The notes below the pieces were generated by a model. It saw only the letters and a program-made list of their open reading frames with translations. It made no database searches and was not told the origin of the DNA. Of a DNA stretch of 64,000 nucleotides, positions 1 through 64,000 are shown piece after piece. Each line of letters starts with the position of its first letter. The first letter of the stretch is position 1. The position numbers and the translations under genes are program-made. This stretch comes from Bactericera cockerelli (Eukaryota; Arthropoda; Insecta; Hemiptera; Triozidae): contig CM044959.1 in NCBI GenBank assembly GCA_024516035.1, positions 12,851,902 to 12,915,901 of the forward strand, given 5' to 3'.

Positions 1-171
1 AGACAACATCAATGGAGATGGACATGGAATGGTTACGACCTGCTTGTCGTATTTCCCAATCTTTTTCTCATCCTCCAACTGTTTCTGCAAATTTTTGTTT
101 TCATCATTGAGCTGCTTTGTGCATCTTGCTACTTCTTTTTCAATCAATGCTTTGATTTCGTTTGCATTCAT
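1..171 (-). CDS. Partial ORF, unrecognised, coiled-coil N-terminus
   Basis: Reading the minus strand from an ATG at 169-171, the frame stays open for 57 codons to the window edge. The product is rich in Lys, Glu, Gln and Asn and looks like a short coiled coil (motifs ALIEKEVARC, NLQKQLEDEKK), followed by a Pro-containing stretch. I do not recognise it. It lies downstream of MED29 exon 1 on the same strand, so it is either inside MED29 intron 1 or a separate unit. A retroelement gag-like start is possible but not shown. Real start and function are uncertain. Confidence 0.35.
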   Translation of the reverse strand, partial: MNANEIKALIEKEVARCTKQLNDENKNLQKQLEDEKKIGKYDKQVVTIPCPSPLMLS

Positions 172-343
172 ACTTGTTACTTTTTATTTCCACAAAGATC
201 ATGAGAAAACAGTAAAGAAAAACGAAATTTTAACATTGACACACCTAGACACCATGTTTTAATATATTATTATTAGAAAGAGGAAAGAGGAAAAACATTA
301 GTTCTAGAAACTCGAAAGTTGGAATGAATTTATTCTCCAGTTC

Positions 344-415
344 AAAGTACTGGCTCATACTCTCACACGGGGCGAAGTTAATGCCTTAGGCATTCTCTGC
401 CACTTAACCCCGGAA
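344..415 (-). repeat. LINE/SINE tail fragment (TGCC-TTA-GGCA module)
   Basis: The segment around 368-404 is nearly identical to one at 28732-28770. Both carry the short stem-loop TGCC..GGCA next to a CTCTGCCAC box, a module seen in several other retroelement tails of this window. It separates MED29 exon 1 from the partial ORF at the left edge. Confidence 0.5.
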
Positions 416-452
416 TACTTTGTTTAACTACTTAAGGTAGATATTTACTTAC

Positions 453-686
453 AGCTAAAGATTCTCTCAATTGAACAGTCAGACTTTTAACTTTGGAAAT
501 GTTATCCAACTTCTCCTGTTGCATCTGTGGAGGTCCTTGCATAGGAGGGCCCTGCATTGTGCCTGTTTGTCCTTGCATCGGGGAAGGCCCCTGCATTGGA
601 GAAGGGCCCTGCATCTGAGGCGGCCCTTGCATGTGAGGTGGCCCCTGCATCTGACCCATCATCCCTGGTGGAGGCCCTATATTCAT
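453..686 (-). CDS. MED29: Mediator subunit 29 (intersex), first coding exon
   Basis: The exon starts at ATG 684-686 and ends at a consensus donor (GTAAGT, 447-452). It encodes an N-terminus made mostly of repeated Met-Gln-Gly-Pro units (about residues 10-53) and then the conserved family segment EKLDNISKVKSLTVQLRESL. That segment is diagnostic of MED29, called intersex in Drosophila, a subunit of the Mediator tail region that links transcription factors to RNA polymerase II in the nucleus. In flies it also acts with doublesex in female differentiation. Only this exon is visible. The remaining helical domain must lie beyond the left edge, so intron 1 is over 450 bp. The Met-Gln-Gly-Pro tract replaces the Gln/Pro-rich leader of other insects and is likely length-variable. 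Confidence 0.85.
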
Positions 687-1647
687 TTCTCAAGCCTTGA
701 AGTTAAAGGAAAGGAAATTCGAGGGATATTGATGAAAGTCCAAGATGAGGAGACAGTGAAGGAACTAGGTCCACACCCAAATGACTTTATTTTATTCTTT
801 AGTTTTACATGTTTCTGAAGGTCTCCTTGGACTTTTTATTCAATAAGATAATAACTGGCTTACTGAGAAATAACTAATCTTTCCACTTTTTAACTTTTGG
901 TGAAGTTTGGTAGGCTTTTGAAGTTTGAACGCAATTTTGAAAATTCGCGCTTTATTTAACTAAATGATCATTAAAAGTACACCAACTACTTATCTTAAAA
1001 ACGTCTTTTTTAAATTACCTATTTAATAATTTATTATGATGTTGATTTTCTACATTGCGATTTTGCAATCAGTTAAATTCACTGAGATTATATAAAATAT
1101 TTTATATGATCTCAGTGGTTGAATTATGTATTTGAGACTGCACTGAAGAAGTGGATTGGGTTTCCAGGAGAAATAATAATTTTTTTTTAGAGGTTGTCAT
1201 TTTGAATCCTGAATCCTTTCTCTTGTTAAACATATGATCGACACAGTGTTGCCAAAAATAGTCCTTTACATTTTCACCCATAATCACTGTTGATGGGGCG
1301 ATGGGTATAAATAAATTAGGGTAGAGTACGTTATATGAGTCTGATCTTGTCTCAACAAATCAGAAATGACTTCGGTTGAATAGCTTCCTTCTTCTGTTAG
1401 TCTGAAAACTAACATTGTTAACATTGAAAAACATTATTACTGTCAAGGTAGGTCTTGTCGACGACTAGTCGTAATGGTCACATTTCCAAAGAGGATCTAA
1501 AAGTTTTAAGTTAAAAGCTATCATACTTATGTTTTAGACGTTTTTGTAATACCTCTGTGGCGCTAAGTCACCGATTGCGTACTGTGTAAGATAGGGAAAA
1601 CCGACACTTACCAACGACTTAAGTTATTGATGTTGTCTATTAATTCC
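687..1647. other. Upstream region of MED29, no gene seen
   Basis: AT-rich sequence that should contain the MED29 promoter and 5' UTR. No TATA box or clear initiator could be assigned. The part 1545-1640 matches a repeat also found in intron 11 of maleless (about 36760-36815 and 37300-37350). Confidence 0.4.
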
Positions 1648-1788
1648 GCCCTTAATCTCTTTCGTGATATCACAAATCACTACTACTCAACTCGCTTTAC
1701 TCAATCTAGGGTGAAACCAGGACTTCAACCATTAACCTCCAGGTTACAAGTCCGCCACCTTATTGATCAAGCTACAGAGGTCAGTTCC
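1648..1788 (-). repeat. SINE family B (tRNA-like head), minus
   Basis: On the minus strand this begins with a tRNA-like head (GACCTCNGTRGCTTGATC A-box region, GGTTGAAGTCC B-box region). It ends in the CACGAAAGNGAT region. The same element recurs at 11489, 28255, 52677, 53427 and 58060. Confidence 0.65.
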
Positions 1789-2579
1789 AAATAAAAGGAT
1801 GTACAAAAGTCTGATATGATATTAAAAATAACTTGATACAATTATTTCAATGATCATTTATTTTTTACGTAACCTACCAATTTAATAAATTTAGCATAAC
1901 ATCAAAATACAAAATTTATTATTATTTATAACCAATGTCGACATTGATATTTATATCAATGTTGAAATTGTTTTGGGTAAAAAAAATCACTTATTTTCGA
2001 CAATGTCAATTGACAACAGTGTATATAAGAGAAAAAGGAAAGAGAAAAGAAAGCAAAATGAAGAGATAGAAACATAAAAAACCCCAGTGAATCTGTCTAT
2101 ATTTGTCCTTTTATCCGTGCTTTTAAGCTATTCTGTGATTCGGGTACTTAGTTCTTTGAACTTCCAGTATTGGTGAGTGATAAATTCTCATGGAAATTTG
2201 ATATTATTTCTCCATGTTCTTGGTTCTTGAACCCAGGACATGAGTCAGTACGATGACCTTGAACTATTGATAACGCATGCGCCAATTAAAAGGCACCAAA
2301 TTTGAAATTTTTCCAACAAGGAATGAGAAATGGTAATGGTACTATTATGCCATAGTCCATTTGGCCTGGGGCTTTGGCCCATATTTATGATCCCAAATGC
2401 CCATATCCATGAACATAATATTCTGTTTATAAGAAGCCACGGTGTATTCTAAATCACATTCACATAGGTACCTAGTATGAGTAAAAAAATATATCAACCA
2501 TCATAATTATTCCTAAAAATATCTCTCCTGTGGCAGGTTTCTTTATTAGGTACCTAGTTTAATTTTGTATTAATGGGAG
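1789..2579. other. AT-rich intergenic sequence
   Basis: No convincing coding region or named repeat. Short ORFs here lack codon structure or family motifs. Confidence 0.4.
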
Positions 2580-3070
2580 AGCTCAAATACTAACTCACCT
2601 GGTGTATGGAAACAATAACAATAATGTAGTATGGGGCGAGAGGGGGGGGGGGGGGTGTCTGTTACACAGGGAGAAGAGGACAGACTAGCCAACCATAACA
2701 AGCTAGGCCAGAATGCAGTTATAAGGGTCTGGCTGGGGGACGTTAAACAGGGAGAAGACAAGTGTCTTGCTAGAGGAATATAAACAGAGAACTGGCTAGA
2801 TAACCCTTACAAGCCAGGCTAGCTTGCAGCATAGCATGTAGAATTAAGAAGTGTGGAAATCACCCCCCACTGGCCTACATTGTGACGTCCTCAGCACTAG
2901 TATTGCACAGGAGTCTCCTCTCCTTGTCCCTCACCCGTATCAAATGTAAACATAAATGGACCGTGAGAAATATTCTACTCCTCTGCGATGGTGTCGCGCT
3001 ATGTGGCGTTTCCATGCTACTGGGGTTTGTTTCCACACTTCTTAAATCTACATGCTATGCTTGCAATTTC
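2580..3070. repeat. Dispersed repeat with CTGGGGGAC/AACAGGGAGTAGAC-like units
   Basis: Contains a poly-G tract (2641-2655) and segments such as GACGTTAAACAGGGAGAAGAC and ACAAGCCAGGCTAGCTTGCAG. These recur at 48600-49130 and, as a short tandem array, at 25149-25265. A moderately old dispersed repeat; class not determined. Confidence 0.5.
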
Positions 3071-4740
3071 CTATGGGTTTAATGGCTATTGAAAAAAGTC
3101 AAGTCCTCAAGATGGTTGATCACACATAAAAACATGGTTCAGGAGAAGCCAAGGCTACCAAATGACCTCAGACAGGCTTGATTAGTTACATTAAGTTTAG
3201 TAGGTATAATCACTTTAAAGAACAACTGTAAAATGACTAAAATGGATTTTAAATAGATTTTTTTTTTTTTTTGGTGTGGGGGTTAGGATGAACAACAATA
3301 GACATCCTATTTTTATCAGTTAGTTTTAAAAACTAGAAGGAAATCCAAAAGTGGATTATGTTCTTAAAATATGATAATATTCATTACATATTATATTATA
3401 AAATGATTTGTGAGTGTGTGTCCTTCTTTAAATGGAGAACCACAATTCAGATTACCCATGAGTGGTTCAAAAAAAAGTTAAAAGAGTGAGTGGTGTGGTG
3501 TAAAGAAAAAATCTAATACATTTATTTTCCCATTTTTAGGGTGACTTTTTGTAAAATATTGTCTTATAATATAAAAAATAGGCTGAATAAGTAATAGGCT
3601 GAATAAGTAATAGGCACACAGCAGACAAGTGTACCGTTGTCTGCCATGTGGATGGTCAAGGCTTAAGTACCAGGTAGATCCCGCAAGGGAAGCTCCACAC
3701 ATCAAAGGGTCTTGTTCCCCGAGGCTGAATAAGTATTTTAAAAAGCACTTACCTTTGGTTGGTCACATGTTGTCATCATCTTCCACTGCAGGGTGGGTGC
3801 ATTGGTGGCAACAGAACCTCCGCTCAAATGTATGTTCCCCACACACTGTGGGGAACACAACATTCTAACATTCCTAAGGACCTTTCAATTCGGACAATTT
3901 CCGGACACTAATAATTAATGCCCCGTAATTTCTTGATTTGCACATCAAAGAAAACAATGTTCTAGTAAGCTATACAAAAATCTGACTTGATTCTACCAGT
4001 ATCAACTGGTTTTAGGTGCCAATCAATTTGAATGTGCTGTGTAGGAAATCTCTATACAGCACAAGATGAAATTTTCACATTTACCAATGACAAGCTCATT
4101 GGCCTATTTTTTTAAATTTAAGCTTTTCCACTCTCAAATCTGGATGTCCAAATAGATCTAGGTTGAAGTTGAACCTTTTTTTTATTATTATTATCAAGCC
4201 ACTGAAGCTACCCTTCTAAAATATTTGGGAGCAACATTTTTTTTTATAGAAATATTTGTTCAATTGTTAATCAAGAAAGGAAGATATGGGTCACCTAGGA
4301 ATGATTATGTACACAAGATGGATAACAAAAGGCTTTGTTGTGAAAATTTTTTTCTTCTGTTGCACATTCTCTGGACAATGTTTTTTTTTTTTTTTTTTTT
4401 TTCTGCAAACAGAAGATCTTTCTTATTTCTGAAACTATGTATTCTATTGTTTAATTTTCTTATGATCAAGATACTTACGTAATGATTAATAGGTAAAAAA
4501 AAAAAAAAGGATTGGCATCAATGGGACATTTGACCACATTTGCAGGGTTAACAAATATTTTATTATTGTGATTTCCCCAGTAATATTAGGTAAAATATCT
4601 TATTTGTCAGGTTAGTTTTGCTACTACCAATTTTCGTATTTAACTATTGTGGCCAATTAAAAATACTATGTATTCATTACAAGTCACCCATGCCTCGATA
4701 ATCTCATGTGCCTCAGGCCTCCCAACACACTGCTAGTTAA
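3071..4740. other. AT-rich intergenic sequence between MED29 and the odorant receptor
   Basis: Homopolymer T runs (3259-3273, 4380-4402) and AT-rich sequence. No exon with splice sites or family similarity was recognised. Confidence 0.4.
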
Positions 4741-4747
4741 AAATAAA

Positions 4748-4998
4748 ATTACCTATTGGTTATATGTTCATAAAAAATATTTTTTATGAACATATAACCT
4801 ATAATTTTATAAATATAACATATAATTTTATTTTTTATAAAAAATAAAAATACAACAAACCTGCACGAGGGCTCTTTGGAGAAGTTTGTGACACTCTTCA
4901 TATATTATATTTCCGAGACGTTGCAGAGGACTAAGTACTTTTTTATATTTTTTATGAACCAATAGGTAATAAAATTACCTATTGGTTCATAAAAAATA
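4748..4998. repeat. Degenerate copy of an odorant-receptor exon segment between two perfect palindromes
   Basis: Bases 4859-4940 are a diverged copy of 5263-5343 in the last receptor exon. They share CCTGCACGAGGGCTCTT and CGAGACGTTGCAGAGGACTA, with a small insertion in the middle. On the left is an inverted repeat (arms 4758-4778 and 4779-4799, ending in TTCATAAAAAAT). On the right is another (arms 4946-4970 and 4974-4998). Both palindromes share the terminal sequence ACCTATTGGTT..ATAAAAAAT, so the exon piece sits inside a foldback-like structure. See findings. Confidence 0.7.
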
Positions 4999-5077
4999 GA
5001 AGAAAAAATTAACAAATTATAAAATAGTAAAATATTTACAAATTACAAACAGTTGCAACCTCTGTCAACTTCAGATC

Positions 5078-5491
5078 TCAACGTTGAATGGATAACCGCA
5101 TAAAATTCACAAAAGTATACGCCAAACGAATCGCATTCAGGAAGCTCGGTCTGTTCAACACGAGTGCTCCCTTGAAGAACCGCCATTGATTCTCCAGCTG
5201 GACGCGCCTTATCAGAAAGATAATATCTTTCTGCACGTCACCCGAACACGAAGCCCAACGAGCCTGCACGAGGGCTCTTCGAAGAAGTTCGTGACACTCT
5301 TCATATATTTCCGAGACGTTGCAGAGGACTAAGTACTCCGTGAAGACAGCTACTAGCTCAATGATGAATTTGATGTATCTTAACGGGGATAGTTTGGTCG
5401 GACTAACCACCATTTGATAGAGACAGAGAGTAATTATGATGTTGTTGGCAACCATGAGACCGTACACGAATGGCGTAACGGTGACAGCCAA
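5078..5491 (-). CDS. Insect odorant receptor, C-terminal exon
   Basis: The exon begins after a polypyrimidine tract and CAG (acceptor at 5492-5493) and ends at a stop at 5078-5080. It encodes transmembrane segments 6 and 7 and the family C-terminus. Diagnostic stretches are FVYGLMVANNIIITLCLYQ, IYEECHELLRRAL, then FLIRRVQLENQWRFFKGALV and LNAIRLAYTFVNFMRLS. This matches the 7tm_6 insect olfactory receptor family, which are odour-gated cation channels with the N-terminus inside the cell, working with Orco in sensory neuron dendrites. Joined to the upstream exon the length (about 427 residues) is normal. The frame does not close across the visible splice sites: the upstream exon ends in phase 2, while this one needs phase 0. 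Confidence 0.8.
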   Translation of the reverse strand: MAVTVTPFVYGLMVANNIIITLCLYQMVVSPTKLSPLRYIKFIIELVAVFTEYLVLCNVSEIYEECHELLRRALVQARWASCSGDVQKDIIFLIRRVQLENQWRFFKGALVLNRPSFLNAIRLAYTFVNFMRLSIQR

Positions 5492-5919
5492 CTGTGGAAG
5501 AAAGAGATTTCTGTAATAAAGGAGCCATTTTACTCAGTCAACATAAACAAATTCATTGTTATTTGAAGCCATTCTCGTAAAGAATGTCAAAAGCCTGACA
5601 GTTAGCTTTTGATATTTTTAAGAAAAAAATAATACATTCTTTTTTTCTTCTGTTTTTGAGGAGAAAGCTCATACCGAAAAGTGTGGAACTGCCTAAGCAA
5701 AACTCACGGCTCCTGAGAATAAAAAACACATTGTTGTGGGAATGTTAAATATTACTTCAACATAAATATGAATGAATGAGGTTATACCTACTTGAAATTT
5801 TGAGATATTTTTTTAATGATTTATTGTCGTAGGCCATACTTTATTTAATTTCAAGTTAGTTCAATACGGGGGTGCGGCTGGTTGTATTAAAATATAAATA
5901 CAATCATGTATAAACTAAC

Positions 5920-6788
5920 CTGCTTATTGAATGAGCAAGTTTGTTGTGGTAGAGAATGATCAGGCGCAGAAAATGTCGCTCATAGCGCCGCTCAAACCTA
6001 TGTTGCGCCATGCGACTGCGCCTCTCCTGTCTGTTCTTGATCACGTGATCATTCCTCTCAATGCTCGTGTAGTAGATACGGTACCCCAGGCGGTCCCTGT
6101 GGGGCCATCCTATGAGGGCCACGTATTGGCTGAGGATCCTGTACTGGCCGCGGACGTGGATGACTATGATGGGTATGATGCTGACAGAGATGGTGCCGAA
6201 TACGAGGAAGTAAAAAGAGGCGATGATAGTGCTGACGTAGAGCACGAACGAGTGCAGTTCCGTTTCGTCCACGTAAGGTATATGCAGGTTAAACGGCAGA
6301 CGCCGCTCCGGATGTTTTGTGGGATAGACGTCGCGACGGATGCTCCATTCATTTTCACTAATGGACAGAAGCCCCTCGGCGTAACCTCCCAAGAAAGCTG
6401 CCATGACCATTGTGAAGAAAAATCCTACAACCATCCGACTTTCCCGCGTGCACTGCTCGTTTATGTGCGGATAGGCATGGCTGAAGGAATACTCCAGACA
6501 GTCGGCAGTGTAGTTGATGTCTTGGTGTTTCAGACGGAGGAAGTACAAAATGTAGGCTTGGTAGAGTAATAGCGCGTCCTCCACGAGTGTCTGCACAAAC
6601 TCGGGTCTGTAGCGGATGGCTCGCGTCAAGGTGCTGTATAGATGAGACAGTGCCACGAGCATGTATATGCTGGAGTGAAAAAACACGTATATGTTCTGAC
6701 CCCAGTCCTGCCAGACAGTGGGGAACCGATGGAAGTTTATCATGCCGAACTTCTGTAGCCACAGGCAAAGGGTTTTGAGAGACACCAT
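5920..6788 (-). CDS. Insect odorant receptor, N-terminal exon
   Basis: ATG at 6786-6788 opens a frame of 289 complete codons ending at a donor-like GTTAGT (5914-5919). Features of the 7tm_6 family are visible. There is an amphipathic N-terminus (LCLWLQKFGMINF), several hydrophobic segments, and the loop PFNLHIPYVDETELHSF followed by a long membrane segment (YVSTIIASFYFLVF). It ends with the intracellular helix YHNKLAHSIS that precedes TM6 in the family. I used this ATG rather than the non-ATG codons upstream. The two exons are separated by about 430 bp. Subfamily and ligand cannot be told. It could be a recent pseudogene because of the one-base phase mismatch at the junction. Confidence 0.8.
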
Positions 6789-8971
6789 TAAGAGGATTTC
6801 CAAATTTTATTGCTTCAATTCAAAACTCTAGTTATTTTTTATAAGAATTGACCTGATGGACTGCAAATAAACCACTTGTAATTGTCAGCAAAAAATAATT
6901 GGACACTTGAGACCTGTTTGCAACCAGGAAGGCATCAGGCATCTCTAGAATTGACTGATGAGCTTTTTGTCCAGACATGAACCTTATATTTGGAAATATT
7001 TGAATTATTTATCCCTCCTAATTTAATAGATTTTTTTAACATTAAAAAATCTAAACTTGATTAAAAATTAAAATTTTCTTAGAATCTTTTCTTTCTTTTC
7101 TTAGAATTTTTCTTAGAACTTAAAAAAAAACTTACATTAATGAAGTTGTAATAGTACAGAATAAAACTCTTAGTCCTGATGGTAAAACGAAAGTAATTTC
7201 ATTATATTTTTTTTTATAGCGACTAAGGAGGACAACATTCTGTTTCACCCCTTAGATAAATATATTTATTCGGTGTATTTTTATTTCTTTTACAAATAAA
7301 ATATTTCCTCTAACTTGGCACCAGTTGGAATGGTGCCCAAGATACACGCACTATTTCCTCTCTGTATGGCGAGAGAAATTTTTTGTATTTTTACAAAAAA
7401 TTTCTAATATTTCATTATTAGAAGGAAGCGAAAGAACATTCCTAACCTTTAAGGCTGATACAATCTGATACATTTGTCCACATCTAACTACAGAGGAGTT
7501 ACAAAATCTTACCAGTGAATGTCACATTATTAGTACGATACCTACTCATAGCTTGGTACCTATAATTAAAGCTAATTATGTACAATACCTAATTATAGCT
7601 AATTATGGCTTGTGAAATTCACCACTTCTTGTACAGACCACTGAACTTTAGCAACGTCTAGCAAGTCTAGCAACAGGTCTTGATAGGTGACCACTGAAAT
7701 TCAATCCGACAAGAGGCAATCATCCCCAAAAAATACCTCTTTGTGGTATAAAAATTCCCCGCCAAGTCGTCAGCCCAAGAAAATCCTGAAATCATATTTG
7801 GGCCCCGCTTCTTGTTAATTTTCCTCTCATGTAGGTACTATCGTTTATTATCTACTCATGATGAATTGTGTTTTTCATTATAGTTAAAATGACACCTCAA
7901 TCGTCTATATCGGTAAAGTTCTCTGGAAAATATAAGATTTCTATTAATATTGGTACATCAATTAGCAGGTTTTTTGGAATTCTGGAACTGAAGTAACCAT
8001 TTTGGGGCTATATAAGTATTCAAAGGCACATCTGCCACCAAAAACGAAAAAAATGAGCTATCATGCATCAAATCGGCCTTGTAGTTTAGGCTGTAGTCCG
8101 GTCAAGATCAAATAAGAACAACAAGCAGCAGCAGAAAGTGAAAAATGGTACTTTTCACAAGTGATTATTTAAGGTTTAAATCAAGCGCTTTTGATGATTC
8201 TTTTATTAATCTTCATTAGAAAGCTTGTCTCTTTCCAGTAAATAAATTCTTTTTCGTTTATTCTTCGTAGTTATTCAGATACAGAGGCGTGAAATCGGCA
8301 CTTTGTGCTGTGACGTATAATATCTCATAGTGCGCTCTTCATATTTTTTGACTTGGCGGGGCGTAGCCCTACCGCGCTCCTCAATAATTTCCCAACCTTT
8401 TTTCTTGACAAAGTGCGAGGACACTGCCAGTTGATATCAAAAATTAATAAAAAGAATAACTTTGTCAGTGAATTATTCAGCCGCAACCCAAGAAAAATTT
8501 TCAATTACAGCTCGTAAATTATATACTTCCCGTGCTTTGTGGTTAATATAATTTAATTAGGTATCTATCTATAGATGTACATACAGTACAGATCTACATT
8601 GAGTAAGTATATTGAAAGAAGAAAAAAGTCTGGTGTGACACCACACGACTTTCCTTATCACTCGAAAATAAGTCAAAGTCCTGGTGACTCAACGGTAACA
8701 GTTAGCTAAGAATGAAATTCGTAATCAGCACCTCAAAGTCATTCGATTTGATATGTCACAACCCCCATCTAGGATGAATAACAGAAAAGTTAGCCTGCTT
8801 ATAACCTATAGCAAGCATAAATATCTCAACCCAGCCAGAAAGTTGTACTGTATTCAAGCATCAAAAACATGAGAAAGGCACTGTAGCAGTTCAATACCTA
8901 TTTGTTTTCTTATATTATTGTACAAGATCACTCATATTTTAATATGTTAAATATTTTTCTTTTTTTTTCAG
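6789..8971. other. Intergenic region between the receptor and ataxin-7
   Basis: Non-coding and AT-rich. It should contain the receptor promoter (minus) and the ataxin-7 promoter with an untranslated first exon (plus). Bases 8620-8810 are one copy of a dispersed repeat that recurs at 20690-20900 (shared GTAATCAGCACCTCAAA and GGATTTGATATGTCACAA). No other gene seen. Confidence 0.4.
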
Positions 8972-9983
8972 ATAATGTCACTGGATCAATATAGTTGTTG
9001 AAAATAATAAACTCATAAAAATCTTGGAAAGTCATCCTACGTTTCTCCCGTGATCAAAATGAACATCAACTTAGAAAGGCTGTATGCGGAAATGAAAGAC
9101 CGCCCCTGGGATGGTGGTATCCAGTCTGTCCTGGGGAATTTGCGCTCAAAAAAGCTCACTGGAAACTTTCCTATTCCCTTTGTGAAAGTGAAAACAGGAA
9201 AGAAATGTGGTGTTGCTCAGCTTCCTAGGGAAGATTTTCCCATTTTTGGAATTGATCCTAAAAGAGATTTACTTGACATAGTACAGTGTAGCAAGTGTAA
9301 TATCCGCTATCGCCTGCAGAATGTTGAGAAACATTTTGTAGAGCATACAAAGGTGACACGCTCGCAAGTTGTAATGGAGTCTCCTGTGATAAAAATGAAC
9401 ATCAACTTAGAAAAGCTGTATGCAGAAATGAAAGAACGCCCCTGGGTTGGTGGCATCCAGTCTGTCCTGGGAAATTTGCACTCTAAAAAGCTCACTGGAA
9501 ACTTTCCTATTCCCTTTGTGAAAGTGAAATCAGACAAGGAATGTGGTGTTGCTCAGCTTCCAAGAGAAGATTTTCCCATTTTTGGAATTGATCCCAAAAG
9601 AGATTTGCTTGATATAGTCCAGTGTAACAAGTGTAATATGCGCTATCGCTTACAGAATGCTCAGAAACATCTTGAAGAGCATGCAAAAGTAACACGCTCA
9701 CTAGTCATGGACTCTCCTGAAAGCTTTTCTTCAAGTAGTTTGCCCAGCACACCAACCAAAGCACAGAAGAAAGAAATGCCAAAGATGATAAAGAAGTATA
9801 CCCTCTCACCTCCTGAGACAATTCCTTTCACAGACATTTCCAGTGATACAGATGTGTCATCTTCTGGAGACATTTCCTATCCAAGTGATTGGTCAAACCT
9901 ATCCAATAATGGCCTTGTTAAGACTGAACTAGAAGCTAGTGTTCCTATGTATAGTAGTACAATACCTGTAAATTTTTCTTCAA
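8972..9983 (+). CDS. Atxn7: Ataxin-7 exon with tandemly duplicated zinc-finger module (5' UTR to 9058)
   Basis: A polypyrimidine tract and CAG precede 8972. 87 bases of 5' UTR lead to the ATG at 9059. The module MNINLERLYAEM ... LPREDFPIFGIDPKRDLLDI ... C-x2-C ... H-x3-H occurs at residues 1-112 and again at 113-224. The repeat is exact in period (ATG 9059 and ATG 9395, 336 bp apart) and very close in nucleotide sequence. After the second copy come a Ser-rich linker and a basic patch (KAQKKEMPKMIKKY). The exon ends at GTGAGT (9984-9989). Reading through gives a stop at 10007, which would end a truncated form if the intron were retained. Confidence 0.85.
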
Positions 9984-12900
9984 GTGAGTATACAATTAGC
10001 CTTGTTTGATGGTGTTTTGTTATTATTATTATATCAAATTGATACCTGGTTTGAATATCTTTAAAAAATGGTTGGGGTATCCGTATGCCTTGTCAAAAAA
10101 TTCTTTTCTTTGTAGGTATTTTTATTTGCGAAAGGAGTCTCATTTCATTTTAATGTTGTTTTGAAATTTCAGAGCTAGGTACATTGATTAGTAATAATTA
10201 TTAGTTTTCACTTACGAGGCACCAAGTATTATGATCCATTGCTTGTAATGAGACAGATCCCACTCAACAGCCATACTTGCCTCTGATTTCTTCCTGTCCA
10301 AAGTATTTTTTACTCCCCAACTATGACTAATAAGTCCCATCATTCAGGCAGTAACCCCAAGACTTATTATTATGTGGTCAATATTCTAAATAAGAGGATA
10401 ACTTGTTTGGCCTGGGTTTCAAACCCATGACCCATGACCAAAATATACAAAGATATAACAACACAAGAAGACTGTAACAAACTACAAGAAGATCTGAACA
10501 ACATTACAACATGGCTCAACACTATAGGACTCAATTTTCACCCCAACAAATGCTACCACATGACATACACTAAAAAACAACAACGAATACAACACACATA
10601 CAACATAAACAATATACCCATAGAAGAAATCAATACATACAAAGATTTAGGAATATACTTTAAAACAAATCTATCTTGGGAAACTCAAGTAGAAGAAACA
10701 GCTAAAAAAGCCCTAAAAAAACTTGGTATGGTAATCCGCCATTGTCAAGACATTCAAGACATAGATGCCATCACCACACTTTATAAATCCCTAATACGTT
10801 CCACAATAGAATATTGTTCACCTCTTTGGTGTCCAACAACCAAAGAACATATGAAACTTCTAGAAAAAGTTCAAGCTCGATTTGTGCGGTATTTGTTTAA
10901 AAAATTCATTGGATTCTACCCTCTCTACCCTCAATACATTGAGTACTCCTTATTGATAGAAAATCTACCAATAGAATCCATTGAACAACGATTCAGATCA
11001 GCACAAATCAAGCTTCTAGCAAATATTCTAACGAACAAAATTCAAAGTCCATACCTTTTAGGAGAAATTAAATTGAAAATCCCAAATCATAGACTAAGAC
11101 CAAACCCTGCCCTTCTTTTTGAACCACCAAAACTGAATGTCAAATCCGCCATCGCATTAGCTATGATTCTATACAATGAAAAACTAGAAAAGCCACCATT
11201 ATTCCTGTAAAATTTAATATTCACCACAGAAATACCCTTTGTCAGTTATTGCATGCCAAAATGATTTTTCAATTTGGTGTGTGTAGACAGTACTTGAAGA
11301 AAAAAAAAAAAAAAAAAAAACCTCTGGATTACCAAATCATGGCAACTTGACTAATGAGCTACCAGAATGTCTTATACTAGGGTATAGTATGGTAGTGCTT
11401 TATTTGGACTGTCGGCTCGAGACAAGAAGTCCCATTACGCTAACAGTTTTACGTTTTTCATTAAGCTAACAGGTAATATTTTTCACAAACCGACCTCAGT
11501 GGCTTGATCGATAAGGCGGCGGGTAACATGGAGGTCGGTGGTTCAAGTCCCGGTTTCAGCGAAGATTTAGTGAAGCGAGTTTGAATAGTTGTGATATCAC
11601 GAAAGTGATTCACACAAATATGACAACTTTAATATTTTTCACAGAGCAAAATGCCTTAAAAATATACTTTTCAGGCATGAAATCGAAGCACATACTTATC
11701 AACAAATTGAAAAAGCAAAACAACAGGGACAACATCAAGGAGATTCGAAAACCTCCGCCGGCTCCGTCCAAACTCAAAGAGTATGATCCCAACAGACATT
11801 GTGGCGTGTGCACAGAGGAGAATGGCTGGAGTCCATGCTTGCGGTCCCTCACTTGCAAGTCACATCCTGTGCAGCAACGGCGAAATGTGGTGGGACGGTG
11901 CAAGTCATTTGATGAACTTTTGCTTGAACATAAGCAGTCGAAAGGTGAGTTCTCTTTTAGTATGTATCTGCCTTACTGTTTTTTTTTTTTTTTTTTTAAT
12001 TCAAATACCTACACTTGAAGTTATAGATTATAACAATCAAGCAATAACTGGTATGATCATTCATTCATTCATTCACACATGTATTCATTTAAATAAATCA
12101 GGTTGTTGGGGCATTGTTGAATTTTTTCATGCATGATATTACAGGGGATTTGAGCATATTCTTGTTTTTATTAGGGATGGGAAAAAAATTGAGTTGTGTC
12201 TATTCTAATTATTTAGGAGGTGAAATTCAGAAATTCTTATGTAAGTTAAGATTTTTAAATAAATCAATTAATATTTTAAATAAATCAATTAATATTTTAA
12301 ATAAATCAATTTTTTTTTTTTAAATTTCTTTTTTTTTCCGGCCCTACCCAACATCAAGATTGACCACATTGAAATCACTCAGGCTGGGTGAGGTCAATGT
12401 GGGTAGCGGGTACGATTCCCAGCGAATGGAGGGTAACCCCCCATCCTAATCCAGGACGTTAAATCAATTAGAATCGTTGGCGTTAGGAAGGGCATCCAGC
12501 CGTAAAAAATGCGCCAAAAGCCAAAACCAATCAACCTCAACTATGAGGTTGAACAATATTGACCCTGCTTGAGCGGCATAAGACAGAATAAAAGAAGACA
12601 TCACAACCATATTTTTCTGAAAGAATATTTTTTTCTTGAAACTTTTCCAGTTCTAAATATGAATTATTGCATATTTGTAAATTAATAGGTAATATTACCT
12701 CACCTCACATATTAATTAAAAACTGTGAAACCTAGCTATTTTCAATACACACAGATTCTCCAATCTTAATGATCCTGCTGAGGCTTATTGTTATTTCTTA
12801 TGGACGAGGCTTCATAAAAAAATAATTGTATATTGCATAGTTCTGGTCAAAAAAAATTAAAATGGGAAAAACTCAATATTCTGTCTGTTGAAACATAAAT

Positions 12901-13817
12901 TTCTTAATTCATGCAGATGAATCCTCACCTAGTTATTTTTAAGACATAATTATTATTATTAAATATGTTGGATCAAGTTTTATTTACAATAAAGTACATA
13001 GAAATTGAGATTAATAAAACAATACTTGATCAAGAGCGGTGCTAATGCCAACGGCATTCTCTTCCATTATTATGTCCCTTGTTATGTTATGTCTCTTCCA
13101 TAATTATGTCCCTTGGGTCATTAACAAGGACAATAAGACATCAAAAAGGTCAATGAATTAATTCTGAGGATGTTCGTTTTAAAGTTTAGACGAAAATTTA
13201 GCTAATGAGACTTTTCACTTGCATTTTCAGGTAGCAAAACCATTAGCTGTATTAATTTGGCCAACAGACTGGCCAAGAAGAAAACCAAGGAGTCTGTTGT
13301 GATAGCGCATCCTGCGACTATGGCCCATGTTCAAGTGACCACTCCCCTCCCACCCACCTCCTACCCTCTTTCTCATGTAGTCTTCAAACAAGAGTTGGAA
13401 CCCGTTATCAAAGAAGAACCTATGGATGTGGAAGAAACGCCGGAACTTCCCGTCATCCAGCTATCACATTTCAACATAGAAGAACCCAAGCCTCTAGCAC
13501 CCCTACCGGTGATTGAATGTACTACTCGAGTGAGGCGATCCAAACAACCCCCCCAACCTCTCAGTGTTCACAGAACTAGTCTCTGTTTCCATAGCAACCG
13601 AGTATTTACCAACGCGCGTGAAGCCTACCTCACCAAACTGTTGACGGCAAGTGTTGTGCAAAGCTCAGGACTGAAGAATACAATCAACATCAATTCCATC
13701 AAGAACAGACTGTACGAAGCCCAGTTCTTCAATTTAGTTAACGCAAGTACTCAGGGACAAAATGGTATTTCAAATTTTATTCCTATTAATAATCGGTTTA
13801 ATTTCTCACAGCCCTAA
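9059..13817 (+). CDS. Atxn7: Ataxin-7 / Sgf73 family, SAGA deubiquitinase-module subunit (three coding exons)
   Basis: Coding exons 9059-9983, 11675-11944 and 13231-13817 join with phases 1 and 1 to give about 593 residues. Exon 1 encodes an ataxin-7 zinc finger (LPREDFPIFG, then CSKCN and H-x3-H), present twice. Exon 2 encodes the SCA7 domain (CGVCTEENGWSPCLRSLTC, then KSHPVQQRR). Exon 3 encodes an acidic, Pro-rich, poorly conserved C-terminal region. In yeast, flies and humans this family anchors the histone H2B deubiquitinase module to SAGA: the finger sits in the Ubp8/Nonstop assembly and the SCA7 domain contacts nucleosomes. No polyglutamine tract is present. The ATG at 9059 is the first in-frame ATG after the splice acceptor at 8971. 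The odd feature is the duplicated finger module. Assignment rests on the two domain motifs and their order. Confidence 0.87.
10434..11210 (+). pseudogene. 5'-truncated LINE reverse transcriptase, C-terminal part, in ataxin-7 intron 1
   Basis: An open frame of 258 codons matches the C-terminal half of a non-LTR retrotransposon RT. It shows LQEDLNNITTWLNTIGLNFH, then YKDLGIYFKTNLSWETQV and IRSTIEYCSPLWCPTTKEH, a pattern seen after the YADD motif in Jockey/CR1-like elements. The catalytic palm, the endonuclease and the 5' end are missing, so it cannot be autonomous. A short A-run occurs at 11301-11321. It lies in the same orientation as ataxin-7. The frame is still open, so the insertion is fairly young. 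Confidence 0.75.
11489..11630 (+). repeat. SINE family B (tRNA-like head), plus
   Basis: The head CCGACCTCAGTGGCTTGATC has a Pol III A-box-like block and GGTTCAAGTCC is the B box. It ends just before the acceptor of ataxin-7 exon 2. Confidence 0.7.
11675..11944 (+). CDS. Atxn7: Ataxin-7 exon 2, SCA7 domain
   Basis: Acceptor TTTTCAG ends at 11674 and donor GTGAGT starts at 11945, with phase 1 on both sides. The encoded sequence is a basic stretch followed by the SCA7 zinc-binding domain (HCGVCTEENGWSPCLRSLTC, SHPVQQRRNVVGRCKSFDELL). An alternative acceptor at 11643-11644 keeps the same frame and would add ten codons. Which is used cannot be decided here. Confidence 0.85.
12340..12600 (+). repeat. 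SINE body fragment (GGCTGGGTGAGG module)
   Basis: Contains the body shared by the tRNA-headed family A and the 5S-headed SINEs (GGCTGGGTGAGGTCAATGTG, then GATTCCCAGCGAATGGAGGG). The head is lost. Located in ataxin-7 intron 2. Confidence 0.6.
12967..13068 (-). repeat. LINE/SINE tail (GATCAAGTTTTATTTACA family)
   Basis: Matches 22365-22490 (minus) and 43168-43295 (plus). The minus-strand unit has TGCCAACGGCATT... near one end and an AATAAA-containing AT-rich tail at the other. Confidence 0.55.
13231..13817 (+). CDS. Atxn7: Ataxin-7 exon 3, C-terminal region
   Basis: Acceptor TTTTCAG ends at 13230. The frame continues from exon 2 and stops at TAA 13815-13817. It encodes a Lys-rich start (LANRLAKKKTKE), an acidic and Pro-rich middle (IKEEPMDVEETPELPV), and a segment with RRSKQPPQPLSVHRTSLCFH and FTNAREAYLTKLL. 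This part of the family is poorly conserved. The length and lack of a further donor before the stop make this the last exon. Confidence 0.75.
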
Positions 13818-14906
13818 CCTCAAGACTTCATACTAGCTTTTAAGTGTAAGAAAAGAACTTTATGTTAATTTTATCTCCAGAGATTGACGTCATTCTGTCT
13901 GTTTGGTCCTTAAGGACGAAGAAATATCTATATTGAACTGAAATTTTAATCAATTTTTATCTTCTCAAGTTTATTTAGTTCCATCCATATTTTTATTTAT
14001 GTTAGTTAGTGTTTTTTTTATATGTATCAACAACAAAAAATTATACATGCTAGGAGTAGAAGTATTTCAGGCATAAGCAATGCTAGATTTGTTTCTGGTA
14101 TTTTTGGTTGCAAACTATCCAAGTCCTTCCAAGCATACTCTCTTGAGAGGTGTTGAGGAAAGTTTCATCAACATTATTGTGGCATATAAGTTAACTAACC
14201 ACATTATTCTAGTAGTGGGAATTACTTTGTCTAAAAAACCACCCTGACCAGGTGTTTAAACTCTCAAGCTCTAGGTCACAAGACAGAGCTGTATATCTTC
14301 TGTTCACCATACTTTATGTACAATGTACATACCTGGCCCTCGTTCCAGAAAGTACAATAGCTCTGAAAATCCCCAAATCTACCCTTCTACCGTCACACAT
14401 CGTTCTGAACCACATATTTCGTGAGAACTTGGGCTATTTCCATTAAACTCTTGGAAAACAACAAGCTAGTCTTCCTTGTTAGGGTGGGCTAGTCCATTCT
14501 CTGTTTATAGTCCTCTAGCGAGACACTGGTCTTCTCACTGTTTAGCGTCGTCCCCCAGCTAGACAAATCAATTAGAGTGCGTTTTGTGACAGTTGGTATT
14601 GAGATTTGGGGATTCATGAGAGTGAGAGTGGTTTCTGGAATGAGGGCCTGCTCTTCCGCTATTTCTGTCTCTCTCAGCACACAAGTATGCTGTGACTGAC
14701 CATCAGCTCTCAGTTAATTAGATATGCTGTGTCGATTTTACCTGCTTCTGTGTACTTGTTTGCTTCCGTTGACAACTATTACTGCTGTCCTTTAAGCCGG
14801 ATTCCCAATGAGCGCAATGTTTTGTTTCGAAACTTTGCAAAGCGTTGTGCAACTTTTCATATTCCGATCTTGACATCGAATCCCAGTAAGTAAAAAACGT
14901 GTAACA
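13818..14906. other. 3' UTR of ataxin-7 and intergenic sequence
   Basis: AT-rich, with no exon recognised. The polyadenylation site of ataxin-7 could not be pinned to a clear AATAAA. Segments 14340-14640 contain internal inverted similarity (for example 14341-14360 against 14629-14645). Confidence 0.4.
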
Positions 14907-15148
14907 GCCTCCGTGGCGTAACGGTTGTGACTACTGCCCGTAATCCAGAGATCCTGAGTTCGATCCCCGGTCGGAGTAGATTTTTCACACAGGAAATTCT
15001 GTTCCTCCGAACATGTGAGGCTGGCAATTCCGGCCCTACCCAGGCTGAGTGAGGTTAATGTGGGTAGCTGGTACTATTCCCAGCGAATGGGGAGGTAAAA
15101 CCCCGTCCTGTCTTCCTCAAGTCAGGACGTTAAAACCAAATAGAATCT
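14907..15148 (+). repeat. SINE family A, full-length (tRNA-like head)
   Basis: Head GCCTCCGTGGCGTAACGG (A box) and GAGTTCGATCCCCGG (B box). Then comes the body GGCTGAGTGAGGTTAATGTG with TCCCAGCGAATGGGG, ending ACCAAATAGAATC. Other copies: 35771 (+), 54077 (-), 27003 (-), 40882 (-), 46714 (-). Confidence 0.8.
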
Positions 15149-16688
15149 ATGGACATGAAAAGAGCCTAGACATTGGATCTGGGCGTCCATATAATCCTCT
15201 CACCACCGTGATTTAGGTAACAATACTTATCTCACGGACAGGCCATTATTATTATTATTACTGAAAACTGACTCGAAATTTTTGGGTGATACCATTAGTT
15301 TCCTTTCTATAGGATAAGGAAAGTAAAAATGGCTCTGTTGAGCTTCGTATTCGACGCTCGAGACAAAATGTTGCCAAACGTTTCGGAACAAATTGTTGCA
15401 CTCCGTGAGAAACCGGCTTTATTTCCTATTTCTCGGGCTGATTCTCAGACACCAAGGTCTGAATCAATCAACTTTTTTTGCTCAACATCGCGTCGCTTTA
15501 TCATGAAAGTAATATAAGATATTTTTTAGATCCGTGAATCCAAAGATTCAAGAGGTCGTGGGTTCAAAACCCAGCCGGGACATGACATGTTATGCTCCCA
15601 TTTGGGATTTTTACCACTTAATAATATGTCTTGGACTTACTGTTGGAATAATGGGACTTAAAAGTCCTAATCGGGCAGTATAAGGCATTATTATTATTCC
15701 TTCCAGCAATTTGAAGTTAATTTTCACAGTTAAACTAGCTAAAACCTAGCACGTTGTCTTGAGCTTACTGCTGGAATAATGGAACTTTCATAGTCCTAGT
15801 CGGACAGTATAAATAAGACGATATTATTATGTATTATTATTACTGTTAAAATTCTCCTCCTGCAATGTAATGACCCTCTCCCTAGGTTCCGATCTAATGC
15901 TTCCTTGATTAAGATTGGACCAATCTGCCAAATTCTATGAAACCATAGTCAAGTTCTGTTTTCAAGATACTTGAAAATTTTCAAAAAATGTCACTTGAAA
16001 TCCAGAGAGGAAATTGCTCAAGTATTCTGAGTACTTTGCCTTCTGGATTACAAATGACAGAAATCTATTATCTGTAATAAAAAATATATAAAGTAGGAAA
16101 AAATGGTAGGATAAATCTAGAACCAAAACCAATGTTAACACAGCACTGCCAGATATCCTCTTTTTTTTGCTTCATGTCTCTTCAACATAGAGGTTATTCG
16201 AGACGGTGGTTTTACCTTCTATTCGCTGGAAACTCATAAACCAGCTTCACACATTAAACTCGCTTTGTTTTTGGAAAATAGAAACATGATTGCATGGGAT
16301 TCGGTAATCTACGAAAGTTCCGAGAATATTGTCATTTGAAAACTCTTCTTTTTATCTACCCTCCTTATCCTTTAAACAAGTATACGATAAGGAAAACTTT
16401 AATTACTAGTTAATAATATTGTAAAATGGTTATAAAAGAAGTAGAGAAGTTATGGTGTCTAAGGTCAGCCCTCCTTGTATTCATAAGAAAAACTTGATTT
16501 TGTGATATTTTCCCCTTTCTTTTTTTATAGAGACATATTCATGACAAATAAAAAATGGTACATAAAATAAAATATATATTATCATGTATGTAACTTGTGT
16601 TTTTGTAATCAATGTGTTATTATTTTCCAAGTGATAAAAAGGTGAAAAAGTTAGCGCAATTTATGCCCTTCGTTGTCACAAGTTTTTT
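15149..16688. other. Intergenic repeats, no gene
   Basis: Contains a SINE family D copy (15537-15700, with B-box-like GTGGGTTCAAAACCC) and a second partial family D body at 15755-15835. The rest is AT-rich sequence without recognisable exons. Confidence 0.45.
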
Positions 16689-16760
16689 TTTCGTATGATT
16701 AGCTCAATGGTATGCGGAAATCCTGGGTTCGAATCCCAGAGGTCGTAATTTGACTACACA
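16689..16760 (+). repeat. tRNA-like SINE head
   Basis: ATGATTAGCTCAATGG is an A-box-like block and GGGTTCGAATCCCAG a B-box block. The spacing lacks a proper anticodon arm, so this is not a functional tRNA gene. Confidence 0.5.
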
Positions 16761-16878
16761 GTCATGTTTGTAAAGGATGTAGCACTTTCCCGTGCAATGG
16801 TGTTGACCGCCCACCTCTGTTTATCTCTCTATCTATCTTCTATTATATTAAAGTGGTGTTTTTAACTTTATAGTTATA

Positions 16879-16955
16879 CTAGCGGGTTACATCTGCCGCT
16901 TCGCCAGTCCTTCAAACACACACATCACACCAGACACACACCCACACACATGAAT
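16879..16955 (-). mobile_element. Helitron 3' end with CA microsatellite (minus)
   Basis: On the minus strand it ends GGCGAAGCGGCAGATG..CCCGCTAG, followed by host T: the CTRR terminus and a short hairpin expected of Helitrons. A (CA)n run (16916-16953) adjoins it. The same pairing of a GT-type microsatellite with a Helitron end is seen at 29881-30074. The 5' end was not located. Confidence 0.6.
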
Positions 16956-17624
16956 ATATTTTGTCGCTCATCTTTTTTCTGTCCTTACCCGGCGTAGCAT
17001 CTAAAGTATCTGTCAGTTCACGGCTTCATCTTTTCTTAATCATAGAAAAAAAACAGCTTTGTGAATGCAGATTTTTGGATTTTCCGCAAAATACATTTGC
17101 GGAAATCCAGAGATTAATTAGTCAGAGTAGATTTAGCTTTTCATGCAGATGGAATAAAACAGAAAAAAATCAACATAATAAATTATGAGTTTCAAGAAAC
17201 CATGCATGGGTTTATATTCGAATTATATACAGAAATTTTGAAAATTAAAAAAAAAAAACTAGACACAACATAATATGATAAGCTACATTATAAAACATGT
17301 TAAAGGGAGTACTCAAAATTAAACTTAAGTAAAAGAAAAAATCAATCATATTTATAGTATACTGAAAAATTGAGATACTCGTATTTTTAGGATAAACTAT
17401 CTAATAATAATAATTTTGCTGATTTAAATTTATACAACATCAAGCAATGCTGGATAGGTGTCCTACTAAGATCCATTCATTTGTCAATTTTTTTCTATGG
17501 CTCCTCTCAAGTGAGGTTTTATGTATGCTATTTAAGGCATTTTCCTCTAGTTTAAAAGAAAATTGATTTTTCTCCCTGCATATTGTCCAGTGGCTGACCC
17601 CAATCAGGATTGAATTCTGTTGTT

Positions 17625-17689
17625 CTACCAAGATCTGCCTCTGAAACCTCCTCTGCCTCCAAAGCTACCCCTACCTCCACCATACCCCC
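17625..17689 (-). CDS. mle: mle exon 22: last coding exon
   Basis: Acceptor TTTTTTCAG. Continues [20 protein letters not shown] and stops at TAG (17625-17627). The RGRSW-like ending fits the Arg/Gly tail. The 3' UTR runs leftward; no unambiguous AATAAA was assigned. Confidence 0.85.
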
Positions 17690-20600
17690 CTGAAAAAAGA
17701 AATAAAATTGCTTTATTAATAAATATTTTTTTTTAAAATCTATACTTATAAAAGAGAGTTTCACTCACTGACTGACTGACTGACTGACTGACTGACTGAC
17801 TGACTGACTCACTGATTCATCACTGTTTCTCCGAATTGGTAAGTCCTAGAAAGCTGAAATTTGGTGGGTAGCTTTGTCTTACAGTCTAGATGTGCAATAA
17901 GACGGGATTTTTCGAAATTCCCACTACAACACCTGCCATTGGCGAAAAAGGACTTTTTACTTTCACCGCTATTTCTCCACATTGATAAATCCCAGAAAGT
18001 TCAAATTTGGTAGGTAGCTTTGCCTAATAGTCTAGATGTGCAATAAGACGGGATTTTTCGAATTTCCCACTACAACACCTGCCATTGGCGAAAAAGGACT
18101 TTTTACTTTCACCGCTATTTCTCCACATTGATAAATCCCAGAAAGTTCAAATTTGGTAGGTAGCTTTGCCTAATAGTCTAGATGTGCAATAAGACGGGAT
18201 TTTTCGAATTTCCCACTACAACACCTGCCATTGGCGAAAAAGGACTTTTTACTTTCACCGCTATTTCTCCACATTGATAAATCTTAGAAAGTTCAAATTT
18301 GGTAGGTAGTCTTATAGTTTACATGTGCGATTAGACGGGATTTTTCAAAATTCCCACTACAACACCTCTCATTAGCGAAAAAGGACTTTTTACTTTCACC
18401 GCTATTTCTCCGCATTGATAAATCCGAGAAAGTTCAAATTCGGTAGGTAGCTTTGTCTTATAGTTTAGATGTGAAATTAGACGGGATTTTTCGGAAACCT
18501 ACTACAACACCTCTCATTAGCGAAAAAGGACTTTATACTTTCACCGCTATTTCTCCGCATTGATAAATCCGAGAAAGTTCAAATTCGGTAGGTAGCTTTC
18601 TCATATAGTCTAGATGTGCAATAAGACGGGATTTTTTGAAATTCCCACTACAACACCTCTCATCAGCGAAAAAGGACTTTTTACTTTCACCGCTATTTCT
18701 CCGCATTGATAAATTCGAGAAAGTTCAAATTTGGTATTTATGTTTGTCTTATTGTCTGAATCTGCAAAATTGGGCTTTTCGAAACTCCCACTACAACATC
18801 TGCCATTGGCGAAAAAGGAAAATTTACTTTCACTACTTTTCTCCGAACTGGTAAGTCCGAAGAAGTCCAAATTTGGTATGTAGGTTCTTTTACAGTCTAG
18901 ATGTGCATTTGGATGGGATTTTTTTAAAACTCCCACTACAACAACTGCCTACTACTCCATATTGGTAAGCCCTAAAAAGTTCAAATTTGGTGTGTAGGTT
19001 CGTTTTACGGTCTAGATGAGAAATTAGACAGAATTTTTTCGAAAGTCCCACTACAACAACTGCCTGTTACTCCGTATTGGTAAGTCCAAAAATGTTCAAA
19101 TTTGGTGTGTAGGTTATTTTTACGCTCTAGAATTTCAATTAGACGGACCTCAATACACTACGGTCATGCCTCAATACACTACGTTCATGCCTCAATACAC
19201 TACGTTCATGCCTCAATACACTACGTTCATGCCTCAATACATTACGTTTATGCCTCAATACACTACGGCCATGCCTCAATACACTACGGTCATGCCTCAA
19301 TACAGGACGGTCATGCCTCAATACACACTACGGCAATGCCTCAATACACTACGGTCATGCCTCAATACACTACGGCCATGCCTCGGCCCGCAAAGCGGGC
19401 GACAGCCCGCTAGTAATAAATAAATTCTTATTGGTTAGAGAAAACTTGGAAGGGTACAGATACAGAGCCTTTGTCCAGCAGTGCACAACTAACGGCTATA
19501 CAGGGTGGTCACAAATTTGTGATCACTAGATTCTTCTAGGAACCAGTTGAAATTTTTGAAAAAAGAAAACGAAACGCGTAATTCTTTGATTTTTGAGGGG
19601 AATATTTGTCTTTTTAATTTTAAATTAATTGACGGGAACTACCCATTTTTCACAATTACCCTATCTTCTTCTAATATAAAAAAAAACTTAGGTCTAATAA
19701 AATAAAAAATATTTAAAACTAAGGTCTAATAAAAAAAGGACCCAAAGGTTGGCTCTACGCATTGGTTTCGTGGATGGAAACAAGGTCCCTGAATTTTGAT
19801 TTTTAGCGATGTAAGAGTCTCATGAAGAACATTAATATTGTAAGCATAATAATGCCATGCATCCATCTTTCACTTTTTAAAAGTATACAGAGTGTCAAGT
19901 TTACAAATGAGCATTTTTTTTTGCCAATTCGGATTAACCATCCAATTTTACACTTATTTAAAATATTAATATATGATTTTATTATTTTAATTTTACAGTA
20001 TGATTTTATTTGTGGTGAAGCACAAGGCCTCTTCACAATTTTTGTGGGTAGCACAACATTACTAAGAGCCTCCTGTACTTTTCGAATTCTATTACATTAA
20101 TTTCTTTTTACTCTGGTAATGCCGCCACTGGTCGTTACTCATACAAGTAACTACTCATTTTTCCTCACGAGGTATGAGTGGACGCCGAACACCCAAGTAC
20201 AGAGCAGAAAAATTCCTGCCCCGCTGGGAATCGAATCCAGGTCACCATGCGTGCAATGCCTAGCGCGCTAACTCACTCTGCCATGGTTATTAAAATATTC
20301 TATTGTTACAACAACAAAAAACGTACCTCTGAATCCACCGCCGCCGCCATAGCCTCCGCGGAATCCACCACCTCCATAGCCACCTCCTCCTCCTCCTCGG
20401 GCAAACTTTCCGCCCCCGTACCCACTGCCGCCTCCGCTGGAAGAAAACTCGCGTGGAGGCCGTCTGGAGGCGAGGGTAGACGAGGTGTCTATCTGCTCCA
20501 GCTCGTGCCGGCCTGCGTTGAAGTTGCACAGCTTGCGAATCACAGTGATCACCTGGGGTGCAAACATTTGTTTATTACTTCCGAGAAATTTCTAATATTA

Positions 20601-21952
20601 GAAATCGGAAGTATTGTGCTCGTTTATGTAAAAAAAAAAAATAATTTTTTGCTCCGATTTCAATTTTTTCATATTTTTTGTTTTACAATCAAACGTGGAT
20701 ATAAGAGAGAAAAATCTGGTGTAAACATCACACGCCTTTCCTTATCATATTAGGAATGGGAACTGGACCAAAAGCCACTGGTAGCTCAAAGGTAACAGTT
20801 TGCTAAAAATCAAAGCCAAATTCGTAATCAGCACCTCAAAATCATTGGATTTGATATGTCACAATTCCCATCTAGGATGAATAATAAGAAAGTTAGTCAA
20901 AGCGGTCCCCCCCCCAAAGTACCGGTAAATTGGGGCCGAGGTCCAAAAAGTTCATCATATCAAAAAATGATCTGAATAAACCGGTATTAAATTTATTTAA
21001 TCTAAGAAAATGTTGTTCTCTAACTTTTTATGTATCTTTAACCAATTCAAAGAAACGGCGCTTGCGGCCAATATTTGCGGCCCTGTGGCCGCATTCTGCG
21101 GCCGATTTCAACCAAAAGTTTCGTGGTTTGTCTCGTGTATAAAATTTCTAGCTCTTACCGTTCTTGAGATATCCTGTTCACAAACAGACAAACGCACGGA
21201 CCAATGGCTGAAAACAACTTTTTTGGTATCCTGAGGCTATGATACGTCCAGAAATGTGAAAAACTGGGTAGGTCAAATTTTCGACAAATACAATACTTTC
21301 CTTATTATGATAAGGAAAGTAAAAAACCTGAATTAAAGAAAAGAGATAACCGGTCCCCTGAGTTCTCTTATATCCAAGTTCGACAGTAAAATACTTTTTT
21401 TATAACATTAATGGGGAAGTGCATAGTTTAACACTAATTGGAGTGTTAACTGGAGATCCTTTAAGCCTAATGGGAAATTAACTGATTAGACCAGTGCATA
21501 GTGCTAATTGAGAAAATCGAGTTTTAAATTTAAAGGCTTGTTTCACAATCGAGACTTGATCCCCCGCTCCTGGTGTAAAACCTTATCAAGGGTGCTTCGA
21601 TACCGCAAAGAATAATATTTCTATGTTATCAAAATCCCAAAGATAAGGATATCTTTGAGGATATCGCGCGATCAGCTCAGTGGTTAAGCACTCGCTTGCC
21701 ATGCGGAAGGTCCCGGGTTCGATCCCCCGTGCCGACAAAAAATTGTATTTTTAATTTGGTTACAATTGTTTGTAAGGGATACCTTCCGGTGCGCTCCTGC
21801 TGACCCAGCACCTATTTGGGAAGTATCATGTCACTTCTCGCCCATCAGAGGAGAGGCATACTACGGGATGGGTAGGCTACAAAACAGACCACAAGCGTCT
21901 ACAGTAGCTCCTGTTTCATGGCTACGAAATAAAAACGGCTGTGAAACACTCA

Positions 21953-21993
<41 letters not shown>

Positions 21994-22977
21994 TGTCCTG
22001 TCCCGGTTGACTTTGGAACTCGCGGCCTCTGGGTTACCAGACCGCCGCGCCGCCTCGAGAGCACATACACGTACCTTGGTGTCGAGTGGGTTGGGTTCCG
22101 ACAGAGTCTCCGGGTCCTTGGCGGCTCGCACCACCAGAGACTCTATGGCGGGTCTCAGAGCTATGATAGCGGCGGCCTGGGCGGGGTCCATGGCCAGGTT
22201 GATCCAGTTGTCGAGCCGCACTATGCCGTCTACGAGCTCCACCTGGGAATAAAAATAAAATAGATAAATTAAATGAATAAATAATAAATTTGTTTGTTTA
22301 TATCTCCATATCCATAAAAAAATAAATCATATTTGTTCAATCTTTTGTGTGTTTTTTTTTAACATCTTTGATCAAGTTTTATTTACAAATAACATAGAAT
22401 ATAATATACAAACATAGACATTAAAATTAACAAAACAAAACTTGATCAAGGGCGGTGCTAATGTCAACGGCATTCTCTTCCACACCACTTATTATTATTT
22501 ATCATAAGTTAGAACTTGGAACCCATACTGTCTATATTTCTATGTGTAAACTTGTATGATGTCTATGTATTATTTAATAAATAAAGATGCCAAATATTTA
22601 CAAATTACAAAATAAAATAAAAAAAATAAATGCTTTTTTTGTAAGTAAGTTTAAATAAACCATTACAAAGTCACATATGAAAAATAAGTAAAATATACAT
22701 GTTATAAACCACAAATTAATGATAAAATGCATATAGTGCCAAAGACAAAAAATATAATGATCTTAAAATACAACTATTCAAATTATATTACATTCATTTA
22801 TTTTTACTCTGGTAATGCTAAGCTAAGTCAAGTAAGACTAAATGGGATTTATTGTCTTTATTGACTCGCGTTCTTTCAGTATCTAAAGAGTTTGAGTAAA
22901 CAAACTCAAATCATAATAATCATCCATTAATTATGCTAGAAATGCGTGTTAATTTTGATTGGGTACTTGAGAAAATC

Positions 22978-23008
<31 letters not shown>

Positions 23009-26000
23009 TGTCTGGGGGTGCTGGAGTTCCTCAGCACCTGCCGCGCTTGATAATAATACTCTTTAGTGGAAGGTAACTCGACACCGACAGTTTGCACCCA
23101 CCTTGCGAGCTCCGAACAGCATGAGGTGAAGAGGCGTGATCATGGACATCTGCTTGCACGCGACGGACATAAATATATACATATTTATGTCCTAACTAAA
23201 GGACGGGGTTATTGCCTATGGCAATCTCTTCCACATTAACCTCACCCAGCCTGGGTAGGGTTACATAAGTAATGCCAGAAAAATAATTTATACAATTCAA
23301 CAATACGGGAAGCTCGACACCGACAGTTTACCACATAATAATACGTCTTGGGCTTACTGCTGGAATAATGGGACTTTAATAGTCTTAATCGGACAGTATA
23401 AATAAGGCGATATTATTATTATTTTTATTTGCACCCACCTTGCGAGCTCCGAACAGCATGAGGTGGAGAGGCGTGACCATCGACATCTGCTTGCACGAGA
23501 CGGCCTGGTAGGGTGGAGCACGTTTTTTTTATGGCTCGATGCCCTTCCTAACGCCAACGATTCTATTTGGTTTTAACGTCCTGATCTAGACGGGGGTGTT
23601 ATCCTCCATTCGCTGGGAATCGTACCAGCTACCCACATTAACCTCACCCAGCCTGGGTAGCGTTACATAAGTAATGCCAGAAAAATAATTTATACAATTT
23701 TACAATTTATTTACACTTTATTGATAGGACATATTATATACAATACAAATAATTAAAAATTAAAATACAATATAATAGAAGAAGAAAAAATAAATAAATA
23801 TATACATAATATATATTATGTCCTAACTAAAGGGCGGGGTTATTGCCTCAGGCAATCTCTTCCACCCAACCTTGGCAATCTCTTCCGCCCAACCTTAACT
23901 CGATGGAAAACTCGACACCGACAGGTTGCACCCACCTTGCGAGCTCCGAACAGCATGAGGTGGAGAGGCGTGACCATGGACATCTGCTTGCACGAGACCG
24001 CCTTGGTGCGAATCTTCTCGCCGAAGATGAAGAACGGAGACTTACTTACTCCGCAGTCATTACAGACCGCGAGGGTCCTTGACATGTTGCACCAGCCTCT
24101 TCCATTCATTTCTATCCTGAGCTAAGCTAAGTCAATTAAGACTAAAATGGGATTTATTTATTTATATATTTTTTTTTTCTTTTTTTTTTTTGTCTTTATT
24201 TATTGTCTTTATATCTATATAAAGACAATAAATGGGATTTATTGTCTTTATTGACTCGCATTCTTTCAGTATCTAAAGAGTTTGACTAAACAAACTCAAA
24301 TCATAATAATTATCCATTAATGATGCTAGAAATGCGTGTTAATTTTGATTGGGTACTTGAGAAAATCTTCTCTTTTATTTTTTTTTTGTCTGGGGGTGCT
24401 GGAATTCCTCAGCACCTGCCATGATAATAATACTCTTTAGAATAGAATATAATATACCTTGTTTATACTGCCGAGGTAAGACTGAAAAGTACCTTTACTC
24501 CAGCAGTCAAACAGGTCTTATATATTTTATGGGATAAATCTTTTACATATTAATAACATATAAGAAAACATGTTTATTTAAATAAAAAAAAAGCTGAAAA
24601 GGTAAAATTAAAAAAGGGGGAAAAATAAATTAAATTATAAGAAAAAAAAAAAAAAAATAGAAGAAAATTAAAGAAAAAAAAAATAGCAGGAAAATAATAT
24701 TAGTACCACTTTAGTGGAAGGTAACTCGACACCGACAGGTTGCACCCACCTTGCGAGCTCCGAACAGCATGAGGTGGAGAGGCGTGACCATGGACATCTG
24801 CTTGCACGAGACCGCCTTGGTGCGAATCTTCTCGCCGAAGATGAAGAACGGAGACGGGAACTTCTCGTCCAGAGTGGAGCAGTTCACCGAGAGCTTGTGG
24901 ATCAGGGCGTTCTTAGCTTCCGTCGTGTATACCTGAATAAGAGATATGTATAATAATAATAATAATAACCCCCGAAGTAATGAGAAATCGGTTCCGGGGC
25001 AAAATTGAAACAAACAATCCTCTGGGGGGGGTTTTTTAGAGGGTAGAAAACCCTTTCACGGGCTCCTAAATTCTCAAACCACGCCTGTGTTTGATCACGC
25101 AAACTTTTCCCTCCATTAAAAAAAAAAAAATAATAATAATAATAATAGTAGTCTCGCTGGGGGACTATAAACAGGGAGTAGACCAGCAGTCTCGCTGGGG
25201 GACTAGAAACACGGAGTAGACCAGCAGTCTGGATGGGGGACTATAAACAGGGAGTAGACCAGCATTGGCTTGGTTCTGGGGGCCCTTGTCATTTATTAGC
25301 TTCCTTGTAAAGACAGTGGTAGAAGTGCTGAGTCATTCCTCCACTGTCTGGCTACCATCGTTCACGATGACGCCACCCTATGATAATAATAATAAATATA
25401 ATGACTCACTTTCGTCAAAGGTAACCACCAGTTGAGGTTAATGCTCAAAGCATTTTCTACCACCTAATCCTCAGAGTCTTATTATTTTGTGGTCACAAAC
25501 TCAAATTTATGAGTAAAAATTCATGCACTGGGTGGGATTCAAACCAGCGGATCCCTACGCTACCTGGATAACTAGACTAGCGTGTTAAACACTTGACTAC
25601 CAGTGCACTAGAGATAATATAAAAGGTATCCACTTCACGACCAAGGTTATCGTATGAGAATTTCTTTGTTGTTGTATTTCTTTGTCCAGGAATAAATTTG
25701 TTTTTTTTTTTTTTTTGTAAAATTGTTCCCAACTTTTTAATGAAATTAAGGACATGAAATGTGTAATCTAAAAGTTTACAAAAGCATTGAAACTGTTTTA
25801 ATTGTTGGAAATTTACAAACCAGCTCTACCCACCCACCCTGGTGGTTCTCAAACAGCCAGATTTCTAATTTGAGTGGTCAGTTGGTCACCCATCAAGTCC
25901 TGGTCTCACTGGACGTTGCCTAACTTCAGTAATCTGACGAACACTGTATTCAACGTGCCATAAAGTAAGTAAGTAGGAGAGAGAAAAGCAACATTTTATT

Positions 26001-29000
26001 TTTTCGCAAAGTTTCATGCTCCACCCTTTTAAGAATCCAATAAGTTTGAATCCCACTGACTGAAACATTGCTTCACAACGTTTTGCACCTCTTCCTATTC
26101 AAAATTTGACCAAAAAAATTAAGTATAAGTATAAGTAGTGCTTTATTTAGACTGTTAGCGCAAGACAGGTAGTCCCATTATGCCAACAGTTTTAGTCCCA
26201 TTATGCCAACAGTTTAGTCTCATTATGCCAACAGATCAGTAGTTGCTTGGAACTGGTTGGGTTGGGTGGAAGAGATTGCCACAGGCAATAACCCCGCCCT
26301 TTAGGTAGGACATAAGTAAAGTTTTGCTTGGATTAAAACTTACTTGCTTGGATTAAAACTTAAAACTATTAAAGTAAAGTGTTGCTTGGATTAAAACTTA
26401 CTTTCCGTTTGCTCTGGTGCACGCACACATTGGGGTAGAGTCCCGCCACCAGTAGAGCTATCACCGTGTCGAGTTTCTCATCGGGACCTGTGTAGTTGTA
26501 GAACTGGGACACGAAGGATTCCTCTGGGAAGCCACAGTTCATGAGCAGCTGGGTCAGTTGGTTCTGTGGGGGCAGACGAACATATTGATAATAGAATAGA
26601 ATAGAATCTACTTTGTTTATACTGCCGAGGTAAGACTGAAAAGTCCCTTTACTCCAGCAGTCAAACACTGCCAGCGTATTGGGAGCATTGCCATCAGAAG
26701 AATTGACTTCCATATTCTATCTGTAAATTTTAATAAAGTCAAACAGGTCTTATATATTTTATGGGATATTTTATGAGATAATGTTAATTTGAAACAAGTT
26801 TGGTTATTTGTTCATTTTCACATAAAAATTTACTGTTAGTTTTTAATCACGACTGGTGTTATTTAATCAGGACTAGTGTCTGAATTCATTCTGCATCAAC
26901 ATTTATTATAGTCTAGTTTAATAAAAATTTTATTTGTATGTACATAATGTCTTTTTGTATCTATTTAAGAGTTCCACAAGAGAAACGCCAATTATCACAC
27001 CGACCTCTATTTAGATCGATTGTGAGCAGTTGATTCTATTTGGCTTAACGTACTGATTTGAAGTACATAGTCAGGATGGGAGTTTTGCCCTCTATTCGCT
27101 GGTAATTGTACCAGCTCCCCACATTAACATCACCCGGCCTGGGTAGGGCCGGAAATGCCAGCCTCACGTTTTTGGAGGGAACATAATTTTGTTCGAAAAG
27201 TCTGCTCCAACCGGGGGGATCGAACTCGGGATCTCTGGACTACGGGCAGTAGTGTCAACCATTACGCCACGGAGGCTTGCATCAACATTAATCAATGATT
27301 ATTTTTAATTTTCCAGAAAAAAACGAATTTTTCATCGGCCTCACTCGCATGAAATATTTCATGCCTCATATTGCCACAGGCAATAACCCCGCCCTTTAGG
27401 TAGGACATAACTTCAACTTCATTCTCTTTTTTTTCTTGTATATTTGCTTACTCTTTTTGTTTTTCTTTATATTTCATTGTATTCTACTGTATATATTTTT
27501 TGTTCTACCTAATAAAAGCTTTCTATAATAATAATAATATTACCAGGAAGTTTCTCAACTTCAAACAATGAAGATTTCTGTTGGCTTGAGATTTATCTCC
27601 GCCCCGTTTATTGTAATATCAATATTAATGTAAAATATACCTACAAATAATAATTTAATGATCTCTCACCTTGGTCTCCCAGGTGACCCTCAGGGTGGGC
27701 ACGGAGAGCTGTTTCTGGTCACAGAACGCCTCCTCAGCCTGCGGACCACGGGACTGCCGAATCTCATCCCACTTGTTGAACGCGTTGATCACGGCTACGA
27801 AGTCCGAGTAGCGACTGCCGGCGAACGCGCGCTGCGCGAACGAGAGGCGACGCTCTGTGACGAAGATCTCATTGGAGCCTGAATAGAATACATTATTTTG
27901 TTATTTATTTATTTATTTAAACTTATAATAATACTCTTTAGTGGAAGGTAACCACCAGGTGAGGTTAATGCTCAAAGCATTTTCTACCACCTAACCCTCA
28001 GAGTCTTATTATTATGTAATCACAAACTCAAATTAATGAGGAAAAATTCGTGCACTGGGTGGGATTCGAACCAACGGATCCCTACGCTACCTGGATTACC
28101 AGACTAGCGCGTTAACCACTTGACTACCAGTGCGTTAACCACTTGACTACCACTTAATATTTTACACAAAACAATCAACAATAAATAGGAGAAAAAAAAC
28201 TTGAGAATATAATATACAAAATAAACAACATTATTTAAACTCATAAAAAAAAAGTTATCAAATTTGTGTTAATCACTTTCGTGATATCACAACTATTCAA
28301 ACTCGCTTTACTAAATCTACGCTGAAACCGGTACTTGAACCACCGACCTCCAGGTTACAAGTCCACAGTCTTATCGATCAAGCTACTGAGGTCGGTACAC
28401 GAGACTTATAATTATTACCTGAAGCGCTGGCGGCCACAATGTTGAGCGCGTCCCCGCAGTTGAATATGGAGCCCAGGATGAGCATCTTGCCCAGGCGTGG
28501 TTCCAGGGGGAGGCGGGCCAGGATCCTGCCCAGGGGCGTGAGCTCGTCGTTCTGGTCCAGACACTTCATTTCTGGAAACACAATAGAAATTAAGTCTTTT
28601 TTTTTACACTTTATTTTTCTTTACAAAACAATCATCAAAAAAAAAAACAAAATTAAAAAAAAAACTCAGAAGTATGTACAAAAAGAAATAAAGATCAATA
28701 TTAATATTTAATTACAATTGTTTTGTAATCCGGGGCGAAGTTAATGCCTTAGGCATTCTCTGCCACTTATCTCATCAGTCAGTCATCATATTTGTGTTTT
28801 AATAATAATAATCAGGCACGGCCGGTGGGAAAATGTTTTGGGGGTGCTGACTGCTGACATATAAACCGGACTAGAATGGGATTTATTGTCTTTATTGACT
28901 CGCGTTCTTTCAGTATTATTTTTGGAATAAAGTTTATTCAATTTCAACTACACTTTTTCATCTCTCAATATAGGCCGTTTTTGTTTTATTTTTTTAACAA

Positions 29001-29877
29001 ATAAAGTTGTTCGTTACCTCTTAGCATCACCTCGGCCTCAATAACAGCATCGATGGGGGGCGGCTCAATAGCTTTTTATTTTATTATTTTCAAACAAATA
29101 AAAGTGTACGGTTACCTCTTAGCATCACCTCAGCCTCAATGACAGCATCAATGGGGGGCGGCTCGATAGCTTTGCTCATGAACAAATAAAAGTGTACGTT
29201 ACCTCTTAGCATCACCTCAGCCTCAATAACAGCATCAATGGGGGGCGGCTCGATAGCTTTGCTCAGGAACAAATAAAAGTGTACGTTACCTCTTAGCATC
29301 ACCTCAGCCTCAATAACAGCATCGATGGGGGGCGGCTCAATAGCTTTTTATTTTATTATTTTCAAACAAATAAAAGTGTACGGTTACCTCTTAGCATCAC
29401 CTCAGCCTCAATGACAGCATCAATGGGGGGCGGCTCGATAGCTTTGCTCATGAACAAATAAAAGTGTACGTTACCTCTTAGCATCACCTCAGCCTCAATA
29501 ACAGCATCAATGGGGGGCGGCTCGATAGCTTTGCTCAGGAACAAATAAAAGTGTACGTTACCTCTTAGCATCACCTCAGCCTCAATAATAGCATCGATGG
29601 GGGGCGGCTCAATAGCTTTTTATTTTATTATTTTTAAACAAATAAAATTGAACGTTACCTCTTAGCATCACCTCAGCCTCAATAACAGCATCAATGGGGG
29701 GCGGCTCGATAGCTTTGCTCAGGAACAAATAAAAGTGTACGTTACCTCTTAGCATCACCTCAGCCTCAATGACAGCATCGATGGGGGGCGGCTCAATAGC
29801 TTTGCTCAGGAACTGGCCGATGGCCCCGAGCCGCAAGAGCTTGATGGAGAGGGAGATCTCGTGCAGGGGGGTGCGGA

Positions 29878-29948
<71 letters not shown>

Positions 29949-29953
29949 GTGTG

Positions 29954-29984
<31 letters not shown>

Positions 29985-32900
29985 GGTGTGGGTGTGGGTG
30001 TGGGTGTGGGTGTGGGTGTGGGTGCGTTGTGTGTGTTTTGATGGGCTGGCAAAGCGGCGGTTGTAAGCCGCTAGTTTTACTTTAAAAGTCAAAAGTTAAT
30101 TCGAAACATCAACGAATTTTTACAAATTCATTGATTTTTCGAAATTATTTTTGGAATAAAAATTTAATCAATTTCAACTACTATTTTTCATCTATCAATA
30201 TACTGTTTTTGTTTTATTATTTTATTGTTTTATTTTTAAACAAATAAAATTGTTCGTTACCTCTTAGCATCACCTCAGCCTCAATGACAGCATCGATGGG
30301 GGGCGGCTCAATAGCTTTGCTCAGGAACTGGCCGATGGCCCCGAGCCGCAAGAGCTTGATGGAGAGGGAGATCTCGTGCAGGGGGGTGCGGAACATTTCT
30401 GGCGTCATGTGCTCATCTAGCCGGTCGTATCGAGCCTGAAATAAGTTTATTTATTTACTAGCAGTTAACCCGTGCTTCGCCACGATGGTTTTAGGCACTT
30501 TTAAGGGCTCTATCTATGGAACGGTTTGGATTTTTGCAAAATCCTTTCTTATTGCACGTATTCAGTATGCAAGGAATGTTGTGTCAAAAGTTCAGCTCGC
30601 TAGGTATTACGGTTTGGGCTGTAGAGCGATGATCAGTCAGTCAGTCAGTCAGTGACTTTGACATTTATATATTAAGATTTAGAAACTCTTTATTAGTAGA
30701 ACATACATAGACAAAAAATGGTAAAAATTAAATATAAAAATTGACAACATTAATAATATAAACAAGAAAAAATAAACAAAATATATACATATGTCCTAAC
30801 TAAAGGGCGGGGTTATTGCCTATGGCAATCTCTTCCATAGGCATTTTAGTGAAGCTAAGTGAACATTTTAGCTCAGTGAGCGCGATTAGCTCAGTGGTTA
30901 AGCACTCGCTTGCCATGGGGAAGGTCCCGGGTTCTATCCTTCAAGCCGACAAAAAAATGTATTCTAAATTTGGTTACAGTTGTTTGTAAGGGATACCATC
31001 CGGTGCGTTCGTGTTGATCCAGCACTTAAATGGGAAACATTGTGTCACTTATCGCCCATCACATGGGGAGTACAACACAGACCAGAAGCTCCTGTTTCAA
31101 GGCTACAAAAAAAGGCCGTGAAACACTCTCATCTTTTTTTAAAAAGAAAAAAAAAATGTTAGAACCCGGAGAGGCAAGAATTTGAATTTGAATAGAATCA
31201 TCAGTTGATCAATAATTTTATGAACACCTACTGAGATACTTCTGGCGTCATGTGTTCATCTAGCCCAGCGGTTCTCAAACTTTGCTGCGGAGCACCAAAT
31301 GACCGATGTAAATTTCACGGGGCCCCCCCGGCAGTAGTGCCAAAACTAAAATACCTCACTCATGAGACGTTGACGAATGCTGACCTCAAGCAGGTTTGGA
31401 AAAAGGCAAAGCGAAAGAAGCAGAAATGATCAAAATTAAAGAAAAGTTCGTCTTGGTATCCGTAGTGGGACAAAATGTCTGTCCCGGTAGCTCAGTGGTA
31501 AAGCCGGCACTCTGTGAATCCAAAGATTCCAGAGTTCGTGGGTTCGAAACCCAGCCGGAACATGACAAGTTATCCTCCCATTCAGGATTTTACCACATAG
31601 TAATGAGTCTTGGGCTTACTGCTGGTATAATGGGACTTTACTAGTCCTAATTGGGCAGTATAAATAAGGCGATATTATTATTATTAAATGACCCTTCCAA
31701 TGTACCAATAGAGAATCAGTTAGTTGGTATCCTCCTGTTGTCTGCTTTCAAAAATACAACTTATCTCCTAAAGTTATCAACGTTTGAACAAAATTAACGT
31801 GAAGGACCCTTCCAATGTATAAGCGATTTTTTTTTAATTGAACGAAAAGCCTGAACGAGACCGAACAGTCAGCTCTGGTCAACCAAAATTTGAAGAATAA
31901 AAAAAAAAGTAATTTTTGGAACTCTGGTTTGTTTAGATTAAAGATATCGGTGTTTGTTTACATTTTGCATTTGAAATCATCCACTTCTCCTTCTTCTTAC
32001 TGAACCAAACGCCATGACCGAACGAACGAGCCGGTCCACTCTGGTCAGGATTTTTCGGTCCGGTCAAATAAAAAAAAGTGAATTTCAGTGACCAGGTCAA
32101 GCTTCGGTTCGCTTCGTTCAAATAAAAAAACCGCTTTATGTTACCTTGGTGATGAGTTTGAAGCAGTAGCCAGGCCTGACCCGCCCGGCGCGCCCCTTCC
32201 TCTGCTCCAGGTTGGTCTTGCTCGCCCACACCGTGGCGTAGGACGTCATGTTGTTGTGCGAGGTGAACAGCTTCATCTTCGCCTTGCACACGTCAATCAC
32301 GAACACCACGTCGTCTATGGTGATCGAGGTCTCGGCGATGTTGGTCGATAGGATGATCTGTTGAAGAATAGAATAGAATATACCTTGTTTATACTGCCGA
32401 GGTAAGACTGAAAAGTCCCTTTACTCCAGCAGTCAAACAGGTCTTATATATTTTATAGGATAAATATTTTACAATTTAATATATAAAAAAAAACCATGTT
32501 TATTTTTTTAAAAAGCTGAAAAAGTAAAAAATGAAAAAAAAAAATAAGAAATGAGAAGTTATCATATTCGGCTCAACCAAGGTTGGGTGAGGTAGAATTT
32601 GACGAACACCACGTCGTCTATGGTGATGGACGTCTCCGCGATGTTGGTCGAGAGGATGATCTGTTGAACAAATGAGAAGTTAAATTAAACCTGTTTTCGT
32701 TGCACTCTTAGCTTTACCATTGTTTCGATAATTCTTGCCTTTATTATTGTTAGGTTGTTTTTAATTTTTCATTATTGTTAGGCTGTTTTTATCTTTCAGT
32801 ATTGTTAGACTGTTTTTATCTTTCAGTATTGTTAGCATTTTAGGATAGCTTTTATTATTCTTAGGTAAGTTTATTTTATTAGGGAACATGTAAAATGGAT

Positions 32901-35900
32901 ATATCCGTCAATTTAATAAATAAATAAGTTATCATATTCGGCCCAACCAAGGCTGGGTGAGGTAGAATTTTGAACACCACGTCATCTATGCTGATGGACG
33001 ACGTCTCCACGATGTGTGTCGAGAGGATGATCTGTTGAATTAATGAGACATTATCATATTCGGCTTTTGAGATATTTGAGTGGATCATAAATTCCAGGAC
33101 ATTTTTTAATTAAATATACGGGAAATACTCATTGATGCAATCAATTTTCCTATCTTATAAGTTAAATATTTAATTAAAAACTATACCTAAAAAAGCCCGA
33201 ACTCCAAATCTTTGTGCCTAAATATTTCTGGGCAAACTTTTTTTTAAATTATTATTATTATGTTTAAAGGACCTACTAGATTAGATTATGTTATGTTTGT
33301 TCACAAGAACACAATGGCTGTAAGGCAAATTCCGGAATTACGAACAACCAATGACAAAAAAGGAAAGAAAGAAGAATCCGACTTTAGTTTAGACTAGTAA
33401 TATAACTCCATATTTTACACAACCTTAACACGACATACCTTCGTAACACCCGGTGGTACTGACTCGAAAACTCTCCGCTGATCTTCTCTGGGAAGCTGGG
33501 AGTGAAGAGGGAGGATTCGGTAATCATTACTACCTGTTGAACAGACAAACCACATAACGTGTTAACTTTACGTAACATAAAGCTACCACAACAACAACCA
33601 AGCACACATAGAAAGACAATCACAAACACAATTAACGAAATAAGACTGTCTGACAGTAAGAAAAAAAGAGTTAAGGATTCAAATTTTCATCATAATTGAA
33701 CTGGTTTGAAATTGATAATACAGCGGATTAGAAACACACTTAACGAAATAAGATGGTCTGACAATAGGAAAAAAAGATTGAAGGCTTAAAATTTTCATAA
33801 TAATTGAATTGGTTTGAAATTGATGAAATAGCTGATTTGAAATTGATAAAACGAAAAAATTCCGCCATGCATTTCATTCCTAGAGCTCTCCACTAAATAT
33901 TAGTGTACAACTCGTGAGCTCATGTCCTACACTTGTAGGTATTTCATTCATATTGGAACACCAATCTATTGCTCCATAAATTACTAGACTAGTAATATAA
34001 CTCCATATTTTACAAATCCATAAATTCCTGGACTAATAATATAATATTACTTCATATTTTACAAATCCATAAATTCCTGGACTTAACCATTAACACCTAG
34101 CGTTGCCATATGGCAACGATGGAGGCAGTGCAAGTTTCTGACCTGTTAGTTCAATACGGTACATGTAACCACTTTATAACATTATAGTTCTCATTGATGA
34201 CAATATTTGCTACCTTCTGAATTTTACTAGACAGTTCTATCAGTTGTTCTATCAGAAGTTTTGATATTTATTTTTTCAAAATGGATCAACGTTTTCCAAC
34301 AGTTCAGGTGTTAATGGGTTAATACATCTCTATATTTTACAAATCCAAATCAAGGGAAAGACACAGAGATCTATTGTCTAGGGTTCTTCTGCACCTCCTG
34401 CCATACCTAATAATTCTATCAAACTGCCTTATCTTGCAGTTTTTTCATGGCTTACAAAGAAGATTAACATTAACTGGCCCGAGTTTGCTGGGGAACATTA
34501 ATCCTAATTAGAGTTATTTAGGACGGGTTAGCGGGGTCAAATGATTCACAATAATAATAATAATTCTCTCTAGTGGAAGGTAACTACCAGGCGAGGTTAA
34601 TGCTCAAAGCATTTTCAAAGCAACCCTTAGTCTTATTACTAACTCAAATTAATGAGGAAAACTTCATGCACTGGGTGGGATTAGAACCAACGGATCTCTA
34701 TGCTACCTGGATTACCAGACTAGCGCGTCAACCACTTGACTACCAGGGCAGAAGTTGGATAGGGTTAAAATTAGCAGGGGGTTACACACGGGGGTAAAAT
34801 CTTCGAGCACAATCAGCTCACTTGGTTCAAAAAGCGACGTTACAGGCGGTGTATAGTCCAGTATAGGATCGTACAAAGTCCACGGCCTATGAATGCGGCC
34901 ACACATCAAATTAAACAGAGTCACACATTTATTTGGCTTGTAGGGGACCAGCGCATGTTCCCGACTTTCTGTGATTGCTTTGAGTCGGATTTCCTCTTTC
35001 TTCTTCAGGCGCTTCAGTTTTTTGTAGTGTTTTATTTGAGCGCCATACTTCAATTTAAACAAAATGTCCGGTGGAATCGATTTGATAATCGGCAAGTGAA
35101 TGGCGAACCTCGCTATTCGTTTATTCGATCATTTTATTGTTTTTCGTTAGGTCGCAATAGTTTTATTGATTTTGCAAGGAAGAGAGAAAAATGAACAGAA
35201 CGTTAGTTTGATAGTCCAGAAATAAACGTCACAGTGAAGACACCTACCAGAGCTTTGACGGCGGTATGTAAAACAATGTAATTTGAATACATCCTGACTT
35301 GAAGGTATCTCACAACTTTAAAAGGTAACTCAATAAATAGTAAATGAGTAGTACATATACTACAAAAATCTAAATCACATCATTTGCTCAAATCACTAAT
35401 TTCCTCTCGTAATGTCATTTCTCATTCAAGAAACTATTCATTTATCCTCACGAGATCGGGTGAAAACCGGGCATCCAAAGTACAGAGTAAAAAAAAAATC
35501 AACTCCACCGGGATTCGAACCCAGGTCAGCGTGCGTGCCAGCCAGCGCGCTACTCCACTTGGCCACAGAGACTGTTAGAAATGAGTGATGAATTATGAAT
35601 ATTTAACACTCACCGAACATGGGGTGCTGGGACAGATGCCGCAGCAGGACGAATATAACATTCCATCCTGGCAGGAACACCAGCACCGCTCCGTCCACAT
35701 TCTGATTCTTGATGTACTTCAGCAGGGACTGGAAAATAAAGGAGAAATTTTGAGAAATACTTACATATACATGCGGCGTAATCGTTGTGACTACTACCCG
35801 TAGTCCAGAGTTCCCGAGTTCGACTCCCGGTTGGGGCAGACTTTTCGACGAAAATTCTGTTCCCTCCAAACACGTGAGGCTGGCATGTCCGGCCCAACCC

Positions 35901-38900
35901 AGGCTGGGTGAGGTTAATGTGGGTAGCTGGTACGATTCCCAGCGAACGGAGGGTAAAACCCCCGCCCTGACTATCTATCTCAGTCAGGACGTTAAAACCA
36001 AATAGAATCATCTGGTCACAATAGATCTAATTAGGTCGCAGTGTTAATTGTAAGGGTTTCACTGAAAACCCTGCAACCAGGTCAGATAATAATACATATA
36101 CAAAAAGTTGGTATCACATTGAGTGCATCTTTTCGTAGTGAGACTTGACAATAATACATTAAGATAAACAACAGTCCTCAATTGTCCCTTACTATCTTGT
36201 GTATGTCTTATTCGTACATTTAGTTGCACCCTGTACAAAGATACTAAACAACAGAGACCATGTTGACTCAATGAGCTCGAAGCTGATGTCCCGTTTGCTG
36301 AGCTTGGCAACACTGTCCCTTACTATCTTGTGTATGTCTTATTCGTACATTTAGTTGCACCCTGTACAAAGATACTAATCATCTGAGACAATAAATAGAT
36401 ATCACACTTTTTTATTTAACTAAAATAGCAAATTGACGGAATTTTATTATATTTTTACATACACTATCTGATTTCATTTTTATATATTTCGTTGATTGTT
36501 GTTTTGTAAATAAAAAAAGTAATTAAGTGAGGAAAAAAAGATCATCTTACCTCAATGAGCTCGAAACTTATGTCCAGTTCGCTGAGCTTGGCAACACTGT
36601 CCCGGGTCTGCGGGGAATAGTCCGCGGACACTTTCTTGTTCATTTTTTTTTTTTTTTAAGGCTTTTATGGCAGGATTCTCAAATTGCTTGAGCTCTTCCA
36701 CCCAACCATGTCCTCCTCCTCCTCCTCCACTAGTCCCAAGTCATTGCTAAGCGTCGGATTTCCCTATCTTACACGACTTAGCGCCATAGTGGTATTACAA
36801 AAACGTCTATTCATCTTACCTCAGTAATGTTATTAAACGGTTCCGGGTGCATCATCTTTTCCAGAGAGGTCTAGGTTTTTTAGTGGGTGGAAATCCCACT
36901 CCCCATGGTTTCCGGGTGTCTTTTAAAGATTTTTCTCCTAAGCCTCTCAAAAAAAAAAAAAATCTTACCTCAATGAGCTCGAAGCTTATGTCCCGCTCGC
37001 TGAGTTTGGCAACACTGTCCCTTACTATCTTATTGATACTAAGTTATTGATGTTATCTATTAATCTTACCTCATGTCTTCCTCCCTTAATCTTACCTCAA
37101 TCAGCTCGAAGCTAATGTCCCGTTCGCTGAGCTTGGCAACACTGTCCCGGGTCTGCGGGGAATAGTCCGCGGACACTTTCTTGTTCATTTTTTTTTTTTT
37201 TTTAAGGCTTTTATGGCAGGATTCTCAAATTGCTTGAGCTCTTCCACCCAACCATGTCCTCCTCCTCCTCCTCCACTAGTCCCAAGTCATTGCTAAGCGT
37301 CGGATTTCCCTATCTTACACGACTTAGCGCCATAGTGGTATTACAAAAACGTCTATTCATCTTACCTCAGTAATGTTATTAAACGGTTCCGGGTGCATCA
37401 TCTTTTCCAGAGAGGTCTAGGTTTTTTAGTGGGTGGAAATCCCACTCCCCATTTGGTGTTTTTAAGGCCTTCTTAATCGGCTTAGGGTGATTCTACAAAT
37501 TGCTTGAAGCTCCTAATCACTCTCACAACAAGTCGTCCTCTCACTCCTCCTCACACTAGTCTCCAAGTCATTGCTCTTCGGATTCCTTCTTACCGCTTGC
37601 GCTGAGTTATTAGGCAAAACGTCCTATTCATCTTCATAATGTACTAAAGTTCGGGATGATATCTATTCAAATCAGTTGGAAACCATCATGTTTCCTTCCT
37701 TTTAAAATTTACCTCCAAGTCCACTCGAAAATTCCTTACTCTGGCTAGAGCCGCTCGCTGAGTTGGCAACACTGTCTTCATCGCGGCTTCCTGCGTGAAG
37801 CTAATGTCGTTCGCGAGCTGGCAACACTTGGTGCGGTTGGGTTCATGTCCTCCTCCTCCTCCACTAGTCCCGCGTCCTCGTCATCCTCCTCCTCCTTCCG
37901 GGACTTGTTGTTCTTGCGCTTGCGCGGATTATCCTGAGGCACGAACTTGAGCATCTCCACGATGTCCTCGAGATAGTGGTCTGGAAGATGCGCGCGCAAG
38001 AGGAATCATAATCAATCATGTTGAGAAAAAAGTAAACAATCAATAAAACTGTACAACATCCTGGATCTGCAGCTGAAATTACAGCTCTGGAGAAGCGCAG
38101 AACCTACAGTGAATTGGAAGATAATGGATATATTTTCATCGCCTTTGCTGTAGAGACAATGGGTTCGTTGGGAGCTGAAGCAAAAAGCTTGGTGAACGTG
38201 TTGGGGTCAAGGCTAGTGGAAAAGTTAGGTGATGGTAGAACGGGTTTCTACCTATCACAAAGGATAAGTCTGGCAATACAAAGAGGAAATGCGGCGGCAG
38301 TTGTGGGCTGTGTGCCCCAGGGAGATGAGTTGGATAATAAAAGTGAATTGTAATGAATGAATAAAAATAGCAACACTGTGAAAAAAAAAAAAAAAACAAA
38401 AACAAAAAAATCAATAATGATTGAAATTAAATGTAGGATCATAATAAATGAAAACTGTAAGTAAATAAATGTGTTTCTTTGTGTTATTATATCTCAATTT
38501 TAGTGGGTAGCGCAGAATCATAGGACTTCTCCATATCTTTGTTATCCTAATATCTTATTTTTGCCTATAATTCCGCCACGGGTTGCTGCTCACATTAAAG
38601 CAGCTACTCATTTTTCCTCGCGAGGTATGAGTGGACGCCGAACACTCAAGTACGTGAATTCTACCAAAAGATAAAATGGAAAAAGGGGTAAAACTTGAAA
38701 ATAAGGTACCATGTGTTTGTGTTAATCACAATCATCAACAATTACTCAAGTTTTTCTTACATGGAATTCCTAACCCAAAAAGAGACTAATGTATTTGGTG
38801 TATTTCACACCGCTGTAACAAGAACAAAGGGAAATGTGTGTGATCATGAAATATAATAAAACTCTTGAAAAAAAAAAAAAAAAAAAAAAAACAAAACAAA

Positions 38901-41900
38901 CAAACATGCAAATTCAATCATGTACAGACACGGCCGGTGCTAAAGAGCTGCGGAACTGCAGCACCCCCAGACCAAAAACATGATTTTCTCAAGTCCTAGC
39001 TCGTACACAATGAAAATTCTCACACATTTCTAGAATAATTCATAATTTTATAATTGGCATGGTACACAAACTCGAACACTTTAGATACTGAAAGACTGAC
39101 TTTATAAATCCCATTTTAGTCCGGTTTATGTGGCAGCAAAGCATTTTCCCACTGGCCGCGCATGATCAGATGAATACTGATTACAATACTTTCTAGACCT
39201 TATAGGTAATGAAAAGTAATGAACTAGCGGACTCCACTAACTTTGCCAAGCCATCACACACAAAATAAATACGTAAATTATTTAAAAAAGCACACTATGT
39301 GAGTTAATACTTTCCTGCCCATCATGTTTATCTTTTCTTCTCTTTGTATAAATTTCCTTTGTTTAAGCACTTTATTCCTTACAAGTACACCAATAGATAT
39401 CGGAAATATTGTGTTCGATATTCTTCTTAATTTCTTCTGATTTCTTTTATCTCTTTTTTTAAGTTTTTTTTTTTTTTTCTTCTTTTCAAATCGTTCAATT
39501 TTCAATATTGTATTTGATTTCAACTGCTTCTTCAGTTGCGAAGTAATGAAAGAATCGTAATTTCCAATTTTGGATTTTTAACCTCCTGAAAACTGTAAGT
39601 ATTTTTATTGAAATTGTTTTTTTTTTTTTTTTTTTTTTTTTTTTGTACAGTATACTTGATCAGTCTCTTTGAGTACTTAGCTCTTTAAATTTAAACTAGT
39701 TTATTGATTTTATAAAAAGGTGAGTGAAACACTGGTACAATATTATCGACTGATCTTATGGAGCGTTAATCAATACATTTCGCACGTTAATTAATTAATT
39801 AATGCACAGATAGTCAATAATATTGAACCAAAATGTCGGTCACATTTTCAATATCTATTAAATTTAGAGTTCACTATGCTCACTTAAGGATGAATTGATA
39901 TTTTAGGAAGGTTTAAACCATATTTATTTTAAAAAGATGAGTGTTTCACAGCTTTTTTTATTCCGTAGCCATGATACAGCAGCTACTTTAGACACTTCTG
40001 GTCTGTATTGTAGTTTGCTCATCCCAAGTGTATCTCTCTACCAATGAGCGAGTAGTGACCCCCATTCAAGTGCTGGGCCAACACGAGCACACACTTATCA
40101 CTTTAAAACTTTAAATATTTAATTATTTTCTCATTAATTTTCTGTATAGCACACTTGAACTATTTCTTCTTAATGGATGTCTCTTTTATTATAACTGGAC
40201 TTTTTTTTTGTAATAAAATTTGATTTATTCCACAAATTTCACTCATTGGCATTTCAATACAGCAGATTAAATTTCTTGTGAAGATCTCTTGACTTATATA
40301 TTAAATTTCACTTTACTTTCTCTTTAGCCCACTTTAACTATTTATTTCAAATATAGGTAATCTCTTTGAAACTTTATCATTTTTTATAACTTTTTCTTGT
40401 TGTAATAAATTGATCCAGTACACAAGTAATCTCTTAACTTGAAATTATTCATTTGACTTGATTTCCTCTACAAAGCATACTTGAGTTCCTCGATAAAAAT
40501 CGACACAATGACGGGACAGCTAAAGCACGACGGACATTAAAGGCACAAAATGCATCACAGAGAGAGACAATGGCAAACGTCCAAATCAATCTTGACAATT
40601 CGACGGCAAATTTATTGCACGACTTGTGAGTATAATTATTGCACACTGTGGATGTACTTTGCAAATCATTCATGCCTCAAAATAGATCATTCTTTTTCAG
40701 TGGCGTCATCTTAGCTCGTCAGATTTTTTCTCTAACTATCTGAGCAAACGTACAACAGATATTGTACTTCAAGATATTTTCAATGAAAAAACTGTAAAAT
40801 GAAATTAAATACATTCCTTCCTTCCAACGTATTTATAGAACACAGTGGTAAAACAATCCTACAGCGTTGAAGTAATACCCACATAAACCTCACCCAGCCT
40901 ATGTAGGGCACCCACATAAACCTCACCCAGCCTATGTGGGGCCAGAAATGCCAGCCTCACGTGTGCGGAGGGAACAGAATTTCCTGTGTGAAAAGTCTGC
41001 TCTAACTCGGAATCGAACTCAGGATCTTTGGAATACGAGCAGTAATCACAACCGTTACGCCACGGAGGCTGGCGTTAGAGTAATAATAATTCAAACAGTC
41101 TCATACCCGCTCTATTAGACAGACTTTGCCATAAAAGCTGTCAGAATATGCCTCTCTTTGCAGTTGAAATTCGTGATTTCTCAAATATCTAGCTTATAGC
41201 TATATTATTATATTTTAATAACGTTGACAAGGAACGTAATACGGTATAATCACTATTAGATCAAAAGATAATAACACAAAGCATTGGAAAGGAAAGGCGT
41301 CTAGTCTTAAAATGTGTAAAGAGGAGTGCCAAAAACAAACAACCTCATGAGGTTGAGTAATGCCGAGCCCAAGTAGGTTTGGAGAAAGGCAAACTAAAAG
41401 AAGAAGATATTTTGTTATTTTAAACTTTTTATATTTGCAAAATATACAATAATATTAATAATATCGCCTTATTTATACTGTCCGATTAGGACTAATGAGT
41501 CCCGTTTTTCCAGTAGTAAGCCCAAGACGGGAGGATTAACTTGTCATGTCCCGGCTGGGTTTTGAACCCGCGACCTCTGGATTACCAGTCAGACGCCTTG
41601 ACCACTGAGCTACCGGGACATGACAATATATTAAAGAGTCAGATGGAATTAATCGTCTTTTTTACCCCACAAAATCTATGCACTACCGCCACTAAGTTTT
41701 CTGAGCCTGTGATACTGAATTTCCGATTGGCAGATTTCTGGATGTTTCGATTACATGCCTCATTTCATTGATGTTATTGTATTTTTCTATTCAGAGTTGG
41801 GATTTGGATGTGATTTGACACCAGCGGTTCGAAATTTAAACATCCGGTGCACTAGACCTCTACTTTGAATGTTTTTTTTTTTTTACTTTCCATTTTTTTA

Positions 41901-42295
41901 TACATAAAAAGGTAGTTGTGCCCCGGAACTGATATCGCAACGTTTAGTAATACTTCCCATTTAAAATTCGCCAGCTTCGATGGCGCGTTGAATGCACCGG
42001 TTCTCGTAAGATCACCGAAGTTAAGCAACGTCCAGCGAGGTGAAGACTTCGTGATGCTGGCATTCCGGCCCAACCCAGGCTGGGTGAGGTCAATGTGGGT
42101 AGCACAGGTTTGTAAGTTTCCTGTGAATGGAGGGTCAAACCCCCGTCGTCTATGACCATGCAGTTGAAAAATGACGTGTAACTCTAATAAAACAACTAAA
42201 ACATTTAAAATTCGAGACAAAACGTTGCGCTAAAAATTTTTGCGCTCAGTGGGATCTTGGGTTTACAGAGTCTTTCGGTTACGTCATACATTATG

Positions 42296-42327
<32 letters not shown>

Positions 42328-45300
42328 TCACACGCAGTTTGTGATACTGCATTTACGTGAATATTTTGTTATTTCCTATATTGTTTAATTTAGATTTAGT
42401 ATTTCCCTACATCTTTCTTTGTATTTATCAATACTCATATCAAGATCTAGGTGTTGTGAATATTGATTGTAAGTTTGTAGTGTTGACAAGAGGGTCGAAT
42501 TTCTATACATGGGTAAGCAATTAGGTATTTCAAAGTATTCATTTGACGGTTTGTTTCTTGGTCTAGTGTTTGGTACTCTTATTTGGATCTTAACACGTAT
42601 GAGACGGCGTGCCCACCGGTGGGTCACTTTTTTTTCAATTTCCCTTGTAACGTGACCCACCGGTGGGCACAGATAATGCTATTATATATTTTTGTACTCG
42701 CCCGTCCCAATTTTTTTTGTTGTTATCATATTTGGAACACATACCCTAATTTGAAGCCGTCCCAGCGCAGCGTACAAACTATAGAAAATAGGACCCGTCT
42801 CATACGTGTTAATGTTAAGCTACGTCGGGCAGGGCTGGTTCTCACCTGTCACGGGGTGGGTCCGGCCAGGTACCTCCAGGACGGGACAGTTGTTGAAGTA
42901 CTGGCTGAAGGCGGACGTGTCTATGGTGGCGCTCATGAGGATGACACGCAGGTCTGGGTACAGGTGGACCATGTCACGTAGCACCACCATGTCACGTCTT
43001 GGCTTTACAGAGTCTTTCGGTTACGTCATACATTATGGTTTTCTTTTTTTTTTAGAATATTCACACGCATTTTGTGATACTGCATTTACGTGAATATTTT
43101 GTTATTTCCTATATTGTTTTCATTTAGATTTAGTATTTCCCTACATCTTTCTTTGTATTTATCAATAGGGAAGAGAATGCCGTTGGCATTAGCACCGCCC
43201 TTGATCAAGTTTTGTTTTATTTCAATTCTATGTAAATATTCTATGTACCTACTTTATTGTAAATAAAACTTGATCCAACATGTTTAATAAAGATCTAGGT
43301 GTTGTGAATATTGATTGTAAGTTTACGTAGTGTTGACAAAAGGGTCGAATTTCTAAACATAGGTGGGCAATTAGGTTTTTTCGAAGTATTCATTTGACCG
43401 TCTGTTTCTTAGTCTAGTGTTTGGTACTCTTATTTGGATCTTAATGTTAAGTGTAAGTTTGTAGTGTTGACAAGAGGGTCGAATTTCTATACATAGGTAA
43501 GTAATTAGGTATTTCAAATTATTCATTTGACGGTCTGTTTCTTACACCCATTCATGAACAGCGAATTTTGTCTGATTAAAGGAAATCATGCTTCAGACCA
43601 TGCTCAAACGACTTTTTCTGTTCATAAATACGGCTGTAAGTCTAGTGTTTGGTACTCTTATTTGGATCTTAATGTTAAGCTACGTCGGGCAGGGATGGTT
43701 CTCACCTGTCACGGGGTGGGTCCGGCCAGGCACCTCGAGGACGGGACAGTTGTTGAAGTACTGGCTGAAGGCGGACGTGTCTATGGTGGCGCTCATGAGG
43801 ATGACACGCAGGTCTGGGTACAGGTGGACCATGTCACGTAGCACCACCATTTCACGTCTTGGCTTTACAGAGTCTTTTGGTTACGTCATTCATTATGTTT
43901 TTTTTTCTAGAATATTCACACGCAGTTTGTGATACTGCATTTACGTGAATATTTTGTTATTTCCTATATTGTTTTAATTTAGATTTAGTATTTCCCTACA
44001 TCTTTCTTTGTATTTATCAATACTCATTTCAAGGGTTGGGTGGAAGAGATTGCCACAGGCAATAACCCCGCCCTTTAGGTAGGACATTTCTCTCTTTTTT
44101 TCCTTCTTGTATATTTGTTTAATCTTTTTGTTTTTCTTTATATTTCATTGTGTTCTACTGTATACATTTTTTGTTCTACCTAATAAAGCTTAAAAAAAAA
44201 ATCTAGGTGTTGTGAATATTGATTGTAAGTTTGTAGTGTTGACAAGAGGGTCGAATTTTTATACATAGGTGAGCAATTAGGTATTTCAAAGTATTCATTT
44301 GACGGTCTGTTTCCTCGTTTAGTGTTTGGTACTCTTATTTATAATAATAATAATAATGAATTTTATTATTTATCTACAATGTTTAAATATTTATAAATTT
44401 CCCTCTAAGTACTATGTGTACTTTTAGGGAATTGGTCTACTTTATCTTTGGATCTTAATGTTAAGCTACGTCGGGCAGGGATGGTTCTCACCTGTCACGG
44501 GGTGGGTCCGGCCAGGCACCTCGAGGACGGGACAGTTGTTGAAGTACTGGCTGAAGGCGGACGTGTCTATGGTGGCGCTCATGAGGATGACACGCAGGTC
44601 TGGGTACAGGTGGACCATGTCACGTAGCACCACCATGATGAAGTCCGAGTTCACGTCTCGCTCGTGAATCTCGTCCACGATCACGTGCGACACGCCCCGC
44701 AGACCGCCTTCCAGCTTGCGGAGCAGCACGCCTGGAATAATGATGATCACGTTTATTATTATTATTATTAAACAAGTTGGATCAAGTTTTATCTACAAAA
44801 TAATGACATAGAATATATATTTTTATTTATTTATTTAGAAACTCTTTATTAGCAGAACATGTATTCATTATATACAGACAAACAATGGTAAAAATTAAAT
44901 ATAAAATTGACAGTATTAATAATATAAACAAGAAAAAAAATAAAATATATATATACATAATATGTCCTAACTAAAGGGCGGGGTTATTGCCTATGGCAAT
45001 CTCTTCCATAATGATGATCATCGTGCTTCGATTAGGTCAGTGGAACACGTTGATCGCCAACGCTATAGACTATAGAGTTACATTTCCTCAGGGGCTCGAA
45101 TGACACTCCAATGTCAGGTGAAGTCACCTGACGGGGCCGTACGGGATAATTATGTCAGGTGAATATGCCTGACGGGGCCAGCTGGGAAAGGTTAGTGTCA
45201 GGTGAATTTACCTGACGTGGCGATCAACGTGTTAAGCACCCATTTGCATTGCGAAAGTTCCCGGGTTCGATCCCCGTCCCGACAAAAATAAAATGAATTC

Positions 45301-48300
45301 TCAATCTTGTTTAGTTTACATGATTTTAAAAGTTATATTGGCAGGGAAGCTAATATCTACATTACCTACTCTTCCATGGTGTATATAACTATAAAGTTGA
45401 AAAACACCACTTTAATATAATAGAATATAGTTAAGAGACTTCCATAATACAGTTGTCCGTTAAAATCATTAATAAATTCTCCCATTAACCCATTGCCTAC
45501 CATGGGTAGCACATTTGCAAGACACTGGTATTGCCTGGGGTACCAGGGTTGCATATATGCTAGACACGTTTGAACCTTCTTGGATAGCATATATGCAAGA
45601 CAATTTGTCTAGCACGTATGCTATACACGGTCCCTAGTGACAAGGAAATATGGGTTTTTGTCTGGGGGACCGCGTGTTACACATATGCTAGACAGGTGAT
45701 TTTGAGGAAAATACCCTTGGTCCCCAGGGCAAGTTTCATAAAAATGGCTTGGTAGGAAATGGGTTAATGTCCAATCAACTGTTCAAGGTGTAAACATTTT
45801 AACACCTCAGGAGACGACTCACCCACAGTGCAGAACATGATGCCTCCGTAGGGTCGGGGCAGAGCCGACTCAAACCTCACGCTGTACCCGGTGCTCTGGC
45901 CCAGTTCCTCACAGCGCTCGCTCGCCACCCGATCCGCCACGGAAACGGCCGAGATGCGCCGAGGCTGAGTGATGACGATGTTGCAGTAGGCGCCCTGGCC
46001 AGTCTGTAGGTACTCGTCCAGGATGAACTGGCAGATCTGGCGCGTGGGAGAGTGAACGTGGTTAGTATGTTTTTTTTTTATGGTTAAGATCACGGAGAAA
46101 TTACTCCATTTTTATAATTAATATTAGGTATTGAAAAAAAAAACTTAAAAATACAATATTTATATATTTTATTTTCTCAAGATACTATTGAACATATATT
46201 TATTTATTTAAAACATTAATTACAAACAATAAACAAAATAATTATAACATCATTTTTAAAAAAAAAATCATTAAAAATAAATATATATAATAATAATAAT
46301 GCTTTTTCTTTGTGTTATTATGTCACAATTTTAGTGGGTAGCGCAGAATCATAGGATTTTACTACTCTAATTTACAATATCTTGTACTATTTTTTTGCCT
46401 AAGATTCTGCCACTGGTCGCTGCTTCACATCAAAGCAGCTACTCATTTTTCCTCACGAGGTTCGAGTGGACCCCGAACACCCAAGTACAGAGCAGAAAAA
46501 ATCCTCCTCCCCTGGGGAATCGAACCCAGGTCACCATGTGTGCAATGCCTAGCGCGCTAACTCGCTCTGCCACGGTGACTACTAAAGGCTGAGTGATGAC
46601 GATGTTGCAGTAGGCGCCCTGGCCAGTCTGAAGGTACTCGTCCAGGATGAACTGGCAGATCTGGGGCGTGGGAGAGTGAACGTGGTTAGTATGTATTTGT
46701 TAAGAAGGATTTATATGTACGGAGGGAACAAAATTTTCTGTGTGAAAAGTCTGCTCCGACCGGGGGTCGAACTCGGGATTTCTGGACTACGGGCAGTAGT
46801 CACAGCCGTTACGTCACGGAGACTTGCGTTACCTCGCCTGGTTACCTTCCACTAAAGAGTGTTATTATATATTATTAGGTTAATCTCAAAATTAGCCGAC
46901 CTCCGTGGCTCAGTGGTTAAGAGCATTGGTTGCTGACCCGGAGGTTGCGGGTTCGAATCCCGGCCGGAGCGGAAAATTCTAACCGAGTTTTTCAGTTCTC
47001 GGAATGGCATGGGTGTAAAGGTAATGTGCCCTGAAGTAATGCGAAAGCGGTTCCGGGGCACAACTACCCTAAAAAAAATTTTAAAAAAATCTCAAAATTT
47101 GAGGGAAGAAAAAACAGTATTTCACAGCCGTTACGTCACGGAGGCTGGCGACACCTCGCCTGGTTACCTTCTACTAAAGAGTGTTATTATATATTCTTAG
47201 GTTAATCTCAAAATTTGAGGGAAGAATCAATATTTATTTTATGTAGGTTCTACATATTTATTTCTCATCTCTTTGTTGTTTCTTTTTTTTAAACTTATTT
47301 TAATGTATTTTGACTTGAAGGAAAGGATTTATGGAACAAATGCCGACCCCCAGTAGGTTTAGGAGAGGGCAAAGTGAAAGAAGAAGAATAGATGAACATT
47401 AATAAAAAAAAATTGATTTGATTTGATTTGAAAAAATAATAATAATAATGACGCACCTGCGTGGTCTTCCCACTCCCGGTGTTCCCCTTGATGATGGACA
47501 CGGGGTGCTCGTTGATCATGCGCATGATCTCGTTCCTCTTGCTGAACACAGGCAGGCGGCCCCTCTCTGTATACTGGGACTGGAGGGCGGGGTCACTCTT
47601 CATGCGGGAGCTGAAGTCTGCGAGCAGGTCCTCGCTCATCTGGTCCAGGTTAGCCTGAGAGTGGAAATCAAGTTCACAAAAAAAAAATAAGTTCTAATAT
47701 TTTTTTTTTTTTTTTGAGATTGGAAATCAAGTTCACAAAAAAAAATAAGTTCTAATATTTTTTTTTTTTTTTTTTGAGATTGGAAATCAAGTTCACAAAA
47801 AAAAATAAGTTCTAATATTTTTTTTTTTTTTGAGATTGGAAATCAAGTTCAAAAAAAAAAAATAACTTCTAATTTTTTTTTTTTAAGTTTTATTAGGTAG
47901 AACAAAAAATATATACAGTAGAACACAATGAAATATAAAGAAAAAACAAAAAGATTAAACAAATATACAAGAAGGAAAAGAAGAGAGAAATGTCCTACCT
48001 ACAGGGCGGGGTTATTGCCTGTGGCAATCTCTTCCACCCAACCCTTGTTTATTTATTTTTTATTTAGAAACTCTTTATTAGTAGAACATATATACAGACA
48101 AATAATGGTAAAAATTAAATATAAAAATTGACAATACTAATAATATAAACAAGAAAAAAATAAGAAAAAAAAATAAACAAAATATATACATAATTATATA
48201 ATTTATATATACAGGCGACCCCTCTCCGTATACTGGGACTGGAGGGCGGGGTCACTCTTCATGCGGGAGCTGAAGTCTGCGAGCAGGTCCTCGCTCATCT

Positions 48301-50885
48301 GGTCCAGGTTGGCCTGAGAGTGGAAATCCAAGTTTTAACCCATTAACGCCTGAACTGTTGGAAAACGTTGATCCACTTTGAAAAAATAAATATCAAAACT
48401 TCTGATAGAACAACTGATAGAACTGTCTCGTAAAATTCAGAAGGTAGCAAATATTGTCAACAATGAGAACTATAATGTTATAAAGTGGTAACATGTACCG
48501 TATTGAACTAAAAGGTCAGAAACTTGCACTGCCTCCATCGTTGCCATAGGCAACGCTAGGCGTTAATGGGTTAATAATCATCATCATAGGGTGGCCTCAT
48601 CGTGAAAGATGGTAGCCAGAGAGTGGAGAAATGACTCAGCACTTCTACCACTGTCACTGTCTGGCTGGGGGACGTTAAGCAGGGAGAAGACCAGTGTCCC
48701 GCTAGAGGACTATAAACAGAGAACAGACTAGCCAACCCTTACAAGCCAGGCTAGCTTGCAGTTTCCTAAGGGTTAAATGGCTTAAAAAGAAAAGTCCCAG
48801 TCCTCATGATAGTTGATCGCACATAGAAATATGTGGTTCAGGACGAGCCAACTTTGAAACAAAGTTGGCTGGAGACCATTACTCAACCCTCCAGCTGTAG
48901 CCAATCTGGCTACAACAACAGTGGCGTCATCGTGACAGATGGTAGCCAGAGAGTGGAGAAATGACTCAGCACTTCTACCACTGTCTTTACAAGGAGGCTA
49001 ATAATTGACAAGGGCCCCCAAAACCAAGCCAATGCTGGGGTACTATAAAATGCTGGTCTACTCTTTGTTTATAGTACCCCAGCCAGACTGCTTGTCTACT
49101 CCCTGTTTCTAGTCCCCCAGCCTGACGTCTTAATAATAAATAAAATAAATCTGGGCCTTAGAGCCAAAGTTGTCATAAGTCAATTGGTCCACTGGTAGTC
49201 AAGTGGTTAAGGCGCTAGTCTGGTAATCCAGGTTGCGTAGGAATCCTTTGGTTTGAATCCCACCCAGTGCATGAATTTTTCCTCATTAATTTGAGTTTGT
49301 GACCACATAATAATTAGACTCTAGAGGGTTAGGTGGTAGAAAATGCTTTGAGCGTTAACCTTGCCTGGTCGTTACCTTCCACTGAAGAGTATTATTATTA
49401 TTCAAGCACTTATTATTTTTTTTTTTTTTTACATTTTACTATTTACCTTTCTTAAATTTTATACCTCATGTTCATATCTATACTTGTCTTATAGTAAGTA
49501 GCATATAATAGGTTGATCCCCTTTTATTGTGAGGGAATCAACTGTTTGTTTTTCACTTTAAATAAATAAATTAAAAAAAAAATCAAATTACTATTATTGT
49601 TATTATCATTATCATTTTGGAAATTGAGTTAGGTATAGATTTGCAATGTTCAAAATTGAAAACTGCAGCACGTACCGTGGCCAGGGGTCCCTCGTCTATG
49701 TTGCACGCGGTCCACGGGTTCCAGTTGGTCTGCGGCGGGGACCAGGGCACCACGCTGGCTGTCTGCGGCTTCGAGTCAACGAACTGCTCCAGGACTTGCG
49801 TGTTGAGGAGGGACACGGGATCCGTGCCCTCAGGCTGGGGGGAGGAAGGGTAGGTCAATATAGATGTGATATAACAACAAATCATTACTATAAAAACGAA
49901 CACAGAATTATACAAGAAACAAACCATGACACAAGAAACAGATTATTTAAAATTCCAAATACCAAAAATAGATATGGAGAAACCTCTTTACAACATCGAA
50001 TACCAACATTACTAAACAATATACCAGAGAAGTTAAGAAACATAGAAAATAAGAAAATAATGAAGAAAGAAATTGAAATGTTTTATTTGAAGAACAACAA
50101 TGAAATATAATAGAAGTTAAATTAAATTGAATTGAAGAATTTGTTAGAGATAAAGAAGAAAAAAAAAAAAAGTAGACCAAATCCCTAAAAGTACACATAG
50201 TACTTAGAGGGAAATTTATAAATATTGAAACATTGTAGATAAATAATAAAATTCATTATTATTATTATTTTCATAGAAAAATTTTACTTGAAATAATAGC
50301 TTAATAATAAGATAACTAAAACATGGAGGGACTGAGAATTATTATTTTTTTTTAATTAAAGTTGTGTTCACAGCTTTTTTTAAAAGATTTTTTTTTAAAT
50401 ATTTCATAGCTTTTTTTTATTTCAAAACCATGAAACTGTAGACACCTATCATGTCTTGGGTATCTGAACATATCTCAATAGACTTACCATGTGTATTACC
50501 TTGGTGGTAAGATACTTGCTTGCCATGCGGTAGGTCCCGGGTTCAAATCCCAGAACCGACAAAAAAATTGCATTCAAAATTTGGTTACAGATGTTTGTAA
50601 GGGATACACCTTCCGGTGCGCTTGTGTTGACCCAGCATCTAAATGGCAAGTTTTGCATCACATTTCGCCCATCAGAGAGGAGTCATACTACCGGATGGGC
50701 AAGGTAAAACACAGACCATGAGCGTCTACAATAGCTATTGTTTCATGGCTACGAAATTTATTTATTTATTTACACTTTATTATTAATAGGACATATTATA
50801 TACAACACAAATAACTAGAAATTAAAATACAATATAATAGACGAAAAAAAAAATAAAGAAAAAATAAATACATATATATACATAA

Positions 50886-50933
<48 letters not shown>

Positions 50934-53900
50934 GGCTTTCTTTTATATGGCAGGATTCTCCTTCAAGAAGCTCTTCCACCCAACCATAAATACTGATCCA
51001 GTTTCTTATAGCTGTTTGAAATACTGGACCAATATATTTTTAAAATTCTCCAGCGTTGGAGAATTTCTGGCCGTTTCTGGTATTGAGTTCCATAGGCGTA
51101 CTGCAATAACATGAAACGATTTCTCGTACGCAGTCGTACGGTGTAAAGGAACGGACAGTAATCTGCGAGAAGCAGATCTAGTGTTCAACCCATTTGAGTC
51201 AGAAAGAAATTCAAAAACCTCAAATAAGTACTGAGGACATTGTAAAAACATCACTTTGTACAGGAACAATAATGTATGAAAGTTCCTTCTTGTTTCAAGG
51301 TTCATCCAATTCAGGTCTAAGTAGGATTGTGAAACGTGGTCGTATCTTTTGAGGTTCAAAATATAACGGACACAGGCATTCTGAGCTACCTGAAGTGAAC
51401 GAGCCAAATTAGTGCCAAGTCCAGAGTACACTACATCACAATAATCAAAAATTGGCATAATCAAAGATTCTACCAATTTCTTTTTAAGGTGGATGGGGAA
51501 AATCTTTCTGAATTTGCTCAAGGTGTGGAGCGAGTAAAACACTTTCCTCCTCACTTGAGCAACATGCTTCTCCCAGGACAAGGTGTTATCAATATGAATG
51601 CCAAGATTTTTTGCACTTTGGGTAAAAGGTATTTGTTGTCCATTTAATAGTAAGGGAGGAAGATTTAGTAAGGAGGTAGATGATGAAAAGTGATTTGTTC
51701 CCACTAAGATAGCCTGCGTTTTGGTTGGATTCGGCGATAGAAATAAATCTTTTGCCCAACTGGCAAATCTATCCAAATCCTCATTGATTAATTGTATAGC
51801 CGTGGTGACCTCACTTGGAAGGCAGTGTATGTAAACTTGTACATCATCCGCATAACAGTGATAATGGCAGTGTCTGAAGACACCACGGATGGTTGATATG
51901 TATAAGGCAAAGAGGAAAGGTCCGCAGACAGAGCCCTGTGGAACGCCTGACCGAATAGACCGCCAGTCCGACACAAGACTTTCACATAGTACTCGTTGCT
52001 TACGACCTCTCAAGTAAGAATCCACCCATGATAGTGCTTTCTCGGAGAAATGTAGTTTTTGTAAAGTTTTGAGTAGGATGTCATAATCGACACTATCAAA
52101 AGCCTTGCTTAAGTCCAGCAGTACCAACAAAGTAACCTTTTTGTTGTCAAGAGCAGCACGAATATCGGTCGTGACCTTAACCAGAGCAGTAGTAGTGCTG
52201 AAATTCCGTCTAAAACCGGACTGATAAGGATCAACCAACCCAAAATCTTCCATAAACGCAAGCATCTGCTTGACTGCTAGTTTTTCCAATCCCTTGGATA
52301 CGATTGGGAGCAGCGATATTGGGCGGAAGTCAGAACAGGAAGAGGGGTTACTAACCTTCTCCAAAGGTATTATATTAGATAGTTTCCAGGGTAAAGGAAA
52401 AGATCCAGTAACAAAAGACTTATTGAAAATGTTTGTTAAGACAGTTAATATAAAAGGCAAAGACATTTTCAACATAGTTAAGTCAAGTCCGTCATATCCC
52501 GAGGCCTTGGATTTAATACTGAGAATAGCTTTACGGACATCCTCTTCAGAGACTTCTGAAGATATGTCCTAACTAAAGGGCGGGGTTATTGCCTTTGGCA
52601 ATCTCTTCCATGAAATGAAGACAGCTATGAAACACTCATCTTTAAAAATAAATCAGCAACTTACATTGATATCATATTTGTGTTCATCACTTTCGTGATA
52701 TCGCAACTACTCAAACTCGCTTTACAAAAATCTACGCTGAAACCGGGACTTGAACCACCGACCTCCAGGTTACTAGTCCACTGCCGTATCGATCAAGCTA
52801 CTGAGGTTGGTAACGTACATTGATATGAATGGGCGTAATCTCGAGCGTGTCCAACACGTCTTGGACCTCGGTCATCAGCTCGGGAGCTATCTTCACATCG
52901 TACGGCTTTTTTTTAAAGTTTTTTTTTAATATTTCATAGCCTTTTTTTATTTCAAACCCTTGAAACAACAGCTACTGTAGACACCTATCATGTCTTGGGT
53001 ATCTGAACATCTCTCAATAGACTTGCCATGTGTATTACCGTAGGGTTATTGCCTTTGGCAATCTCTTCCATGAAATGAAGAAGGCTGTGAGACACTCATC
53101 TTTAAAAATAAATCAGCAACTTACATTGATATGAATGGGCGTAATCTCGAGCGTGTCCAACACGTCCTGAACCTCGGTCATCAGCTCGGGAGCTATCTTC
53201 ACATCGTACGGCTTGAGCACGTCGTCAGTCTTGGGCCGGGCCAGGGTGCCGCTGAACGCCTCGATCACATTCAGATGGAACAGCTGCCGCACCAGGGAGA
53301 GAGCGCAGGACTTGGAGGCCGACTGCTTGTTCGAGCCGGTCTCCCGCGCGTGGATGTCTGGAAGAGGAAAGAAATTTTATTATTATTTTTTTTTTTTTAA
53401 ACATTTTATTTATTTAAAAAAAAAAGTTATCATATTTGTGTTTATCACTTTCGTGATGTCACAACTACTCTAACTCGCTTTACTAAATCTACGCTGAAAC
53501 CGGGACTTGAACCACCGACCTCCGGGTTACGAGTCCGCCGCCTTATCGATCAAACTACTGAGGTCGGTCATTTTTATTTATTTATTATTAACAATATTGA
53601 ATTTTTACAAAGGTTCTTTTCCTAAGCTAAATGATAAAAGCTTCTATTAATTTGTTTTTTTTTTTATTATTAAAAAAAGCGACTTTGGCTTTCAACTGCG
53701 TGGTCATATCATGACGGGGGTTATACTTTTCATCTCACAAACTAGCTAGCTATTCACATTAACCTCACCCAGCCTGAGTGGGGCCGGGAATTACAGGCAT
53801 CGCGAAAATTCGAAATTGAATGTCCACCCAACCAAGTCCTGACCCCGCTGAACGTTGCTTTAGTTCAGTGACAGAACGAGAACTGGTGCATTCAACGTGC

Positions 53901-56900
53901 CATCGACGCTGCCTGAGTTAATCTTAAAAAAAATATATACATAAAAAAAGGAGGTGCTGGGTCAACACGAGCGCACCGGAAAGATATCCCTTCCTTCATT
54001 ATCAAATACTGATGGTGAAAGTTATCATGTTTGGGTTAATTCACGATGGTGATATCTCTATTTTTATCATATGACCTGGTTGCAGGGTTTTCAGTGAAAC
54101 CCTTACAATTAACACTGCGACCTAATTAGATCTATTGTGACCAGTTGATTCTATTTTGTTTTAACGTCCTGACTGAGATAGTCAGGACGGGGGTTTTACC
54201 CTCCATTCGCTGTTAATGGTACCAGTTACCCACATTAACCTCACCCAGCCGGAAATGCCAGCCTCACGTGTTTGGATGGAACAGAATTTTCGTCGAAAAG
54301 TCTGCCCCAACCAGGAGTTGAACTCGGGAACTCTGGATTACGGGCAGTAGTCACAACCATTACGCCACGGAGGCTGGCATATCTTTATTACTCGAACTCG
54401 CTTTACAAGGGATTCGAACTATCGACCTCCTGTTTGTGAGGCCTGCGCCTTATCGATCAAATCAATGAAATCGGTTTGAAATGGCTCAAACTATATTGAT
54501 TTTAACTCTTGGCCTTAGTCTGATATGGTAGATTGTGACAGTAAAGTTTTTATGCATGTTAAAAAGCCATTTCATCTATGTTCATTGTTCATATTAGGTA
54601 TATATGTTTAGTTTTAAATATTGCATAAAAAAATATAAAAAATGTGTTTCTTTGAGTTATTATATCACAATTTTTAGTGGGTAACGCAGAATTATAGGAC
54701 TTTTCCATATCATTTAATATCCTAATATCTTTTTTTTGTCTATAATTCCGCCACTGATCGCTGCTCACATTAAAGCAGCTACTCATTTTTCCTCACGAGG
54801 TATGAGTGGACCCTGAAGACCCAAGAAAAGAGCAGAAAAAATTCTGCCCAGCTGGGAATCGAACCCGGGAAAGGTCACCGTGCGTGCAATGCCTAAGGCA
54901 ATAACCCAGCCCTTTAGTTAGGACATATATTATGTATATATATTTATTTTTTTTTTCTTTATTTTTTTCTTCTATTGTATTGTATTATAATTTGTAATTA
55001 TTTGTATTGTATATAATATGTCCTATTAATAAAGTGTAAATAAATAAATGCCTAGCGCGCTAACTCACTCGGCCACGGTGACATTTTTAAAAGTTTTAAA
55101 TATTATGTCTATTAGAATTTAAATACTAGTAAATACACTTACTTCGGCCCAACTGCTTGACATAGAATCCCATCTCACAAACAAAACTCCTGAAAAAATA
55201 AGAAATCAATGATTAGTGCATCTTAAAAGATAATGTAGCTGGTTATTATAAAACCAAGATTTTATTAGAGGATAAGTAGTGCTTTATTTAGACTGTCAGT
55301 GCAAGACAGGTAGTCCCATTATTACATTTTTTCATTACATTTTTATTTCGCCATGTAGAATTAATTGTGTTTAAAAAATGATAAAAAGGCACACTGTAAA
55401 ATGAGTGGTATCTTGCACTTTTAACAATGATTGAAACACAGGTTTGAATTTTACTCCTCACATTTGTCTGTTTTTTTTTCAATAACCAAATCAATTCACA
55501 AACGCAAAACTCAAACTTGAGTATAAAATATTAGACATGAATAATGATGAAAATAATAATATTGTTTTTAATGCAAGAAAATTTAGTACTGACTAAAATT
55601 TGTGCCTCTAATTTGTTCAATTTCGCTATAAACAATTCAAATCCAACTTTATTTGCATTTTGTTATTTACATACGTAATTATAATAACAATTTTAACATT
55701 AAATTCTAATAATATATTTAAAAAAAAACTTGAACATTTTGTTCCACATCACTCTAGAATTTTATTTAAAAACTCCAAAAGAAAACCATAACTTACCTAT
55801 CTAAGTGAGGCAGGATTTGGCCCATTGTTTTCGACAGCCCTCATCTCGAGGCGAGGTTTGCACTGTAGCAGAGTACTTCCTAGACACTTGAGTCCAGATC
55901 ACTCGGACTCTAAAAGCGAAATCACTAGTCATGTTTTTGTCGATTTGTTGCAGGAGCATGGCCAAAGTTAAATTCTTGGACATGCCCTTGCATCGCTGTA
56001 CCACTTGCTAAAATAATAATGAAAATGAGTTGTTGAAATGTTTTTGGATTCTGAAACTACAGGACTTGTCAGAAAATATCCATAATTGAGGTGTAAAATA
56101 CAATTTGCATATCACTTACGATTTTTGATAAACAGATGTAATATTTTCTCTTTAGTATAGAAATATCATTAATATGGTCAGTACACAATTCCACTAAGAG
56201 TAGTTGTAATGTATAAAATTGTTTAATTGATCCTAAATAGTTGGATATTTTTCATTCCTGTAGAATCAGATACAACTCAGAGTAAAAATAATATTGCAAG
56301 GGTAGACAGCAAGGCGACACATGACTAATGATCAGTGGGAACCATGAAGTACTTTGCTACAGTGACTCTTTTACTCATCTTGGACTTTTCATAAAAAAAT
56401 TAACTTTCGAAAGATCAGAGAGGATTGTAACTACTGTACTCTCTGGACTTTCGGAAAGATTGAGCAGAGCCTTAATCCAGAAAGCTGTTTCACTCTCATA
56501 ATCCCCAAATCTCCCTTTCAACTGCCTTAATAACACACTCTGATTTGGTTATTTGAACGAACTTTGATAGTTGAAAGGGAGGGGATTTAGGAATTTTGAG
56601 AGTGAAAATACTTTCTGAAGTGAGGCCCAGGAGTTACAGAATGTTGTGAAGGAGTTATGAGAAAATCAAAGACGTGGTGAATTGTTCTTTGATTTTTTGA
56701 CAACTCCTAAATTCGTTTTGAATGTTGCTGTAAATACAGAAGAGGCTTATTTTTATAAACATGGGTAGTTATTTTGTTGGTACACAATAATAAAAGAAAA
56801 AAAACTGTCTCAATTGACTTGAAGTTAAGGTAAAAAACGTAGCTTTTTAGGGTTGGTTTCACAAACATTACTGAAACAGCTAATTCGGTAATGTAATATT

Positions 56901-59021
56901 TTTATGTTTATTAATTCATTTTAATATTTACCTTTTTATATTTTTGTTGAGAAAATTGAAAAAAAATTCAATAATCATTTTTTTAAGAACCTAAGTACCC
57001 ACATACAGAGAACAAATGTACTTTCATTTTTTCGAAACTGTATTTTCTTTTTCCATTTAGGTGTTACTTACTGTGAGATACTTCCACTTGCCAAAATTGA
57101 ATACTTGTAGTCAGTTTTGATTTTGTTCATCTGTAGGAACTGATGTAACTTGGACTTTGCATTCTCAATGGTCCAGTTACCATGGATACCTGCATTCACG
57201 TCCAAATCTTCAGCCTACAGAGCAACAAAAAGTATAATTGTAACAGTAAAAAAGAAAGGTCATCAGAATATCTTAATATATAAATGTCAAAGTCACTGAC
57301 TGACCACTCACTGACTGATCATCGCTCTACAGCCCAAACCGTAAGTCCTAGGAAGCTGAAATTTGGTAGGTAGCTTTGTCTTATGGTCTAGATGTGCAAT
57401 AAGACGGGATTTTTCGAAATTCCCACTACAACACCTGCCATTGGCGAAAAAGGACTTTTTGCTTTCACGGCCATGCCTCAGCCCGCAAAGCGAGCGACAG
57501 CCCGCTAGTTATAAATATTTATAGGTACATAGGTAGATATCAGATTTTTTTTAAACAACAGTTCCATTTATTTGACAAAGATACAATTATTACGATAAAA
57601 AATAATAGGAAGGTATACCCATTTTCTAAGTTAAAGACTGTGAAGAAGACGGGGATAATGTACTTAGCAAAGTCACCGATGATGTGATTACTTTTCTTGT
57701 CTTCTTTCAATAATTGTTTTTTCCCCTCCCTTTCTTTTCTCTCTCTTTCTATCCTGTCATTCTTCAACAGTCACACCACATATTAACATCTATCACTAGT
57801 GGTTCTGTGAACTTAAGACTTAATTTTTTTTTAAATCTATTTAATTTGTAGATCACCTCACTTAGAGCAACTAGACATAACAAGAATCTAGAGAAAAATA
57901 AGTTTTCTTCAATACCTAACTCAATGGTTTAAAAAAAAAAAAAAATATTAATCAACCCACTTTAAAGGCCATCAAGTGGCCCGGGATCTCCAAAATCGTC
58001 CAGATGAAACCGAGACTCACTGTTTCGGTCAATTATTTGTGTTTTTTTTTTGTGTTTTTTTTTTTTGATTGTGTTAATCCCTTTTGAGATATCACAACTA
58101 CTCAATCTTGCATTTACTAAATCTACGCTGAAATGGGGACTTAAACCATCTACAAGTCTGTTGTTTTATCAATCGAGCTATTGAGGTTGCTTTATTTCTG
58201 GACTACCTAGTATTGTTAGGATGAATGGTTAAAAAAAAATAATCTATGCACTCACATCTTCCATTCTCTTCTGATCAGCAATCACATCTTGGTAGTTTCT
58301 CTCTCGTCCATCAGGATTGTCCCTGTGCACTGGCCGGTATGCCTGACCAATTTTGTCATATCCTTCACCCTCCGGGAATACAGGGCGGCTAGGGGCTGAC
58401 ATGTAAGGAGTAGGACCACCTCCATTGCCTTCTCCACCTCCTCCAAAAGAGGGAGTTGAAGAAGCGCCAGCAACCTGGAAATGAAAAATTAATTTATGAT
58501 TTTTCAAGAAACAAATCTACTGCATAATTCTTTTTTCTAGGAAACACAGCCCACAACTATCACTGCATTGCTTTTTCAAGAAAATAACATTTCTGTGACA
58601 AGAATAATGGGGCTTTAGACTGCATCAATGTTACATTGAATACACCATTTCTTGTTCTGTGACTGAAGTTAAACAATGTCCAGCAACGTTAGAACTTGTA
58701 TGGTTGACCATTGACCATTCAAATTCAAACCTTCATGATGCTAGGACATGATGCTGGCTGGCTATTCTTGGCCTAACCTATTCTGCTAGTACTTAATGTA
58801 CAATGTAGATGAAAACTTGGACAAATGCATAAATCTCATAGTTAAAAAAAACTATTTAGAGCTCGAAACTGTTTTCATGTTGTCTCCTGTATGCTTTCAT
58901 ATAAAAAGATCTAGATTCTTGAGGAAATAATTATACAAGTTTAGGTAAAATTATTATATGATTAATTTGTACTTCAAATTATGACAAAGTTCAAATTTAA
59001 CTTTAAGCCAAAATAGGTACC

Positions 59022-59052
<31 letters not shown>

Positions 59053-59682
59053 TACCTACTTGACATAACTGACCAGTTCAACAAAATCATATTTTGAGCA
59101 CATTAACATAATATGAGATTCCTTCTAACTCATTTGATTTTTTTCAATTTAATTTTATGAGGTTTGTTTACTTCCATTATTGTACATATTTTTTATGTGA
59201 TGTAAAAATACAATTTAAATAATAAAAAAACTCACCTCAACTGGTACATCCTTCTCATTGATCTGACCATTCCGAACCAAATACTGGATGAAGTCTTTGG
59301 CAGCATTGCTCTGAGCATCTTTCTTATTGGTGGAATTACCAGCACCTACATAACCAATACCAGCTACTCTCAATTCACACAGGAACCTTTGACGATGTTT
59401 GGGCCCTGAAATATTCATGTAATTTTTTTATTGAAAATCTTTAATGTGATTGAAAAAGTGAAAACAAGAACTTTATTTCAACACAGGTTTCAAAAAATGA
59501 ATTTATTGTTTTCATTTTTCAATTGTATTGGAACTTCACCAAGTGTCTGAATAATGAATTAAATACAACTTGTAATAAGAACATAAATTTACAATACCTG
59601 CAGCTCTGACATCAAATTCTGGTTGCTTTGAGTTCTTCTGACACCATTCATGGAGAAATGCTTTGACTGTCCCATCAGACAT
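17625..59682 (-). CDS. mle: ATP-dependent RNA helicase DHX9 / maleless, 22 coding exons over 42 kb
   Basis: Joining 22 exons gives about 1232 residues, close to fly MLE and human DHX9. Order: dsRBD1 (about 3-72), Gly-rich linker, dsRBD2 (about 172-262), and motif [11 protein letters not shown] (409-418). Then come motif Ia [10 protein letters not shown], motif II DEIH (509-512), motif III SAT (541-543), motif V STNIAETS (719-726) and motif [11 protein letters not shown] (767-775). HA2 and OB-fold regions (about 787-1136) and a Gly/Arg-rich tail ending FRGRSW follow. DHX9 unwinds dsRNA and RNA:DNA hybrids in the nucleus. In Drosophila it remodels roX RNA in the dosage-compensation complex, and whether that role exists here is unknown. 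Every junction matches GT/AG and phase except exon 11, which is broken. Eight exons have adjacent partial copies. Introns are almost entirely repeats. It is divergent from citrate synthase. Confidence 0.9.
17860..19130 (+). repeat. 146-bp tandem minisatellite inside the Helitron
   Basis: Seven or more copies of a unit containing GGCGAAAAAGGACTTTTTAC and TAGATGTGCAATAAGACGGG. Positions of the GGCG/AGCG marker are 17941, 18087, 18233, 18374, 18519, 18665 and 18808, giving a period of 141-146. Copies diverge toward the right end. A single unit forms the whole interior of the short Helitron at 57271-57508. Confidence 0.85.
19147..19385 (+). repeat. 21-bp minisatellite (CTCAATACACTACGGTCATGC unit)
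   Basis: About eleven near-identical 21-bp units. Because 21 is divisible by three it creates open frames on both strands (MPQYTT-type repeats), which I regard as non-coding. Confidence 0.85.
19414..20326. other. mle intron 21, left part
   Basis: AT-rich sequence with a SINE family E copy on the minus strand (about 20100-20285; B-box region GGATTCGATTCCC-like on the minus strand). No gene seen. Confidence 0.4.
20327..20552 (-). CDS. mle: mle exon 21: C-terminal helix and RGG/GYGGG tail
   Basis: Encodes [20 protein letters not shown] and then a Gly-rich tail with GYGGG and FRGG units. In MLE and DHX9 such a tail binds RNA and helps nuclear transport. Phase 1 donor GTACGT at 20321-20326. Confidence 0.88.
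20690..21325. repeat. Dispersed repeat ending in ACTTTCCTTAT inverted motif
   Basis: Shares GTAATCAGCACCTCAAA and GATATGTCACAA with 8620-8810. It ends with the palindrome CTTTCCTTATTATGATAAGGAAAG (about 21297-21320). A T-rich segment contains a degenerate DNA-transposon-like stretch with short ORFs but no recognisable transposase. Confidence 0.45.
21664..21990 (+). repeat. SINE family C, full-length with poly-A
   Basis: Head GCGATCAGCTCAGTGG (A box) and GGGTTCGATCCCCC (B box). The body includes GGATACCTTCCGGTGCGCTC and CATCTTTAAA, ending in about 32 A (21959-21990). Other copies: 30882 (+), 50490 (+), 45018-45290 (interrupted), plus body fragments at 39935 and 53945 (-). Confidence 0.8.
22075..22242 (-). 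CDS. mle: mle exon 20
   Basis: Encodes [20 protein letters not shown], then [20 protein letters not shown], matching the DDWIKLQ segment of DHX9. The 5'-adjacent intron side is clean. A SINE family C poly-A ends 85 bp downstream. Confidence 0.9.
22365..22490 (-). repeat. LINE/SINE tail (GATCAAGTTTTATTTACA family)
   Basis: Carries TGTCAACGGCATTCTCTTCCA at one end and the AT-rich tail at the other. See also 12967 and 43168. Confidence 0.55.
22795..23060. repeat. Repeat ending GGGGGTGCTG..CAGCACCTGCC, copy 1
   Basis: Near-identical to 24115-24430, including AATGCGTGTTAATTTTGATT and a poly-T tract of different length (about 27 T here). It is part of a larger direct duplication that also carries an exon 19 fragment. 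Related ends occur at 28810-28870 and 38932-39170. Confidence 0.6.
23064..23166 (-). pseudogene. mle exon 19 fragment, copy 1 (3' part plus donor)
   Basis: Copy of the exon 19 donor side (GTGGGTGCAAA donor region, then GCTCGCAAG reversed). Cut off at CTTGCACGCGACGGACAT, where a LINE tail begins (23167-23262). Confidence 0.8.
23430..23506 (-). pseudogene. mle exon 19 fragment, copy 2
   Basis: 77 bp of the same exon end, cut at CGAGACGGCC. It is followed by a SINE family A body (about 23530-23660, minus) and a LINE tail (about 23700-23870, minus). Confidence 0.8.
23700..23870 (-). repeat. LINE tail (TTAGTTAGGACAT family)
   Basis: On the minus strand: GGAAGAGATTGCCTGAGGCA, then ACCCCGCCCTTTAGTTAGGA, an AT-rich stretch and AATAAAGTGTAAAT. 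Same family at 30672, 44826, 48048, 50756/52565, and plus at 54893. Confidence 0.6.
23911..24039 (-). pseudogene. mle exon 19 fragment, copy 3 (129-bp direct repeat)
   Basis: Matches 24727-24855 over 129 bp from CTCGACACCGACAGGTTGC to GAAGAACGGAGA, then diverges abruptly. The longest of the three partial copies. Confidence 0.85.
24115..24716. repeat. Repeat copy 2 plus CAGCAGTCAAACAGGTCTTA element
   Basis: 24115-24430 duplicates 22795-23060. Bases 24440-24560 are a dispersed element (TTTATACTGCCGAGGTAAGA) also at 26590-26770 and 32365-32470. The rest is A-rich. Confidence 0.5.
24750..24932 (-). CDS. mle: mle exon 19: OB-fold region
   Basis: Encodes [16 protein letters not shown], then [20 protein letters not shown] and [14 protein letters not shown]. 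Its 3' part is present in three more copies at 23064-23166, 23430-23506 and 23911-24039. Confidence 0.92.
25140..25265 (+). repeat. Short tandem array, about 40-bp units
   Basis: Three copies of CTGGGGGACTATAAACAGG followed by GAGTAGACCAGCAGTC. Same family as 2580-3070 and 48600-49130. Confidence 0.6.
25395..25610 (-). repeat. SINE family F, minus
   Basis: On the minus strand: CACTGGTAGTCAAGTG..TTAAC head, GGTTTGAATCCCACCCAGTG B-box region. Tail ATGCTTTGAGCATTAACCTC. Other copies: 27930 (-), 34565 (-), 49185 (+). Confidence 0.7.
25868..25968 (-). repeat. 5S-rRNA-like SINE head, minus, diverged
   Basis: The minus strand reads GGCACGTTGAATACAGTGTT, then a CTGAAGTTAGGCAACGTCC block, resembling internal 5S rRNA sequence. 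Confidence 0.55.
26402..26563 (-). CDS. mle: mle exon 18
   Basis: Encodes [33 protein letters not shown] and [14 protein letters not shown]. The segment around its donor (TGCTTGGATTAAAACTTA) is repeated twice more just downstream (26325-26400). Confidence 0.9.
27003..27278 (-). repeat. SINE family A, minus
   Basis: The minus-strand head GCCTCCGTGGCGTAATGG is at 27259-27278. The body includes the GGCCGGGTGATGTTAATGTG variant. Confidence 0.75.
27365..27530 (+). repeat. LINE tail (CCTACCTAATAAA variant), plus
   Basis: ATTGCCACAGGCAATAACCC, then CGCCCTTTAGGTAGGACAT, ending TTTTTGTTCTACCTAATAAA. Other copies: 44036 (+), 47880 (-), 26262 (+, partial). Confidence 0.65.
27670..27878 (-). CDS. mle: mle exon 17
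   Basis: Encodes [36 protein letters not shown] and [11 protein letters not shown], matching the DHX9 segment after HA2. Donor GTGAGA, phase 0. Confidence 0.88.
27930..28152 (-). repeat. SINE family F, minus
   Basis: Same unit as 25395-25610, with a short duplication of its head (ACCACTTGACTACCA occurs twice). Confidence 0.7.
28255..28397 (-). repeat. SINE family B, minus
   Basis: The head ends at GACCTCAGTAGCTTGATC (minus strand), just downstream of mle exon 16. Confidence 0.65.
28419..28571 (-). CDS. mle: mle exon 16: HA2 core
   Basis: Encodes [20 protein letters not shown], then [20 protein letters not shown]. Phases 1 and 1. No partial copy seen. Confidence 0.92.
28614..28775 (-). repeat. 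LINE/SINE tail (GGGGCGAAGTTAATGCC family)
   Basis: Second copy of the module at 344-415, here with its AT-rich tail (28614-28730). Confidence 0.5.
29012..29885 (-). pseudogene. Nine-copy array of the end of mle exon 15
   Basis: The motif GTTACCTCTTAGCATCACCT (plus strand; donor end of exon 15) begins at 29012, 29110, 29198, 29286, 29383, 29470, 29557, 29654 and 29741. The intact exon is the tenth (30257). Each copy carries about 50-60 bp of exon ([19 protein letters not shown]) plus its donor. The last one (29741-29879) runs further into the exon. Units alternate about 97, 88 and 88 bp, and the block 29110-29381 is repeated at 29382-29653 (272-bp higher-order period). Confidence 0.9.
29881..30074 (+). 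repeat. GT microsatellite joined to a Helitron 3' end
   Basis: (TG)n from 29881 to about 29940, then further GTGTGGGTG-type runs to 30036. Next comes GGCTGGCAAAGCGGCGG..GCCGCTAG, ending CTAG at 30071-30074 before T. The 5' boundary cuts exon 15 copy nine. Confidence 0.7.
30261..30435 (-). CDS. mle: mle exon 15: start of HA2 region
   Basis: Encodes [20 protein letters not shown], then [20 protein letters not shown]. Ends in phase 1 at GTAACG. It is the intact end member of a ten-member family of copies (29012-29885). Confidence 0.9.
30458..30677 (-). mobile_element. Short Helitron, minus
   Basis: Minus strand: TC (30676-30677), TTAATATATAAATGTCAAAG, GACTGACTGACTGATCATCG, and ends GGCGAAGCACGGGTTAAC..CTAG at 30458. 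Flanked by host A and T as expected. Shares its 5' end with 57271-57508. Confidence 0.75.
30672..30842 (-). repeat. LINE tail (AAACTCTTTATTAGTAGAAC variant), minus
   Basis: Ends with GGCGGGGTTATTGCCTATGG on the plus strand. Same variant at 44826-45010 and 48050-48210. Confidence 0.6.
30882..31157 (+). repeat. SINE family C, plus
   Basis: GCGATTAGCTCAGTGGTTAA head, GGGTTCTATCC degenerate B box, A-rich end at 31139-31157. Confidence 0.75.
31478..31690 (+). repeat. SINE family D, plus
   Basis: GTCCCGGTAGCTCAGTGG head and GTGGGTTCGAAACCCAGCC B box. Body GGGCTTACTGCTGGTATAAT, ending in ATTATTATT. Other copies: 15537 (+), 41455 (-), 23330 (partial). Confidence 0.75.
32145..32357 (-). CDS. mle: mle exon 14: motifs V and VI
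   Basis: Encodes [20 protein letters not shown] (motif V), [17 protein letters not shown] and [12 protein letters not shown] (motif VI with the arginine fingers). Its 5' part with acceptor is duplicated at 32597-32668 and 32966-33037. Confidence 0.92.
32597..32668 (-). pseudogene. mle exon 14 fragment, copy 1 (acceptor side)
   Basis: Matches the 5' part of exon 14 with its CAG acceptor (GATCATCCTCTCGACCAAC on the minus strand), ending after about 66 bp. Confidence 0.8.
32966..33037 (-). pseudogene. mle exon 14 fragment, copy 2 (acceptor side)
   Basis: A second, more diverged copy of the same piece, with a small GACGAC insertion. Both copies share the flank TTATCATATTCGGC and GGCTGGGTGAGGTAGAATTT. 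Confidence 0.75.
33439..33533 (-). CDS. mle: mle exon 13
   Basis: Encodes [20 protein letters not shown], then [11 protein letters not shown], the conserved LPLHSQ segment of RecA2. Donor GTATGT at 33433-33438, phase 0. Confidence 0.9.
34083..34322 (-). mobile_element. 240-bp TTAA-flanked MITE, copy 1
   Basis: TTAA at both ends. The terminal sequence CCATTAACACCTAGCG pairs with the other end CAGGTGTTAATGGG. Same length and inverted relative to 48335-48574. piggyBac-type targets are TTAA. No transposase. Confidence 0.75.
34565..34748 (-). repeat. SINE family F, minus
   Basis: Partly deleted copy (GGTGGGATTAGAACCAACGG). It overlaps the 3' end of the orphan ORF at 34712-35107. Confidence 0.65.
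34750..35107 (-). pseudogene. Orphan ORF in mle intron 12, possible nested gene or retropseudogene
   Basis: A minus-strand frame with protein-like composition and no repeats. It includes [20 protein letters not shown], a basic helix [20 protein letters not shown], then [20 protein letters not shown] and [13 protein letters not shown]. The frame is open upstream to a TGA at about 35127 without an ATG, and at the 3' end it runs into a SINE. I do not recognise the family. The lack of a start and the SINE-truncated end argue for a fragment of a retrocopied or duplicated gene. Codon content is unlike the surrounding repeats. Confidence 0.4.
35395..35572 (-). repeat. SINE family E, minus, diverged
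   Basis: GGGATTCGAACCCAGGTCAG and CCAGCGCGCTACTCCACTTG (plus strand) correspond to the tRNA-like head on the minus strand. Confidence 0.6.
35614..35728 (-). CDS. mle: mle exon 12: start of RecA2
   Basis: Encodes [20 protein letters not shown], then [19 protein letters not shown] (motif IV, FLPGW). Acceptor CAG at 35729-35731, donor GTGAGT, phase 1. Confidence 0.92.
35771..36080 (+). repeat. SINE family A, plus, with extended 3' end
   Basis: Head GCGGCGTAATCGTTG, B box GAGTTCGACTCCCGG and the shared body. The extension is GATCTAATTAGGTCGCAGTG then GTTTCACTGAAAACCCTGCA. The same extension occurs at 54077-54130 (minus). Confidence 0.75.
36180..36380. repeat. Tandem repeat with small mle exon 11 fragment
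   Basis: The unit CTTACTATCTTGTGTATGTC ... CACCCTGTACAAAGATACTAA occurs at 36186 and 36317. Between them lies a roughly 55-bp piece of exon 11's end with donor (36262-36316). Another such piece is at 36966-37020. Confidence 0.65.
36551..36643 (-). pseudogene. mle: mle exon 11, 3' part, second copy preceded by a LINE tail
   Basis: Second copy of the same 31-codon segment, also preceded by the poly-A LINE tail at 36644 onward. The SERDIS of the first copy reads SELDIS here. Being closest to exon 12 and having a consensus donor, it or the 37096 copy would be the natural 3' end of exon 11. Confidence 0.7.
36644..37455. repeat. Tandem duplication of the exon 11 region (about 540-bp offset)
   Basis: 36590-36905 and 37134-37452 are near-identical. 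Each holds the exon 11 end, a poly-T/LINE tail (GGCTTTTATGGCAGGATTCT), a GTCCTCCTCCTCCTCC piece of the acidic-tract codons, and repeat sequence. Confidence 0.85.
37096..37188 (-). pseudogene. mle: mle exon 11, 3' part, copy preceded by a LINE tail
   Basis: 31 codons [20 protein letters not shown] ... DISFELIE with a good donor (GTAAG). This matches the DHX9 segment between the acidic insert and exon 12. Immediately upstream (37189 onward) a poly-A tract and LINE tail interrupt the codon series between Asp-Met and Asn. It is therefore exonic sequence without a usable connection to the 5' part in this assembly. A near-identical copy is at 36551-36643. Confidence 0.75.
37455..37840. other. Indel-rich third copy of the exon 11 unit, probably poor consensus
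   Basis: Recognisable blocks from the neighbouring unit appear in the same order but with many small insertions and deletions. Examples are AAATTGCTTGAAGCTC, CTAGTCTCCAAGTCATTGCT and GCTCGCTGAGTTGGCAACAC. Such a pattern is unlike the clean copies on the left. See findings. Confidence 0.6.
37841..37980 (-). CDS. mle: mle exon 11, 5' part (intact)
   Basis: Follows exon 10 in phase (G + AC). It encodes [15 protein letters not shown], then a basic and acidic stretch ([27 protein letters not shown]), the charged insert known in this region of DHX9. Below 37841 the sequence no longer encodes the expected continuation. Confidence 0.8.
38057..38352 (+). pseudogene. 5'-truncated LINE ORF end (RTE-like C-terminus)
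   Basis: Encodes [20 protein letters not shown], then [18 protein letters not shown] and [20 protein letters not shown]. This conserved tail follows the RT in many RTE-type retrotransposons. Terminates at 38351-38353 and ends in an A-run at 38380-38410. Plus strand, in mle intron 10. Confidence 0.7.
38932..39170. mobile_element. MITE-like element with CACGGCCGGTG termini
   Basis: Left end CACGGCCGGTGCTAA and right end GGGAAAATGC-type reverse (CCCACTGGCCGCG) form an imperfect inverted terminal repeat. Internal AGCACCCCCAGAC relates it to 22795-23060, 24115-24430 and 28815-28870. Superfamily not certain. Confidence 0.5.
39200..40880. other. mle intron 10, AT-rich, no gene recognised
   Basis: Contains poly-T runs (39620-39643), a SINE family C body on the minus strand (39935-40100), and imperfectly repeated T-rich blocks (CTTTACTTTCTCTTTAGCCC type). 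Confidence 0.4.
40882..41072 (-). repeat. SINE family A, minus
   Basis: The minus-strand head GCCTCCGTGGCGTAACGG ends at 41071. The body module ACCTCACCCAGCCTATGT is duplicated. Confidence 0.75.
41455..41624 (-). repeat. SINE family D, minus
   Basis: The minus strand reads TGTCCCGGTAGCTCAGTGG, then GGGTTCAAAACCCAGCC. Ends TATTATTAAT. Confidence 0.7.
41974..42185 (+). repeat. 5S-rRNA-headed SINE with the family A body
   Basis: 41979-42041 resembles internal 5S rRNA: GTTGAATGCACCGGTTCTCG, then AAGATCACCGAAGTTAAGCA and ACGTCCAGCGAGG. It is followed directly by the body GGCTGGGTGAGGTCAATGTG and a GAATGGAGGGTCAAACCCCC block. Confidence 0.8.
42590..42812. mobile_element. 223-bp TTAA-flanked MITE with empty-site relatives
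   Basis: TTAA at 42590-42593 and 42809-42812. Inverted termini CACGTATGAGACGG / CCGTCTCATACGTG. An internal inverted repeat GTGCCCACCGGTGGGTCAC lies at 42609-42627 and 42650-42668. The two sister copies of this intron segment lack it (43672 and 44453 read GATCTTAATGTTAAG), so the precise insertion site is visible. Confidence 0.88.
42814..42992 (-). pseudogene. mle exon 10 fragment, copy 1
   Basis: 3' part of exon 10 with donor, cut at GCACCACCATG, where the repeated intron unit TCACGTCTTGGCTTTACAGA begins. Confidence 0.85.
43168..43295 (+). repeat. LINE/SINE tail inserted in unit 2 of the exon 10 triplication
   Basis: GAATGCCGTTGGCATTAGCA to AATAAAACTTGATCC. Absent from units 1 and 3. Confidence 0.7.
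43670..43852 (-). pseudogene. mle exon 10 fragment, copy 2
   Basis: Same 3' part as copy 1, with one-base differences from the intact exon, cut at the same place. Confidence 0.85.
44036..44195 (+). repeat. LINE tail inserted in unit 3 of the exon 10 triplication
   Basis: GGGTTGGGTGGAAGAGATTG to CTACCTAATAAAGC and an A-run. Absent from units 1 and 2. Confidence 0.7.
44340..44447 (-). repeat. LINE 3' end (GTACACATAGTACTTAGAGG family), minus
   Basis: Matches 50196-50275 on the plus strand, where it follows a LINE ORF end. Flanked by AATAATAAT repeats. Confidence 0.65.
44492..44731 (-). CDS. mle: mle exon 10: DEIH box and SAT motif
   Basis: Encodes [20 protein letters not shown], then IHERD (motif II, ATP hydrolysis) and [20 protein letters not shown] (motif III). 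It is the intact member of three tandem copies; the other two (42814-42992 and 43670-43852) keep only the 3' part. Confidence 0.92.
44826..45010 (-). repeat. LINE tail (AAACTCTTTATTAG variant), minus
   Basis: Ends with GGTTATTGCCTATGGCAATC (plus strand). Confidence 0.6.
45018..45290 (+). repeat. SINE family C head interrupted by a TTAA MITE
   Basis: The head GATTAGGTCAGTGG breaks at 45043 and resumes at 45232 with TTAAGCACCCATTTGC, then CCCGGGTTCGATCCCCG. Confidence 0.75.
45044..45235. mobile_element. TTAA MITE with three internal hairpins, inserted in a SINE
   Basis: Inverted termini CACGTTGATCGCCA / TGGCGATCAACGTG next to TTAA (left copy reduced to AA). Three units of TCAGGTGAnnnnACCTGACG-type hairpins lie inside (45113, 45154, 45197). 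Confidence 0.78.
45485..45767. mobile_element. 283-bp TTAA MITE with CCCATTGCCTACCA termini
   Basis: TTAA at both ends. Termini CCCATTGCCTACCATGG and reverse CCCATTTCCTACCAAGCC. Several ATATGCTAGACA-type internal repeats. Confidence 0.7.
45823..46036 (-). CDS. mle: mle exon 9: motif Ia region
   Basis: Encodes [20 protein letters not shown] and [16 protein letters not shown], then [14 protein letters not shown] and MFCTVG. Ends in phase 1 at GTGAGT. Its 5' part is duplicated at 46587-46695. Confidence 0.92.
46305..46586 (-). repeat. SINE family E, minus, between direct repeats of mle exon 9
   Basis: The minus-strand head CCGTGGCAGAGCGAGTTAGC has a GTGACCTGGGTTCGATTCCC B-box region. Its body runs to about 46305, then A/T-rich sequence to 46071. 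Confidence 0.75.
46587..46695 (-). pseudogene. mle exon 9 fragment (acceptor side)
   Basis: 109-bp copy of 45962-46070 (5' part of exon 9 and its upstream intron). Differences from the intact exon include GGGGCG for GGCGCG at the acceptor. Confidence 0.85.
46714..46835 (-). repeat. SINE family A head, minus, partial
   Basis: The minus strand reads GTCTCCGTGACGTAACGG, then GAGTTCGACCCCCGG. Confidence 0.65.
46893..47080 (+). repeat. SINE family G
   Basis: Head CCGACCTCCGTGGCTCAGTG, B box GGGTTCGAATCCCGG, then GTGCCCTGAAGTAATGCGAA. Related GTAATGAGAAATCGGTTCCG occurs at 24976-25010 (plus strand). Confidence 0.7.
47457..47654 (-). CDS. mle: mle exon 8: RecA1 start, motif I
   Basis: 66 codons ending in [13 protein letters not shown], the Walker A P-loop that binds ATP. 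Upstream [13 protein letters not shown] and [13 protein letters not shown] match the family. Its 5' part with acceptor is duplicated at 48212-48318. Confidence 0.92.
47655..47880. repeat. Four-fold tandem repeat of the exon 8 acceptor flank
   Basis: GGAAATCAAGTTCACAAAAA, then ATAAGTTCTAATATTTTT is repeated four times, separated by poly-T runs. The first copy is the natural upstream flank of exon 8. Confidence 0.8.
47880..48210 (-). repeat. Two LINE tails in tandem, minus
   Basis: First the CTACCTAATAAA variant (47880-48045), then the AAACTCTTTATTAG variant (48050-48210). Confidence 0.6.
48212..48318 (-). pseudogene. mle exon 8 fragment (acceptor side)
   Basis: Copy of 47551-47657, from the acceptor to GGGCGACC; a G-to-A change near the break is visible. 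The LINE tails lie between the two copies. Confidence 0.85.
48335..48574 (+). mobile_element. 240-bp TTAA-flanked MITE, copy 2
   Basis: TTAA both sides. Termini CCCATTAACGCC..., reverse CCCATTAACGCCTAGCG. Same length as 34083-34322. Confidence 0.8.
48600..49130. repeat. Dispersed repeat (CTGGGGGACGTTAA family)
   Basis: Second long copy of the family at 2580-3070. Internal segment GAGAGTGGAGAAATGACTCA repeated. Confidence 0.55.
49185..49405 (+). repeat. SINE family F, plus
   Basis: CCACTGGTAGTCAAGTGGTT head, TTTGAATCCCACCCAGTGC, tail AAATGCTTTGAGCGTTAACC and GAAGAGTATTATTATTATT end. Confidence 0.75.
49676..49834 (-). CDS. mle: mle exon 7: conserved pre-helicase segment
   Basis: Encodes [20 protein letters not shown], then EGPLAT, a very conserved MLE/DHX9 signature (minimal transactivation-type region in human). 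Phase 0 on both sides. No partial copy seen. Confidence 0.9.
49870..50275 (+). pseudogene. 5'-truncated LINE: end of ORF2 and 3' UTR
   Basis: Encodes [20 protein letters not shown] and [20 protein letters not shown], the typical end of a Jockey/CR1-like ORF2. The 3' UTR ends AATAATAAAATTCATTATT repeats (also at 44340). Confidence 0.65.
50490..50755 (+). repeat. SINE family C, plus
   Basis: GTAAGATACTTGCTTGCC head, GGGTTCAAATCCCAG B box, GGATACACCTTCCGGTGCG body. Confidence 0.7.
50756..52612 (-). mobile_element. LINE tail split by a younger LINE insertion
   Basis: The TTAGTTAGGACAT-family tail occupies 50756-50890 and resumes at about 52563-52612 (TGTCCTAACTAAAGGGCGGG). Between them lies another LINE with a 42-bp poly-A. 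A clear nested insertion. Confidence 0.8.
50891..52563 (-). mobile_element. 5'-truncated LINE with long open reverse-transcriptase frame
   Basis: The minus-strand frame from 52563 to 51006 stays open for over 500 codons. RT motifs are visible: [17 protein letters not shown], motif [36 protein letters not shown] and motif C YADDVQVY. The C-terminal region is typical of the CR1/L2-like group. No endonuclease or ORF1, so the copy is truncated. A 3' UTR of about 70 bp (CCTGCCATATAAAAGAAAG) precedes the A tail at 50891-50932. The same 3' end is found inside the exon 11 copies at 36644 and 37189. Confidence 0.88.
52677..52812 (-). repeat. SINE family B with visible target duplication
   Basis: Inserted into the exon 6 copy. 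TACATTGATAT stands on both sides (52666-52676 and 52814-52824). Confidence 0.8.
52814..52903 (-). pseudogene. mle exon 6 fragment (donor side)
   Basis: About 90 bp matching 53122-53212, ending CGTACGGCT, where a T-run begins. The direct repeat also includes the upstream flank AAATAAATCAGCAACTTAC (52650 and 53107). Confidence 0.85.
53125..53357 (-). CDS. mle: mle exon 6: dsRBD2 end and linker
   Basis: Encodes [20 protein letters not shown], then [17 protein letters not shown], diagnostic of MLE dsRBD2 helix 2. It ends in a linker with [14 protein letters not shown]. Donor GTAAGT at 53119-53124. A partial copy of its 3' part lies at 52814-52903. Confidence 0.9.
53427..53570 (-). repeat. SINE family B, minus
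   Basis: TCACTTTCGTGATGTCACAA to GACCTCAGTAGTTTGATC (minus). Confidence 0.7.
53690..53915 (-). repeat. 5S-rRNA-headed SINE, minus
   Basis: On the minus strand: CGATGGCACGTTGAATGCAC, CAGTTCTCGTTCTGTCACTG, AAAGCAACGTTCAGCGGGG, then the family A body (CAGGCTGGGTGAGG). Confidence 0.75.
54077..54376 (-). repeat. SINE family A, minus, extended
   Basis: The head GCCTCCGTGGCGTAATGG (minus) ends at 54375. Its 3' extension matches 36009-36080. A diverged SINE family B piece follows at 54377-54476. Confidence 0.75.
54650..55083 (-). repeat. SINE family E interrupted by a LINE tail
   Basis: The head (GTCACCGTGGCCGAGTGAG, minus) is at 55055-55083 and the body at 54650-54895. The LINE tail 54898-55048 interrupts it, with AATGCCTA on both sides. 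Confidence 0.8.
54898..55048 (+). mobile_element. LINE tail with target duplication AATGCCTA
   Basis: GGCAATAACCCAGCCCTTTA to AATAAAGTGTAAATAAAT. Inserted in the SINE E head with an 8-bp duplication. Confidence 0.78.
55143..55189 (-). CDS. mle: mle exon 5: 47-nt microexon of dsRBD2
   Basis: Short exon encoding [15 protein letters not shown], matching the beta-strands of DHX9 dsRBD2. Phases 2 and 1 join exons 4 and 6 exactly. It is too short to be found by ORF length alone. Confidence 0.85.
55801..56004 (-). other. Orphan exon-like ORF in mle intron 4
   Basis: A 60-odd codon minus-strand frame follows an acceptor-like TTATTTTAG (55988-55996) and ends in a stop four bases before a GTAAGT donor. 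It includes [20 protein letters not shown] and [20 protein letters not shown]. Exons 4 and 5 join perfectly without it, so it is not a constitutive coding exon. I do not recognise the protein. It may be an alternative terminal or poison exon, or a fragment of another gene. Confidence 0.3.
56005..57071. other. mle intron 4, unique-looking sequence
   Basis: AT-rich. Contains a T/A-balanced stretch with inverted similarity (56490-56520 against 56570-56600). No gene or clear repeat. Confidence 0.4.
57072..57214 (-). CDS. mle: mle exon 4: start of dsRBD2
   Basis: Encodes [20 protein letters not shown] and then a helix [15 protein letters not shown], matching the family segment before dsRBD2. Donor GTAAGT at 57066-57071, phase 2. 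Confidence 0.85.
57271..57508 (+). mobile_element. Short Helitron (238 bp), plus
   Basis: TC at 57271 after A, hairpin GCCCGCAAAGCGAGC near the end, CTAG at 57505-57508 before T. The interior is one unit of the 146-bp minisatellite of 17739-19413. Confidence 0.82.
58060..58195 (-). repeat. SINE family B, minus, diverged
   Basis: TTGAGATATCACAACTACTC to AACCTCAATAGCTCGATTG (minus). Confidence 0.6.
58256..58474 (-). CDS. mle: mle exon 3: interdomain linker
   Basis: 73 codons, Gly/Pro/Ser-rich ([20 protein letters not shown]), then a charged segment ([19 protein letters not shown]). Linker between the two dsRBDs. Phase 0 at both ends. Confidence 0.8.
58632..58800 (+). repeat. Diverged 5S-rRNA-like SINE
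   Basis: GACTGAAGTTAAACAATGTC and CAGCAACGTTAGAACTTG correspond to the 5S-derived block of 41979-42041. Confidence 0.5.
59236..59405 (-). CDS. mle: mle exon 2: dsRBD1 second half
   Basis: Encodes [16 protein letters not shown], then [20 protein letters not shown], the conserved dsRNA-contacting loop and helix 2 of dsRBD1. Acceptor CAG at 59406-59408, donor GTGAGT at 59230-59235, phase 0 at the end. Confidence 0.9.
59598..59682 (-). CDS. mle: mle exon 1: start and dsRBD1 first half
   Basis: ATG at 59680-59682 begins [17 protein letters not shown], the family N-terminus; human DHX9 begins comparably. The donor is GTATTG at 59592-59597, phase 1. An acceptor-like sequence lies just upstream (TTTTCAGATATTTG), so at least one untranslated exon is expected. 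A candidate donor GTAAGT for it is at about 60651-60656. Confidence 0.85.
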
Positions 59683-59699
59683 GATCAAATATCTGAAAA

Positions 59700-61233
59700 T
59701 AATTATTTGAATATATGGTAAGAAAGAAATAATGAGATTGCTGCTCAACCCACTGTAACCACCTGCACTCATTTTCACTCTGGCTAACCTAAGCCTACAC
59801 CATCACCCAACCATCCTACCCAACACACCTTTGATGTTGATCTATGTGTGATAGCTCCTTTTGTTAACTTTGAAAGTTTCCTAAAAATGTTACAAAAAAA
59901 TCATCAAGAAATAAGAGTGCTGGACTTAAAGGTTATACCCTCATTGCACAACTCTGTTTTTCCACCCTTACTTTTCATCTTGGATTATTTTTTTTTATCA
60001 ATGTTTCTAGTTTATTTCTACTTCATGAGTGATAAATAAAATATCACTATGTTGAAAAGATGGTTCTAACACAGTTAAAATCAAAACTACATTTGAGCAG
60101 TAATTTTTTGTTGTAGTTGTTGGAGTAAATGTTTAGTTAACATGGTAAGCTTAAAACTATATTGAAAAGAGGTACACCAATGTGTTTAGAAGACTGATTC
60201 AGAAGTGCAAGGTGTAAAAAAACACACATGAAAGTCCAATTTTTAGGTATTTTCTTGGTTTAACTTTTTTATGGATGTTTCAATCTAAATGAAAATTAGT
60301 AGGTAGAAATTCATTGGGGTCATGAATAGAAAAAAAAAAAAAAATAATATTGTAAGTAACAGTTTCATGGGGCCACACTTTGGGGAAACTTGTGGCACCA
60401 AATGTGAGCTTTTATGGTCAATATTGATTAAGAAAACCGGAATGTATAGTCAAGGAAAGATACACCAAGGCCAATCCTCCCCCTATTCCCTTTTTTAAAA
60501 CTCATCATTCTCATCAAGTGGTGTCAATACACATTCAATAATGCTGGGTTTTATTACTGAGATGTTTGATAACAAAACTTGTTTTATAATTTGATGGAAG
60601 AAGATTTGTGAGTATAGTGAACAGAACAAATAGTTGAGTAGTTATTTTACTTACCAGGTTCAGGATAAAGAAACACCGAAGTGGGTAATGGGTTCTTGTA
60701 CTGAATAGGCTAAACACTCTCAAATTATAGAAAATAACTGACAATGATCAGAAATAAAATCACAGTTAAGTTGAAAATGTAACAGATTATCTTATCAGCT
60801 TGTCACTTATCACCCACTCATCAAAAGATGCAAGATGGAACGCCGATTTTCAATTTTTCTTTCATAAATTGAAAATGTAAACATAAACTGCATGAAGCCG
60901 CTAGCCGAGCCGGTAAAAAAAAGCCGCAGCCAACCAAAGCTTTCAACAGATTTATGAATTGGTTCTTTTTTCTCTCTCTCAACTGGTTTAGCTGATGCAC
61001 AAATTCAAGCTTACAAATTTTCATGGCAATAAGGTCTCATAAATATTACAAATCTTTTAAGGGTAAACTTCAAATCTTACTCAATTAAGAGATTATTTTT
61101 TCTATTAATGATACCTTCCTCTTGACCTTCAATTTAGAAGACTATTCCTGTTACCCATACTTTTCGCACACCCTGTTTGTGTTGATACTGACAACAAAGT
61201 ACTTTTGTAAACGAGCCTTTTTCATGAGTCTCA
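59700..61233. promoter_or_regulatory. Bidirectional promoter interval between mle and citrate synthase
   Basis: Between the mle start codon (59682) and the 5' region of citrate synthase there is no other gene. A GTAAGT at 60651-60656 (minus) could be the donor of an untranslated mle exon. Less AT-rich sequence around 60880-60950 and 61215-61440 fits promoter DNA. No TATA box is evident for either gene. The exact transcription starts cannot be read from sequence alone. Confidence 0.45.
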
Positions 61234-61577
61234 GTGGGTAGTGCACTCTGCCGGCGTATATGGCTACTACGTACTAGACAGTCATTCATCTATCGATCTG
61301 TGCATGCAGTATTTTCGGTCCGAGATATGAGTTTTGATTTGCTTTCATTTGATTCGGTTCGGTCATTTGGATTTTTGTTTCGCGACTCGCGTGTTTGCGG
61401 TCATTTCTGTTTGTAGTTTTGTACGTGGACTTGGTGCTGGAAAAGTCGGTAATTTAAAATAAATAAATTGAAAAAGTTGTGTCGTTTTGAATAGTGAAAA
61501 CCTCGTGATTTTATCCCCTAAACTACATTCAATTATTAATTTGTGACGATTTGACATTCATAAGTCATTGAAAAACC

Positions 61578-62966
61578 ATGTCCCTCATCCGAATTTCAGC
61601 TCGTAATGTTTCCGAGTTACACCAAATCAGCAACTTTTTGCGTACATTCGCAACCGACGCTTCAACAGATCTGAAAGCTGTCCTAGCCAACAAAATCACG
61701 ACTGAACAAGAGAGAATCAAAAACTTCCGCAAGACCTATGGATCCACCAAAGTTGGTGAGGTGACAGTTGATATGATGTATGGAGGTATGAGAGGAATCA
61801 AAGGTTTGGTGTGTGAAACCTCAGTGTTGGACCCGGAGGAAGGTATTCGGTTCAGAGGACTCTCCATTCCAGAGTGCCAGAAAGTTCTCCCCAAAGCTAA
61901 GGGTGGTGAGGAGCCCCTGCCGGAGGGTCTCTTCTGGTTGTTGGTGACAGGAGATGTGCCCTCTGCTGCTCAAGTGCAAGCCATTTCCAAGTCCTGGGCT
62001 TCTCGGGCAGAGCTTCCCTCCCATGTTGTCACCATGCTCAACAACTTCCCCATCAATCTGCATCCCATGTCACAGTTCTCTGCTGCCATCACAGCCCTCA
62101 ACTCTGAGAGTAAATTTGCCAAAGCTTACAATGATGGTGTTCACAAGAGCAAGTACTGGGAGTATGTCTACGAAGACAGCATGGATTTAATTGCCAAATT
62201 GCCTGTTGTTGCTGCTACTATCTACCGCAACACCTTCCAAGGAGGTAAAGGTATTGGAGCCATTGACTCCAGCAAGGACTGGTCTGCCAACTTCACCAGT
62301 ATGCTTGGCTTTGACAACCATCAGTTTACTGAGCTCATGAGATTATACCTGACCATCCACAGTGATCATGAGGGTGGCAATGTTTCTGCTCACACCGTGC
62401 ATCTAGTGGGTTCTGCTCTGTCAGATCCCTACCTGTCCTTTGCTGCTGGAATGAATGGTTTGGCAGGGCCATTGCATGGTTTGGCTAACCAAGAAGTGTT
62501 GGTCTGGTTGAAGAAACTTCAGCAACAAGTTGGTGACAATGTGTCAGAAGAGAAACTGAAAGAGTTCATCTGGAACACACTCAAGAGTGGCCAGGTTGTC
62601 CCAGGATATGGACATGCTGTTCTGCGCAAGACAGACCCCAGGTACACATGTCAGAGAGAGTTTGCCCAGAAACATCTGCCTGATGATGCCCTCTTCAAGC
62701 TTGTGTCTCAAGTATACAAAGTTGTGCCACCAGTCCTCATTGAAACAGGTAAGGTGAAGAACCCATGGCCCAATGTTGATGCTCACTCAGGAGTACTTCT
62801 GCAGTATTATGGACTCAAGGAGATGAACTACTACACTGTTCTGTTTGGAGTCTCAAGAGCTCTAGGAGTATTAGCTTCCCTGATATGGGACAGAGCTCTT
62901 GGTCTACCCATTGAACGCCCCAAATCTCTTTCCACAAATGACCTTGTCAGACAATATTCCAAGTAA
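61578..62966 (+). CDS. kdn: Citrate synthase, mitochondrial, intronless
   Basis: A single uninterrupted frame of 462 codons. Citrate synthase condenses oxaloacetate and acetyl-CoA to citrate, the first step of the TCA cycle, in the mitochondrial matrix. The N-terminus (about 1-27) is basic and Ser/Thr-rich, as expected for a mitochondrial targeting peptide. The active-site residues of pig heart enzyme are all present with a constant offset of 26. They are His264 (HSDHEGGN, substrate binding), His300 ([10 protein letters not shown]), His346 (GYGHAVLR) and Asp401 (NVDAHSG); the last three form the catalytic triad. The ATG at 61578 gives the normal family length, and the frame is fully conserved to [16 protein letters not shown]. 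There is no intron in the coding region, unlike its repeat-filled neighbour. Drosophila knockdown is the named orthologue. A functional retrocopy is possible, but an intact frame and full 3' UTR favour an active gene. Confidence 0.96.
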
Positions 62967-64000
62967 ATGCTTCACTATGTATGAATATCTTGAAGTGTGT
63001 GAACAACCTTATTGAAGAATTAAACTCATTACTTGGCATTGAATATTCATCAAGAGATGTTATTTCTTAAATAATCAACTTGGTTGATGAAAAGCATCAT
63101 GTTTTTTATCTAAAAAATGTGTACAGTCTCTAGTTTTAACTTGATCTCCTGTTTTCTGTCCTAGTTTTATTTAGGACCTAAATGAACCATTGCATTGCTA
63201 AAGTATTATGTACATTCTAGTTAAAATATTCAAAATACTGTTTAGATTATACTATTCCTATTGATGAGTACAAAAATGAAATTGAACTTTACTTACTCTT
63301 GGTATGTACCCATTTAAGGGTTTTGTATGAGATACAAATCATTTTAATTTAAAAGATTCCTATTAGTTAACAACATACGTAATATTTTTCTGCCCAATAT
63401 AGGTTGAACTAAACTGGAGATTTCTGAGAAATTTTCCCTTTTCTATTTAAATCATTATTCAATTTGTAGTGTTTTTCATCAGATACCTACTTCTATTATC
63501 CTCTAAAATATCTGTAAAAATGTTAATGATTTTTTTGTCTCATATGTGTGTTTTTCCTGAATAATTCTGTAGGTATATCTTAGAGTAACCCCCTTTTGAA
63601 AGTAATTAAAAATAAATATTAGCTTTTTTGAGTCTCCCTAATAACTTGGAACTGATACATAGGTTTTCTTGTTCTTAGGTTTCAAAAATGTACTTAATCA
63701 ATTTAAAGGTTTTAGCTCTAAGTCACATATTCTTATGTAGGTATCTTGAGAAAATGTCTTGCCAATCTTAGTGGAAAATACATTCTATACCATATAAAGA
63801 TGAAAATCATTAAGGTACTTTGGTATGTACCTTAATAACGAAAAATCCCTTGTAATTGCAATATTATACACCCTTTTTTGTTTTGAATAAACATTTTGCA
63901 GGTTTATTGAAAATGAAAAAAATAATAAATCTTGTTTCTACTCTTACTTTCTTAGGGCTGATTTAAAGATACACCTCTACAATCATAGATCAGATACTAA
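62967..64000 (+). other. 3' UTR and downstream of citrate synthase
   Basis: AT-rich, with no repeats of the families seen elsewhere. Candidate polyadenylation signals AATAAA lie at 63611-63616 and 63886-63891. No further gene seen to the right edge. Confidence 0.6.

Follow-up and report, generated by a model that had tools for sequence, protein, structure and literature searches.

The window, the whole stretch of 64,000 nucleotides that was analysed (C5:12,851,902-12,915,901 of the assembly searched, 565 Mb in 1032 contigs), contains the gene mle (DHX9 family), which runs on the minus strand from ~59.7 kb to 17.6 kb. Both the exon model and the additional partial matches within the gene come from the Diaphorina citri protein P0002 (tblastn and a splice model). 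The gene has 22 exons, the last of which rests on weak matches; the splice script missed the exon 14 start and the joins around exons 11-12, which were taken from sequence reading. A rough exon-joined protein is 83% identical to a D. citri protein over 99% of the query, and 81% identical to a Cyamophila willieti protein over 52% of the query, which marks the host as a psyllid. No transcript of the same species was recognised among the best 120 of 7671 matches. One mle intron holds an ORF (34712-35128, minus strand) that corresponds to an insert in the mle proteins predicted for Diaphorina (P0003) and for Cyamophila (P0016), and may be a conserved nested gene or an alternative exon. A Pfam search with this ORF gave no match at E 0.001, and its best matches to solved structures are weak (E 0.39 or more, uS15-like). 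Two other reading frames lie outside mle: citrate synthase (61572-62966, plus strand), a single uninterrupted ORF of 464 aa that is either an intronless gene or a retrocopy, and an ORF at 9011-10009 (plus strand) with an in-frame 336-bp tandem duplication, both halves of which are open and differ by ~19 synonymous and 16 nonsynonymous changes.

Partial copies had been reported in an earlier note beside exons 6, 8, 9, 10, 11, 14, 15 and 19, and all eight exons indeed have them. The exon numbering of that note is kept here:

53125..53357, minus strand: exon 6, whole (tblastn, splice model)
47457..47654, minus strand: exon 8, whole (tblastn, splice model)
45823..46036, minus strand: exon 9, whole (tblastn, splice model)
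44492..44731, minus strand: exon 10, whole (tblastn, splice model)
37841..37980, minus strand: exon 11, 5' part (tblastn, splice model)
32145..32359, minus strand: exon 14, whole (tblastn; start from sequence reading)
30261..30435, minus strand: exon 15, whole (tblastn, splice model)
24750..24932, minus strand: exon 19, whole (tblastn, splice model)

The partial copies are real as sequence. A self-comparison of the window, a check that the note had proposed, yields many direct local repeats at these eight exons, and most pairs are 88-100% identical over ~50-360 bp, far beyond chance. Exons 6, 8 and 9 have one copy each, exons 10 and 14 two each, exon 19 three and exon 15 nine; exon 11 has three clean copies and further ones inside a noisy patch. 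The exon parts of the 22 copies compared are 53-146 nt long. Copies of exons 6, 10, 11, 15 and 19 lie downstream of the exon and represent its donor side, and those of exons 8, 9 and 14 lie upstream and represent the acceptor side. As judged from sequence reading, that every copy contains a single splice boundary holds for 21 of the 22, but not for 36267-36319, which has lost its donor. The one-boundary layout is what a direct duplication would necessarily produce if one of its ends lay in the exon and the other in the intron. We did not find this layout in the literature on partial exon copies or on exon insertions with target duplications, which does not prove its absence there.

Most clusters are of one of two kinds. 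At exons 6, 9 and 19, and probably at exon 8, a retroelement lies between the copies:

52812..52908, minus strand: partial copy of exon 6 (3' part and donor), 96.9% identity, no indels
52583-52672, minus strand: intron continuation of the exon 6 copy, 95.6% identity, no indels
52909..53042, minus strand: element F between the exon 6 copies, its ends judged against another F copy at 50377-50500
52673..52811, minus strand: tRNA-like SINE nested in the exon 6 copy, target duplication ~13-14 bp (sequence reading)
51006..52568, minus strand: LINE ORF, reverse transcriptase part only, inside an older element (RVT_1, E 2e-32; position by reading)
48212..48334, minus strand: partial copy of exon 8 (acceptor side), 97.5% identity
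47675..48211, minus strand: interval between exon 8 and its copy, holding two retroelement 3' ends and a 60-bp tandem repeat that contains A-runs
46586..46698, minus strand: partial copy of exon 9 (acceptor side), 97.5% over 120 aligned
46078..46585, minus strand: tRNA-like SINE and 211 bp ending in poly(A), between the exon 9 copies
22839..24041, minus strand: three partial exon 19 copies (24041-23909, 23506-23429, 23164-23099) with nested elements
24042..24121, minus strand: 80-bp insert with terminal GTAAG repeats, separating the exon 19 duplications (sequence reading)

Exon 6 has matches in only two places, both within the window. Its copy and the intron continuation form, together with 53043-53214, a direct repeat of ~172 bp; element F has its 5' start 3-4 nt away from one copy, and its A-rich 3' end directly adjoins the other. 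The nested SINE entered this repeat later than the duplication itself. A conserved 50-nt motif before several LINE pieces was considered as a shared 5' addition, and reads instead as the older element's 3' UTR. The exon 8 copy differs from the exon by three substitutions, all synonymous, and has one indel in its intron part. The exon 9 copy has a single exon change, which is synonymous; here the 5' end of the SINE, judged from other copies, lies within ~10 nt of the partial copy and the poly(A) abuts the whole one. The AT-rich 211 bp between SINE and poly(A) would need a 3' transduction or a second element. At exon 19, by sequence reading, repeats of ~465 bp flank the 80-bp insert with its GTAAG tail, followed by more nesting. 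We take this insert to be RTE-like; no second copy of it was found in the window. An element 3' tail abuts one repeat at all four exons, an A-run at exons 6, 8 and 9 and a simple repeat at exon 19 (by reading). Near-identical repeats directly flank one element at exons 6, 9 and 19. The retroelements at these four exons and at a further locus described below (L027) all lie in the sense direction of the gene by reading; five of five is only suggestive, and in an intronic case (46894-47121) the tRNA-like element is on the opposite strand.

At exons 10, 14 and 15, by contrast, one element flanked directly by the repeats is not found in the duplications or, at exon 15, in the array:

43669..43850, minus strand: partial exon 10 copy (donor side), free of substitutions over ~200 aligned bases
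42809..42991, minus strand: further partial copy of exon 10, sharing the junction and the 13-bp deletion of 43669..43850
32602..32668, minus strand: partial copy 1 of exon 14 (acceptor side), four exon changes, all synonymous
32926..33048, minus strand: partial copy 2 of exon 14, decayed, with three amino-acid changes and a 3-nt insertion
28996..29896, minus strand: nine partial exon 15 copies (donor side), most in an 87/98-bp tandem array
29882..30143, minus strand: insert of 262 bp containing a (CA)n run, which separates the exon 15 intron from the first copy

Both extra copies of exon 10 start at the identical base, and their intron parts carry different private insertions; sequence reading and alignment detected no element at the duplication junction. 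The two copies of exon 14 likewise have a common junction. Element J entered this cluster after the duplication, at whose junction no element lies. Adjacent copies without a foreign insert are thus seen at exon 10, at exon 14 (before J) and between units within the exon 15 array. The 262-bp insert, part of which resembles 16860-16950, was not recognised as a retroelement. The (CA)n between exon 15 copies was considered as a retroelement tail and dropped, since the neighbouring sequence looks like a Helitron 3' end.

Exon 11 combines clean and defective sequence:

37459..37840, minus strand: indel-ridden patch resembling the nearby clean exon 11 copies and element
36544..37452, minus strand: tandem units with 3' parts of exon 11 and the 3' end of a LINE
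36267..36319, minus strand: exon 11 fragment without donor, between direct repeats of 76-79 bp

The tandem units share 264 identical bp. Aligned with nearby clean sequence, the 184 positions of 37459-37668 show 9 substitutions but 33 indel events, and 37797-37828 has 3 indel events in 32; the window-wide median is 0.12 indel events per substitution (n = 145 repeat pairs). Among the alignments listed by a permissive scan of 638 chunks, four have over 30 indel events: three in this patch (indel events to substitutions 32:7, 42:4 and 41:6) and one at 24603-24800 (33:10), which by reading spans an insertion and unrelated flank. The patch is most likely unpolished sequence in a tandem cluster. The earlier note had set exon 11 apart as the one affected exon of which no intact version remains; none is assembled, but most likely because of this noisy patch, a defect of the assembly. 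The other copy pairs are dominated by substitutions, apart from A-runs and single longer gaps, which speaks against assembly noise as the general cause outside 37459-37840. Contig-end overlaps fared no better: at three sampled 100-N gaps no direct repeat lies close to both sides, so there is no sign of unmerged contig ends at them. The assembly effect that the note had listed among possible causes is established for part of exon 11, and is possible for the remaining exons in the form considered below.

How the copies differ from the whole exons bears on their age and origin. Distinct changes between copy and whole exon comprise 27 synonymous and 9 nonsynonymous ones. The expected synonymous share is 0.37 for a freely decaying copy facing an exon that accepts only synonymous changes, as calculated from sites other than those of exon 15, and the departure has p ~5e-6. 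The six simplest pairs (exons 6, 8 and 9, exon 10 copy 42809, exon 14 copy 32602 and exon 19 copy 23429), a subset picked after the table was seen, give 14:0, for which a guessed share of 0.46, allowing AT-biased mutation, yields 2e-5. Exon 10 copy 43669, exon 15 copy 29724 and exon 19 copy 23909 have no exon change. In the intron parts of the repeats 29 of 629 bases differ (seven pairs, one per cluster). Because the changes are mostly synonymous, the copies look like alleles of working exons and not like decaying fossils, and the codon test rules out old neutral fossils as the general state. Decayed exceptions are copy 2 of exon 14, one small copy at locus L012 (see below) and 4853-4939; the last belongs to an odorant-receptor exon (5078-5533, minus strand) and matches it over 82 aligned bases with a 5-nt insertion. 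The codon pattern fits two readings: the duplications are recent and the population is very diverse and recombining, or the assembly has mixed haplotypes.

The clusters are also concentrated at exons. By automatic clustering 8 of the 22 clusters in mle touch an exon (3.3 expected, p = 0.009; 4.5 expected and p = 0.057 with placement outside dispersed repeats). After merging by hand, 8 of 10 do (1.5-2 expected, p 9e-6 to 8e-5); this merging was a matter of judgement, joined nested clusters at exons 19, 11, 10, 8 and 6, dropped six clusters (two satellites and four dispersed-family pairs), kept 48591-48985 although it belongs to a dispersed family, and counts the partly defective exon 11 among the eight. 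The suggestion that exons merely serve as recognisable markers is not supported: introns are duplicated too, but exon ends are over-represented among the clusters.

Nor is the layout confined to one gene, as had been supposed. Twenty ten-kb loci (8 adjoining the window and 12 spread over C1-C7) contain 33 local direct-repeat clusters, 24 of them outside dispersed families, and 16 of these 24 are in the 12 loci away from the window. Judged by the longest pair, an insert of at least 100 bp is present in 2 of the 24 (L006 and L012). The same rule finds five clusters in 40 kb of the window (20-60 kb), where two more fail through nested elements. Exons with the layout of the mle exons are present at L012, L024 and L027, on the same chromosome as mle and within 70 kb (7 stretches) around C5:5.0 Mb; L024 and L027 were fetched as neighbours because of the find at L012 and are not random, and domains and elements at the three loci were named by eye. 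L012 has an exon end with donor in two copies, one with two synonymous and the other with two nonsynonymous changes. At L024 an Ig-like exon has a single copy, with 5 synonymous and 0 nonsynonymous changes; the fibronectin-like exon at L027 likewise has one copy (2:2, alignment reading), with a LINE-like piece between the two. At L024:6961-7280 there is in addition an array of partial Ig-exon ends, with 9 synonymous and 1 nonsynonymous differences from the whole exon in 39 nt; its first intron bases look unchanged despite the exon-end differences. Many of the 92 repeat pairs listed for other loci are tandem arrays or dispersed-family members.

The explanation to which we give an even chance is that these are genuine local direct duplications, made partly by retroelement insertion and partly by plain tandem duplication. 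A duplicated stretch with one end inside an exon and the other in the neighbouring intron would leave one whole exon and a truncated copy with one boundary, and purifying selection would remove duplications that cut an exon in any other way; the layout would thus follow from duplication geometry and selection together. At exons 6, 9 and 19, at L027, and probably at exon 8, we infer target-primed reverse transcription with an unusually long target duplication of ~100-470 bp, which would heal the exon struck by the retroelement. Long target duplication, one of the causes that the earlier note had offered, fits these cases, but not exon 10, exon 14 or the exon 15 array. For these, plain tandem duplication, subsequently multiplied by unequal exchange, would fit, and with it the note's proposal of template switching (or break repair). 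Exon 11 would combine both routes with the assembly defect. The copies would be young, and would face a whole exon derived from a different allele, either through recombination in a diverse population or through a multi-haplotype consensus.

Known systems resemble each route in part. Non-LTR (LINE/SINE) insertions likewise place an element with its 3' tail between direct repeats, and the SINE at 52673-52811 is an ordinary case. The mle repeats, unlike these, are ~100-470 bp long and span exon boundaries; in the accessible parts of PMC1291365 and PMC2887409 RTE target duplications are given as 10-20 bp, and PMC1291365 mentions L1 repeats as long as several hundred nt. Small tandem duplications are established in cells at breaks with 3' overhangs, as a class under 100 bp in the available text of PMC8355091. 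The copies at exons 10 and 14 and in the exon 15 array are similarly direct and have no junction insert, but the mle duplications reach ~740 bp and occur repeatedly at exon ends. Several observations sit uneasily with the duplication reading: the mostly synonymous differences (27:9) are unlike simple decay after duplication, the exon-end excess is left without explanation by random insertion, the assembly is faulty at the exon 11 patch, exon 9 has 211 extra bp, and exon 15 has the unrecognised 262-bp insert.

Heterotype false duplication, as defined alongside the homotype class in the accessible part of PMC9516828, is a serious possibility that we hold to be somewhat less than probable. The assembly, probably made from several heterozygous insects, would have joined divergent haplotypes in series; haplotypes that match well only at exons would be joined there, each join leaving an unmerged piece of exon. 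The copies do differ as alleles do (27:9), mostly synonymously as between functional alleles, and the exon enrichment of the clusters and the raw-read-like patch in exon 11 point the same way. Psyllid precedents exist: D. citri v3.0 has many loci assembled as false tandem duplications, attributed to the use of multiple psyllids in the available sections of PMC11659978, and exons 5-10 are repeated in a low-quality mle model of D. citri (P0001). The junctions, however, speak against it. Element ends coincide with them at exons 6 and 9, exons 10 and 14 have common scars, and exon 15 has an array. The copies are short (~70-740 bp), no assembly gap separates them since the window contains no N, and the sampled gaps lack overlapping ends; some copies carry amino-acid changes and hence are real fossils. 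The anatomy of the junctions thus favours real insertions and tandem duplications, and haplotype mixing is favoured by the codon pattern, by the excess at exons and by the patch in exon 11.

Retroelements might also prefer exon ends in the sense direction, with target duplications of sufficient length to restore the exon, and the copies might then exchange with the whole exon by unequal recombination, a combination that we consider unlikely. Copies would then evolve like coding sequence though unread, because exchange would carry their amino-acid changes into the gene, where they would be selected against. Template switching during replication, or paired-break repair, acting alone at sites where retroelements were trapped by chance or arrived later, seems to us more doubtful still. 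It is in keeping with the element-free junctions at exons 10 and 14, the later entry of J and the small tandem duplications made from overhang breaks in cells (PMC8355091, in the part available), but at exons 6 and 9 the inserts hold a retroelement known from other copies and fitted between the repeats. That the copies are functional, as alternative exon ends or splicing decoys, would explain the conservation of amino acids, which show few changes, but is highly improbable: none has more than one boundary, all run into intron or element, and amino-acid changes are present in the small copy at L012 and in exon 14 copy 2.

If the duplications are real, essential genes would tolerate insertions into exons, the long target duplication repairing the exon in the same event, and a reason is needed for the frequent strikes at exon ends. 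If they are an assembly effect, haplotype stitching anchored at exons can produce spurious truncated exons in psyllid genomes, with misleading gene models as a result; mostly synonymous differences are then a cheap flag to look for.

Other repeats of the window include a 243-bp element in two copies (48332-48574 and 34083-34325, 95.9% identical) with inverted ends and TTAA borders, MITE-like by eye; a satellite-like array at 17816-19144 (unit ~146 bp) with a related piece at 57295-57474; and a 5S-rRNA-like match at 41970-42062 (plus strand, 49.9 bits), which could be a 5S-derived SINE.
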